Shown piece by piece: positions 1 through 64,000 of a stretch of 64,000 nt of DNA; positions within the stretch are counted from its first letter, which is position 1; each line of letters starts with the position of its first letter. Under the pieces are notes generated by a model that had not been told where the DNA came from, ran no database searches, and saw only the letters and a program-made list of their open reading frames with translations. The stretch is taken from the NCBI GenBank assembly GCA_030247885.1, contig JAPDRO010000002.1, positions 1,984,001-2,048,000 of the forward strand, read 5' to 3'. Made by a program: the position numbers and the translations under genes. Source of the DNA: Taxawa tesnikishii (nom. ined.) (taxonomy: Eukaryota > Ascomycota > Dothideomycetes > Dothideales).

Positions 1-1
1 G

Positions 2-532
2 GCGCACTATCCCGGCTTCACACACTGGCTCTCGCCGACGTACGCACGTTCGACGAACCCGCACCAATGGGACCAGCAAGGCATGAACATGGCCGCCCTG
101 CCAGACTCCTGCTCCCATCCCACAATCCTCTTCTACATCTATGGGCCATGCAGCCAACAAATCGCCTCTCTCATCACTTCGACCCCAGCCTCGGAAATCG
201 ATCAAGTGCTGATGGACTACTTCAAGCCTTACTACTCGCTCATGCCGGGCTACGACGCTGACTCCTCCGATTGCAAACCGAAGGCTGTGCTAGCAACGGC
301 CTGGGCGAACGATGAATTCGCGGGCTATGGCAGCTACAGTAACTTTCAGGTCGGGCTGGAGGAAGGCGACAAGGATATCGAGACGATGAGGGAGGGGATG
401 CCGGAGAGGAGTGTTTGGATTGCGGGTGAGCACACGAGTCCCTTCGTCGCACTTGGAACAAGCACGGGGGCGTATTGGAGTGGCGAGAAGGTCGGGGAAA
501 GGATTGTGGAAAGATATAGCGGTGGAACGTAG
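2..532 (+). CDS. Flavin-containing amine oxidase, C-terminal part (runs in from the left edge)
   Basis: The frame is open from base 2 to the TAG at 530-532, so this is the last ~176 residues of a longer protein. The family is FAD-dependent amine/polyamine oxidase (the Fms1, LSD1 and monoamine oxidase superfamily), which oxidises amines to imines and makes H2O2. The diagnostic part is the C-terminal FAD-contact segment, read as VWIAGEHTSPFVALGTSTGA followed by YWSG, with the GEHTS and GT-GA residues that cradle the flavin. Before it lies ATAWANDEFAGYGSYSNF, the usual 'W..D.F..GSYS' stretch. No intron is seen in the visible part. The substrate cannot be told: polyamine oxidase-like is most likely, but an LSD1-type or L-amino-acid oxidase-like enzyme is possible because the N-terminal domains lie outside the window. 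Confidence 0.85.
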   Translation, partial: AHYPGFTHWLSPTYARSTNPHQWDQQGMNMAALPDSCSHPTILFYIYGPCSQQIASLITSTPASEIDQVLMDYFKPYYSLMPGYDADSSDCKPKAVLATAWANDEFAGYGSYSNFQVGLEEGDKDIETMREGMPERSVWIAGEHTSPFVALGTSTGAYWSGEKVGERIVERYSGGT

Positions 533-1262
533 AGAAGGACGTGACACTGTCTTCCTTTCGCAAGTGTTGCGGTCGGAAACAGCTAGGGCTCAATCGATCT
601 GCGTCAGTCAAAGTCGCCCAACTTTGTCTCAATCGGCACATGTGGACACGATGCAAAGCACTGACACTGCACGTCTAGGCATAAAGTAAGTGTTGCATAC
701 CGCAATTTGATCGCCAGAAGGGGTTGTCAACAGCTCATCTGGTTTGTTTCACTACTCGTGCCTCGGCGCGACACTACCGACGTATCACAAGCCGTCTTGA
801 CTGCCGAGGTGAGGAAGAAGACGCGCAAGTCTCGGAAGAACCGAGCCGTATTAGAGAGTTCTGACCCACACGTGGTTGATAAGCTTTGTTAACGCTTTGC
901 TAAAGCTTGATCCGACTTCTCTCCAAACGATCGTCACTTTTTAGCGTGGAACCCTCCCCGAATGTCTGCCTTTTGTTCGATCGGCATTCGCGCCGGTCTT
1001 CGCATCTATACCGGCACGCTACGGTGCAGCGTTATTTCCGTAGGTGACCCCACGCCAGTCCTGGTCAGGACATTCCAAGCTACCAACCCTCTCCTCGTTC
1101 CCATGGAGTCTCCGCGTGATCTCCACATGGTCTGTATGCCATGACTCTAGGGGAAAGAATATATACAACGAGATAAGTCGGTTGCTTCCCACCCACGTTA
1201 CAAAACTTTGCTTTCCTCGTTCTCTTACCATTCGACGTGCCCACTCGTCCATTTCAGCAGCT
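533..1262. other. Intergenic, 730 bp
   Basis: This is the 3' flank of the amine oxidase and the promoter of the MFS gene. A possible TATA stretch (AATATATAC) lies near 1157-1165, about 100 bp before the MFS start. I see no gene in it. Confidence 0.5.
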
Positions 1263-2875
1263 ATGGCTCCCTACTTCGGCCTTCGAGGCATGCCACTGGT
1301 CATGGCCGTGACCCTGGCCTGCTCGACGGGATTCCTCCTGTTTGGGTACGACAACGGCGTCTTCTCCGGCCTGACCACCGACCCGCTCTTCCTCGCGACC
1401 ATGGGCGATCCTGACGCTACCCTCCTCGGTTTCATCGTCGCAGTATACGAGCTCGGCTGTCTCGTCGGCGCCATCGCATCCGCCATCTGGGGAGAAAGCC
1501 TTGGTCGCCGCAAGTTGACGGCTGGAGGGTCGTTGATCCTCATCATCGGCACCGTCATCCAATGCACCTCGTACGGGCAGGCGCAGATGATCGTAGGGAG
1601 AATCGTGACTGGCTTCGGCATGGGCGGAATCACAAGCGCGGTTCCAGTCTGGCAATGCGAGACCACGCCCGCATACCTGCGGGGCCGTACCATCGCGATG
1701 GAGCTCTCTACGCTCATCGTCGGCATCGTGATAGCTTATTGGATCGACTACGGATGCTCCGGATACACGAACAGCTTCCAGTGGCGTTTCCCAATCGCAT
1801 TCCAGATCGTTTTCGCCCTCGCCCTGATCGTCATGTGCTTCTGTCTCCCCGAGAGCCCACGTTGGCTCGCGAGTCACCAGCGTGAGTCGGACGCGTTGCA
1901 AGTCCTCTGCATGCTGCGGGATGGATCCCCAGAGGACGATCGGGTCAGCTTCGAGTTCAACGAGATCAAAGACGCCATCGCGCTTGAGGAGGAAGAGTCC
2001 GGCTCCTGGAAGGACTGCTTCACGGACGGCGGCATCATGGGCTGGCAACGCGTCGCAATCGCATGCTCCGCACAAGCCCTCCAGGAGTTCACGGGCACTA
2101 ACATCATCACTTACTATGCGCCGTATGTCATGGTGCACAGTGTGGGCCTGAACTCGCACCAGGCGCTGCTCCTATCCGGCGGACTGCAGCTCTGGTTCCT
2201 CGTCGCGTCCATCATTCCGTGGTTCATACTGGACAAGGTCGGCAGGCGCAAGCTTTTCATCTTCGGCAGTCTGGGTATGGGTAGCTGCATGCTCATTTCC
2301 GGGCTGACCATCATGGCCGGAGGGAGAAACAACGGCATCGGCGCAGTCGTCATGTTGTACATGTTCCAGGTAAGATGAACATCCCTCCCTCCTCTCCACC
2401 AAGCCCAACGTGTTACGAACCTCTGATTCCTGATGCTCACCTTGTGTTAGGCCTTCTTCACCTGGGGCTGGATGTCGAACATGTGGTGCTACCCCTCCGA
2501 GATCCTCCCCTCCGCATCCGTCAACGCGGTTCCGCCCTCTCCGTCGTCTGGCAATGGCTCATCACCTTCCTGGTCGTCGAGATTACGCCCGTCGGCATCC
2601 AGAACATCGGCTGGAAGCTGTACATTGTATTCTGCATCCTGAACTGGGCCACGATCGGCGTTGTCTGGCTTTGGTACCCGGAGACGGCGGGCAAGACGCT
2701 CGAGAGTATAGACTTCTTGTTTGCGAGTCAGACCAGTCTGAGGCAGGTTGTCAAGCTGAGCAAACAGAACAAGGTGGATGATGTGGCTGTTGCACGCGAA
2801 GTGCAGGCAAAGGTGCACGAGGAGAAGGAAGGGAAGGGCGTGGCGCATATTGACATGGATGAAAACAACGATTAG
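1263..2875 (+). CDS. MFS sugar-type transporter, two exons, one apparent frameshift
   Basis: A plasma-membrane major facilitator of the sugar transporter family (about 510 residues, the usual length with 12 membrane helices). Exon 1 is 1263-2369 and the intron 2370-2450 (GTAAGA..TTAG). The ATG at 1263 gives MAPYFGLRGM just before the first helix. Signatures: GESLGRRK after helix 2, PESPRWLAS before the central loop, DKVGRRK after helix 8, and a PETAGKTLE version of the PETKG motif near the end. The order fits quinate, lactose and hexose carriers, but the substrate is unknown. Exon 2 starts in frame (AFFTWGWMSNMWCYPSEIL), then homology moves to the -1 frame (RIRQRGSALSVVWQW) at the CCCC run 2507-2510. 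One missing C restores a full-length protein; see the finding on frameshifts. Confidence 0.85.
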
Positions 2876-3104
2876 GAAATAGAAAGTAGGATGAGACTGT
2901 GCAAGCAACTTATACATTCGCCTGCATCGTAGCCACGGGAAATCTCCGTCATCCAGAGTCATAGATTCCGATCGCTTGGACGAGACCTAGCGAGGTGAAC
3001 GATTGAACAACTAGATAAAGAAAAATTCGGTTGACTGGGGTTGTCGATGGATGGGGCGCTCCATGGACTCTAAGGCGCGAATTCATCGAATGCGGGGTAT
3101 GATA

Positions 3105-4442
3105 CCTCGGCAAAAGTCTGCGTACAGATTCGCGCGACGCGTCAGCTAGAATAACACTCTATCAATTCAACCACCACTATGGCGCCACAAACTCGTGCTC
3201 TTGCTGTGATACCGCGTAATAGACGTCGCAATACTGAGATCTCACTAGCTACAAGAAATCAGATCGTTGGAATGGCTATTGCTGGTGTACCACAGCGTCA
3301 AATACGCGAGATCTTCAACCTTACAGCCAGTACCATTAGTACTACTATCAAAAGGTCCTCTCAGCGACTACACGGTGTCTCCAAACCTCGCATGGGCCGT
3401 CCACAAGCTTGTACAGAGCGCACAAAGCGTACAATTGTGCGTTATGCGCGTAAATATCCATTTCACAACTATGGCCAGCTTTTGAAGGATCTCCAGCTGG
3501 ATTGCAGCCATGCTACAGTCTACCGAGTTCTGAAGGACCAAGGCATCAAGGATTGGATTGCCAAGAAGAGACCTTTGTTGTCAGAAGCCTCAGCTGAAAG
3601 GAGAAGAGAATGGTGTGAATTACACAAAGACTGGAGTGTTGAAGACTGGCTAAAAGTCATCTTTTCAGATGAGTGCTCTGTAGAGCGTGGATCTGGTAAA
3701 CCAGCTGCCTATGTATGGCGTGCTACTGGCCAAGCATACCAGAAAGACAAGGTTCAACCATTCAACAAGAGTAAGGACATACGTGTGATGGTATAGGCTG
3801 GCATATATAGCAACTACAAGACTGAATTGATTGTTATGCGTAGGGATATGGAGTTAAAGAGGCAAGGGTACTCAGCAAACTCATACATTGATGCTCTTAC
3901 TATGGGCCTACTTCCTATGTACCATAAGGACCTGCTATTCCAGCAAGATAACGCTAGTATACACACAGCCAGAAAGACAGCAGCTTTTTCAGAAAGGAAG
4001 GCATCAAACTAGTGGAAGACTGGCCTGCATACTCACCAGATCTGAACCCCATTGAGCATGTATGGGCTATGCTCAAAAAGCAGCTCTTTCAGCTATATCC
4101 TAGCATGGATCTATGGAGTGGTGGTAATGACTTTGTACATGAAAGGATGGAAGATGCCCTTGTACATGCTTAGGATCATATCAGTAGTAATGCAGTGTAT
4201 AACTGTGTTGTGAGTATGGTGGATAGGATCCAGGCTTGCCTTCAGAATGATGGCTAGTACACTAGATACTGAAGAAAATCACTATTCCTGAGTTGCCATG
4301 CAAACCTCCAAGATCTGAACTATTCCATACTCAGTTTGCTAGTTAATTGCTAGTGTTATAGGTACAGGGCATAGGGTGGTGCATCAGAGGGTAGGCTTCT
4401 GGATTCGGAGGATTCGGGGAATTACGCAGACTTTTGCCGAGG
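3105..4442 (+). mobile_element. Tc1-like DNA transposon inserted in the hAT-like element
   Basis: A 1,338-bp element with perfect 20-bp inverted repeats (CCTCGGCAAAAGTCTGCGTA at 3105-3124 and its complement at 4423-4442), flanked by TA dinucleotides (3103-3104, 4443-4444) as expected for Tc1/mariner target duplication. The symmetry extends six bases outward (ATGATA/TATCAT), so the insertion site was palindromic or the true ends are a little longer. It carries one transposase gene, now broken. Its insertion is later than that of the hAT-like element around it. Confidence 0.8.
3179..4257 (+). pseudogene. Tc1/mariner-superfamily transposase, broken
   Basis: DDE transposase of the Tc1/IS630 type. 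The N-terminus holds a homeodomain-like helix-turn-helix (ATRNQIVGMAIAGVPQRQIR, about residues 27-60). The catalytic triad can be followed in order: FSDECSV, then FQQDNASIHTA, then DWPAYSPDLNPIEHVW, so a D,D34E arrangement. Three lesions are visible: TAG at 3794-3796 where the family has Trp (TGG to TAG, a RIP-type change), a frame change at the T run near 3986-3990 consistent with one lost T, and a further in-frame TAG at 4171-4173. The natural stop is 4255-4257. The first 205 codons are open from the ATG at 3179. Base composition is lower in GC than the neighbouring genes. Confidence 0.85.
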
Positions 4443-4719
4443 TATCATAGATTGGAGTTCGTAGACTCCAAACAAACCAGACTCCGTGCTAAGCCCAAAA
4501 GAGCTAGAGTAAGCAAGTGCACGCGGGACGACACGCAATCTAGCCGGTTCAAGAAGCACTTAGCATGGAACTCTATGGAGTTCACAGAGTATCATAGATG
4601 GAGTGGAGAAGCCTGTTTATTCCGATCTATAGAGTAGAACGGTACTCCTAGGCTATAGAGTGGATGGAGCGGCACCTTTATTCCACTCTACCCCATCCAT
4701 CGACAACCCTGCGGTTGAC

Positions 4720-5378
4720 AAGACAAAGTGGCATGAACCGGCGGGGCAACTGTGAAAATCCACGACGATGAGAGCCTAAGAGGTTCATGTCGCTACAACG
4801 CAGCCTAGGTAAGTCACCAGATCCCTACATGTCTGTTCTTTAGCCGCACGTCGGTCTTTCCTCTCCTCGTCCCGTTTTTGCGGTTGGATGTCGTTGTCAG
4901 AGGTATCCAACCAGGTAGGTGCATATTCTGCAAGCTCATTTTCGCATCGTGATCTCTTTTAAGCCCATCTGCGCACGAGTTCTACTGTGAAAGGCAGATT
5001 GACGGCCACCGATGTTATACGATTCGGTGTCGGTGGTGTCGGTGCCTACGTTTTCTCGTTACTGCTTCCCTATTGGTCACAACCATCGGCGGTCGCTGGG
5101 CTGTTTCCGATGCGGAGGTTGAATTGGCCCGCAAGCGGATCATGGCATGCAGCTTGGAGCGATGGCACGTATCACATGCTCTACCATAGAGCGTCTTCAC
5201 ATCAGCCCATTGAGAACATTGATGTTGTCTTCTAAGAGTTGGAGTTTGCTGACTGACGGAGTTCAAATGGAGAGGAGAAATCGGCCGTTCTCCCGAGGCT
5301 CGGCAGAATGCGTGCTCAGAACACAAAACCGAATGCCTGCCCCCACTACACTGCAAAGGCACAGCAAGACTAGCGACA
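4720..5378. other. Intergenic, 659 bp
   Basis: Lies between the transposon nest and the hydrolase gene and serves as its upstream region. Only short shadow frames; nothing else recognised. Confidence 0.4.
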
Positions 5379-6398
5379 ATGCTGCCACCTCCAGAGGATC
5401 TCCCTGCTCTCGCCAACGTCGATCCTGAAATCGACGCAATCCTCAAGTCTGGCAGGCTGCCAAAGCCAACTATTGACTTCTCCAACACCAACGTAGCAGT
5501 CAAGCAGCTCCGCGCCTTCTATGAGCAATGGAGCGATTCACCGCCTGTCCCTGGTGTCTCTGAATCTATCGCCTCGTACTCCGCTGAAGACGGGACCGAC
5601 CTCCATCTTTACGTCTTCGCCCCTGTAGATACCTCAGACAACGCTCTCCCAGTGGTTGTGTTCTTCCACGGTGGGGGCGGAGCCATCGGGACTCCACAAA
5701 GCACCGCAGCGCTCTGCCGCTCCCTCGTGCTTGACCACCACTGCGTCGTCGTCGCGCCGCAGTACCGCCTCGCCCCCGAGCACCGCTTCCCGACCGGTGT
5801 AAACGATGCTTGGGTCGCAGTCCGTCACATTGCCTCGCACGCATCCAGCCTCGCTCCAGCAGCGGATCCCAGCCTCGGGTTCATACTCGGCGGCCACAGC
5901 CACGGCGCGGTGCTGTCGTCCGTTTTGGCCCTGCGTGCGAGGGATGAGCAGCTGAGTCCCGCAATCAGCGGGCTTTACCTTGGAGCTGGCGCCTTCGTAA
6001 GCCCAACACTGGTTCCTAACCAGTATAAGCCGTGGTACCAGTCTAGGAACCAGGAAGCCTGCCTCACCGCCCCGATCCTAGACCGGCAGACCAAGGCCAT
6101 GTTTGACTCAGCCATGGCGCCAGATTACTCCAGCCCGCTATACCGGGCGATGACTTGGCCGGCCGGGCATGCGGGGATGCCGAAGGCGTATTTCCAGGTT
6201 TGCGGAATGGACATCTTGAGGGATGAGAGTTTCATCTATGAGGACGTGCTGAGAAAGGAAGGTGCTGAGACCAGATTGGATGTGTACCAGGGATGTCCGC
6301 ATGTGTTCTGGAGCGTATTTTTCATGACTGGGCAGGGGAAGAGATGGAAAGAAGATACGAGAAAAGGCATGGAGTGGTTGTTGGGCAAGGAAAATTAG
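5379..6398 (+). CDS. Alpha/beta hydrolase of the hormone-sensitive-lipase family
   Basis: A 339-residue intronless esterase or lipase. The HSL-family oxyanion motif is present as FFHGGGG (His97). The nucleophile elbow is GGHSHGA (Ser174), where most family members have GDSAG; G-x-S-x-G is kept, so catalysis should be possible. The acid is likely Asp278 in CGMDILRDE, and the base His308 in CPHVFW. The motif QYRLAPEHRFP after the first sheets is also typical of the family. No signal peptide is seen, so it is probably cytosolic. Substrates are likely short acyl or aryl esters or a secondary metabolite; the neighbours do not show which. The ATG at 5379 is the first in the frame. No frameshift was found here. 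Confidence 0.88.
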   Translation: MLPPPEDLPALANVDPEIDAILKSGRLPKPTIDFSNTNVAVKQLRAFYEQWSDSPPVPGVSESIASYSAEDGTDLHLYVFAPVDTSDNALPVVVFFHGGGGAIGTPQSTAALCRSLVLDHHCVVVAPQYRLAPEHRFPTGVNDAWVAVRHIASHASSLAPAADPSLGFILGGHSHGAVLSSVLALRARDEQLSPAISGLYLGAGAFVSPTLVPNQYKPWYQSRNQEACLTAPILDRQTKAMFDSAMAPDYSSPLYRAMTWPAGHAGMPKAYFQVCGMDILRDESFIYEDVLRKEGAETRLDVYQGCPHVFWSVFFMTGQGKRWKEDTRKGMEWLLGKEN

Positions 6399-6663
6399 AC
6401 GTGAGGGCGGACTGGGTCGAGAGCGTGGAATGTGGAGGACCACATACGACAAGCAATTCTGCTGTGTGAGAGTTGGTCAAGAACAACGGAGAAGAATTTT
6501 GTGATCGGTCAAAGCTTTTGGGGGATGAATGCAGTCGATTGTGACCTAGATAAGCCTCTACATCTCCGCAATCCTATCCATTCAGTTCGTCACAGGACGT
6601 GAATTCTTCCAGAACATCGTCCAGATGTCCCTCATGATCGAAGTGATTACGTCTGACGAACGC

Positions 6664-7263
6664 TTACTCCTCATCCTCCTCATCCTGGTCGCCAACGACG
6701 TTGTAGAAGCGGAGCTCGTAGACACCCTTGGAGGTGGAAACAACGCGCAGCCAGTCACGGAGCTGCTGCTTCTTGAGGTACTTCTTGGTCAGGTACTTGA
6801 GGTAGCGACCGGAAAACTCCTGGTGGGCGACGACCTCAATGCGGCCGTCGTTCAGGTTGGAGACGCTGATAGTGTCGCCGAGGTTACCGGTGCGGCCATC
6901 GACCTTGATGCGCGATTGCAGGAAGGTGGTGAAGGCAGATGGGTCGAAGATCTTGTCGCTCGCGGGCTGCGAAGCGTTGATGATGTACTGGAATTACATT
7001 AGCATCGTAATCTCCAAATAGTTCCTGCACGGACGAGAGTGATCCGTGACTCGGATGCTATTGAGGGAAGAGAAGGAGAATATAAATACCTTCTTGGTCA
7101 CCTTGCCCTTCTTCTGGGTGCCCTTAACGGCCTTCTGCTTCATCTGTATTCATGCCAGTCTCAGCCTACTGTTCTGTGCAACTCAGGAACACTCATTGAA
7201 GAGGTCCATGAGGCGGACAGCAAAGCGATTGTTTAAACATACAACTGCAGCGGAGGCGGTCAT
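6664..7263 (-). CDS. RPL22: 60S ribosomal protein eL22, three exons
   Basis: A 132-residue large-subunit ribosomal protein. On the minus strand exon 1 is 7263-7243 (MTASAAV), exon 2 7143-7090 and exon 3 6987-6664. The introns start GTATGT and GTATTT and end in CAG. The exons add to 399 nt, an exact frame. Exon 3 has the conserved eL22 core: KIFDPSAFTTFLQSRIKVDG, then GNLGD, FSGRYLKYLTKKYLKKQQLR, DWLRVVSTSKGVYELRFYNV and an acidic tail ending DEEDEE. The N-terminus is Lys-rich, as usual. A very short first exon is common in fungal ribosomal protein genes. It is divergent from GPI11. Confidence 0.92.
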
Positions 7264-7557
7264 CTTGAATGAATTTGTGAGGAGATTGGCGACGCAAAGA
7301 AGTGTGTATCCTGCGCGGTTCGTCGGTCGATGGGTGTGCGAAGGAAAGAGAGGATACGCGAACTTTTGCGATTGAAATTGATAGAGATCGGAAGTCGGTT
7401 GCGTGCCGCGGTTCGCTTGGTTGACGAATCGGGTTCTTGCATAATCAGATCAGCTCTACGGCGCTAACGGAGATACAGTTCACAGCAACTCGAACTTCGT
7501 GTTTACTCAGTGCAATTCGGCTTCACCCCTCTGTTGCAGCAGCATACCACCAGCACC
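7264..7557. promoter_or_regulatory. Shared divergent promoter RPL22 / GPI11
   Basis: 294 bp separate the two ATGs. The side next to RPL22 (7265-7440) should hold its leader and core promoter. No element could be assigned with confidence. Confidence 0.5.
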
Positions 7558-8503
7558 ATGTTGTCGCCATCGCAGTCCACGGAGCCCACTCCAACGCCGC
7601 AATCAACTTCTAACAGTAAATCCACACTATCCTCTAGACCAATTGACGCCCTCGACGATGACCTTGCCAAAATCTACACTCACGTCCATCCCGTCCTTCT
7701 TCTCGCCGTCTTCTACTGGCAGTTCCCCGCCTTGGTCTCCGACCCGATCACTGCGTTGTACAGAACGGTGCTCCCACTGGGCGTGCTTCAGCTCATCTAC
7801 GTGTGCGTCTGTCTGCCCTCAAGCAACCATGCAATCACATCCAAAGGGCAACGCAAAAAGGCGTCAAGCATGAGTCCATCGGGATAAGCTGGAAAGTGGT
7901 TGTAGGTCTTCCTTCCGTCTCCTTCCCCATTCTCGTCTCAGGGTGAAGAAGCTAGACTTTGTGAACTGCTCGAAGCGAAGTACTAACGCACACCTCAGCC
8001 AGCAATCCTCTCTCTAATCCTCGCCCTTACTTGCGCCACGCCCGTCCTTGCAATTGTCCTCATCCTCTTCGGCGCCCCCTTCACGACGCATCAATTCCAC
8101 ACTATGCTCTCTGCAGCTCACATCTCGCTCCTCTCCGCTTTTCCACTGTTCTACGTTCACGGAGTCGACGCGGCGCGTTGGAGGGAAGTTCTGGCGCTAT
8201 CTGCGCCCATCGATGGGGTGTTTGGTGCTGCTTTCGGAACGATGCTGGGGGCTTGGGCGGGCGCTGTGCCAATCCCCTAGACTGGTAAGTGCGAAAACGG
8301 CTTGTGCCACAATATGCGAACATGCGGCAAGAGCACGATGAGATATGGAGCTCAAGACTTAGTCTAGGGACTGTGCTGACATCTGAACGCACAGGGATCG
8401 CGAGTGGCAGAAATGGCCAGTGACGATCGTCACAGGCGCATACATTGGCTTCGTGGTGGGCAAGTTGGCGGGCGGATATCTGCTTCGGGGCAAAAAATCT
8501 TGA
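7558..8503 (+). CDS. GPI11: GPI-anchor biosynthesis protein Pig-F/Gpi11, three exons, two apparent frameshifts
   Basis: Membrane protein of the ER that works with the ethanolamine-phosphate transferases adding the last groups to the GPI core. Exons are 7558-7901, 7999-8284 and 8395-8503; the introns are GTAGGT..CTCAG (with TACTAAC 10 bp before the end) and GTAAGT..ACAG. The Pig-F signature near the C-terminus is clear: LGAWAGAVPIP, LDW, then DREWQKWPVTIVTGAYIGF. About four to six hydrophobic helices are seen. Two frame changes are needed, at the A run 7855-7859 and the C run 8274-8277, both fitting one lost base. Allowing for them the exons total 741 nt, a clean 246-residue protein. The ATG at 7558 precedes MLSPSQSTEP. 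Confidence 0.85.
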
Positions 8504-8844
8504 TTGCATGAACGGGCATCGCTCAAACTAAACTTGTGGAAACGCGACGATACAGCATATGGCATGCCTTCGTACACAGTTTTCTTTGCTCCTACCATTG
8601 AACCACAAGAACATACCCTTCTGTGTGAGTAACCTTGGCTTGGTTGTGTGATTGAACAAGGCTGATGCATGTTGCAGCATATGGACCTTCTGAACGCACT
8701 TCTGCAACATTGTCACATGCCACTCTTGGATCCCGGCAGAGCGGTTACATGACCCCTTCTCTTCAGCCGCCCTGGAGTTTCTCAGAGAGGACTCAAACGC
8801 ACGCGTCTCACAATCACAGCGAAAGAGCTCGAAGCACCATATTT
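8504..8844. other. Intergenic, 341 bp
   Basis: Between the convergent ends of GPI11 and the GT17 pseudogene. Nothing recognised. Confidence 0.4.
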
Positions 8845-9872
8845 TTACGGAGTCATTCGCTTCCCCCTGTGCTGCTGGGGTATATAAACGGGCACATCGT
8901 CATTACTCTCAATCTTGTCGTACAACTCGCCAGGACGACCAAACAAATCTAACCCACTTCGAACGCAATTTATCACAGTTTTCGAGTCGCGATTATCCGC
9001 AGTGTTCCAACCTTAGTGGGAGAAACTATGCATCTTGGATCGCATTTCCGCCACCGTTGCGAAGCAGCTTGAACAACGCCAGCCTGCGTTCCAGAGCGTA
9101 CCCCTATCCCACCAGCGACGCAGCGCGGCCAATGGGATGGTTATACGCCAGCCGTTATCAAGAAGACCTGCTCGTAAATTGTTTGGAGCGAGTGTCGCGC
9201 TACCCTTGTAGACAGTGGCATCTGGATGCGCCCATTGCGGTCCTCCGTGGCGCCGTTGAAAGGGGTAATAGTAGAAATGTGTACGCAAGGTCAAGCGTGC
9301 AGGTATGTCGCAATACCGCATGAGTAACAAGGCTCCCGGGCGAACGATCTCGTCCATATCGCTGACGGCCAGGGCGTCACCAAAGTGCGCCTCTAGTTCC
9401 GTTCCGGCTAATCCAGGAAACACTTCCTTCAACAGGGAATTGCGCAAGTAGTCTTCATGGTCCCATATCCGCGGACTCATAACGGGATCATGCACGATAC
9501 GGTGGATGATCTTGTGATGGAAGTCTTTGAACAGATGCCAGTTATCTTTGAGGTAGAGCGGCTTTGGCAGGCCCGTGAAGGTGGTCAGGGACTCCACAAT
9601 GACGAAGTAGTCGACGTAGGATGCTAGTGTTGCGAGCCTTACTTCGAGCCAATCGAGCTCGGTGGCAAGTAAGACGAGATCGTATACTTTCCTTGCCTGT
9701 TTCTAGTTCTGGAAGAAGGGAGGGAAGTTGTGCGTACGACATAGTGAGCGTGCTTCATCTGCCGGGAGAGGCGCGACCTCTCCCGCTGAAAGATCCGGAG
9801 AGTAGCGAGTAAGATGGGCTGATGGATAGTGGTTCCTTGAGTTTTCACGCCTGATGATGTCATAGAATGATA
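8845..9872 (-). pseudogene. Glycosyltransferase family 17 (N-acetylglucosaminyltransferase-like), broken by nonsense codons
   Basis: Reading one single frame on the minus strand gives GT17 sequence almost end to end: YDIIRRENSRNHYPSAHLTR, then KVYDLVLLATELDWLEVRLA, YVDYFVIVESLTTFTGLPKP, WDHEDYLRNSLL, SDMDEIVRP (the DxD-like metal motif), LWNAGWRCSSCFATVAEMRS and GELYDKIESNDDVPVYI. GT17 enzymes act in the Golgi on N-glycan-like acceptors (the MGAT3 type). Two in-frame stops interrupt it: TAG at 9703-9705 and TAA at 9013-9015. Both could come from CAG/CAA codons by C-to-T at CpA, the RIP pattern. The natural stop is 8845-8847. The 5' end is probably a splice acceptor (CTAAC 20-30 bp before TCTAG at 9873), with a first exon for the membrane anchor not identified. 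Unlike other broken genes in the window the frame never shifts. Confidence 0.8.
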
Positions 9873-10562
9873 CTAGATACGATGGTTTGTTAGTGCCGGC
9901 GAGTTACTCTATATATTCGCATCTTCCGGCGCGTGTTGCGGCCGCATATGAGATGCGATTTCAAGCTTTACATACTTTGAAGTAGCGGCTCCAAAGTCCG
10001 GACATGGGCTGCTACATTGTCACATACACCAGAGATCGCTATGAGAGAATCTGTACTATGAATAGGCCGTACCCGTCATTGCTATTCTTGGCATCTCTTT
10101 GCCATACATGGGGTCCGGGGATCCCCATGGGGGTTGGAGATTGGAATAGACTAGTCATGAACGCTCTTTGTCAGTCAATAGATCGTTGGTGTATCGCTCC
10201 CCATTCTTGATGCAGCTGAGCATGGAGCTTCATGAGCTGCGAGGCGTGAGCCAACGGCAATTCTGTTGTGCTGTGTTTCGGCAAAGCTGCCGTGGAACGA
10301 TGATCAAGATCATGACCGGAACTGCAGCCGGTGTTTCGCCTTCTGTCTCGCGGAAGTGCGGTATCCTTCCCGCCGTCTCAAGCTCGCCCATTATCATCGC
10401 TGGGGTGGTGCTTGAGGTTCGCCAACCGAGTAGGGAAGTGGCTCCGCACTACTCAGCGAAAAATTATAAGAGTTCGATTCCAGGTGTTTATTCGAACTCG
10501 CTAGGGATAAAGGCCACACTTTTGATTCTTCCAATGCTTTACTTCATTTGACTCCACCATGA
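9873..10562. other. Intergenic, 690 bp
   Basis: Probably includes the lost first exon of the GT17 pseudogene (a candidate short exon with ATG near 10006 and a GTATGT donor does not give a matching phase). Otherwise nothing is recognised up to the 3' end of the SDR gene. Confidence 0.35.
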
Positions 10563-11342
10563 CTACACGAACAACATGCCTCCGTTTGCATTTACGACAC
10601 TTCCGGTTGTCCACCGACTCCGTTCTTCGCAAAGGAAAGCCACGATCTGTGCCACATCGTCCACCTCTGCGATCCTGGGAGCCGCTGGCGTGTTCCTGAT
10701 TGGGGAGTCCCAGGCCTGACGGGCCTCTGGAGTTGATATTGCCTTCGCCCATAGATCCGTATTCACAGGACCGGGGTTGACGCAGTTGACCGTGGCATTG
10801 TACTTGTGCCCAAGCTCTCGGGCCAACGACCGAGTTGCGCTCTCGATGGCTCCTTTGCAAGCCGTGTAAACTAAACAGTCGGAATGACCGCTCCTTGCAT
10901 AGATGCTTGACATGTTGACGATTCTCGGAGCGCGGCCGAAGTAAGGGATAGCTTCTTTGATAAGGAAGAGTGGGAATCGGAGATTTACGGCTATTTGGGT
11001 ATCGAAGATGTCATCTGTCGTTTCCGAAAGCGCAGACTCTCCTCCGACGGCTGCGTTGTTGACAATGATATCGATCACGCTCCATCTTCGAACGGCTGCT
11101 TCGACGACCGCTCTCGGAGCCGCTCGGTCGGACCCTGCTGCAGCGATTGCGATACAGTCGACCCCCAGTTCCCGGACCTCGCGAGCCGTTTCTTCTGCTT
11201 GCGACTGGGCGCTTGAATATGTGATAAGTACATTCGCCCCGCGACCGGCAAGTTCGAGAGCTATGCCCTTGCCGATTCCGCGAGAGCCGCCGGTAACAAT
11301 TGCGATTTTGCCTTGCAGTGTCGGGAATTTCGTTGAATCCAT
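10563..11342 (-). CDS. Short-chain dehydrogenase/reductase (classical SDR)
   Basis: A 259-residue intronless NAD(P)-dependent oxidoreductase of the FabG-like classical SDR type. The cofactor loop is TGGSRGIG (17-24), with NNAA (95-98) as the structural motif. The catalytic Ser is at 145-146, and Tyr159 and Lys163 form YTACK. PGPVNTD follows the last sheet of the fold, and the end NANGGMLFV fits the family. There is no targeting signal. It is divergent from the proline-racemase-family gene over a 371-bp promoter with a TATA box on each side, so the pair may be co-regulated. Whether it acts on a product of that enzyme or on an unrelated ketone is not shown by the sequence. Confidence 0.88.
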   Translation of the reverse strand: MDSTKFPTLQGKIAIVTGGSRGIGKGIALELAGRGANVLITYSSAQSQAEETAREVRELGVDCIAIAAAGSDRAAPRAVVEAAVRRWSVIDIIVNNAAVGGESALSETTDDIFDTQIAVNLRFPLFLIKEAIPYFGRAPRIVNMSSIYARSGHSDCLVYTACKGAIESATRSLARELGHKYNATVNCVNPGPVNTDLWAKAISTPEARQAWDSPIRNTPAAPRIAEVDDVAQIVAFLCEERSRWTTGSVVNANGGMLFV

Positions 11343-11713
11343 CTTCTTCGGGTCTAAGTCTTGGTGATATTGTCGCTTGTATGGAGCGGGGACACGTGGA
11401 TTTTATAAGAAAACTGGACGGTGTCGAGCCGAGTGGGGTTGTATATTGGGCATTTCACCTGATTCACGGAAACTCTGCCGAAGTCTTATCGAAGCCTGTC
11501 GGATCGGAATGGAATCGCGGGCATCTCTCTTGGCCGAGCGGAACCGCTTCCGGCGTCTTTATAAAAAGAAGGCGAAAGTCACGGCACTACGTGTAAAGCC
11601 AGCTGCAAGGATGAGCCTTATCAACGACTGGTGATTATCCCCGAACCTTGAAAAGTCACGAAATCCACGGACAAGGTGACCTCCAGGGTTGGCACTCTTT
11701 CTGGAATAACACA
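11343..11713. promoter_or_regulatory. Divergent promoter of the SDR and the racemase-family gene
   Basis: 371 bp. TATA-like TATAAAA on the minus strand near 11400-11406 lies about 60 bp from the SDR start; TATAAAAA at 11560-11567 lies about 150 bp before the racemase-family start. A candidate Zn2Cys6 site at 11539-11552 sits between them. Confidence 0.6.
11539..11552. promoter_or_regulatory. Candidate Zn2Cys6 activator site, CGG-N8-CCG
   Basis: CGGAACCGCTTCCG is an inverted pair of CGG triplets with eight bases between, extended to CGGAA-N4-TTCCG. Fungal binuclear-zinc-cluster dimers bind such inverted CGG pairs. It is eight bases upstream of a TATA box and inside the shared promoter of the SDR and racemase-family genes. 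Function is inferred. Confidence 0.45.
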
Positions 11714-12754
11714 ATGAAGTCCACTCGCACCATTTCGATAGTGGGTGTGCACGCCGAGGGCGAGGTCGGCGATGTCATTGTGGGAGGCGTACTGGAACCA
11801 GCAGGCTGTTCCAACATGTACGAGAAGCTGGTCTACTTCCGCGACAAAGCAGACCACATCCGCCAGCTTCTGATGCAAGAACCTCGCGGACGTCCTTCGC
11901 AGTGTATGAACATGATCCTGGCGCCATGCAACCCCAAAGCCGACGCTGGGTTCCTAACCCTGGAGAGCGATGAATACCCGCCGATGTCTGGGGCCAATAC
12001 CATCGCCACGACTACCGTGTTGCTCGAGACAGGAATGATTGAGATGAAGGAACCACTGACTACTTTAAACTTGGATACCGCGGCGGGGCTGATCGGTGTC
12101 TCGGCCGAGTGCGAGGGCGGAAAGTGCAAATCTGTCTCGTTTGACAATGTGCCTGCCTTTGTTTACGCTCTGGATCACAAAGTCGAAGTCCCTGAGCTGG
12201 GCACAGTGTCTGTCGATATAGCTTGGGGTGGCATGCACTACGTGCTCGTAGACGCACTATCTGTGGGCCTTTCGATAAACCACGAGTGCGGAGCAGAACT
12301 TGTGCGCATCGGCGAAATGATCAAAAGAGCGGTACAGGAATCATACACACCCATCCACCCGGACAATTCGGACATACGCGGTGTCACAATACTCGAGTTC
12401 ACAGAGCCTTGGAAGGAGGAAGCGGATGGCAGCAAATTTGCCGTCAATACTGTTGTTGTCTCTCCAGGAAGATTCGACAGGAGTCCCTGTGGAACTGGAA
12501 CGTGCGCTCGCATGGCGGTCCTGCACGCCAGAGGTCAACTGAAAGAGGGAGAAATATTCCGCCATAGAAGCATCATCGGAACGGAATTTGTCTGCCATAT
12601 ACGCGGGACAGCCAAGGTTGGAGGATATGACGCAGTTCTTCCCACAGTGAAGGGAAGAGCTTGGCTTACCGGCTTCAGGCAATCTATGCTTGACCCTACC
12701 GACCCATTTCCCCTAGGATATAGGGTTGGAGATCACTGGCACGTGTCTAAGTAG
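11714..12754 (+). CDS. Proline racemase family; likely trans-3-hydroxy-L-proline dehydratase
   Basis: A 346-residue intronless cytosolic enzyme of the proline racemase / hydroxyproline epimerase / 3-hydroxyproline dehydratase family. The first ATG is at 11714 (MKSTRTISIV). The two catalytic positions are visible: the first is MSGANTIA with Ser92 where racemases and epimerases have Cys; the second is DRSPCGTGTCARMA with Cys259. In this family Cys/Cys marks racemases and 4-hydroxyproline epimerases, while Thr or Ser at the first position marks trans-3-hydroxy-L-proline dehydratases, so dehydratase activity (giving pyrroline-2-carboxylate) is inferred. The His usually found after the first motif (CGHGT) is also changed (SGANT). 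The divergent SDR may belong to the same catabolic route. No frameshift. Confidence 0.85.
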   Translation: MKSTRTISIVGVHAEGEVGDVIVGGVLEPAGCSNMYEKLVYFRDKADHIRQLLMQEPRGRPSQCMNMILAPCNPKADAGFLTLESDEYPPMSGANTIATTTVLLETGMIEMKEPLTTLNLDTAAGLIGVSAECEGGKCKSVSFDNVPAFVYALDHKVEVPELGTVSVDIAWGGMHYVLVDALSVGLSINHECGAELVRIGEMIKRAVQESYTPIHPDNSDIRGVTILEFTEPWKEEADGSKFAVNTVVVSPGRFDRSPCGTGTCARMAVLHARGQLKEGEIFRHRSIIGTEFVCHIRGTAKVGGYDAVLPTVKGRAWLTGFRQSMLDPTDPFPLGYRVGDHWHVSK

Positions 12755-13458
12755 AAGCAATCAATTCTATGCAGTTACAAGGTTGATGGCATCCAACGAT
12801 GGCGGCAACACCAGGCCAGATTAGGAGATGATGGTGTGTAAGATGTCGGCCTTGGCGCCTGCACATCGCCGACCGGCCAACCTGCCTTGGTCTCATTGAT
12901 TACTTCCCTCCTCACTCGCAGAGGATTCCCCTGTCTTTGATTGGAAGCAACTCCCTTCGAAGCCAATACCTCTGTAATGAGCCCGGATGAAGTTGCAAAA
13001 GTCAGGGATTGCGAACTCCCGCCATGCGAGCGCCAAGGTACAATGCATGTGATAACGCTCGAAGATGGGGCCAGAAAAGTGCCACACTCTATATCATTGG
13101 CCAACCACAGTTGATCAGGCAACCCGAACGCGGCTGAGCGTGTGGATGGCGCGGATATGTAATGTACGCGCCCGCAACTGGTCCAGCTGATTGTTCGTTT
13201 GCATGCGTAGTAGGTGGATCAGTATGCCATTGACCGCTGCGCATCCCGGCAGCCAGAACACCAAGGTTAAGTAGGCCACACGCATGCACCGTCTAACTGA
13301 CTGTACAACTGATCAGCCACAAGTATTATCGCAGTACCAGCCATAGGTGCAAATCCCGCCACGACGTTTGCGTACCCTGGGAAGTCAGCAAACTCAATTG
13401 TCGCAGTGCCTGCCAGGCGCGCAGATTCCGCTGCGATCTCTATTCACCCAGGGCATCG
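12755..13458. other. Intergenic, 704 bp
   Basis: Holds short minus-strand open frames (for example 12775-13122) without recognisable domains, and possibly the unrecognised 5' end of the next gene. No gene called. Confidence 0.35.
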
Positions 13459-16400
13459 GTGAGTCTAGCTGAACGTGTCCCGGGTCGCTTTTACCGACTG
13501 TGTTCCAGGGTTGAGTCACCGATCAATGATACAAGGCGGCACTCTCACGCAGCAGTGCCAGCAGATGGTCAACTGGACACCACAGTGTTTCTGCCCTCCT
13601 GGGACAATCTTTATAGAGAAGTCCGACAAGCATCGGTCTTCTTCTATACATTCCCTGAAGGTGCAGAAGGTGGCAATCTAGCTTCGCTTGCGGAAGATTT
13701 ACTTCTGGAAGTTCAACATGTCCTTTCCTCCCGCGGCTCAGACAAACCTTTGCACTTCGCTTGCCATAGCACGGGTGGCCTCGTAGTCAAGCTTGCACTC
13801 GCTCTAGCGCATGAATCGGCCGATAAGACTCGGTCGGAAATCGCTGCATCATGTTTCAGTGTGGCGTTCTTCGGTGTACCGCGTAAGTGGACCTGAATCT
13901 TGAGGACAATTCTGAGTGCCAACATTCCGCAGACCTTGGCAGTACAGTGTTGTCCAAAAGCACGTTCCAGGAAAGTTTGACGAAGAACCTCGCGCTGAGC
14001 TTTCCGGTACCAGTCTGGGCACAGAAACTGCTTGATGGATCATCCAATCTTGTGCATCTTGAGGTGTACAACGAACGGTTTGCACCCTTGGCTTTGCAAT
14101 TGCGGAAAGTGTGGAGCTTTGTGGAAGGTTGGGAGACTAAACTCAAGGTGCTTGGAAGCAACAGCAGCACGGAAGCGGTCAAGCAGACCATAAGCACAAA
14201 GGTTGATCATCTCAGTTGAATATCTGAAGAGCGCTGACCATCAAGGCAGATTGTTGATAGCAGATCGGCGACACTCAGCACGAGCCAACAGCGAGTAGGG
14301 AACGAAGAGGTAATCACGGTTGACAGCGGTCACGCTCAGCTGTGCCGGTTCGGAGACAATGAGGGCTCCATGATATTTGCCGACTACGTAGAGGTGCTGC
14401 GTTCTCAGATCAGCCGGCTGGGTCCGAAGAATACGCAAGACCTGAGCTGGGTAGCTGATGACCTCGAGACTGACGTGCACCTATTTTATGAAGCCAAAGA
14501 TCACACTGGGTCCGTTATCAGGTTATGGTCTGTCAATCCTACACTCAGAAACCTTCTGGATTATGGTCCCAAAGCCTGTTTGGACAGAAGACTTCGTGAA
14601 CCGAGGAGTGCGAGCCGGTCACCATCTCCTGCGGCACGGAGAAAGGTGTCTTTCTCTAACCCTACCATCAAGGTCTTTACACCCGAGGCTGTGGACTTCA
14701 AGAATCCCTTTGAGACGTCTGGGGGTAGTACGAACGGCACGTACACGGATCTGTCACACTCAACATTGAGCGACAAAGAAACCACGGCGACCCCGACACC
14801 AAGAACAGTCTTCCCGAAGCCAACTCTCGCGACCGACCTTGAAAGGCGTTCAGTTGAACTACGACCAACGGGCCCTCTCAAGAGAGCTAAATCTTTGGGG
14901 AGTGTTCCACATAGCGACACAGTCCCAGATAGAAAGCCTATGCTAGACACATCTCGGCTTGCACCGCGCATCAGAAATGACCGCTACGATAGCAACGAGC
15001 ACCATCTGCGACTAGACCTACAGAAGTATCAGCTCCCCGATCAATCAAGCCAACGCTTCCGCTGGGTACACGTACCTGCAAATAACATGGCCTGGGTTGC
15101 CGACGTCTTTTCGACATTGGGAGAGGAATGCAACAAGCTGGTAATTTCCAGAACTCTTCTTTCCGATTCTGTTTGGACGTCAAAGCAGAACACGCCCCGT
15201 CACGGATCTCCTCATGGGCGATTCATGGTGCCTCATTGCGAGCTTTTCCTTCCCCGCAGCGGGATCGATGCTTCGCGTCCTCCAGTGGATGTCAGTCCGG
15301 TGGATCAGCCACAACTGGTGGTATACGTGAGTCTTCGAAAAAGCATGTTTGATGAAGACACATTGCTATATTCTGACGATGCATTCAGATGCCGTACCTT
15401 CATTGGGATTGCTTTCAAGGCCTCGTGGAGCGAAATGACATTATTCGAAAACGGCTGAAGCAATCTGAGCCGCATCCGATTGATCTCAAGGTCGCACGTG
15501 GTGGTTCCACGGAACACAGACTCATCTGGCAATTCATAAAAGATGATACCTATCTGCCTCTCCACCATCGGCGCTCGCTCGATCAATACCGCTACCCATC
15601 ACTGCGCAACCTAGATGCACGAGATAACGACCAGGTTCTTTGGAAACGCACTCGTATAGATCAGGCAATATCATCAGCACATACGAGGATGTCTCGATTG
15701 AGCCATGCCATCAAGAATGAAGCCAGTCGAAGCAGGAGAAGCAGCCTAGCAACAAGAGAGCCGATCAACCCAAACGAGAGAAGCAGAGTGCTTATGGTGG
15801 ATCAGCTTTGGTTATGGGTAGTGGATTCCGGTATGTGCCATGTCGGCCAAGCCTTCCGAAATGCTAGCGAAGCGCAGGGGCTGACTTCTGCGGACAAGAA
15901 ACCGTGATGACGTGTTTCCCTCCACGGGAAGAAAGACAAGGGGACAACTCGTTTCAGCAAGGAGATCTCAAAAAGACCATCTACGATGACGTGAATGGCG
16001 ACCCTTACTTTGCTAAGCGATGCGAGAACTGCTTCGACCTCGCCGCTCTTGTTGTGTACCATGCTGTTACCGTCTTTCTAGAAAGGATCAAGGACAAAGA
16101 CCTCCAGGTTTTCCGGGTTTTCGAAGAATACATCAGTGTCTTGGTGCGTATGCTTCGGCTCCTGCTTGTCCCCAGGATCTCTAACGCCCGGGATAGACTG
16201 AGCAACAAACTGTCTCGTTCAAGGAGTTCAGGGACAGGCACCGACGGCAGCAAGACGAGATGCGGCACAAGCGAGACATAATGTTCGACCACAGCAAAGA
16301 CCTTACTGCTTACCTCGAATTACGGGACGTTGAAGACGAGTTGACCACACTCAAAAAGCTGTTTAGTGAGCAAAAGACAGTAGTGGGCCTAATGTCAGAC

Positions 16401-17080
16401 AAATTAGAGAGGAGGGCTACCGAAGCCGCGCAAGGGTGGCTCAGACGCAGCCTGCAACTTCTGGACGGCTACGAGTCTCAGGTAAACGACATGATCGAGA
16501 ACTGCAAGGCTGCACAGGAGTCCGTAAGTGCACATTGATAGCCCCAAGGGGATGAAAGCTGATCCGAAGCAGTACAAAGCGCTTCTGGACATGAAGCAGA
16601 AACAAGCCAACGTCGACGAAGCATACCTTGCAAGGCAGAGTCAGCTGACTGCCGCCGACCAGAGCAGGGCCATTATGGTGTTTACTGTGTTCACCATCAT
16701 ATTTGTAAGTGCGCAACAGGACGCGCGCTGTCAAAGTGCTGATACTGCGCAAGCTTCCTCTGTCCTTCTTTACCTCGCTATTCGGCATGAACGCCCGCGA
16801 GTGGAGCGGCGCCTCCACCGATCCCACACTGCACACCATCGGAGTCCTCATGGGCTCAATCTCAATATCAGTCATTGCGATAACACTTCTGCTAGCCTTC
16901 AACAAGTCCATGCGCAGAATGCTCGCGTCGGCCTACAGATCTGTACTGCCCGCGCAATGGATGGGAGGAGATCACCGCAAATCGAACACGATACGAACTG
17001 GGAGATTGCATATGAGGATCTGGAGGGGCCAGGAGTCCGAGGATCTTCTTTCGATGAACCCTTTGCGGCTGAGAAGATGA
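13459..17080 (+). CDS. Alpha/beta-hydrolase (DUF676-like) fused to a CorA-like membrane domain, eight exons
   Basis: Exons: start-13882, 13933-14201, 14250-15326, 15389-15830, 15899-16143, 16197-16523, 16573-16704 and 16754-17080. All junctions are GT..AG and keep the frame without any lesion (about 1,080 residues from 13459). The N-terminal part is a lipase-like fold seen in fungal NLR-type proteins: HFACHSTGGLVVKLAL (nucleophile Ser in the GHSxGG-like loop), then FFGVPH made across the first intron, then GHAQLCRF. A long Ser/Thr-rich linker follows. The C-terminal part matches fungal CorA-like proteins: LHHRRSLDQYRYPSL, ARDNDQVLWKRT, a helical region (about 16200-16520), and two membrane segments around IMVFTVFTIIF plus LPLSFFTSLFGMN (the CorA GMN motif) and GSISISVIAITLLLAF. 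The start is uncertain: the frame opens at 13459 with GTG, and an upstream exon is likely. A role in ion transport or in self/non-self response is inference. Confidence 0.8.
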
Positions 17081-17734
17081 ATGTCGGGGACTACCAGCCA
17101 TCATACCCCCGTTGGCACAACCGCGCCTTCCAGTACATGACGAGAGGCTTATCAAAATCCAACATCGACTAGAGGGCTGCTTTTGGTGCCAATGACACTC
17201 AGTCGCGCAGCAGCCGAACCGAACCACCACTTTGATCTCCGTTACGGCCGAGCAGTCCGTTTCGCAGTTGGGAGGGCGGGTTTGTTGGCTCGCTTGTTAT
17301 TGTTACTCCGCCTTATGCAATCTGAAGCTCGGCCGATACCTTCGATCTCCGCCGCCAAGCCACGATTGTCTCCGAGCGCTATTAATATCCTAGCGCTGCA
17401 AGGAAACAGATCTTCCGTATGCATTCGCATCACGTCCGATCTGAGCCTACCACGCCGCCACAATACTGCGGCGGCTGGCTTCCTCCTCCGACCGTCCGAC
17501 TCGTACGAGTTCGGATTTAATTGTATAGTCGCTCACTTGATGAAGGTAAACAGTATGAGCCGACAGTATAAATCCATATCTCTTTGCCTTTCGCTGTCTT
17601 TCGCTCATCACACCCAAAACGCACTCTGAGTCTTGTCTTCCCACATTCTCCACCATCCAAGCCTGCGACACAGCTTCCAGCTTGAGAGCACCAAACCATT
17701 TGGGCCTATAAACAAAACAGTTCACGTCCACACC
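17081..17734. other. Intergenic, 654 bp
   Basis: Promoter side of the MDR gene. A TATA-like TATAAAT lies at 17567-17573, about 160 bp before its ATG. No gene seen. Confidence 0.45.
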
Positions 17735-18763
17735 ATGGCTCCCAACGCAGCAGCGTGGCTAACAGCCCCAAAAGCCAGGCCCCTCGAGGTCAAGCCAGCT
17801 CCCACCTGGACCCCAGACGAGAATGGGATCCTCGTCCAAAACCACGCGATTGCAATCAACCCAGTCGATGCGGCCGTGCAAGCGTTCGATCCACCCCGAT
17901 TCATGATCAAGTACCCTACAATCCTCGGAAGCGACGTCGCTGGTGTAGTCGTGGCCGTCGGGTCCAAAGTAACACGCTTCAAGAAAGGCGATCGAGTCGT
18001 TGGCCAAGCGGTCGGCATGGCCACAAAGCGCGATCAGGACAACGGCTTCCAGTCGCACACCATCTTGAACGAGCACATGGCCAGCGAACTCCCAGACAGC
18101 GTTCCTTATGAAAATGCGGCCGTGATCCCTCTGGGTCTTTCGACAGCGGCCTGCGGCCTGTTCCAAGAGGCGCCGTTTCTGCACCTGCGGTTCCCCACCG
18201 AGCCCGCGCAAAGCCCGATCGGGCAAACAGTCCTTATCTGGGGCGGCTCCTCCAGCGTAGGCAGCAACGCAATCCAGCTCGCCGTCGCCGCCGGCTACGA
18301 AGTCATCTGCACCGCGAGCCCGAAGAATTTCGACTACGTCAGGGGACTCGGCGCGAGCCAAGCATTCGACTACAACAGTCCCGCAGTCACCGAGGACCTG
18401 GTCAACGCGTGCGAGGGCAAAACCGTCGCGGGCGCTCTGGACTGCATCGGCGGTGATGCTACGGCCGCTTGCGCCGATTTCGTGCACAGGACTGCCGGAT
18501 CCGGCGCTGTTGCTACGACAAAGGGCGGCTACGAGAGTCCCTATGAGAGCGTCAGCGTGAAGAACGTCTTTGGCACCACGCTCAAGGATAACGCCGTCGG
18601 ACCGGCTGTCTATGTTGACTTCCTGCCCAAGGCTCTACAGGCGGGAACGTTTGTGCCCGCGCCAAGACCGGAGGTGGTGGGCAAAGGACTGGAAGGCGTG
18701 CAAACAGCGGTTGACCGTCTGATGAAAGGAGTATCGGCTACGAAGTTGGTCGTGACGTTGTGA
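17735..18763 (+). CDS. Zinc-type alcohol dehydrogenase-like (MDR) oxidoreductase, enoyl-reductase-like
   Basis: A 342-residue intronless medium-chain dehydrogenase/reductase. The ATG at 17735 begins MAPNAAAWLTAPKARPLEVK, followed by the GroES-like half (INPVDAAVQ, YPTILGSDVAGVVVAVG) and the Rossmann half (WGGSSSVGSNAIQLA, then GALDCIGGD). The catalytic zinc ligands of true alcohol dehydrogenases are missing, so it belongs to the zinc-free ToxD / trans-acting enoyl reductase / quinone reductase branch that uses NADPH to reduce C=C bonds. No polyketide synthase lies nearby, so a general detoxifying or unknown role is as likely as secondary metabolism. No frameshift. Confidence 0.87.
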   Translation: MAPNAAAWLTAPKARPLEVKPAPTWTPDENGILVQNHAIAINPVDAAVQAFDPPRFMIKYPTILGSDVAGVVVAVGSKVTRFKKGDRVVGQAVGMATKRDQDNGFQSHTILNEHMASELPDSVPYENAAVIPLGLSTAACGLFQEAPFLHLRFPTEPAQSPIGQTVLIWGGSSSVGSNAIQLAVAAGYEVICTASPKNFDYVRGLGASQAFDYNSPAVTEDLVNACEGKTVAGALDCIGGDATAACADFVHRTAGSGAVATTKGGYESPYESVSVKNVFGTTLKDNAVGPAVYVDFLPKALQAGTFVPAPRPEVVGKGLEGVQTAVDRLMKGVSATKLVVTL

Positions 18764-19521
18764 TGGCGAAGCGAGCGGAGCCGGATTTCGTCGAAGAAGA
18801 TGCGCGGTAGTATGAAGAAGCACGGAAGCTTGCAGCTTTTTTCTCTTCCTTTTCTCACATGTACAGAAAAGCATTTTAGAAGTCGCATCTATTCTCCGTT
18901 CCTTTCCCCCCCCCCCCCCCCCAAAACCGAAGATTCCTGTCGTTCTAAGGACTACGCGCTTCAGTGGTTCTCCCGCGGGACTATTCCGCTCTTACACTGT
19001 CAAAGTACACGACCACCCCTGCGATAGCCAACGACATTTATTTTAATGGTATATCTAGTCCTACACAATAATGCGTGTCCAATCACCCCCACGTATACAA
19101 AAAAAACAAAGGAATCTGTCAGCATGTCACAGATAGAAACCTCCAGCGGCACCTCCTTCTCCGGATTCCTACACACCCTCATCTCCAGCCCCTCGTTGTC
19201 AGGAACTCGATGGAGTTCGAGACGTTGGCCAAACGTCGGAGAAAGAGGGGGGTGGCGGTAAAGGTGCTAGCTAGCAAATGCCGGTGCTGAATGTTAGGGA
19301 TGGAGACGCTTGACGGGATCGGTTCGTTTGGTTCCCCGTGGAAGCCAGCCGGGTGCGAGGTTACGGCCACGGGGATTGAGATACGTTCGTTTCAACCGGT
19401 TTATGAGCTTTATGAAAAATCCGGGCTTGCCGGCCCCTGCTTTTTGGTACGTGTCATGGAATTTCCATGAACCTCATCGACAGAAATCGTGCCGCATACC
19501 TGATCTCAACAACCCCCTTCG
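18764..19521. other. Intergenic, 758 bp, with a run of 17 C
   Basis: Convergent 3' flanks of the MDR and ENA genes. A C homopolymer of 17 bases lies at 18906-18922. No gene recognised. Confidence 0.5.
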
Positions 19522-22500
19522 TTACACCATCTCCTCGGGCCTCTGTCCCGTCCCCGCCCTCGTGAGCCCCGAATCCGTCCTCTTCCTCTCGAAACTCTTG
19601 CGTTCCTTGCTCACACTGGGAGTCAAAGTCTTCGCAAAACTGAAGAACCCTTGTCTCAGATCCAGCCCGTCTCCTCCTCTCCTTCCCCTGCTCCTTCCCC
19701 TATCGTCCGTCTGACCGTCGGAGAACCATCCCGTAGACCTCTTGACGGCCTTCCAGGCCTCCATGCCCAGCACGAAGACGAGCACGAAGCCGATGCTCAG
19801 GGCCCACTCCCAGCTTATGCCCTTGTGCTTGAGGGCGTCCGTGTTCAGACCGGGGATGTAGACGGCGGGGAAGACGGAGATTGCGCCGAGCGCGACCGAG
19901 TAGAAGAGGAACTTGTTCTCCCACAGATCCCTGAAGACCTGGAACGCGCCGCCCTGACTGTGCGGATCGAGACTGAAGAGACTCCGACGCAGGCTTTTGA
20001 TCTCCCACGCCGAGATCAGGATCGCCCACGTGAGTTCGGCGAAGACGGCGGCGCGGGCGCGGAAGACGACGTCGCAGGAGGGCGAGTAGTGCCGGTTGCA
20101 ATTCTCCCCGAGGATGTCGGCAGAGGTGGTGCCGGTGGAGCCGTAGACGATGATGACAAAGGTCATGAGACACAGAGTGCCCATGATGGTGCCGTAAACC
20201 AGCATGTCTGCGATGATCTGCCAGGTGAAGACGCCCTTTTTGTTGTCGTGTGGTGGACGACTCATGATGTTGTAGACCGCTTTCTCCTTGCCGAGGCCGA
20301 AGGCCGGGAAGGAAGATGTGAGCATGTTGATCCAGAGGATCTCGACGGGGGCGAGCGGGAAGACGGAGAAGCCCGTGCTGTCTTGGAAGGCGAGGCCGCA
20401 GATCAGGAGGAGGACTTCGGCCACGTTGCTGACGAGGAGGTGAAGCACGAATTTCTGGATGTTATCAAACATGCGGCGACCCTCTTCGATCGCGTTGACG
20501 ATGCTGGCAAAGTTGTCGTCCGTCAGGATGATGTCCGACGCACCTTTGGCTACGTCGCTGCCCGCCATACCCATTGCGATTCCAACGTCGGCAGCTTTGA
20601 GGGATGGTGCGTCGTTGACTCCGTCCCCGGTCATGGCGGCGTAGCAACGGCGACGGTGCAGAGCTGCAATCATCCGGGTCTTGGTTTCTGGCGCGCAGCG
20701 AGCGATGACGAGCGGCAACTCTGGCAACGCGTCGATCTCCCCTTCCGTCATCCCATCGAACTCGGCCGCTGTCTTGACCAGAGAGTCTGCCACGTCGGCT
20801 GGCAGAGTCCCGAGATTGCGCGGGATGATGCCGACTTCCTTGGCGATGGCGGACGCAGTGCCCGGGTGATCACCCGTAAGCATGTGGACGCGGATACCCG
20901 CGTTGGTACACTCGCGCACAGCGTCCTTGGTCTCCAGGCGAGGAGGGTCGTACAATCCAGCGAGGCCCAGAAGCGTGAGGTCCCTCTCGATATCATCTCG
21001 TGGAATCCCCGATCGTTCGGCAATCTCACCATCCCAGTCTTTGCGAGCGATGGCGAGAACCCTCAACCCTTGGTCAGCGAGCAAGCTCATCTGCTCGAGG
21101 ACGGATCCTTTCATCTTTTCATCCATAGACTTGTTGTGTTGACCCAGCCCCACGCTTGTGCAGAGATCAATGATGCGCTCGACGGCGCCTTTGGTAAATA
21201 TTAGAGTCTTCTGGCTGCCGGAAGAGTTTGGGGAGACATAAGCGACAGACATGCGCTTGACGGTGCTGTCGAAGGGGTACTCTGCTGTCTGCTTCCACCC
21301 GCTTTCCTCCAGCGCCTTCTTGCCGTAGTCGAAGCGGTGGGAAAACACCTGCAAGGCGATCTCGGTGGGATCGCCCGTCGTCTGCCACTTGCTTTCCTGT
21401 TCGTTGAAGCGGACAGTGGCAAGGTTACAAAGAGCTGAAGATTGGAGAAAAGCTTCCAGCTCGGCAACGACCTCTGGGTTTTCGACTTGTTCTTTTCGTT
21501 GGTGCCGGCTTCCTGCCATTTCTCCTCAGGAACGTCGAATCTCAATGCGGCCGCGCTGCGCTTGTTGTCAAGTTCAGCGGCCCTCTGCTCTCGGTCGCGG
21601 TCCGCCTCAGACTTGCTCTTCGCTGGACCGAGAGAAACGGTCCCCTTTGTCGGATCCGAGGCGTCCTCGGAATTATTGACAGAGTAGATGCCGACACCAG
21701 GTATCCAAGCCTTGCGTGTGACCATCTGACCTTGTGTCAGGGTGCCTGTTTTGTCAGAGCAGATGTTGGTGATGCCACCAAGTGCTTCCAAGGCCGAGAG
21801 TTGGCGGGTGACGACTTTGCGCTTGCGCATCTGAGTCATGCCCACGACGAACGTGATGGTCAGAACAGCGACAAGCGATTCTGGGATGATGGCGATACCT
21901 ACGATGTGGTCAGTACATGGTCACATTCTGATTTTGTCCGCAGACCTACCCGTAGAAATGGCGTAGATTGCGACCTCGTCCGTGACGTTGAATCTGTTGA
22001 CACCAAACACAATGATGGCCAGGAGAATGGCACAGCCAAAGAGAATGTAAGCCAGTTTGTTCAGCTTGATCTGCAAAGGCGTGCCGCCGGTCAAACCAAG
22101 GAACTGTGCAATGCTGTCGAACGTCCGGAGACCAGCACCCTTTACTGGCTGGAAGGTGCCGTACTTTTTGCGAGACATTGAGCGATTCGGCTTGCGCTTC
22201 TTGCCCTGCATGGACTCTGCAATCTTGCCGATTTCGGTGTTCATGCCAGTAAATACAACTGCGTCTGTCAGTGGTTGGAACAGTGCTGGGCTTGGTTTGT
22301 CTTACCTATTCCGAGGCCACGGCCTCTGGTGACTGATGAGGAAGAGTAGGCCATGTTGATCCGGTCGCCTACGCCGGTTTGTAGCTCGTCGTGATCGGAG
22401 AAATCGACATCGAGGTCCTTCGCCACAGGTACCGCTTCTCCCGTCAGAATCTTTTCGTCGCATTCCAAGTTCATGACTTCGAAGAGACGGAGGTCTGCCG

Positions 22501-23036
22501 GGACGGTGTCGCCGGTCTTGATTTTGACAATGTCGCCTGGAACGACCTCTCCGGATGGAATGGTCTCGTACTCGCCGTCGCGCAGAACAGTGGCTGATGG
22601 TGAGCCCAACGCGCGAAGAGAATCCATCTTCTTCTCCGCTTGAAACTCCTGAAAGAAGCCGATAGATACGTTCAAGATGATGACTCCGGTGATGACACCG
22701 CCTTCGATTAAGTCTCCGACCCCGAACGACAACGCCATGGCCAGGACGAGGACCTGTTGTCGGCCGATTCAGTATTGGCTCCTTCGCGTGTGTTTGTAAA
22801 GCACTTACCAGAATCATAGCATTGGAGATTTGCTTGAGCAGCACCGAGTACCACTTAACTCCACCCTCCCCAGACAACCTGTTTTCGCCAAACTTGGTCT
22901 TGTACTCTTGCGCTTTGGCTTTGCTCAAGCCCGTGTCCAACTTGGTGTCGAGATGGTCTGTTATCTTCTCAACTGATAGGGTAAATGGATGCTTGGGGTA
23001 GTCCTGGGCTACCCCAGACTTCTTTGCAGTCCCCAT
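19522..23036 (-). CDS. ENA1: ENA-type sodium/potassium P-type ATPase, four exons, one apparent frameshift
   Basis: Plasma-membrane ATPase (type IID) that pumps Na+ or K+ out of fungal cells in salt or alkaline media. Exons: 23036-22809, 22753-22306, 22258-21950 and 21898-19522. The ATG at 23036 starts MGTAKKSG. P-type signatures in order: DEKILTGEAVPV (actuator TGE), IPESLVAVLTITFVVGM in helix 4, CSDKTGTLTQG (phospho-Asp at about residue 377), MLTGDHPGTA, MTGDGVNDAP and PVEILWINMLTSSFPAFGL, the last typical of fungal ENA pumps. Ten hydrophobic helices are expected; the C-tail is basic. One frame change is needed near the T run 21479-21482 (before NPEVVAELEAFLQ), in the variable part of the nucleotide domain; with one base added the exons total 3,363 nt, giving 1,120 residues, the normal length. 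Confidence 0.9.
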
Positions 23037-23869
23037 AGTTGTGCCAGTCTTCTTCGCTGTTGATCGTAGATATATGTTCGGAATGGAAGCCTCAAAGTAA
23101 AGTGTCGAAGTCGAAGAACGAATGATCGGATAGAAACGGATGCAATGTGTCAAGGAGATTAGGCTTGATCGCCTTAGCAAGTGAGGGGTTCAACGCTACC
23201 TATATAGGCGACTGCATCCAACTCCGTGGCCGTAATCATGCTTCGACATGACGGCGGGCCAAGCCGCAGTATCGAGACAAAGCTGCGCATATTCGGGTTC
23301 CTTTGCAACTCCTTCGAGCCCCAAAGCATTCGTCCAGCAAAAGCGTTGCAGACGCCAAGTACCGCCAAGCCCATGAGCTTGGAGAGAAGTCTGGGGGGGC
23401 ATAACGTGCTCTCCACAGCAAGGCGCGTGCGCTGGGAGATACAGTACGACGGTCGCGACTTAGATCGCGGCAGCGAATGCCAGCCAATGAGCTGAGTAGT
23501 ATAGAGTACATTGAGCTCGTGGCATTGGACCGTACTGACTGGAAAGGTTTGGGGTAGGTTTGGTGCGAGTTCGGATTACGTCATCTCGCGCCAAACGGGC
23601 TAACTTTTCTCGTTCCGCTCGTCAGTGCCCTTGGCATTTCCGCTCCGCCTCGAGGGTCGTGGCGAGCACGACACGGTTAGACTCGGGCACGCGGCGGAAA
23701 TTCGCGTGGAGGCATGCTTGGGTGTGGACTGCTATCTCTTGGCTCTGTGCAACCAAGAAGGCGTTCGGCTCACCACGCCTTGGCCATCACTCATTGTGTG
23801 CTCGTACCCATGGCGTCGGGAAAGAATCGGAACACCTTTATCTGCACTCATCCCTACTCGTCTGGCCCG
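23037..23869. other. Intergenic, 833 bp
   Basis: Upstream region of the ENA gene and 3' flank of the next minus-strand gene. The low-complexity open frames here have no domain signatures. No regulatory site assigned. Confidence 0.4.
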
Positions 23870-25008
23870 TCATGGCGAGTCAGGAGGCAGAACTTCTTCT
23901 TCGGCAGCATACCGCGTCCGCTTGCTCTCGAGTGCGCCAGTCCGTGTCGCGCGTTTGCGCTTCCCGCCCGGTCCGACGAAGCTCTCAACCCAGTCTTGGA
24001 CCCTCTGTAGCTTGCCGGAAACGTTAATGGATAGCGAGGACCCTTCCAAATCGACCATGCTGCTGTCGCCGTCTCGATGCAGAAGCGCAATCTTGGTTGT
24101 GTTCTTAGTCATCCTCCGATTGAGACTCTGGCCGAACACCTGACCGTTGAAAGTGCTCAGCGCGATGCATTGCACGAGCACGATATCTTGTGGTTGCAAG
24201 CCCTGGAGGGATGCTCGCAGCTCGTCCATCCTTTGTTGCTGTTGCTGGGACCCGACTGGAACAAGCCACGAGCTGATATTGAACCCGGCTTTCGTCTCGT
24301 CACCCACGACAATCTCGACGACGTCCATGCTGTAGTTTCCCTTGCGGACTTGAACGGTGCGAGTCGGTGCAACATTGATGATTCCGACGATCAGATTGAC
24401 AGTCACAGTCTGAGGCCGTATCTTGAGTAGATGAGGCACGGTTGGGATAGCGTCGAGGTTGGTGATGGGTCCGGAGAAAGTCACAACCTGCTTTACGCGA
24501 GGAGGGTTCATTGATACAGAGACTTCCGTCGGCAACTCGGAGTGGTCCGAGAAGGAAGTCATGAACGAAGTTGTCGTAACGAAAGTAGTGTCCTCATCCT
24601 CGACGTTCTCGTGAGGCGCGATTTGAGAGGATTGGAGACCTTCATGCACGGCCAGCGAGTACTCGAGGAATTCCTCTGGATCTGTGCGGTGTTTGGGGCG
24701 GCGGTGTTGCTCGTGTAGCAAGGTGAGGTCCTGCAGCGGACTTCCAACTCCGTATTGGGCTGCGTGTTCGTCCTGGTGCTCGTGCTGTGGCTTGAGAGAT
24801 TGGCTCTGATGGAATAGTAGGCCGTCGAGCGGAATTTCCTCCAGTCGGCCAACAACTGGGTGGCTGGTGTGGAAAGTGGGGGGACGACGGTTGTTTCGCC
24901 CAAGTGGCGCCGTACGGAAGAGGCGAAGTTGTTCAGCAGGCCTTCTTCGTCCCAGTCCAGGCTTGTGGCTAGGGGAGCGCCGGAGAAGAATTTGACGCGA
25001 GAGGGCAT
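23870..25008 (-). CDS. Probable nucleic-acid-binding OB-fold protein, one apparent frameshift
   Basis: An intronless gene starting at the ATG at 25008 (MPSRVKFFSGAPLATSLDWD). After about 44 codons the frame changes at the G run 24878-24883; the -1 frame then continues as TFHTSHPVVGRLEEIPLDGL and FHQSQSLKPQHEHQDEHA to the stop at 23870-23872. With one base added the gene is 1,140 nt, 379 residues. The central-to-C-terminal half resembles an OB fold of the RPA/shieldin type: VKQVVTFSGPITNL, TVTVNLIVGIINVAPTRTVQ, the GNYSMDVVEIVVGDETKAGF strand pair, ISSWL, then QPQDIVLVQCIALSTFNGQV. The tail is basic (GGKRKRATRTG) and could be a nuclear signal. Fold assignment is by pattern only; a role in DNA repair or telomere biology is a guess. 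Confidence 0.6.
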
Positions 25009-25512
25009 ATCGCGAAGAAGTGAAGCAATTGCATGGCAGAGAAGCTTTCTTTCTGCTCCGTCGTATCGAACGGTCTTTGTGTTGGTTGTTGAGCGTGTGT
25101 TCTGGTCATGAGGAAGGAGAAGATTGCAACGGATGTATTGAGTGTGCTGCGACGGAACAGCCCTCGTGCGAGCGCCTCGGTCACCGAGCCTGATGTCCGA
25201 CTTGTTCGATAATAATCAAGGCAACGACGCTTCCCACGCCTGGTATATAATGAACAAACCATCCGCCGCCTCGTTGAGATAAAGGTCCACGTCCATGCCA
25301 TTCCAACTACCCAACTATCCAACCACCAAGCGCTCGCGTTGTTGCCGAAGACTCGGTGAGGACGTCTGAGGGGACGCGTCAACGTCAACCGCGCAGAGCA
25401 TTAAGCATTACACATCACACATCACGCACCACACAGCACACAATCAACAGACGGAAAGCATTCCGCATCTACTTATCAGATCGCTTGGCCCCACCACCAC
25501 CACCACCACTAT
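25009..25512. promoter_or_regulatory. Divergent promoter region, OB-fold gene / Apd1-like gene
   Basis: 504 bp between two divergent starts. A short CCA/CAC microrepeat (about 25491-25509) lies just before the start of the Apd1-like gene. No specific site named. Confidence 0.4.
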
Positions 25513-26737
25513 ATGCCTCGCCTCGCACACAACATGCAATCGCTCATCCGCGGCATATCGGAGCGTTTCACGCCCAACGCCTCGTCCAGCAACCTCGCCG
25601 GCTTCCAGAGGGAGAAGGATGTAACGCTGCTCTTCCCCAAGACCGATCCCGCCGTCGACGGCGAGCAATGCCTGCACGACTGCGATTCATGCACCATCCA
25701 CTACCCCAACAAGTTCACCATCGACGAGGACGAGAAGCTGTACGGTCACGTTAACGGCTGGAGCACCCACCTGATCATCGGTACGGGGAAGACGGACTGG
25801 GTGCGCGATGTCGAGGACGAGAAGGGCAGTGTGATGGAGGCGGTTGGGAAGACCAAGGGCAAGATCAGTAATGGGGTATGTGTATACGCCGGCGCGACCC
25901 TTCCTCCACACCCTCCTCCACACCCTCCTCCCTCCGCGCCTTTGCGAAGAGTCGCTCGCTCGCTCCCAGCCAACTCACTCGGCACCAAGACAATCGAGTC
26001 ACTGACCAGGAATCTCGCGGCGTAGAAAATGATGCTCTCCGCCTCCAACATGCCCGTCCCGCACACCTCCCACGACGACCCCGCCGGCTCCGTCCGCACC
26101 GACGTGCTCCTCTTGCCCGCCTTCACAGTCATCTCGAACGTGACGCCGCAAAACGTGCCCGACCTGATCACGCACGTCATCAACAACGCACCCACCAACA
26201 CAACCCCGCTCCAAGTCTCCCAAAGCGGCGACGGCGGCGGCATCCACGGCGCGAGCGCGGAAGTCACGTCCCCACCCCTCCTCCCACTCCCTCCCTGCCC
26301 TCCGGCCTGACCTCCAAACCCTGCCCGCACGCGTACGTCATCCTCCTGTGCTCGCAAGCCACGCGCGACGCCCGCTGCGGGCAGTCGGCGCCCCTGCTCC
26401 GCCGCGAGTTCGAGCGCCACCTGCGGCCCCTCGGCCTCTACCGCGACCTCGACGACGCCCGTCCCGGCGGCGTGGGAATTTACTTCATCAGCCACGTGGG
26501 CGGCCACAAGTTCTCCGCAAACCTCATCGTCTACCGCCGCGGCAGCGCGCCAGGGAGAACCAGGCCGCCGACGGCACCCCCGCCCAAGAGGCCGCCCAGT
26601 GTATCTGGCTGGCCAGGGTAAGGCCCGAGGATTGCGAGAATATCGTCAGGTACACTATCCTGCAGGGCAAGGTCGTCAAGCCCGAAAGGCAGTTGAGGGG
26701 CGGCTTCGATCGGAGTAGGCAGGTCGTCAGTTGGTGA
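25513..26737 (+). CDS. Apd1/Aim32-type thioredoxin-like ferredoxin (sucrase/ferredoxin-like family), two apparent frameshifts
   Basis: Exon 1 is 25513-25875, the intron 25876-26025 (GTATGT..GTAG) and exon 2 26026-26737. The ATG at 25534 (MQSLIRGISERF) is an alternative start. Family marks: CLHDCDSCTIHYP near the N-terminus, and in the C-terminal half the ligands of a [2Fe-2S] cluster as in Apd1: CSQATRDARC (C-x8-C) and SHVGGHKFSAN (H-x3-H), then CIWLARVRPEDCENIV. Two frame changes are needed, one near the C runs 26270-26278 and one near 26545-26551 (GCGCGCC), both one-base losses; the total is then 1,077 nt, 358 residues. Yeast relatives affect hydroxyurea and redox-drug tolerance (Apd1) or mitochondrial redox quality control (Aim32). 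Which of the two this is stays open. Confidence 0.82.
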
Positions 26738-27315
26738 GGGGAGAGAGGGGGCGATTCGCGTTCGAATGGAAATTACACATGTGACGGGCCAGCGATACAC
26801 ATACATACGCGATTCCTACACTGCATTTGGCACAACTGTACGTTGCTTCACGGGCTAGGATTTTGTTCATAGACTCGGCAGCGCCGTCTGCCATGATGGT
26901 TAGTGGTGAACGTTTGCTCATCTCTGTTCCATCTTCAGCGATAATCGGAAGCGGACAATCGAAAGTCGAGGCACGTGGAAGTACTACGTATGAACACTAA
27001 GTCGTAAGGAATCCATCACGATCCGCGTTGCGGGAATGATTACTATATACACCCCGAGGCAACAACCCCTAGGAGCCCTGAACCCAGCAGCCTTCATCAA
27101 ACCAACAAGGATGCAAAGAAAAGAAAAAACGCCAGCCCAATGCTCCCGTAGGTCTATCTCGTGGTATCGTCTTGTGCGTCGTGTTCGTCAAACATCCCAA
27201 TTCATCGCATCAATATCCGTCCCGTGAAAAAGAAAAAGAAAAACGCCCGCTAAGTTCCCAATCACAAAAGACATAAGTCCCCTCTCTCGATCGCGCCGTC
27301 GGAAGGCGTCGTCCA
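26738..27315. other. Intergenic, 578 bp, between convergent genes
   Basis: 3' flanks of the Apd1-like and GH81 genes. Nothing else recognised. Confidence 0.4.
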
Positions 27316-30300
27316 CTAAAAGCCCTTCTCGGCCGCACGCTCGCTCAGCTTCTTCAAGAACGCAGAGACCATGTGCCTTCTGCCGCCCCTGAAGACCGGC
27401 GCTGCTGGCACGTCTTGCCCATCCCTCCGCTCCACCTGCTCCTGCTCCTCCGCCCTCTCGACGACATCCCTCTTCGCGGACGCAGGACTGCCGCCCAACG
27501 CGGCACTGTACGCAAGGTACCAAGTCCTGCTCGCGCCGCCATCGAGGAGGGTCATGTCGAAGTTAGTCTGGGCGAAGAAGTTGTAGCTGGTGGCCGGAGC
27601 GATGATGGCGAGGTTGGCGTACAGGATGCCGCGCCAGCCGCCGGCGACCTGGTCGACGCGGCCGTTGGAGAAATAAGTGTCCCACTCCTCGGTCACGAAC
27701 GTCTTTGTGCGCGTGAGCGTGCTGAACGGCATTAGGGGCAGCATGTGGATGCCTTGGATGTATTCGGGGTTGGTGCCAAAGTACGTCGTGTGGTCGATCT
27801 TGTTCTCGAAGAGCTGCGCGGGGGCGTGTGTGTTAGTCGGATCCGAAGAGACGTTCTGATGCAGGAGAGGGCAAAGGTGGGTTGACTTACAATACCGCTG
27901 ACTTTGTTGGGGGTGATCTGCGATGGCTCGATGGTGTTGTCGTTGGCGTACAAAAAGTACTTTTGCAGCGTACGGGCCTGGATCTGCAGCATGAGGTTGC
28001 CACGAGCCTCCATGGCCTGATCGCCGATGGTACGACCCCACATCTTGATCGCATAGCTGGCCATCGTGTCCTCGGAGCTGCTCTCTTGGTCCTTGCCGTC
28101 GCCGCTCTCGAACAGGCCCTTGGCCCAACTGTGCCCATGGTACCAATCGAAAGAACGTGACATGGGGAAGTATGGGTCGTTGGTGATGGAATTGGCGTAG
28201 TCACGGACGAGCATGTTCACCCAGGCCTTGTTTGTGCCATTGTTGAGCCAGGTCGGGTCGAGGTAGCCGATGACGGCGGCCGCATAAACGAAGTAGCCGT
28301 AGTGGAAGTGGTGGTCGTTGTAGTACGTGTTGCCAAAGTCAAGACCGGAGTCGCCGGTCTGGTACGTGCCGGAGGAGACGGCACCACCCCATGCCGATTC
28401 GTAGTACAACGGCAGCTGTTGCTGGTTATTGACGAAGACGGCGAATGCAGCTTCCAGCTTCCGGAGACCGGTCACAGCAAGAGTCTTGTTGCCAGCAATG
28501 TCATGCAGAGCGTATACGATTGCCGCAAACTTGGCAAGACCCTTTCCACTGTAGTACATGCTGTTAAGGTTTGTCTGAGCGTTGACATCCTGACTGAGCT
28601 CAGTTTCACCAGCGGTGTTCATCAGGGCGGCAGCAGCAGAGGAAACGGAGTTGACGCTCCTGAGAGTAGGCGACCAAGGAGAGAAGCCCATGTCGATGGG
28701 AAGATTCGGCTCGGACAAAGTCCACGAATCCGCCACCACGGCAGTGGCCTTGCCCTTGGTCGTCGTCCACAATTGGACATCCGTCACCCCCGCTGCTGTC
28801 GTACTTGACAAAGATTCCACATGATGAGGGAGAGCGAACATCAGGAGGGTCCGGCTGGTGACGCCCTGCTTGGACCAGGTCAGACTGTATGTTCCGGTGG
28901 TGCCGGAAACAGACCCGAGGACTTGGGCACCGATGGCATACACACCGGCCGACGCGTCGTACTTCATCTCCGCGTCCGTGGTACTGGATGGAACCTTTGC
29001 AACCTGGATGTAACCGCTGAAGCCTGCTGCACCAGTAACGGCGTAGTTGGAAGTGAGCGTGAACGTGTTGAATGGATAGCCAGACTGTGTGGTCGAAACG
29101 TAAATCAACCAAGTAGTGCCATCGTTCAGCGACGCACGATACTTGTACGTGCGGCCAGAAATGACCGCGCCGACATAGGTAAGCTTCAGGAAAGAAACGC
29201 TGCTCTGGATCAACGGTGTTGCGGAGCTGTACACGCCGGTAACGAAGCCCATTCCCTGAACCAAGGGTAAGGTGAGCATCGGCGAGGAACCAGCGGACGG
29301 CAACAGGTTGACATTAGCTGAGAAGGCGTCCAGGGAGTCAGTCGTCAAAGTCGTGCTGCTTCCAAGCTCCGATGCGGACAGAATCATGGACTGAATTCCG
29401 ATCGGGTTGATAAAGTACTCGTATGCGCCATTGGTTCCAGTACCGCCATACGCAAGCTGGCTTCTCTCAATCTGGGAAATGGCAATTCCCCAGCTTCCAG
29501 CAACGCCAGCTCCCTTAGCCCAGCTGAGAGAGTACGGGTGCGTAAAGACGGCCTGGTTCTGGTTGCCAAGGAAGAAGTTGGCGTAGAACTTGTTCGTCTC
29601 CAATTTCTTCGTTTGAGCAGCAATGTTCAGACGAGCAACTGGGTGGTCCGAACGTTGAGAGACCTGCGCAGGTGGCGCATCCGTTTGAATGGCCTTGAAG
29701 ATCTGAGCTACGTTCATTGTGGTTGCGGTGGCAGTCGAGCTTGGCTTAGGGAGAGTAGTGCTAGCGGTGTTAATCAGGGAGATCTTGCTCGTCGCACTGG
29801 CAACCGAAGTTGGGAATGGCTGGACGGATGTTTCTCCAGATGTCTCAAGCGAGCTAATGATAGTCTGTGGCAAAGGAGTCAGTGTTACTCACAGCGCATA
29901 AAGGAGATGACCAATCCGAAAAGCAAGCTGGAGAATAAGAGCGAGCAACACCAAGCTGGACAAAAGAACCGTAGGCGATCTGCGTGCAAGAGCGAGCCAT
30001 TGCTGCAAAGTTCGCTTTGGGGCTTGTCCTGCCACACTGAAATCCTGTTAAAGAACAAGTAATATGAGATCTACGTACTCCAGTGGTCTGTGCTGTCTTC
30101 GAGGTCGTGATGGTCTGAACAGCAGATGGCGTCAAGGAGGTGAGCTTCGTGGCAATCGAGCCGGTGTAAGTTGTCTGCGCAGTAGATTTAGTGGACAAGA
30201 CCGGAACAACGGCAGATGCCGGGGTTTGGGTGCCAGTCGCAGCCTTTGAAGAAGATGCCGCTGCTGCTGACACGCTGGATCTAGCTGTCGTTGCGACAAG

Positions 30301-31256
30301 AGACGTGGCCTGCGAAGATCTGCTCGAGCTTTTAGCTGTTGAACTACCTGCACGTGAAGAACTAGACTGTGCGCGTGACGATGCGGGGAGCTGGATGGAC
30401 GGCCTGATGTCCGGGCAGACGTCGAAGAAGCAGCCTTTGATGACGTAGTCTTGTTAGAGACAACTGGAGTCACAGTCGTGGTCGTCGTTCTGGTCGTGAA
30501 GGATGTGGTGGTGCGGGTTGTATAAGACTGCTTGGAAGACGATGGAGCCAGGGCCCGGCTACTGGACGTCGAGGCTCGACTGGATTGTGTGCTGGGCTTC
30601 GCACTTGACGAAACCTTGTAGGTAGTAGTAGCCTTTGCAGATGAAGTGGTTGAGCTGGGACGAACGCTGGTCTTCGATGACAGGATGCTCGCAGGTTTCG
30701 ACGAAGTGCTTGTGCGGGCCGAGGAGGAGGCGGGCCTTTGGGTGCTGGCAGAGTTTGAGTGGCTGGTGGTCGAGCTGATAGCCTTCGTGGAGGAAGACCT
30801 TGCACTCGCAAGGTTTGCAACAGTAGGGACAACGGAGACCTTGCTGGAAGACTTGCTAGAAAAGGAGGTGGGATACCTTGTAGTGGAAGCCGCTGCTGTG
30901 GAAACTGCTGCCGCTGCACAAATGTTCGAGTCCTCACTCGTATACCAAGCAGTCAAGGTAGTAGTTGAGCTCTTAACAACTCCGTTGGACGTGTAAGGAA
31001 CAACGGCAGTCAGGAGAGTCGACCCAAGGGCTGTGTATGCTTGTACTTGACCATCCGATATCTGCTGAACAGTAACAGCTCTCCTCTGTATGTGTGAAGA
31101 GTCTTCAAGAGCTAGCGCGTCGGTTGGAAGGTTCCAATGGATTTCTTCTGTAGTACTAGGTAATGGCTCAGGTAAAGCAGTTGCACTGTGTATCTGTGAG
31201 AAAGTTAGCAACAGGCTCAAAGGCAAAGCCTGACGGAGAAACGACGTCTCCTTCAT
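27316..31256 (-). CDS. ENG1: Secreted endo-1,3-beta-glucanase, glycoside hydrolase family 81, one apparent frameshift
   Basis: Wall enzyme that cuts beta-1,3-glucan, used in yeast for daughter-cell separation and in moulds for wall remodelling. Exons: 31256-30079, 29864-27891 and 27813-27316. The ATG at 31256 starts a signal peptide (MKETSFLRQALPLSLLLTFS). A Ser/Thr-rich, mucin-like region fills the first ~400 residues. The GH81 domain follows: LETNKFYANFFLGNQNQAVF, THPYSLSW, FNDHHFHYGYFVYAAA-type sequence (YYNDHHFHYGYF), DWYHGHSWAKGLFESGDGKD and QESSSEDTMASYAIKMWG with the catalytic Glu. It ends in a charged tail. One frame change lies at the G run 30385-30388 inside the Ser-rich region; with one base added the total is 3,651 nt, 1,216 residues. 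The 213-bp first intron is longer than most here. Confidence 0.88.
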
Positions 31257-33911
31257 GGCGAAGAGGGATAAAGATTTATAGAGGGAGGAAGGGTGATGGT
31301 CTTCAAGTATCTTGTATAGATCTGCAAGCGTCTTATATCTGGCTGCTTCTCAAGTAGGGTGCTGGCGCTCTATGGGCTTGGTGGTCTGGACGAAGCCAGC
31401 GAACGGCGAAGGGTTCCTGTGGCTGAGATGGCTGGGTCGTGACAAGATCTCTTCGATAAGAGTGGATGGGATGTAAGAAGGAGAGGTATAGGAAGGGCTT
31501 GTGACGCGTGTTGATGACAATCAATTGAACACGGGACGCGACGACCCGGCGGAGTGGTCAGGAGGATGAGGAATGTGATGCAAAGATATTGGATCAGTAC
31601 GAACGTGTACAAAGATACATATATGTAGCACATGGCTATAGATTTCTTTCTGTGCAGTGAGCCTCGAGGCGTCGTTCCCTTGGAGACGATTACGCACAAA
31701 ATGAAGAATGTATAGGGTCTCAAACGACTCAACGCATTGATCGGGCGTTCAGGCGGCCAAGGGATGTAGCATGGTGGGCTTGACTCTGATACACAAGAAG
31801 CGGCTACTTACTTGCAGAACGTGTAGGTCTTTGTCTGTAACGGCGCGTAGGATTGGCTGTACAACGATGGGCGAACCCCTGGACAATGGAGAGGATCTGT
31901 ATCAGAACGTTAGCTTTTGGCGGGACCGTTTATCGTCAACTCTCCGACACGCACAGCGTATGTAGGAGAGTCTATACAAGACTAGAAGAGGGAAAGAGTG
32001 GCTTCGCAACAAACAAAGCGATGAGGATGGATGCAAGTTGCGGTACGAACTGATGTTTCCAAGTTGATCGTCTGCATCTACGGAAGTCACCCGCGCTTTC
32101 TCCGACGCAGGAACAGGTCGGTCAGTGCTGGTCTCGGCTTTTCCCTTGGCCACAAGACGTTCGCTAGACCAACGTCTTCTGACCCTCTAACTCGCAAGTG
32201 AGATAGGCCTCTGTAGGTCCGATAACGTACCTGGAAGCGTGGCAAACCGCTGAACTCCTGTGAAACGGCATCACGTCTCCCGAGCGACGCCGCGTTCTAT
32301 GACCTCTCCTCTATGGCGCAGCCTCTGACCGCATCACTTGATACCTTAGCTGAAGGAAGAAACATGACTTGCCGAAGTGGTATTCATGTACCGCAGGGCC
32401 ATCTGGTCAAGCCCAGATTCTGTCTTTGTGTACTTGGTGCAGGTACCCGTACTACCGAAGGTCATTCAATGTTTTACCACGATCACAAGGCTGCACGACA
32501 CTGCACCGGATGCGACCTCGGTGCGACCTTCCTCATGCATGTCCTTCTGGTCCGGGACTCCATCAGCGACAACCGTCGCTGTAACACTACCTTGTACAAC
32601 AATATCACAGAGGAACGATGCGGTAAATTCACTGATGTTATATCGGCTCAGTCGGCATTCGGCCGTTCATGGCCCTTCCGTAGTCTGCTCTATTCACTTG
32701 ATCGAATGAGATCCGTCTTTGACAGCTTGCTCAAAGACAAAAGCGCTACCGTTGACTTGGTAGGTATCCACTGCCTGAAACGATTCCGGTCTCTAGCAAA
32801 GGATGCGATTCGACATTGCGAAAGGCGAACCCACACTGAGTCATGTGTCGTGAACTCTGGGGTCGGGTTCTGTGAGTGCTTGGCCACTACATGCGTTACA
32901 TCTCACAGCATCATGACTCCTATAGTTGTTTCTCTGTTTGTGTCCTCAACACAGCAACGACGGTCAATGTGCGGAGGCAGTATGACTGCGCAGGAAACAC
33001 GCTTCTTGTGCTTGCGTGAAAACGCCTACGGCAACGTTGCGTTACTTACTCGGTTGAGGACCGTTGCAGCGCAGAGAGCAGTTGTCAGGTTGACCGCTTT
33101 ATCACATGTCGGCACATGGGAGGCAGTTTATTCGCAACGGACTTCCAAGAGTCCTGATGGAATGCAATAGTTGTACGCGGGAAGTGATAGCATGAATGCA
33201 TTGCGTGCTCGTGGCTGACGAAATGTGTGAGCCTGGCTCTTCTCTCGGCTGCAGACTGTGGACGTCTTCAAAGAAACGTGTGTAATTTATGAACCTTTCT
33301 TCATTTCAGAACCGCTGCAGTTCTCATTGCTTCCAAGTCGCAGAGGTCACTAGAGCTTTTGCGCTCTCAGTTGATGCTCATGACCCCCTTGGCAGGAGAA
33401 GCAATCTTAACCAATGACAGCATCACCATGGCTGGACGGCGGTTAATTCATGCTCTTGGATGAAATGACTGGTCATCTGTTGGCGCGTAAAGGCAGAAAG
33501 TCAGCTGACTATTGGCGAGTTGATGGCGAAAAAGGAGTTTCTGCTAGAGCAAGGCACATCGCTGAGGAACGCAAAAAACGTTGCCGGTCAGATTGCGATA
33601 GTCTTCTTGCGTATGGGTAGCGAAGTGCAGGAAGGGGACTGAGCGTCTCGTCCTCTGTGCAAGCGACGCGGACTTGAAGCGATGACGATTGTTTACTGAT
33701 AGAGAGTGATAGTTGCTAGGTCAGGCACAGACCATCAAAACAAGCTGGACGTTTGTCCTTGTGGGATCTCCGCGTTTGGGCGTTTCGAACACTGGAACAT
33801 CGTAAGATTCACTAGACAATTGAATGTCTTGTAATCCATAGGCATTGTCCTTTCATCTTATACGCCTCGTCAATTTCATCGTTCCTGACGGCCCGTCTCA
33901 AACGGAGAGTC
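31257..33911. other. Long intergenic region, 2.66 kb, between divergent genes
   Basis: Upstream of both the GH81 gene and the GBD/FH3 gene. It holds one long open frame (32313-33170, listed separately) and short low-complexity frames. No repeats with clear ends and no RNA gene recognised. A non-coding RNA or long leader is possible. Confidence 0.4.
32313..33170 (+). CDS. Open frame of 285 codons, not recognised
   Basis: An uninterrupted frame from an ATG at 32313 to 33170 inside the long gap. The predicted protein is Cys-, Arg- and Thr-rich with no signal peptide, membrane segment or motif I know, and its composition looks non-coding. It is the only long frame in the gap. It may be chance, an orphan gene, or part of a transcript leader. 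I do not recognise it. Confidence 0.2.
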   Translation: MAQPLTASLDTLAEGRNMTCRSGIHVPQGHLVKPRFCLCVLGAGTRTTEGHSMFYHDHKAARHCTGCDLGATFLMHVLLVRDSISDNRRCNTTLYNNITEERCGKFTDVISAQSAFGRSWPFRSLLYSLDRMRSVFDSLLKDKSATVDLVGIHCLKRFRSLAKDAIRHCERRTHTESCVVNSGVGFCECLATTCVTSHSIMTPIVVSLFVSSTQQRRSMCGGSMTAQETRFLCLRENAYGNVALLTRLRTVAAQRAVVRLTALSHVGTWEAVYSQRTSKSPDGMQ

Positions 33912-36661
33912 ATGGAGACCGCCCTTGCACAGCAGCCTGTCTTACAGGAACGGCCTCAGCATCGCCGTAACAAATCTTCGACAATGCTCAAGTCCATTAT
34001 AGTTCCTAAGAGGCATAAGCGGACCAGCTCGGAAGATGTCTATCAGCAGCCTATATCAACCCCTGAAGTTCAAGATGGCATCAGTTCACGAACCACAATG
34101 GTGCCTCTACTTCCTCCGGATCATCCCGCTGCCCAAGCTATGGCAACAGCTCAAGTCAGAGCAACAGCAAGAGCATCAGAAGCCACATCGCGTAAGGGCA
34201 AAGAAAACCAGGCACCACGTTCTAAGAGCAGGGTGTCACTTCGCGGAAGGGGTCAGGAGAAGGAGGAGAAATGGGGAGAGTCAGAACGGTCGAAGTCGAA
34301 ATCACCGAAGAAAGCGAAAAATCCAAGTCCTCGACGAGTTTATCTGCAATGTTTGCAAAGATGAACAGATCATCTAAGGACCTTCACGATACACCACAGG
34401 CTACAGCGGACAAGGAGAACATGGCACCTTCATCGCCCGCGAAGGTACCATTGGAGACTCCTATCTGGGCACAATACGCGATGGAAAAAGCTGCCGTCGA
34501 AGAACCATCAAAAAGGTTATCAGTCATCAGCATACAGGGACGGTCACGCACACTGGAAGAAGAGATCGCTCTGTATACACCCGAGAACTATTCACCATCC
34601 AAGCAAAGAAACTTTCAAGGCTACCAGCCCACTCTGAGCCGGCCCACATCCTCAGCCCGACCAAAATCGTTCATCGATGTGCTTGGACGCAAACTGAGTG
34701 GAGAGCGATCCAGGCCGACCTCAAGGGGCAGCGACGAGCTAAAGCTGGAGAAGAGGGATAGCAAGGAGGGGTGCAGGAGGTCATCAGGCGGAGGCCAGTC
34801 AGCAGAGAACCGTGGCATGTTTGGAAGGAAGGTTAGCAGCAGTAGCACAGAACAGCCACCACCGAAACCAGACTTGAGGGTCACCAAGCGTGGTAACCGC
34901 GTCATGGCCGCTGTTGCAGCCATCAACACAAAGGTCAACGGTCCCACAATGCTCACAGCCGAGTCTCAACTGGACCCCAAGGAAGTAGACGCCGCGTTCG
35001 AGGCCGTTCTGGAAGCCCGCAACGTGCCGGAGAACATGCGACAGAAGATGCGCACCCTCACATTGCGTGTCAAGGCCGACTTTATCAAGCAGGACAAGGG
35101 CTCGCAGGCGACGCCGATTCCAGCAAACAAGCGGGATTCAAAGTGCTCCAACTGGTCCCACTCGTCCGAGGAGAACAGTGTACCGCAAAGCTCGCAGAAC
35201 GGATCCGCGGCTAAGGTGGACGAGAATGCGAAGGAAGACAAGCCCGCGAGGCCGCGAAGTAAGACGTTCTCAAGCAGCAAGACGTTCACTTTTTCGAAAG
35301 GCGACAAGAGCGGCAAGGGCGAGTCGTCGCCAAAGAAGCAGAAGGGTGGGGAAAGTCGCAGCCGGCCCACGTCGATGCATATTGAGCAGTCAGCATCCAT
35401 GGTATCCCTAAGCGGCAACGGGCCCAGCTCATCCAGCCACAAGGGACCAAAAGCGGTATCCCCGACGACTTTGTGAACTACCTGCGTGCCGTCCCAGATC
35501 CGACCAAAGTCGAAGTGGGCCGCCTGCACAAACTGCGTCTGCTACTGCGTAACGAGACTGTTGCATGGGTCGATTCATTCATCTCCCTGGGGGCATGACC
35601 GAAATCGTGCAATTACTACACCGCATCATGGCCATAGAATGGCGCGAAGAGCACGAAGACCAACTCTTGCACGAGACTCTACTGTGCCTGAAAGGGCTCT
35701 CTACAACCGAAGTGGCGCTGAAGAAGTTGGACGACATGGCGGATTCGCTTTTCCCCGCTCTGCTGGGCATGTTGTTCGACGAGGAGAAGAAGGGGCCAAG
35801 TGAATTCAACACTCGAGCCATCATCATCAACGTTCTCTTCGCACACTTGAGCGCAGTCTCTCGCTCCGACGCCACAAGACTCGAACAGCGCGCCCGCAAA
35901 GTCATTTCCTACCTCGCCGACCCGCAGAAGCCCGAAGATGCACAGCCCATCCCCTTTGTGCTCTCGATGCGACAGTCGCGTCCTTACCGCATGTGGTGCA
36001 GGGAAGTGAGCAACGTGTCCAAAGAGGTCTTCTGGATCTTCTTGCATCATCTGAACGTGGTCCCCTTGCCTTCGTCCAGGCCCGCCACCTCCGATGCCTC
36101 TGCGCCGGATGCAGCCAGTGCATGCGGAGACTCCGCGGTCTGGGCCGCGAAAGTCGGCAGCCCCGAACAGCACTCCTACACCACACGCCACTTCCCCGGA
36201 CTCCGTCCTCCCGTGCCCGCGGCACCCTACATCGGCGGCGTCGAGTGGGATGCCACGACCTACATAGCCGCGCATCTCGATCTACTCAACGGTCTCCTCG
36301 CTTCCCTCCCTACTTGCGAAGCGCGCGACTTCCTCCGCTCTGAGCTCCAGGCCTCGGGCTGGGAGAAACTCATGGGCGGCACGCTACGTACCTGCAAGGA
36401 GAAGTTCTACGGAGGTGTGCATGATGGACTCAGGTCTTGGGTTGCGGCGGCGGCGGAGGATGGCTGGGACACTGCTTTCGTGAGATGCGGGCCGACCAAG
36501 GAGGACTTGGAGAGGGAGATGGTGGCCAGGAGTCCGAAGAAGAGTCCTAAAAGAAGGAAGAGGTGCCTAAGATTGAGGCGCTGCCATTGCCGAAGCTGGA
36601 TCTCGATATCGGCGCTGGTGCTGCAGAGGGTGGGAAGGAGGTCGATGGATGGTTGATGTAG
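33912..36661 (+). CDS. Formin-type GTPase-binding (GBD/FH3) protein, four apparent frameshifts
   Basis: An intronless gene of about 917 residues. The N-terminal ~500 residues are disordered, Ser/Lys-rich and basic. Then comes a diaphanous-type GTPase-binding and armadillo region: DFVNYLRAVPDPTKVEVGRL, HKLRLLLRNETVAWVDSFIS, GGMTEIVQLLHRIMAIEWRE, EHEDQLLHETLLCLKGLSTT. It has no FH1/FH2 actin part, so it is one of the fungal stand-alone GBD/FH3 proteins expected to bind Rho-family GTPases at growth sites. Frame changes are at the A run 34317-34321, near 35455-35463 (GG or CCCC), the G run 35589-35593 and the A run 36549-36552. Each fits one lost base, and the corrected length is 2,754 nt. The end KIEALPLPKLDLDIGAG..GWLM uses the last frame, with TAG at 36659-36661. 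Confidence 0.8.
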
Positions 36662-38238
36662 GAATCCATCACGAGAAACCAAAGAACTCGAGGAGAGAAG
36701 GGGTGAGTATGACATTGGTTGATCAGCGCGGTGACGAACTTTACGGAGTATATGTTCATGGGAAAGCATGGGTTGAAGCTTTTTTGTATCTCGGCGCAGG
36801 AGGAACGGTGGCCTTGATGGAGTTTAAGGAGGGTCTTTTCTGCATCTCGTATTCTATCATTGTCCCATCTCTGACTCGTGTATCGCGACGAGTAGGATGG
36901 ATTGAGGCATACAAGTTGTTCAAGATCGCGGGGGAGGACATACGACGCTTCTGACTGAAACACTTCGTTTCTACCTTATCTGTTGCCTTGATACCTCCGG
37001 TTCGCGTCCGCCCATACGCTTGGATAGACATCGAGGTTGCAGTTTCAAACCCAATAGTCCTTTTTCGGCGCACCCTTACTGACGTGCGGTTGATGGTTGT
37101 TCCTGCAGATCTAACTCTATAACGCTGGACGTCTGGAGGAGGACGCTGCCTCGAGGCGCCTTCTTGGGAGGCCTTACAGATGTGCAGCCAATCAACACAA
37201 CTAATAGAGGGTGTGGACGTTATGGTACTAGAGGCTGCCGTGTTCCCAAGATATGTTGCTTCTCTGAGAAGTAAGTCATACTAACACTGGACAGTCATCA
37301 CACCGGAGAGAGCATGCCCGCGTCGATACGCTTCTTCTAGTATGCTTTTCACCACCACGGCTGTGAGTTGAGATAGACGCGCTCTCACTTGTGCGGCTTC
37401 CTTGATCCGGACGGCAATGGGACAGAACTCCTGGCGTTAGATGACGGGTCAGCGTATGCAACATTGTTCGACAGACTATCGAGCGGACAGAGGTCCCTCC
37501 AAAAACGCGGTCCATAAAATGTTACATCATTGGAACAGATTTCGATTGGATGCCCAGATCAACTGCCGTTCAGCAGTATATCGATGAGCATTCCATGTCT
37601 GACGGAAGGTCTGTCGAAAACACAAGAGACCTGATACTGTTCCGTTAGCCCCCTACATTCTATACTGTTGCGTCTCCATTCTCAAAACCCGAATCCGTAA
37701 ATCTGTTTAAACTGCAATCCTATAGAGGCAGCAGCCGATCAATGAGCTCTCTGATACTTCGAAACCGCTACTTGGGCTCTTCTGCGTTTATTTTTCTGCT
37801 CCCCATTGCCTCGCCTATGCTGACCATATGCGCGAGGCCTCGCCTGTTGGATGGAATTGATACGGCTGTGATTCTAGTCTTGTCCGCGATTGAACTTCCG
37901 GAGCCGCTCTGGTGTACTCCGGGCCCACATCAACATGACGCTCTGCTTGCTCCCTGCACTTCCACTATCCGCAGTTTCCTGAGTGCATAGAAGAACCCAC
38001 AAACGATCTTCCAAGGTCGTGTCTTTCGATGTTTTCACTTTCGCATCGCCAGGTAGATCAAGCCCTTCTTCGCCCATAACCTCCAGCACCTGTCATATCC
38101 GCGTGACTCCTGCTGTTCAATATGTCCCGGCACTCGTTCGAGACCAGGGGAGCGCTTGCTGTACGCTAACCGTGACACAACTCGTCGCGAGCTGTGTAGT
38201 CCATGCAATTGTACCCTCACTCAATCCGGCAAACCAGC
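36662..38238. other. Intergenic, 1.58 kb, between convergent genes
   Basis: Only short open frames. I recognise no gene, RNA or element. Confidence 0.4.
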
Positions 38239-39134
38239 TCAATGGGTTTTCCTCCTCTTCCCGTACGTTTTCTGCTGCTGCGATCCCATGCTCGCCTGTC
38301 TCTTCTTGCTGTAAGTCCGTTGTTGCTGAGACCCCACTCGTGTCCTCTTTTGCCGGTTCGGGGAAGTCGGGACGTCGAAGACTGATGTGTCGCTGTGTCT
38401 GGCCCTCATCTGTGCTTGTGTTGTAGGGTTCTTTGATGTTTGCGCCGGTTTGGCGGCGGATTTGGACGGTATCGTATCCGGAGATGCGAAACGTGCTTGT
38501 GATGCTACAGACATTGGTGACTTGGCCAGCTCGTCTGTCATGGCTACATCGAGCGATGCTGTAGGATCTTGATGGGAGGTGTTTCGCTGCGTGGCGCTTG
38601 GTCCTCCACCTTTGCGCGCTGAGAGTTCATGCGCCGAAACCTGTCGCGCGGAGGATTCGAGCGTAGCGGCCTGCCGTGTAGGTACGAGCTTTGTGGATCT
38701 CTGTTGCGCAGCTGCCTGTCCGTTCCGGTCGTCTGGAAGGACGAGTGAAGTGATATCCTGCTCAGCGCAATACCGTCTGAGTATCTCCTCAGCCGGCATA
38801 CCTAGACTGCGCCAGCAATCAGTCTCGCTCCATCCTCACACAAGTAACTGCCCACGTACAAATCGTCAATGGGCTGCTTCGTCGGGGCAGCATGATCTTT
38901 CCACCAAACCCAGAACCAGAATTTGCCCTGCATGCGCGATCACCATCAGCCGTGCTTGTTTACGCGCGTATAGCAAGGGGAGGATCGGAGAGGCGAAATA
39001 CAAACATCCGTATCGCGGACATGTCCATCAATGGATTCGACGTGGTACTCTTGCTCTGCATCGGTATTGGCGAGTGAGTCGCGCTTCCGTTTGCTGTGCG
39101 GCTTAAGCGTGGGCTGGCTGCGAAGACGTGCCAT
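38239..39134 (-). CDS. Small chromodomain-like protein, three exons
   Basis: Exons: 39134-39006, 38927-38860 and 38806-38239 (765 nt, 254 residues, exact frame). The introns end GCATGCAG and GGCGCAG, and the donors are GTTTGT and GTACGT. The N-terminus is basic (MARLRSQPTLKPHSKRKRD). Then comes a chromo-type segment joined across intron 1: EYHVESIDGHVRDTD followed by GKFWFWVWWKDH, and, across intron 2, IDDFLGMPAEEILRRYC. This follows the chromodomain order (E-Y-x-V-E, aromatic strand W-x-W-W, closing helix). The rest is disordered, Ser/Thr/Gln-rich and ends in two SQQQ-TY-KKR-type repeats, probably nuclear. Histone-mark reading is inferred and the match is weak; it could be a fungus-specific orphan. 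Confidence 0.6.
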
Positions 39135-39788
39135 TGTGACTAAGGGGAGCCTTGCAAGCAATTGGATGGTTCGCCGCGAAAGAGGCAAAGTGTAGTTGAT
39201 CGATATGCTATGCACAAGAGTATCAGCTGCCGATTACCAGCTATCCTGTGAGGAATGACGCGTCTGTTTCTTTGTGTGGACGCGATTGCTTGGCATCGTA
39301 TATACTGTGTGTGCATGTGAACGACGCAACCAGAACCTCCTCTCAAGGTGAGCGAACCAACACGCTATTTGTGTGTAAAAGAACCTTCTATGTACCTCAT
39401 GGTAGGATTTCTTTTGTATACTAGGAAAAAGGGCTTTTTGACTACACTCTCATGGTAGTATATAGTACCCTATACTGGGACTATTCATATTAACAACTGG
39501 AGTTTTTCATTCTCATATACCTAGGGGCATATACTACTGATCCCCTAACATACTAGCCTCTTGATTAACCCGTCTGCTTCCCGTTTAGCCTTGTAGATGT
39601 ATATCCAAAATTTTAGAAAGATCCGTAACGAACCTGCGATTGTCTATCTCTCTATTGCTCTCCGAACTGCTGCAGGTGCCACACCAAAGCATGCCCGTAG
39701 CGTAGGGACAAGCGATGCGCGCAGAAAAACCAAGAACGAAGAACAAGAGGAACGACTCAACAAGGAAGAAACCCCATCAAAACGCATC
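39135..39788. other. Intergenic, 654 bp, with an AT-rich patch
   Basis: Between about 39365 and 39600 the sequence is clearly more AT-rich than both sides and full of TA steps (TATACTAGG, GTATATAGTACC, CATATACC), like an old RIP-decayed fragment. No ends or coding pattern found. Confidence 0.4.
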
Positions 39789-42700
39789 CTAGAACGTCCT
39801 GTCCTCATTCTCATCGTCCTGTGAGCGTGGCACGCGCGTCGTCGGGCTGACTGGAGTTGCAGGCGCGAGCTCATTGTGGCATTGCGGCAGGGGTGTCACG
39901 TCCGGTGTCAGAAGACCAGGTCCTGCAGCACGTGAGGCATCGAATATGGAATCCTTGAATCGCGTCTGCACAAAAGCGCCGGGGTCCGTGTCCTCGGTCA
40001 GTGCGGCAGAGCCGGCACTCTCAGCTGCTCCAGCAAGGACCATGGTATCGTCGGCCGTATTGGCGACCTCAGTAACTGGCCTTGTTGACACAGCAGGGTG
40101 AGGAGGAGTATCTTCGAAGGTAGGATTAGGGGTTTCGGCGGTATCAACTGCTGCGTCGACGGCTGCTTCAGGCTCATTATCGCCAGGTACGGCGTCAGCT
40201 TCATCAGTCAGCGTTGCAGGTTCTCTTTCGTCTGCCGTAGAGGCAGCGTCTTCATCTGCTGAAGATTGCCTGCCTCGCGGATAGCCTGCCCATGACCCTG
40301 CCAAACCAAGGCCAATTAGCTCATGTCGTACCAGATCCTTCCATATTCCGATGAATCGCTTGTTCAAGTCATCCGGTTGGGTGAGCGGCGCGTTACGGAA
40401 CTGCTGCCATGCATCTGCCCAGACACCAACGAAGCTGTGATAACCAGCGACAAAGGCGTCCCAAACGCTGAAGATGCTCTTAACTCCTTCGATGATGGCA
40501 TGGACAAGAATCGCAAATAGCAGAAGCGCGAAGCCGATGGTCAGGGTGAACAGCAGCTCGATAAGTGCCACAAGCCATGATCTGACCTGGCTGGTGAGGG
40601 TGTGAAGGTTACGCACGAACTGACGGGCTGCGTTCAGGGGTCGCTGATGACGGCCCAGAGTCTGTTTTGCACAGCCTGCCAGAGGCGCCCTAGCGCCTCT
40701 CCGTACTTGAAGTTCCAGAGCAATGACACCACCCATTGAATGAAACTTGCGACCCACATAGCCCATCGCAAAAAGATGTTCCAGATAGCTGCCCCTTTTG
40801 GAGGATCCACTGTTCGATCACCAGGACGCCGTTGCGGGAGTAAGCCTTCACACTAGTCCAGAACTCCTGCATGGCGACTGGCCCATCAGTATCACCTTCA
40901 GGTGCATCCTCGAGGTTCTGAAGACCCCGACCAATTACACAACAGGTGTATACTGTGCCAGCCGTTGGGATAGACAAGCCGAGCACTACGAGGGCGATCA
41001 GATTGTCGGCCAAAAAAGATTGCCACCATTCACCGTGCGACAAGCACTGCACCGTTGTCTGCATGTAGGACAATATACGGTCAACCTGCTTGTCAAACTG
41101 CATCAACAGAAACGGCATCCGGCTGGAACCGTACTGGGAAAGAGTAGCCGTGGTGTCCAGTATACGCTCCGTGAGTCTCCAAAGCTCAAAACCTGGAGAA
41201 CTCTCAGGTTTGATGGTGGTTCTAGACGTTGTCGAGACCTCTGAGGATCTTGAAACCTTTGTGGTCGATGGGACTGAAGTAGTGACGGTGCTTGTCGAGG
41301 TTGTACTCGACGCAATTGTAGTAATGAGGGTCGTCATTTGCGACCTGGACATAGGTGGAAGTCCAACAGTAGCTGGCGCAGGACGGAGTGATTCAGTAAA
41401 AGATAAGCCTTCTTTGGGGATGCGAGATATGGCATAGGTGACGACGGCCACCACGAAAAGGGGATAGAGAGGGTTGACTCGCCGGAATCCAGATGAACCC
41501 AGGATTAACAGGACAGCACTAGTCCCAACAACCGCCACCCCAGCCCAGTAGATCTTCCACGGGGCCACAGTGTATACCATCGCTCCAATTGAGCCGGACC
41601 AGATGTGTCGGGAAACAGCTTCAGCGATCTCGGCAATGTCACCTACTACTTCCGTCGAAAGGAGCCAGACGTAACCAAGGTAGCCTTCTGCTGAAGGCCA
41701 CGGTACATGATCAACAGCTTTGAAGATTGCGAAGAGGATGGAAACTAACGATGCCGGCGTCGCGAAGATGGCGAGCTTTTCGGCAAGGGACCGCAACAAG
41801 ACTGGGAGGTGAGCCGGTGCAACGCGGTTGAATTGCAGAAGGGATGTTGCTACTGATAGGACGGCGTTTTTCACAAACCGGCGATAATCGATCAGCCCAT
41901 GTTGCATTCTCTGAGAGATTGCACGCACAAACCCTTGCTGTTGGATTTGCGGTACATCGACAGCAGGTGCGCACACACGCTCGAAGACACGCCCATCGTC
42001 AACATAGGCATCACAGAGGGTGTCGATTAGGTCCTGATCCGGAAGAGAGGCAGGCCCGTGTTCAAAATCCCTGCGGCCGCCTGGCGTGTGAATTAGGGGA
42101 AAGCCAACAAACCGACGCAGAATGAAGTGGTCAAGAGCGTAAGTGAAGACAGAGTACACGCATGCCAACGTGATTGAAAAGTTGAGGTCGGCCCGGTCGA
42201 ACTTGACAGTGAGATAGACGAGTTCCATGAGAAAACCTGCGATCACCATTTGCGAGATTGTGTGTTCCAAGAATCGGGCCCATGCTGGCTCCCTATGGAC
42301 CACAACAGACGGGTGTACCGAACTGACGGCTGGTGGAATGCTAGAACTTAGGGTCGGTGGCAACTTCTGGGGCACCAGCGGTGATGGGACGTTGATAGTT
42401 GAACTTGATGGGAGGCATGGAATGAAGAGGACGGATCTCGGTCCCAGCCAGTAGTAAGTCTGTTGAATCAGGCACGCCAACGTTATGACGACCCTTGCGA
42501 TCTGTAGAGCATCATGGACCAGAACATTGATTAGGTAATTTAGTGGCAGAGAATCAAGCTCAGTTTCTTCAGTCAGCTCCCTGATGGATTCTTGAACGAT
42601 GCTAATGTTGCGGTCGGTTGTGGTGTCGTGGTACTCCTTCCAGACACCCGTTGGCATGCTCGGGGTACGGCTAAGCGTGACCTCAACGGTGTCTGGCACC

Positions 42701-43017
42701 GGAGCGACTGTAACATCCGTCACGTTGATGACCAGCACTGTTCCTTCGCGGATGTTGTATGCTGGAAATGTGCCGGCAGAGTAGGCAAGTAGACGTTTGA
42801 GTGCGTACCACGGGTCTTCAGCGGCCATGTACTTAAAATCGGCAGCGAATCCAACTCCATTAAGTCGGGTGATGCGAGTGATATCCTGTGAGTGCTCTCG
42901 CATAGAGTTAGCAAGGCGTGCATTTGCCCCGCCATTCCAGCCGTAGAAAGAGTTGAGTAGGCTGAGGAGAATCTCCAGAGAGCATACGAAGACTAGTAAC
43001 CTGAGTAACGAAGTCAT
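39789..43017 (-). CDS. Large multipass membrane protein of unknown function, two apparent frameshifts
   Basis: An intronless gene, ATG at 43017 (MTSLLRLLVFVCSLEILLSL, signal anchor), stop at 39789-39791. Frame changes lie at the C run 40792-40795 and the G run 40637-40640; with both one-base losses allowed for the length is 3,231 nt, 1,076 residues. Hydrophobic helices are seen around ISQMVIAGFLMELVYLTV, ITLACVYSVFTYALDHFI, LAIFATPASLVSILFAIF, IYWAGVAVVGTSAVLLILG, LYPLFVVAVVTYAI, LIALVVLGLSIPTAGTVYTC and SWLVALIELLFTLTIGFALL, so eight or more. A Ser/Thr-rich stretch (about residues 550-600) separates two groups. The C-tail is acidic and disordered (ADEDAASTADERE). The region between the two frame changes reads WVVSLLWNFKYGEALGRLWQ. 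I know no named family for it. Confidence 0.65.
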
Positions 43018-43980
43018 GATGGGTACGTCTTGAGGTCAAAGTGCGGTAGTCCTGAGGAGTTCAAAGATCTCATAGTGAGTGGGAGAACAGGAAGATGAGC
43101 TGTACATTTGTGGTCTCTTTGTAGTCTATTCCGGATCTGGGCAGGAGGGGCTGTACAAACGTGATAGGGACAACAAACTCTATGGACGTATTTTGCTGCT
43201 TCCGGCGTGTGCTACCGGATGAATGCGGCATCTAGACGCTGCAACGATGCGTTTTAACAGGGGCTCTTTACCTGACGTCTGTTGCAATCAAACATGACTG
43301 CATCAGATACGGCGACAATTATCGTGGCCTCCGTGTATCACTTACGACTTCATGTCCCTTGACACCATCATTCCCACCTGTGTAAGCGGGTTCCTTCCAT
43401 AAAGCCAGCAATCCCAACATTTGAGGGTGCGAAGCGCTTTCGTCAAGCGGCCTTTGTTTGCTTTACATTCTTCGGGATTGTCGAATGTCTTGCATTCCCC
43501 AAAGGACATCGTTGTTAAGCGTACCACAACCCCGGCTTGTTAGTCTAGGGTATAGTATGCTATATGGTTGTTCTTGAGATGCGGGCGTTGCTGCCATGCA
43601 CGGATGTTAATCGCTCTTCGAGGGCTTGGTGAGGTTGGTTGGACAGAGTGTCGACATTGTTCCCTTCACGTCTGGAATCTGCAGAAGACGCATCTTGTTT
43701 CTCCATGCTCGAGACGAACAACGATCGGTCAAGCTAGTTGAACGTTCTGGCAATGGACGCGAGCAAGTTCAGCAGCAACCCTCGCGTGAGTATCACGGTT
43801 TGTAAGAAGAAAGCGAGGAGCTTCCCCATCCCATAATGTAAAAGTTCTCAATACAAATGCAACCATCCTCAGCCTCGGCTCGCTAAGGCTTCCACGCGCC
43901 CCTTAATTGAGTCGCGTCTGCCTGCGTCCGATCTCCATGTCCGGGTCGCGTCTCTCGATGAAGGGGATTTGTATATAGCC
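43018..43980. other. Intergenic, 963 bp, divergent promoters
   Basis: Between the starts of the membrane protein and the next plus-strand gene. No gene or clear site seen. Confidence 0.4.
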
Positions 43981-45714
43981 ATGCCGGCCTTCTCTTCAAT
44001 ATTGGAATACACAACACGGACCCTCGCAGCCGCGCAAACCTGGATGGACCAGCGAGTTCTTCTACCACCATTTGCGGCAAACATCGAGTCAACACATCCT
44101 GCACGAATAACACCTACAATGGACGCCAGAGTCGCAAGCCAATTGAGGCCCTACATGCCTCCCACAGACCCTTCCATCTACAGTGATGTGTATCCCGAAA
44201 ATCCTCACTCCAAGATTAAAGAAGTGGCAAGCCTCATGACGGAATGGTACGACCTGCTTGTCAAGATGCGATATGTCAATGCGCAAGATATTGCGTATCC
44301 ACCACACATTTCGAAACCCATCAACACCAAACACGCCGCTGAGTTCGGACTTGTGAAGGACGTAGTGGACCTGATGCAGATGATGCCCTACCACATCGCC
44401 TACGGTTCCACGAACTGGAATCACGGGTCGGATGCCGGCGAGTTTCTTTCTGGGGAGAATTCGGCGCCGACATGCGCGACGAGGACGCCGATTGGTTTCA
44501 CAATATCGTCGATCCCTTCTATGGTGTTCAGTATGTGGAGTCCGGTGATCCGGTGAAGGGCTTCGATGAGGAAGATGGTCTGTACATGCGTCCGTGGTAT
44601 CTTGCGTTAAACCAGATGGGAAACCATGGCAGTTTGTTGATTCTGAATACCAAGGACTTCAACATGTGGCTCGTAGACCAAATGGGATCTGTCACGGATC
44701 CGGCGTTGCGCGATGCGCCGCAAAAAAGACCGCCAACCGAAACGATCTAAGCCAGTACCCGAGTCGGCCAGCGACAGAGCTGCTGAGAGATATGATTGAT
44801 AGGATCAGGACGTTGGAGTATGTACCTGGAGGTCTATACGGTCCTGAACACCAAGAGTATCAGGTGTGTTCTGCCCTTCAAAACACAATGAAGCAGCGGC
44901 GATCCCAAGAGGCTGTTAGCGTTAGCCACTGACCGCTTGGCGCGATGCCCGTTTACGGCAATCGTATCGAGTACGGAACAGATGCCTGTACAACAGAAGA
45001 ACGGGTTATGGCTCGCCTCTTTTGAGTGTCCACGTCCTCCTCGTACATACACTCCATGTCAAGAACCGGCACATCTTCGTTCTATAATCTGTGCCAAGAA
45101 TTGCGATGATATTCTGACCCTGCCAGGTATTCAAGGACATGTACATCTCTGCGGGCTGGCCCGATAACTTTGATGGCGCCATCTTCGATCACTTACGAGC
45201 TGAGCGCGAGCAATTCGAGCAAGACCGTCACCGAGCCGAACAGCCCTTGGAAGAACTCAAAACATTCAAGCAGTGGGCCCAAAACACCCAAGACCAGAAA
45301 AAGTGGTACCACGACACGGTAGCCGCACTCGAAGCCCTTCCACCGGACGCAGATCCTGAGAAGCGCAAGGAACTGGAGGACACGAGGGACCGCACCGGGC
45401 AGCGCTTCTTGCCCGAGGGCTTCGCAAAGCAGCAGGACGAGTACAGGACAACGATTGCTGAGCGCAAGATGAAGCTGCAAACGCTGCTCGAGGAGAATCC
45501 GGATGTGGATCGGGAAAAGTGGGAAGAGAACCGTGTTGCCTGGGAGAGGAGGGATCATGAGCGCGTCATTGCGGCGCTTGAGGAGGAACTGGAGTACACA
45601 AGTTTCGAGGATCGCGACAGGAAGAGGATCGAGAAGGCCCAGATCAAAGCCGATCTGGTTGATCCGGCAATCAGGAAGGCGTGGGAAGAGAGGGTTGCTA
45701 AGTATGGGTACTGA
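43981..45714 (+). CDS. Conserved fungal protein of unknown function, two apparent frameshifts
   Basis: Exon 1 is 43981-44863, the intron 44864-45126 (GTGTGT..CCAG; long, and it may hide a small exon) and exon 2 45127-45714. Frame changes lie at the G run 44452-44455 and the A run 44722-44727. With both one-base losses allowed for there are 490 residues. The N-terminal half is globular (YDLLVKMRYVNAQDIAYPPH, MPYHIAYGSTNWNHGSDAGE, FGADMRDEDADWFHNIVDPF, GLYMRPWYLALNQMGNHGSL), a pattern I have seen only in uncharacterised fungal proteins. The C-terminal ~190 residues are highly charged and probably coiled coil (LRAEREQFEQDRHRAEQPLE). The first ATG is at 43981. There is no signal peptide. Function unknown. 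Confidence 0.65.
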
Positions 45715-46552
45715 TTGAAACGCACACGGGAGCGACTCGTCGCTGCTCACCGTTGATTTGAACAACGCACTCACATAAGCAAGCATTGCCGCTTCAGGTG
45801 GCTTCAATGCGCTTCCGCGGTCAGGGAAGCGAAGTTTTTCTACAGTTACGGTACGGCTGTGCGTCGTGCCCTTCACGTTCATGTTCTTCGACAGGTAGTT
45901 GTTCACGAACACGTTCCAGCGATCCATAGGAGGTCGAGAAGGGCAACGCACAATTTGTCGTTTTTCATCCATTTCTTTTCTTCCAAAAGACGACGACCTC
46001 GAACAACTTTACGTATTTGACATAAAAGTGGCGGCCCGCTCCGCAAGGAATCAACAACACGTGGGGAGATAAGACTCGATGAGCGGTAGTGACGGCGGGC
46101 GCTTCAAACCCTGCCAAGAGGGCCAAGACGGGCGGCGCAACTTAAAGAGGCAGCTCAAAGGAAATCCATATCAGAAGTACAACCACTCAAACCGATATTC
46201 TCTTCCCACTCGGTCACTCCGCATGATGGTAGTGGCTATAAAACGCAAGCAATAGGGATGAGCGCATTAGCGCTTGGCCTTACAGCTTGTCCAGATCAGA
46301 TCATTGGCCAGTGTTGCTCCACTCCTAGGAACGGGTTGCGAAATAGATCTTCAATGCCTGGACGATTGCAGGCACCAGATGCGACGAAGACTTCTAGCGC
46401 TAATACATGTACGCCCGAGGTATCAGGAATGATCTGGCGCTTCTGGCCCCCAAGGATCGTCCCATGGAAAGGTTAAAAGTGGCGCTGTCGCCCGCCATGA
46501 AGGAGAACGACACGACCATCCAGCAACCCACCATTCACTGTTTCTGTGCATC
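45715..46552. other. Intergenic, 838 bp
   Basis: Upstream of RNase T2. Nothing else recognised. Confidence 0.4.
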
Positions 46553-48089
46553 ATGAGATCCCAGATCCCCTCCCGCCGCATCGCCGTGGCAGCATCGCTA
46601 CTCACGTCCGCTTCAGGAGTCATTGCTGGTTCTTCGGCCACCTGCCTCAACCCACAGCTCAGCTGCTCCAACACCACGGTTGTGCAAGATCTGTGCTGCT
46701 TCAATGCTCCGGGCGGGCAGTTGCTGCAGACACAGTTTTGGGACACCAACCCGGTCAGTGGTCCGGTCGACTCCTGGACTATCCACGGACTCTGGTAATC
46801 AACCCCTCCATATTATCAGAGCTCACACGCGCGGTTGCATGCAATTGGGCGCGACGCATACAACTGGGCTCGCACATGCAACCGCAGAGCTCTACTCTTC
46901 TGTCGTCACCGCGATAGCTAACGCGTACTCGTTCAGGCCAGACCACTGCGATGGCACCTACGACGCCAACTGCGACGACTCGCGCGCCTACACCAATATC
47001 ACGCAGATCCTACAGTCTTTCGGTAAGACGGATCTGCTTTCGTACATGCAAACCTACTGGCCCGACTACCAAGGCAACGATGAGAGTTTCTGGGAGCACG
47101 AGTGGGGCAAGCACGGAACCTGCATCAGCACCTTGAAGCCCTCCTGCTACGACTCCTACGTTCCGACGCAGGAAGTCCCGGATTTCTTTCAGAGGACTGT
47201 TGATCTTTTCAAGACGCTGCCGAGCTACCAGGTAAATCTACCCTCAGACCTATCAGGTCTACCCCCAATCTCGTTGCCCTTTCCCTTGCCCTTCTTGGCC
47301 TTCACACTACTTGTACCTCTCATACCCGCCACCTCGCGTACAACAGAGTTAGGACTGACGACGTGCAAAGTGGCTCGCAGACGCAGGCATCACCCCTCAA
47401 CAACAGCAACTTACACCTCCGCTCAAATTCAAGCCGCCCTCTCGCAACGCCATGGGTACAACGTCACAATCGGCTGCTCCAACGGCGCGCTAGATGAGAT
47501 CTGGTACCACTACCACGTCCTCGGCAGCGTTCAATCCGGCACCTTCGAGCCCGCTGCCCCCGTCGGTTCGGACTCTTGCCCCGCCACAGGCATCAAGTAC
47601 CTGCCTAAAGTCGCCGGCTCCTCCTCCACTGCCACAGGAGCGAGTTCCACCCTCGCGACGTCCACTAGGGCATCGACCACTGCCGCTGCCAGCGCCACAT
47701 CCACAGGCGCGCCGTTCACCGGAAAGGGTTACCTGAACGTCATCCTAGCAGACACAAGCGCGCAGGACGGCTGCATCATCAGCTCGGGGACGTGGTACAC
47801 AACAGGAACCTGCGCCACATACACCGCCGCTGCCTCATCCTCCAGTAAGAACGGCTTCACGCTGCACAGCTCCAAGGGCTACTGTGGCCTCATCAACTCG
47901 ACCTTCGTCTGCGCGGCCTACAACACCGCTGCTAACGCGACTGTGTTCACCGCGGCGGGGCAGCAGCTGAAGGGTGATAATGGCGTCAACTGGAGTGCGG
48001 ATGTGACGCCCACAGGGAGCGTGCAGGCCAAGGTGTATTCGAACAACAAGGAGGATGTTAGGATTAGGATTCAATGGCAGGGTCTCTAA
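46553..48089 (+). CDS. Secreted ribonuclease T2, three exons, one apparent frameshift
   Basis: An endoribonuclease that cuts RNA through 2',3'-cyclic phosphates and acts in the vacuole or outside the cell. Exons: 46553-46794, 46937-47231 and 47371-48089. It starts with a signal peptide (RRIAVAASLLTSASGVIAG). The two catalytic sites are intact: CAS1 WTIHGLW (His about 78), its last Trp completed across intron 1 and followed by PDHCDG, and CAS2 FWEHEWGKHGTC. A third-exon frame change at the C run 47393-47396 joins WLADAGITP to STTATYTSAQIQAALSQRHG; with one base added the length is 1,257 nt, 418 residues. After the T2 core comes a Ser/Thr linker and a C-terminal extension (GKGYLNVILADTSAQDGCII), as in the Rny1-like fungal class. 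Confidence 0.88.
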
Positions 48090-48443
48090 GGTCTGGAGGA
48101 CATAGGAACGTAGTACATAGTAACGCAGGACATATAGAAAAACAAGCAAAGTGTTTTTTCCTGGTTCCACCAAGGTGCGTACGCTTGCGTCACTCGTGGT
48201 TTTCGTTCGCATACGTTGCAAACGAGGTTTTGAATCTGGTCGCCTCAGCGAGAAGTGACGAGGTTGATGATCTGTTCTGCCTGGCCATCACCTTTGTAAA
48301 GCAGCTCTGCCCTTTCCAGATACATCCCGCCCTTTCGCGCCTAGTTATAGTTCTATAACGTAAACCGCGGGGAAGCCGGCCAGGTAGGGTAGCCGGCCAC
48401 CTAAACGCGACCTTCTCATCTTTGTGTATTGCTACCGTCAACC

Positions 48444-51400
48444 ATGAGTACTCCTATGCCTAGCAAGCCGGCTTATACTGAATCTGATATCCAGAGTGCA
48501 CTCTCTGCCTTACGAAAAAGGACTACGCCTCGATTCGACAAGCTGCTCGTGCATATAGTGTGCCTTACCAAACTTTACGCGATCGTATAGCCGGACATAA
48601 TTCGCGCGCGAGAGCGCATAAAATAAAGCAGATTCTCTCGAACGCCGAAGAAAGTACATTAGTACGATAGATCACGCGTCTTATACGTACCGGTTTCCCT
48701 ACCTTGCCTACGTTGGTAGTGCAAATGGCTAAGGAGATCCGACGCGGTCGCGTTTAGCTATCAAAGACTTTACGATTATTACCTCGACTAATTAGTAAGA
48801 AGTGGCTTAACCGCTTTAAGACTCGCTATCCTAATATCGTAGGCATCTAGACTCGTTAGATCGAGAGCGCGCGCTTTAACGCGATAAGTTATAACGCTAT
48901 AAAGAGGTAATTTAATATAATAATAAAGCTATTTCTATAGTACTAGTATCCTCTAAAGCGCGTTTATAATATAAACGAGTCTAACTTCGTAGTTAAAGTA
49001 AGTTAGTTATTAAGAACTTTAGTTAATATTTATAAGGTATTTAGCTAAAAGTAAATTAGAAGCTAGTAAGAGTAAATAATTATAAACTAATTACTTTAGT
49101 TTTTAATTACTTTTAGTTCTTACGTACTTTTGCTCTTTTTACTTAATTAATTTAAGGTGTTACTATATACTTTCTATTAGCTTATTATATCTTAACGTAA
49201 GGAGATAATTTAAGCTACTCTTTACGATTTATAATTTAACGCGTCGTTATTTATTTAAGTTACTATAAAGGCCTATAATATTACTACCTTTATTCTTACG
49301 TACTATACTAAAGGCGATAATAATATACGTACTAGCTACGAATAATAATAGTAATTATTACTATAATAAAAGGAGTTTCTTATTAAATAAATACTTAAAT
49401 AAGATACTTAAGGATTTTTACTATTTTACTTATATATACGAGAAATAGTTATTTAAATTTTATAAATAAATAGAGACGACGCTCTACTTAGAAAAGTATA
49501 AGTTATAAAGTTTATATAACATAATTTATAAGTTACTTCTATTATTAGCTAGTAAATTAATACCTTATAAGTTAATAGAACTTATTTAAATTTAATTTCT
49601 AAGTTCTATATATAGTATAAAGATATACTTAATTAGTTTAATATTTAACTATAAGATACTTAAAATATAGACGAGTATAATATTATACTTAGAGTCTATA
49701 TAAATACTCGAGTACTTATATTATCTTTAAAGAGACGTACTTACGTTAAATTACTAGAAACACGTAAATAAGTCTTAGTTCTTAAAATAATTAGCGTTAC
49801 TAATAACTTTATTTATTTACTTTTAATCTTTAAAGGAAAAGTACCTTAATTAACTTAGTTTTTAGATTTAACTCTAAATTAGTAATATACTACGTCTAAG
49901 AATAGTTAAATAGTAAATCGCATTATAATTTAATAGTTATAATATATGTTTATTTTAGAAATATAGCTCTAAGTTAGTAACTATTATCTTTTAATTATAA
50001 ATAAGTATAGTAATTATATTACTATCGAATTCCTTTAGACTTATAAGTAAAATAATATCTAGTTACTATTTTTACTTACTTATATAAGCTATGTTCTTTA
50101 GCCTTTAAATTTAGGTATTTTTATACTATTAAAATCGTATTATAAAAGCTAGATTATAAGTCTAACTTACCTCGATAATATAGTTTTAATAAAGAAGTAA
50201 CGTTTTATTTAATACTATTACTTTACTTATAAAGAAATATTTAATTTATAAGTACTTCGTTTTAGATAGAAAGTAACTAGTATTAATTTATAGAACTTAA
50301 GTAAAGGCCTTAACTCGTCGTAAGTTTAGTCTATAATTTAACCTCGAACTATACTATTACTAACTAATTAATAACTAATATTTTATACTCTAAAAAGCTT
50401 ACGCTAGCTATATACTATAACTTAATTAATTTATAAGCGAAAGTAGTTTATTATAGTTAATAAATAGAGCCTTATTAACGTTCTTTAAAAAGCTAGCTAA
50501 GTAATTAATAGTTTAAACGTATAATAAGTAGTACTTTAAGCTTAAAACTAAAAACTATAAAGCTAACTTAAATAATATATTAAGAAGCGTTGAAAATAAG
50601 TAATAGTTAATCTAAATACTCGATTCGCGAGTATTAAAACTATTATATAAGTATAATAAGTATAGGTATAAATAGAGATATAAAACAACGTATATAATAT
50701 AATAAATCTAGTTTTATAAGCTTAAAGTATACTAGTAGCTTTATTATCTTATCTTTATAAAAGGTATTAAGTTTCGTAGTAGCTAGATAGCTATTAAGTT
50801 TATAGTTAATAGAATTTAATTAGTTATAATATTAGTATAACTATATAAGAACTAGGGGTAATTAAAAACTAAGGTAACTAACTTAATTAAGTATATAAGC
50901 GCTACTAAAGAAGCTATATTACCCTTAATTATCTTTAAGGCTAAATATACTAATACGGCGTAAATACTTACTAATATACTATAAGACTAAAGATTCTTAA
51001 CTAGTAGTAATAACTAGACGTTTAATAGTTATAATTATAAGTAGTTAACTACTATTTTCGAGCTATTAATATAGCCTAATAACCTTACGACGTAGCGACT
51101 ATTAATTATAAATAGTTATAATAGTTATATTACTATAAAGGTAATTACCTTTTATATAGGAAATATAATTAACTTACTTATTTTACTACTTTATTACTTA
51201 TATATACTTTAACTACTTAATATTAGTATCTTTACTTCGCTAAAGCGTACGCTAACTTTAGAGATTAATATTACTTTACGACTTAACTTAAGTTATATAT
51301 TACGTATAAAATAAATAAAGATATATATTTAAGTAAAAAATAAGGCGCTTACTATATATAATATCTTTAGTAAATAGAGAGGCGCTAGCCTTAAGCTTCT

Positions 51401-51935
51401 AAGTTTTATAATAGTACTTAATAAACTACTTATAAAGCTAATTATTATAAATATATAACCTTATATACTTTTATAATAACTTAATTTAAATCTCTTATTA
51501 CTAAATAGCTTTCCTTTAAATAATACTAAACTATATAAAGTAAACGTAGCGCTTAACTTAGCTATTAAAGCTACGTAAGACTTACCTTCTTTAGTAAAGT
51601 AATATATAAAGTAAATAAGTTACTTTACTAAAATAATATATAGCGAAAATATTATATTATAAAAGTAACTAAAAGAGTAATAAGAACTTCTTAATATATA
51701 AAAGGCTTAAAAGAAGGGAAAGCGAGTCGCATTAAAGGGAAGGTTCGTATTTAGTACTTATAAAGTACTTAAGATAGCGAAGGTAGCAAAAGCGGATTTA
51801 GCCGCTAAAAAGCCACGTGGACGACTACGTAAGCGTGCAATTAAGGAAGTGCTTAAGGATAAGGAAGATAAAGTGCCTGAAAGTATATGTAGCGACTCAG
51901 ATTCTGACTATATCGTTGTTGCGGTGCGTAGATAG
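48444..51935 (+). pseudogene. pogo/Fot1 transposase, broken by stops, frame changes and an insertion
   Basis: Starts at the ATG at 48444 (MSTPMPSKPAYTESDIQSAL). After a frame change in the first 25-30 codons the psq-type helix-turn-helix follows: DYASIRQAARAYSVPYQTLR, DRIAGHNSRARA. The first catalytic block (VYNINESNFVV, family consensus V-Y-N-x-D-E-S-G-F) is near 48965-49000. The second (LLIINSYNSYITIKVITFYI, consensus DGHNSH) is near 51100-51170. These are normally ~100 residues apart but here are separated by an extra 1.8 kb, the nested element. The C-terminal tail is basic (KADLAAKKPRGRLRKRAIKE), then SDSDSDYIVVAVRR and TAG at 51933-51935. Dozens of TAG/TAA stops, many at Trp or Gln positions, are RIP-type. 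It cannot be active. Confidence 0.8.
49085..50883. mobile_element. Second TIR element nested in the pogo transposase
   Basis: 38-bp inverted repeats at 49085-49122 and 50846-50883 differ only by transitions, as RIP would cause; the less changed right copy reads AGTTAGTTACCTTAG from its outer end. TA flanks both ends (49083-49084 and 50884-50885). The boundaries agree with the reading frame of the host transposase, which stops matching just before 49083 and resumes at 50884. Length 1,799 bp, again Fot1-like. Its own coding sequence is too decayed to read, so the family is inferred from size, TIRs and TA duplication. Confidence 0.62.
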
Positions 51936-52008
51936 CGATTAAAGCTAGAGAGTTCGTGTTCTAATGGCCGGATACCCTACCTGGCCGGCTTCCCCGCGGT
52001 TTACGTTA

Positions 52009-53040
52009 TGGTATTATCCGTAGAAGTTTCTTGAACCCTCAATCGTTCTTTGTCTCCTAACCCAGCAATTGCCCGCCGTCACAGGAACTTTCAATCTTGC
52101 AGTGCATACAAGCCTTTGATGAATAACCGCGCAAGGTGTTGCCCACTCAACCCAAGAACCAAAAACCCTAACCGTAGCTCGCATGTACCAGGCTTAGAAG
52201 GTCAATGTCGAAGCTGGGCTTACATACAGAGCTAGAACAGCAACAACGCACAAGCCAAAACGCCCTTTGGTTTGTTTGTATCGTTACCGGAGAATCCTGT
52301 CAACGGGGTCGTCCGTTAGCAAAGTTCCCGGTTCTTCCGACGACGCACGATCGTGCGATGGAGAAGACGATTACAGTACGATTGGGTGCTTGCGCGACGC
52401 TCCTGCATGAACAGGTTGGAATGAGATGGAGAAAGCTCGCATGCTGCCGACGTGCCAGACCGAAGTTTGCAGGCCAGCCAAGCCCTGGCCAGAATTGGGA
52501 ATCAGTGTCAATTGAGGTAATCTGGAAAACGGAGAACACAGCGGGGGAAAGGAAGATTCGCTCCGAAGGGGTTTTGATGAAACGAACACTGGTTGTAAGA
52601 TTGAAGCTGTGAAGTCGAATGCACTGTAGTTTAGGTAGGTTTACCGCATCCCTCTCTGTCTGTCGTTTACCTCGAGCGCGTCAGATGTCCACGTTCCAGC
52701 AGTAAGACGAGAGTCAATTCGGTCACTGTTGCAGCAGACACTAGAAGCATACGGTAACAGGACAATTCAGAAGATCGGATTATCGGCCCGGGTTTGGTAG
52801 GACCGGGCCTTCGGGCGTTGTGCGTCCAGCGAAGTCGGAGCAGAGTCAGTTCGATCCTGTTGCGCCCAGTCACATCCTATATCGAGTGTGTGAATAACGA
52901 TCAATGCTTCGAACCAAGCAAACATCACTCAACAATTCACACGACTGACACACTGTGAATCATTCCCTTATCTTGGTAGTTTGTGATTCTTCGTTTACTG
53001 TACAAATTGCGGCCCTTGAATTAGGCAACAGCTTGTGTCT
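52009..53040. other. Intergenic, 1.03 kb
   Basis: Between the pogo element and the 3' end of NDUFA8. GC content returns to normal at once. The open frame 52205-52612 (135 codons) has no recognisable feature and is not called. Nothing else seen. Confidence 0.4.
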
Positions 53041-53991
53041 CTACATGTGGTGTGCATAAGTCTGGCGCTTGCGCTCGTGGACTGGCGTCTCGCCTGCTGG
53101 TGTGCCGGGTATCACCTTCTCGAGTTTCTGGGAAAGCAATTAGAAAGATGTTGCCAGTGTCGATGCAGTTGGGTGTTGATTGCATGGTTGGGTGCGTTGT
53201 TGTACGACTGGGTGAATAAACACAGCGCGAGCGATGCACGCGACGGCCCATGATAGTAGCCGGGTTCGGTTCGGGGTGGAGGAACGAGATTGCAGGGTAA
53301 CAAGATTAGAAGGTAAGAAAAGTTGCAAGGGTCAAGGGAACTGGAAAGACAAGTGTCGCATACCAAGTTGTCAAAGACGCATTTGTTCAGTGGACGCTCC
53401 ACCCTCCGGCACTGCCAGAGCTGCTGGTTGTTGTTCTCCAGACACTCCCAGTGTTTCCGGAACTCGGTCAGGCAGTGCTTGTTGATGTCGTCCAACCTAC
53501 TCGGCGTTCCGGTCAGCCATCCATGTCCGATACAGTCCTCCCCAATTAGCCTAGACCTTCCAGGTGTCTGGGCTTTTTCCCCAATATCCCAGGCGCTGAA
53601 GAGAAGTCGTGCACCACTTGAGTACGGCTGTGGTGACCGCGCTCGCACCCAGTAGGTAGGGACGATAGGGGTTGCAGACGTACACACTGGCGGCACATCG
53701 AGTAACCTTCCTTCCCTCCCTCATGCAATCCACCTCTCCCTTACCGTTCGCCTCGGTCTTGCACACCATGTAGTCATCATTGTAGGGCTTGCAGCGGGCG
53801 CCGATGAAGAAGGATGCGCTGAGCAGAGGCGCACTGGACGCGCCGATTTCTGGGACCTTGGGGATGTCGTCCGGAAGTGGAGTTGTGTCGATGAGGACGT
53901 GTTGGTTGAACCTGCGCGGGCATTGTGAGTGAGGGTGTGGTGAAGATCGGAGGTGGGAAATTGAGGCTCACCTTGCTTGCCTGGCGGCCAT
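53041..53991 (-). CDS. Mitochondrial complex I subunit NDUFA8 (19-21 kDa, twin CHCH), four exons
   Basis: Accessory subunit of NADH:ubiquinone oxidoreductase on the intermembrane-space side. Exons: 53991-53972, 53911-53684, 53496-53364 and 53127-53041 (468 nt, 155 residues, frame intact). Paired-Cys motifs of the twin CX9C type: CKPYNDDYMVCKTE, CMREGRKVTRC, HCLTEFRKHWECLENNNQQL, WQCRRVERPLNKC. The end KVIPGTPAGETPVHERKRQT matches the fungal orthologue. The first exon codes only MAARQA plus part of Arg. Donors are GTGAGC, GTACGT and GTATGC. As is normal for the family there is no cleaved presequence; import would use the Mia40 route. Confidence 0.92.
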
Positions 53992-54379
53992 TGTGCGTTT
54001 ATGTGGTGGGTGTCACGGTGGTTCAGGTCGCTGTACCGGCTGCTTGCTGCTTGCTGCTTGCTGGACATGGGAGTTGAAGCTCGAGGCGGTTCGGCTGTTT
54101 CCGAGCGTCCGAGGCTTGGCGTGATCTAGCCGACCGTCTTCGTTCCTGAATCCCGAGCTCCACTGCTTCACTGCTTCACTGCTTCACTGGAGCTTCACGC
54201 GTTGCGCCAATCAATCGAACCTTATTTTGTCAACGACAACGACCGCTTCACCTTCACCTTCACCTTTATCTTGACCTTGATCTTGCGCGTGTCGACACCC
54301 CACACCTTGTATAGCTCGCCGTTACTGTCAACGCAGCGATCGAAGCGTATGCGCGTTTCGCTCATCTAACACAACAACC
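53992..54379. promoter_or_regulatory. Shared divergent promoter NDUFA8 / NUP57, with microrepeats
   Basis: 388 bp. It holds tandem TGCTTGC units (about 54041-54064), three CTGCTTCA units (about 54160-54189) and TTCACC repeats (about 54247-54267). No named site. Confidence 0.5.
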
Positions 54380-55817
54380 ATGTCTCTCTTCGCGAACCTG
54401 GGCAACAATAACAATGCCCAGAACCAGCAGCAGCAGCAGCAGCAGCAGCAAACTGGAGCATCAAGTCTCTTCGCCAACTTGGGCAACAACAACACGCAGA
54501 CTAATTCACTGTTCGGATCATCCATGAACAACACTCAGAACGCGCAAACTCAGCAAAACCCATCCGCCAGCCTCTTCGGCCAAAACAATCAACAGCAGCA
54601 GGCAGTGCAGCAGCAGCAGCAGCAACAACAACAACAACCACAACAACAACAACAACCGCAAAGTAGCTTGTTCAATGGTTTGAGCAGCCTCAGCGCGAAC
54701 ACCGGCGCAAACCCAGGCCTCGGAGCTTCTCTGCTCAATACCAACAACACGGCACAGCAAGCACAAATGTCGCAATCACGCCTTGGTTGGGATCCCACCG
54801 CGTCCATGCAACCACGTACGTCTTTCGCCCGTCTTCGCCCGTCTCCGCCAGCATCCCCTTCCCCTTCACCCTGTCTCACCCGTCTTCTTTACCTTTTACT
54901 GCAATCCCTCTCCACCTTGTCCCGCGCAACCAGACGGACGCTCCCCATCCTCACCAACAATACTCAGCACCCTACATCCAACTCACCCCTGTCCGTGCGA
55001 ATCATATCTGTCTCACTAACCCTCCCCTAGGCGAAAAACCCATTCTCCAGCGGCTAAGCCTCTGCCTGCAAAAGTGGTCCCCGATCACCCCCTCACCCCC
55101 TTCCAAACCTACTTTTATAACACCTATCCCTCATCCCTGACCCCTTCTTCGCTCCGCAACCTGGCGAAGACGAGCGCAAGTGGGAGGAAGCCCTCGCCTC
55201 CGCCCCGCAAGCGCCCACCGACTTACCCGCGGGCGTGAGCGCCGTTCCTGTCCTCGCTCGCGGCTTCGGCGACGTCGGTGCGAGATTGAATACCCAGGTC
55301 CAGGCGGTGACGCAATTGCAGGCGCGCTTGCACGAGATGAACAATTCGCTGAATGCGATCATGGAGAGGCATGAGTTGCAGTTGTCAGTCAGGGCGGCGG
55401 AGGCGAAGCGTAAACACGTCATGATCAGCCAGAGGACGCTGGCTTTGGCCGCCAGGGTGCAGGTGCTTAGGAGTAGGGGATTCGTGCTTGGTGCTGAGGA
55501 GGAGGAATTGAAGAAGAAATTGGAGGGACTGGAGAGGGGGTCTTTGATCCGGGGTTCGCGGGACGCGAAGAAGAAGTTTGGGCCAGGATGGTCGGTTTGA
55601 GGAGCGCACGCGCTGGCTGCAGGAAGAAACCGACAAATTGGCAACCGGACACGCGGGTGCGGAGGGAGGGAAGGCCGTGGAGAATGGGATTGATGCCGAA
55701 GTGTTGCAGAAGACAAAGAAGATCCTGTCGGATTATGACGCCCAGCTTCAACACTTGAACAAGGAGCTGGAGATGGTGAAGGAGGAATTCAAGGAGTGGG
55801 AGAAGGCGAGCAGATGA
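54380..55817 (+). CDS. NUP57: Nucleoporin Nup54/Nup57, two exons, four apparent frameshifts
   Basis: Central-channel nuclear pore protein. Exon 1 (54380-54815) is an FG-type region with SLFANLGNNN, SLFGSS, SLFGQN and poly-Gln tracts (CAG/CAA repeats at 54426-54450 and 54591-54660). The intron is 54816-55030. Exon 2 (55031-55817) holds the Nup54 domain: KPILQRLSLCLQKWSP, HPLTPFQTYFYNTYPSS, FFAPQPGEDERKWEEALASA, GFGDVGARLNTQVQAVTQLQ, then coiled coil (EEEELKKKLEGLE, ERTRWLQEETDKLA, LQHLNKELEMVKEEFKEWEK). Frame changes at the C runs 55079-55082 and 55141-55144, the G run 55580-55582 and GG 55601-55602 each fit one lost base; the corrected length is 1,227 nt, 408 residues. The gene is essential or near-essential in yeast, so true loss is unlikely. 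Confidence 0.85.
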
Positions 55818-57050
55818 TGCGATTGAATGGTCGCGAGGGGTCCGAGCCCGGATGATTGATCTGGGTGATGTGGAGATTGGCTTCGAGACGATGTACGGCG
55901 AGAGGCGTGGAGGGATGTTTCAAGGCGAGATATGGAGGCAAGCGACATGAGCGTCCAGCATTGTACCAAATGACACAAGGGGCCGCTTCTCGAACTGAAG
56001 GCCAGCCGATCAAACTCCCTCAGGACTACTTGGCAAAGCCGCATAGAGCTTGGAACTTGTCTGCGTTGCATCCGACGCAAAGCATGGCTACACGAACAAC
56101 GACAGCACAGACAATAAAGAGCGAGCCCAAGAGTCGAAGGCATCTCGACTCTGTTGAATCAGCGTAACCACTTTTAACCTTCTTCCAATCTTAGATGGAT
56201 GGATAGATGGATAGATGAATGAAGGTTCAAAGAGCGAGTAGGGATTTCACAAGGCAAGGCACATCTTCGTCAGTCAGCACAATCCGTCTACTCGATGGCT
56301 AGGGAAAGATGGAGAGAAAGAGAGCATAGGTGGCCATGTTGTAGGCAAACCATAGAACCAACGACCGTGAAGGGGTGGAGGGGTGTAGAGGGGTAGGGAT
56401 TGGCATAGTCCACGGCCTACATGCATATAAAATATCTGGATGAGTACAGAAGCGAATCGCCGCTGACGGCTCGCACTCATGACCCTTCTAATTCGGAGGT
56501 GGAGCGCAGCACTAGCTGGAGGGATTAGAAATCCGCCGGATACCTAACCTTTTTCCACCCCTTAGGACCACGTTGAACATAACGGGATGTTTATGTTTGG
56601 GAACGAAGGAAGGAAGGGAAAAGACGTGGTTATGGGAGATGTGATGAGATGAACACCGCAGCCGCTTGCAACAAACCCTCCCGATCAAAATGGACACGAA
56701 ACAGAGGATTGAGCGAGCAGTTTGGGATATGGACAGGAGATGAGCGGAGCTGGTATTACGGAGTCAAGTGGTTAGGAGAAGGCACAGTTGCTTGTACATG
56801 TATAATACATTAACACCGCTTTGGCACCGCTCTGGCACTCACAGCTGGAGGTGAATCCCGACATAAGCCCGTCAGCCATCTGTTCTATTGGCCTCGTAAA
56901 CTGTCATTGCACCCGAAACTCCATGCCCATGCTCAAATGCTGTTGTTATACATCCCTGCGCCAGGGACTCGCCAGATTCCTGCCAAGGTGTCACTGGGTA
57001 TAGGTGGGCTTGGTAATGCCTATCAGGTGCTCCCGGCAAGTGTGGAGAGC
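55818..57050. other. Intergenic, 1.23 kb, between convergent genes
   Basis: 3' flanks of NUP57 and TOM5. A GATG/GATA microrepeat lies at about 56193-56220. No gene recognised. Confidence 0.45.
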
Positions 57051-58014
57051 TTAAACTAGCTTCTTCACGTAGTCGACCGCAAATGGCGCTGTCAGAGTGT
57101 CAGCGTGCTGAACGTTGGACCTTTAAGGTGAGAGCTTGAGAGCCCTTCCTTCCTCGACTCTTGATGATTTCGAAATGCAGTACGGTGTGAAATTCTGATC
57201 GAACTCCCAGTGTAGAATTGGGTAAGCCAAGGGCATGAGCCTGCCACTCTCTAACACGATGAGGGAATGAGCCCGCCATGCTCTAGAACAGGAGTAGACG
57301 GGGCTCGCCTAGAGATCCGTGGCCAAGTGCAAAGGACGGGACTGAAAGGACAAGGGCTGCGCTAGTTGCATGCGCGACCTCAGGCGCCCAGTAGAGGTAT
57401 ACATGCTATCCTTTGCACATCGCTACGCATTATATCGCCGGGATGAGTAGAGAGGGATAGGAATCCCTGGGAGATCTCGCAAGGTTTAGGAGCCCGAGGG
57501 TTGGAGACGAGGGTTTGTGTAGGAAGCCTCGGGTTTGGCGTTGGGATTACGTACAGAGGTAGAGTAGAATGCACGTCGCGACGGCTTGTCGAACGGCCGA
57601 ATTTGCGGCCTCAGTTTGTGCCTGTACGATGCGTACATTAGTGCCATTGTTTGTGCAAAAGGCATAAGATAACGAGGTCATGGCTGGGAGTGCAACACAG
57701 CTGGCGCTGCGAGGAAGGGTGATGCGACTGATGCAAACGGATGAGGAAAGGAAAATGCAATTGGCAATATGAGGCGGGGAGAGTGGAAGCGAGAAAGGCG
57801 AGGGCAGCAGGTGGTCGTATTCGTATACAACGAAGCTGCTCGTGTATGATAGAAAGGCTGGCAAGTAGGTGAAGGGGAGGATGTGCGCATATATGCTAGG
57901 CGTACCTTGAGCTCGGCCTTGCTGGGTGGTGGTGGTGCTGTGAGGGGTTAGAGTCAGTCTTTCCAGAAGAGTTGGAGAAGAAAAGGAAGAGTGAGACGAA
58001 CGTCCTCCGAACAT
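57051..58014 (-). CDS. TOM5: Mitochondrial outer-membrane translocase subunit Tom5, four small exons
   Basis: A 49-residue tail-anchored subunit of the TOM import complex, spread over 964 bp. Exons: 58014-58002 (13 nt), 57937-57906 (32), 57621-57555 (67) and 57088-57051 (38); total 150 nt. All junctions are GT..AG with matching phase, and the last exon is 466 bp away. The protein begins MFGG, then a Pro run and SKAELKAQTEAANSAVRQAV, then the hydrophobic anchor ATCILLYLSPFAVDYVKKLV and stop. The start MFGG, the Gln/Arg-Ala-Val-Ala stretch and the LYLSPFA anchor are the marks of fungal Tom5. It is divergent from IWS1. Exon phase logic makes the call strong despite its size. Confidence 0.85.
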
Positions 58015-58385
58015 GTTGCTTTGGCGGGTAGTACTGGTAACAAGTCGTATATCAAGTAGTATACAGTACGCGGGCGTGTTGACACAGAGAGGGATGTGGT
58101 CTCGTTCATTCAGAGCCCGACAAGAAACGTCAAACTTTCCGACGAGCTCGGTCAGTGGTCGGTTAGCGCTCGCTTATATCGGTTATGCTCGCTCAATCAT
58201 GGTCACCAAACGTCACGCTTCCGCTTCCTTTCTTTCACCACGCGCATCTCACCAACAACAACAACACCACCACCAACTCACCCTTACATCGTCTTCTCAT
58301 ACACACATCAACCCTCAGCACACCTCGAACCTCTCAAAACTTTTCGTACACCACATTTGGGCAACACAACACAACCAAATCAGCC
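58015..58385. promoter_or_regulatory. Shared divergent promoter TOM5 / IWS1
   Basis: 371 bp between the two ATGs, with an AC/CAA-rich 5' leader on the IWS1 side (about 58250-58385). No site named. Confidence 0.5.
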
Positions 58386-59843
58386 ATGGAAGACCTCCCT
58401 GGTGCCGACAGCCCACCCATCACCGATGACCGTGACCTTCCCGAAGCCAACAACGACCCACAAGATCCGCTCGCACCCTCAATCGATGAAGAAGACCACA
58501 CGCGCACGCCGCCAATTCAGGATCCGAACATGGATATGGAAGCCACCGAAGACGATCAAGCTCCCATCCAAGTCCCTGGCGCCCCGGACAACGACGACGA
58601 TCCCGACTCCGACGCCCTCAGCGAGGTCGATGAGGCCCAGTTCGAGGACTTTGACCCCAACGCCATCGCAATCGAGGAGAGGCCAAGAGTCGTCGATGCC
58701 AGCGGTATTGCGCTGCTAGGCAAGCACAAGAGGAAGAGAGAGGATGGCGATGCAGCCGCGCCGCCAAAGAAGAAGAAGGAGGGTAGGCGCGAGAAGCCGA
58801 AGCGTAGCAAGAAGAACGCCGATGCAGAAGATGACTTCGAGGGCGGCGAAGAGTTGGACGGTAAAAGGAGCAGGAAGAGTAAGGCACCTGGCGAAAAGGT
58901 TGTCAGGCGTAGGAAATCCCCCTCGCCGGACGACGATGTCAATCTGACTCCCGAAGAGCGTAAGTGCACCGCATCCTCTCCCATCGTTTCCTGCACAGTT
59001 TTCACATGCGCAACTCCATTCGGTTTTTCCATTGATGATCTGTACTAACATGCATCACCAGGCCGTCGCAAAGCCTTCAGCCGCCAACTCGATCTCGCGC
59101 TCAAAAAGCCTAAAACGTCGACTCGCCGCGGCCGCGCTGGTATTGACCTCGAAGCCAGTGCTGATGCCGAACTCGAAGACATGCGTCGCCGCATGGCCGA
59201 CGCTGCCCAAGCCGACACCCTCGCCCGCGAAAAGGCCAGCCCGCAATGGAAAAGTTGAGAATGCTGCCCCAAGTCGTTGCCCTCCTCAACCGCAACACCC
59301 TGCAATCCGCCCTCGTCGATCCGGACATCAATCTCCTCGAGAGCGTGCGCTTCTTCCTGGAGCCGTTGAATGATGGATCCCTCCCCGCCTATAACATTCA
59401 GAGAGATCTCTTCACCTGTCTGGCCAAGTTGCCCATCACGAAAGATGCCCTGGTGGCCAGCGGCATCGGAAAAGTAACGCACTTTTACACGCGCTCCCCG
59501 AAGGCCGAACCAGCCATCAAACGCCAAGCGGAACGTCTCGTGGGCGACTGGACCCGACCTATTCTGAAACGCACCGACGATTTCCGCAAGAGAGGTCCTG
59601 GAGGCTGATTACGACCCCTACAATCAACCCACCCAGTTGCCCGTGAGGGGCGATGCGGCCGCGGCCAAAGCGGCAAAAAGAGAACAGGCCAGGAAACAAG
59701 CACTCGCGGTCCCGATGCAGAGTAACAGAGCTAGGGTCGAGGGTGGCCTTGGCACCTATACGATTGCACCCAGGAGTAACGTCGTACCGAGTCAGGGGTT
59801 AGGAGGGTGGGCGCGGGCGGGGATGAGATTGCTAGACGCTTGA
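58386..59843 (+). CDS. IWS1: Transcription elongation factor IWS1/Spn1, two exons, two apparent frameshifts
   Basis: A nuclear protein that binds Spt6 and elongating RNA polymerase II. Exon 1 is 58386-58959, the intron 58960-59061 (GTAAGT..CACCAG, TACTAAC near 59043) and exon 2 59062-59843. The N-terminal 200 residues are acidic then Lys/Arg-rich (KHKRKRED, KKKKEGRREKPKRSKK). The TFIIS N-terminal (LW) domain follows: EKLRMLPQVVALLNRNTLQS, ALVDPDINLLESVRFFLEPL, NDGSLPAYNIQRDLFTCLAK, LPITKDALVASGIGKV. Frame changes: CCC 59240-59242 (one base) just before MEKLRML, and the AG tract 59589-59594 (two bases, giving RKREVLEADYDP). The corrected total is 1,359 nt, 452 residues. The C-terminus is the usual conserved RVEGGLGTYTIAPRSNVV. 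IWS1 is essential in yeast. Confidence 0.88.
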
Positions 59844-60783
59844 AGAGGAGGCATGGGGGAGGTGAGGTGATGGCATTGGTCCGTGCGCTTGCACTACTCG
59901 GGATCAGGACAGGAGAAAAGATGGTTTGATTCGTGCAGGGGAGGTGTGTGGAGGAGCGAAATCCTGTATCATACTTCGGTTGGGAAAGGGAGTGGGTCAT
60001 TAGACAAGATTGCGAAGTCACTCGGGCGAGGAGGCAAAGCGTCAGATTGCGAGCGTTTGAAAGGAACTCTACTCGGGTATGGCAGGGTGCTGGGTTGCGG
60101 GTTTTGTGCAATGCTACCTCTGATTAAGGTGGGGCCTAGCCATACTTGGGTGGAGGGTGAAAGTCTCAGCTCCCAACCCTGTGTGCTTCGGAACCATGTG
60201 CAACCCTAAACTTTCAATTCTCCAATCCTTGGACGATAGACGCCACTGTAGACTTTGCGTTACGTCTCGATCTTGCGCAAACTTACCTGAACAAATTCCC
60301 TCATTGCATCTCCGTCTGAAAGACAAGCCATCATTTGATTGCGCAGTCAAAGAGAACCATTGACGGATTTTCCGGATTGAGTGTGATGAGAAACAGTCGG
60401 CGGGCTGTGAGCAGTGTTGAATGCATGTGAGGAATTGTTGGACATGTCTACATTCGTGAGGGTGAAGTAACGTTGGCAAAAGCCTAAATGACATTTGCGT
60501 GTGCGAAGTACCTGCGCGACGCAAGACCGATGACAGAAGCCCCTCACACCCCTCGCCTGGTGGATTAGTCTACCGCAGTTACGAACTTCCGACTTCGAGC
60601 ATACTAGACGGAATTTGCAATGCGGTCACAACAATTATCTTGGACAGAACAGAGGAGGTTGAGGAAGCAGATACAGGTCTGGATTGGATACTAAAAATAC
60701 AAGCACGTCATTCTAGTGAACAACTTCGTCTGTACTTCCTACACTCTCTCTTCTGGGCTAGGAAATCCCGCACTCCCATCGAC
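59844..60783. other. Intergenic, 940 bp, between convergent genes
   Basis: 3' flanks of IWS1 and the But2-domain gene. Nothing recognised. Confidence 0.4.
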
Positions 60784-62838
60784 TCAAGAGACAACGATGA
60801 AGGCACCAAGAGCACAAGGATTGTAGTCGTTGAACCACGACATCTCGACACTGTCGCCTGTGCTGATGGTGTAGTTGACTTGTCCGGCGGCAGAGCACTT
60901 CTGAGAGTCGAGCAGATAGGCCTTGTTGGGCTCAGGAGTAAATTGAGCGACCTGCTGGCCACTCTTGCTAACAGTGATCTTGGCCCCATCCACAAGAGTC
61001 AGGTTGTAGTCGGCAGTCTCGAGGTCCTTCTTGTCGGGAAGGGAGAAGTAGGTGTTGCAGTTCTTGCCCGCATCGGCGGCCGGAATGTCGAAGGTCATCG
61101 AGGTGTTGGTGTTGCGGTCAACCTTACCGAAGTAACCATTAACACCGTTGACCTCGAGCCGGTGGGGGTACTCAAAACTGCCGGCGGGAAGATCGAGAGG
61201 GCACTTGGCGCCGGACTTCCCGGTGGCGGTGGCGGAGGGAATGAGAGCGGAGGACGACTGACTGCCAGTGGAGCTGGCAGAGTGAAGGGCAGCAGAGGAG
61301 GTGGCGCTGGCGGTGACGCAAACAGACGGGGCGCTGCTGATGGTCACGAAGGTGCCTGGGCCGGTGGAACAGCTAGTGTGGGCAGGGTTGCAGCCGATGA
61401 AGTAGGTGGTTGGGTACGTGCTGGGAGTGACGGTGACGAAGGTGCCGGGGCCGTTAGGGCAGCTGGAACGAGCGGGGTTGCAGCCATCGAAGAGTGTAGT
61501 CACGCAGGCAGAAGCGCTGGATGCAGGGCCACCGGAGACGGGACCACCGCTGGTAGCGGAGCGAGAAGCGCTCGACGAGCCCTGGGCGACAGTGACAACG
61601 CTGGTGACGGTGACGGTCGCAGGGAGAGGGCAGTCTCCGGTCAAGGCAGCCGATGAAGGAGTGGGAGCGGAAGATCGAGCACTCGAAGCAGTCGTGCTGG
61701 GATAGATGAGAGTGCGGGCAGTAGCGTCGCAAGTAACACCATCTGGGTAGCTGTGCGCGGGATTGCAGAGGTAAGCCGACGAAGACGGAGCGGCGGAAGT
61801 AGGGATGACAGGCCTGGAGACGGTGGTAGTGACGGGGACGGTCAAGGTGGTAGCGGAGGTGACAGTGATGACTTTGTTGTCGACAGTGATTTTAGTAGGT
61901 TGAGGGCAGTAGGTAACAAAGTTGGTAACCGTCGTAGTGGCGATCCAAGCCGTGGGAGTGACAAGAGTCAGAGAACCCTGGACATCTGTGCAAATGGCGC
62001 CGTTGGGGTAGCTGTGAGCCGGGTTGCAAGCGTAGCTAGTCGAGGTAGCAGACGGAGTGACTAGAGTCAAGGCGCCGTTGGTAGAGACACAGGTAACACC
62101 CTCGGGGTAGCTATGGGCCGGGTTGCAGGCGTAGGTGGTAGCAGTGGCAGACGGAGTGACTAGAGCCAAGGCACCATTTGTAGAGACACAGGTGACACCC
62201 TCGGGGTAGCTGTGAGCCGGGTTGCAAGCGTAGCCAGTCGAGGTAGCAGACGGAGTGACCAGAGCCAAGGCGCCGTTGGTGGAGATACAGGTAACACCCT
62301 CGGGGTAGCTGTGAGCCGGGTTGCAGGCGTAGGTGGTAGTAGTGGCAGACGGAGTGACTAGAGCCAAGGCACCATTTGTAGAGACACAGGTGACACCCTC
62401 GGGGTAGCTGTGAGCCGGGTTGCAAGCGTAGCCAGTCGAGGTAGCAGACGGAGTGACCAGAGCCAAGGCGCCGTTGGTGGAGATACAGGTAACACCCTCG
62501 GGGTAGCTGTGAGCCGGGTTGCAGGCGTAGGTGGTAGTAGTGGCAGACGGAGTGACTAGAGTCAAGGCGCCGTTGGTAGAGACACAGGTAACACCTTCGG
62601 GGTAGCTATGAGCCGGGTTGCAGGCGTAGGCGCTGCTGGAGCTGGATGCTGAGGGAGTGACCAAAGTCAAAGAGCCAGCTGTGGAGATGCATTGAGCACC
62701 GCCTGGGTAGCTGTGAGCCGGGTTGCAGGCGTAGGTGGTGGTGGTGGTGGTGGTGGGGCTGTTTCCTTGAGCAGCTGGGAAAGCTGCGGCGAAGGAGGAC
62801 AGGAACTGAAGGACACTGGCTGCCTTGATAGCGTTCAT
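60784..62838 (-). CDS. Secreted repeat protein with a But2-like C-terminal domain
   Basis: A 684-residue intronless gene. The ATG at 62838 opens a signal peptide ([20 protein letters not shown]). A Thr run is followed by eight tandem ~33-residue repeats of the form [20 protein letters not shown], one more spaced copy ([14 protein letters not shown]) and two related Cys units ([40 protein letters not shown]). The C-terminal ~140 residues match the But2 (ubiquitin-3-binding-like) domain of fungal secreted proteins: [40 protein letters not shown], ending [17 protein letters not shown]. No clear GPI signal is present. Probably a wall or extracellular protein; its ligand is unknown. No frameshift over 2 kb. 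Confidence 0.8.
61936..62733 (-). repeat. Coding tandem array, eight units of 99-105 bp
   Basis: Eight units each begin with the codons for YACNPAHSY; all are 99 bp except the first, which is 105 bp. Units 3-4 (62529-62332) and 5-6 (62331-62134) form two nearly identical 198-bp blocks, so the array grew recently by a two-unit duplication. Confidence 0.85.
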
Positions 62839-64000
62839 TCTGAGTGAAGGCTTAAAAGCGAACAAAGGAGATAACAGTGAAAGATGTGCTGAGTGATAGG
62901 TTTCTTCCGAGGGAGAGACGCTGCTGTTTTATAACTGACATTCTTCTCTCATACCTCACCTTATGTTTCTGATCTTCAACCGGACGTTCGTATCGACATG
63001 ATTCCGGCCTTGGTGTTCTGGAGAGAGGGATGGCCTCCATCGTATTCGTAAAGAGAGAGTTTGAGAGCTTCTGTTCATTCCAAAGCAGGTAAGATGTCAA
63101 ATACGAACAACGGAAAGCAGTTGAGGTATGCAGGGATGAGCTATTTTCGTCATCTAGCCGTCCATAGAGGGCAGTTTCCCCACAAGTTCGCCCCCGCCGT
63201 TGAGTTTTGGGTTCACGGGCTCGAAAGCCTTCCAGGAAACCCGGCAGAAGCCGTGACTTCATGGCGTCCGTTTTTAGAAAACAGCCCGCCCTAGCAGAAG
63301 TTTGCGGCGTGAGACAAACATTTTGGGCACAGCGGAACTACCGAGTTCCCTTGTTTGTGAAAATACGAGAGTCGCCGGAGAAAAACTCAACCCGGATGCT
63401 CCGGACTCCACAAACAGACCGACCAAGCAACACTCCTTAGTGATTGCGGAAGAGCGGCACATCCGCAACGAGAACCGCAGAGGCAAATGGTTGAGACAGC
63501 ATTGATGGATGCTTCCATAGCGCAGCTCCATTCGTCGATTGGTAATGGCTTTCTCCCATCGCTTGCCGTACCTTCGAAGCTTTGGAGCAAGTAACGAGTC
63601 TTCCACGAACATTGAAGTCAATGTATAGAATGACGTCGAGAGTTCGCGAAAGCGGGTCTTGGAAATTGACTCACAAGGTGTCTCGAAGATCGCGCAGTTT
63701 GAGTAATCCAATCACCGCGTCAAGAGTATGGCGGTCGTAACACGTAGCGGTGACTGAAGGCCAACGATTGACTGATTGACATCCGCATGGCACGATAGAC
63801 TCCTTGAGTTGCCCTTCCCAGCAAACTGTCGCCTTCTACTCATGCCGGATGCAATCACACCGCCGTCTGTAGTTGTCGCACTCTACCGGATGGCAGCACA
63901 CGCATTACCGCCACGCATGCAGTGTAGCCGTACTGGCCGTGACAAGGTGTGTTGGTCTCGTTCGATGGTTGATGCCGCAGACCGATGATTGAGAATGTTG
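62839..64000. other. Intergenic to the right edge, 1.16 kb
   Basis: Upstream region of the But2-domain gene. A minus-strand open frame (63274-63711, 145 codons) has no recognisable feature and is not called. No other gene seen up to the edge. Confidence 0.4.

Follow-up and report, generated by a model that had tools for sequence, protein, structure and literature searches.

The window, a stretch of 64,000 bases (C12:1984001-2048000), lies on a contig of 2,079,929 bases and ends about 32 kb short of the contig end, in an assembly of 29.4 Mb in 34 contigs. The gene content indicates a fungus, probably a filamentous ascomycete. It carries genes for an MFS sugar transporter, GPI11 (PIG-F), an ENA-like P-type ATPase, an OB-fold protein, an Apd1-like protein, a GH81 protein, a formin-like GBD protein, a membrane protein, an RNase T2, NUP57 and IWS1, together with an unnamed gene. 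The OB-fold, unnamed and membrane-protein genes had no Pfam match. A sequence-only reading of the window had listed 23 breaks of reading frame in these genes, and the run given for each was found in the sequence exactly as written (23/23). The sites, and how each was read here, are collected in Table 1.

Table 1. Frame-break sites in the window, with positions counted within the window, the reading adopted for each site and the evidence for it.
Gene	Position	Strand	Reading	Evidence
MFS sugar transporter	2507..2510	+	−1 break	Sugar_tr 3-381 in one frame, 380-452 in the next; codon-model loss at 2527
GPI11 (PIG-F)	7855..7859	+	listed break unsupported	intron flanked by identical frame; codon model agrees
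GPI11	8274..8277	+	−1 break directly 5' of an intron	PIG-F 1-153, then 157-182 past the intron; frames read
ENA-like P-type ATPase	21479..21482	-	−1 break	domains in differing frames; codon-model loss at 21486
OB-fold gene	24878..24883	-	listed break unsupported as given	47-base intron fits too; codon-model loss at 24806 instead
Apd1-like (Suc_Fer-like)	26270..26278	+	−1 break	Pfam continuity; codon-model loss at 26268
Apd1-like, second break	26545..26551	+	−1 break	Pfam continuity; codon-model loss at 26548
GH81	30385..30388	-	listed break unsupported, outside the GH81 gene	GH81 domains at 27.5-29.65 kb
Formin-like GBD gene	34317..34321	+	−1 break, by frame reading alone	codon model chose an intron instead
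Formin-like GBD gene	35455..35463	+	−1 break, by frame reading alone	weak Drf_GBD matches in two frames
Formin-like GBD gene	35589..35593	+	−1 break	codon-model loss at 35592; frames read
Formin-like GBD gene	36549..36552	+	−1 break	codon-model loss at 36551
Membrane protein	40637 and 40792 (40637..40795)	-	two breaks, net +1, taken as two losses	frames read
Unnamed gene	44452..44455	+	−1 break	codon-model loss at 44448, score gain 9.1 nats; frames read
Unnamed gene	44722..44727	+	−1 break	frame reading alone
RNase T2	47393..47396	+	−1 break behind an intron	Ribonuclease_T2 split in two; frames read
NUP57	55079..55082	+	listed break unneeded	adjoining intron acceptor region can account for the site
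NUP57	55141..55144	+	−1 break	Nup54 domain and NUP57 structure match begin past the break; codon-model loss at 55127
NUP57	55530..55602	+	two breaks, about 55536 and 55601, net +1	Nup54 and Nup54_57_C in differing frames; frames read
IWS1	59240..59242	+	−1 break	IWS1 structure matches begin past the break; codon-model loss at 59239
IWS1	59589..59594	+	net +1: two bases lost or one gained	frames read

About 19 of the 23 listed breaks were supported, 11 of them by computational tools and eight mainly by three-frame reading (GBD 34317 and 35455, both membrane-protein sites, unnamed gene 44722, NUP57 55580 and 55601, and IWS1 59589). The remaining four were unsupported as listed (GPI11 7855, OB-fold 24878, GH81 30385 and NUP57 55079), and NUP57 55580 was misplaced by about 45 bases, the change of frame falling close to a run of G around 55536. 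In the GH81 gene the domain starts at 29645 and the open reading frame at 29888, which puts the listed position about 500 bases beyond the start of the frame. At the MFS site at 2507 and the two Apd1-like sites, the domain is unbroken and there is no spare DNA for an intron; in the Apd1-like gene, Suc_Fer-like positions 1-91, 90-156 and 155-191 are spread over three successive frames. At GPI11 8274, the frame reading leaned on a presumed motif.

A codon-based gene finder called a loss no more than 25 bases from each of nine listed sites (MFS 2507, ENA 21479, both Apd1-like sites, GBD 35589 and 36549, unnamed gene 44452, NUP57 55141 and IWS1 59240), with several small score gains among them (per gene, 0.9 to 9 nats). 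It was the one tool in support at GBD 35589, GBD 36549 and unnamed gene 44452, and it placed no loss at the RNase T2 break at 47393. Three places showed a net +1 change. In the membrane protein, the codon model read a single net gain at 40813; in NUP57, between 55.5 and 55.6 kb, a model that allowed only losses placed them at 55540 and 55578, and a free model placed one gain at 55577. Two losses are favored in both genes because the intermediate frame gives a sensible peptide; a search of solved structures with the intermediate NUP57 frame returned a single weak, unrelated match. The net +1 change at IWS1 59589 could have arisen in either direction. The statement that every break was a loss and none a gain is an interpretation, and holds only if all three places are double losses.

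The gene finder was a period-3 Markov model that allowed introns with splice-site scores and penalized a lost and a gained base equally, its splice-site weights being taken from general knowledge and not trained on this assembly. The comparison set consisted of 19 loci of 10 kb, one per contig from C2 to C20, the one on the contig of the window lying 1.9 Mb from it. A locus on C1 (L002, G+C 0.23) and the part of the window between 48.3 and 52.0 kb were excluded from both the gene-finder and the run counts, and two loci with G+C below 0.5 (L010 and L016) from the run counts. An earlier version of the finder, with unrestricted GT..AG introns, was rejected for low power and small score gains: under three penalties its calls in the window (losses/gains) were 1/1, 6/1 and 13/4, its calls in the 19 loci were 17/3, and it recovered 19/28 losses and 15/28 gains in a spike-in control. 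Power was raised by the addition of the splice-site scores.

With these scores, the model called 12 losses and 2 gains in the window. In the 19 loci, where predicted coding DNA came to 96.6 kb, the corresponding calls were 44 and 9; both sets of counts include any false positives. Taken together, losses outnumbered gains by 56 to 11 (binomial p = 2e-8). Of 30 spiked-in changes of each type, 25 losses and 22 gains were recovered, with none confused, and since recovery was about equal for the two types, the method is not the source of the bias toward losses. Most of the 19 other loci also had breaks called in them, so that by the codon model the window is not special. A homopolymer of at least 4 bases lay within 12 bases of 22 of the 56 loss calls (39%); among 17,393 coding positions the figure was 14.5% (p = 2e-4). 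Such a run was equally close to 3 of the 11 gain calls, and the other 34 loss calls had none within that distance.

Breaks were also sought across the genome in conserved domains. For five Pfam families the listed matches numbered 212, and pairing them by position left 63 neighboring pairs with gaps of -60 to 400 bases; the candidates scored amounted to 9 of 323 for Sugar_tr and 128 of 189 for kinases. Among the matches listed, an intron could not fit in five of the 63 pairs (-7 to 17 bases of spare DNA). Each of these five was a −1 break, a result that by itself gives a binomial p of 0.06. The genes so broken included members of the chaperonin and HSP70 families. The other 58 pairs, with at least 38 bases to spare, were divided among −1 (22), +1 (18) and unchanged frame (18), the pattern expected of introns. 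The ENA gene of the window itself supplied one of these 58 pairs. No such break was seen in 39 DEAD-box matches inspected by eye, from a search in which 37 of 132 candidates were scored. The rate from domains (5 in 116 kb) was far lower than those of the codon model and of the window list, and may reflect fewer long runs in conserved domains and split matches that fall below threshold.

Lengths of G/C runs in nuclear DNA pointed to a cut-off at five bases that extends beyond genes. G/C runs were extended from five to six in 1 of 74 cases in exons and 5 of 75 in non-coding nuclear DNA; the corresponding extension from three to four occurred in 495 of 2,749 cases (18%) in exons and 429 of 2,006 (21%) in non-coding DNA. 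The only G/C runs longer than 7 in 230 kb were a C17 in the window and a C19 elsewhere. A/T runs were cut in exons (6/66, p = 0.03), and in non-coding DNA the result was not significant (25/131, p = 0.34). Repeat copies on C2 and C15, aligned over 2,134 columns at 95% identity, differed by transitions in one direction at 84 of 103 mismatches and by a single indel, A4 against A5, which lies ten bases from an independently called codon-model loss. The other three codon-model calls in that copy (two losses and one gain) had no matching indel, and a near-identical nuclear pair on C2 showed no indels in 1,295 columns.

Mitochondrial contigs provided the same stretch of DNA in more than one assembled version. 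Contig C25 was identified as mitochondrial by COX1, with TGA read through, and by ATP synthase subunit C; it had at first been taken for a plastid from its mirrored tRNA copies, an assignment rejected because COX1 was present and the photosystem reaction-centre family was unmatched. The two ends of C25 repeat one stretch with a shift of about 70.9 kb, i.e., the stretch was assembled twice, and this overlap contained 11 indel events in 2,886 columns, all 11 in runs of at least 3, and 2 substitution columns readable as shifted run lengths. Internal mirror copies on the same contig had 7, 5 and 1 indels over 4,006, 3,076 and 3,071 columns (the single indel outside runs of 3), with 4, 4, and 8 substitutions, respectively. 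Contigs C26 and C28, which carry one mitochondrial stretch, were set apart over 4,735 columns by 7 indels of a single base, 5 of which lie in runs of at least 3, and by 17 substitutions; because the substitutions were largely clustered, these differences may be partly real. One of the indels falls in a tRNA gene, which measures 73 bases on C26 (62.6 bits) and 72 bases on C28 (57.2 bits). Homopolymer indels between assembled mitochondrial versions occur in intergenic DNA as well. COX1 on C26 was matched as three pieces that overlap, with two −1 breaks implied by their coordinates; the first of these breaks was read directly in the DNA as a −1 at a T5 run. A/T runs as long as 9-10 bases occur in the mitochondrial contigs.

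Some apparent breaks could be misread introns, i.e., exon junctions mistaken for frameshifts. The genes carry introns of about 40-150 bases, and the four listed sites that failed were either of this kind or unsupported, GH81 30385 lying outside its gene. As a general account this is very unlikely, since the MFS site and both Apd1-like sites leave no spare DNA and the breaks found in Pfam pairs are well separated from introns in the amount of DNA to spare. The breaks could also be true one-base deletions in decaying genes. Loss of one base from a run is a frequent kind of natural mutation, and the one-directional transitions of the C2/C15 repeat, as in repeat-induced mutation, indicate that decay does exist in repeats. 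However, decay would have had to strike genes of basic function, including NUP57, IWS1 and GPI11 in the window and the chaperonin- and HSP70-family genes elsewhere, as well as most of the 19 other loci, and it gives no account of the differing duplicate versions of one mitochondrial stretch. We consider this explanation more improbable still than misread introns.

A further possibility, raised earlier as the alternative to assembly error, is genome-wide −1 ribosomal slippage, in which ribosomes working from a correct DNA sequence would read one base twice at short runs. Were this so, the triplet rule would be overturned for a fungus. In its favor, −1 is the prevailing direction among the nuclear breaks, these are found close to runs, and genes of basic functions are affected. 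Yet slippage cannot yield the losses in COX1, which is translated by the mitochondrion's own ribosomes, in a mitochondrial tRNA gene, between duplicate assembled versions or in non-coding DNA, where G/C runs are also cut off. Programmed −1 frameshifting would be confined to translated sequence, and here the tRNA gene, the non-coding differences and the cut-off of non-coding runs all lie outside it. The slippery heptamer (X XXY YYZ) showed no clear enrichment at loss calls, with 2 among the 56 where the random rate is 1.8% (p = 0.28); the looser pattern XXXYYYZ, with frame disregarded, occurred at 5 of the 23 listed sites. Because a ribosome is unable to shorten runs in non-coding DNA, and losses occur also in mitochondrial DNA, a tRNA gene and non-coding DNA, the cause is not translational, and slippage is left with a negligible probability. 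No more probable is a mixture in which thousands of true nuclear deletions are tolerated via −1 slippage and the mitochondrial contigs contain ordinary errors; this would by itself be compatible with the mitochondrial evidence, but is opposed by the run cut-off in non-coding nuclear DNA. In Euplotes, frameshifting is genome-wide, of the +1 type and specified by stop codons (PMC10235951, PMC5011710). As far as those accounts go, the resemblance is that many genes seem to require a change of frame; the breaks described here are, in contrast, mostly −1, lie near runs and occur also in non-coding, tRNA and mitochondrial DNA.

The frame breaks are thus most probably residual indel errors of a long-read assembly, the majority being single-base deletions within short homopolymers or close to them (probability about 0.97, judged from sequence). 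Incomplete polishing would leave such deletions in place, the reads being presumably nanopore reads called by a short k-mer model or similar, and the genes would be intact and normally translated in the living fungus. An excess of losses, their clustering at homopolymers and their occurrence outside translated DNA are all expected of long-read deletion error, and all were found. The loss bias, the enrichment at runs and the mitochondrial and non-coding occurrences likewise bear out homopolymer under-calling in the assembly, the cause preferred by the sequence-only reading. Several observations weigh on the other side: the indel-free nuclear pair on C2, the A/T runs with no significant cut in non-coding DNA and with lengths of 9-10 in mitochondrial contigs, the C17 and C19 runs, the 34 loss calls away from runs, the low rate in conserved domains, and the surplus of insertions after polishing in published nanopore assemblies of a fungus (PMC7500977).

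Comparable errors are described in the published accounts consulted here. Apart from Scrappie, the base-callers were reported to cap homopolymers at 5 bp (PMC5889714), and in a long-read bacterial assembly the indel errors were mostly false deletions, with a peak after runs of four to five (PMC12007338). Homopolymer errors broke conserved genes in nanopore-only fungal assemblies and were cured by short-read polishing; in the same study, long-read polishing added more insertions than deletions (PMC7500977). Within what these sources describe, the present assembly is similar in its G/C cap at five, its predominance of deletions and its broken conserved genes. It differs in containing a C17 run, in having A/T runs less cut than G/C runs and in that its platform is presumed; unlike in the fungal study, insertions made by polishing are not dominant.

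The finding holds no new biology. Its importance is as a warning, because gene models, pseudogene calls and intron calls made from this assembly will often be wrong, with an apparent density of losses between one per ~2.2 kb by the codon model (in predicted coding DNA, false positives included) and one per 23 kb (conserved domains).

Comparison of the ends of the AT-rich stretch in the window showed that they were matching inverted sequences, and the stretch, with its frame debris, resembles a transposon that has suffered repeat-induced mutation, perhaps a pogo-like element. A related piece, 79% identical over 1.1 kb, was found on contig C9 of the same assembly. In the repeat common to contigs C2 and C15, nearly all mismatches were in one transition direction, a pattern like that of repeat-induced point mutation.

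Features in the window and on other contigs of the assembly (L-numbers, loci; positions counted within the locus)
Feature	Location	Size	Remarks
AT-rich stretch	window 48365-51999	3.6 kb	frame debris
Piece related to the AT-rich stretch	C9, L010 333-1453		
Repeat common to C2 and C15	L003 5670-7802 / L016 6866-8999		
C17 run	window 18906-18922		
C19 run	C10 (L011)		
Mitochondrial contig C25	L023-L027, L040-L044, L051	80 kb	

Several kinase-like matches on C2 (G000:C2; L052, L053) came as pairs with nearly equal scores, the members lying hundreds of kb apart; the single pair compared differed at 4 of 1,295 bases and was otherwise identical. No G/C runs of 8-16 were found in the 230 kb counted, and the C17 and C19 runs may be either real repeats or a polishing artefact.

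The positions of tRNA genes suggest that C25 consists of a 70.9 kb unit, in which two halves of ~35.5 kb mirror each other, plus a 9 kb overlap. Such a layout could represent an inverted dimer or a linear molecule with hairpin ends, or it could be an artefact of the assembly. COX1 was present on both C25 and C26, which points to two different mitochondrial genomes in the assembly, C25 and C26/C28, a possible sign that the sample was mixed or contained a symbiont.
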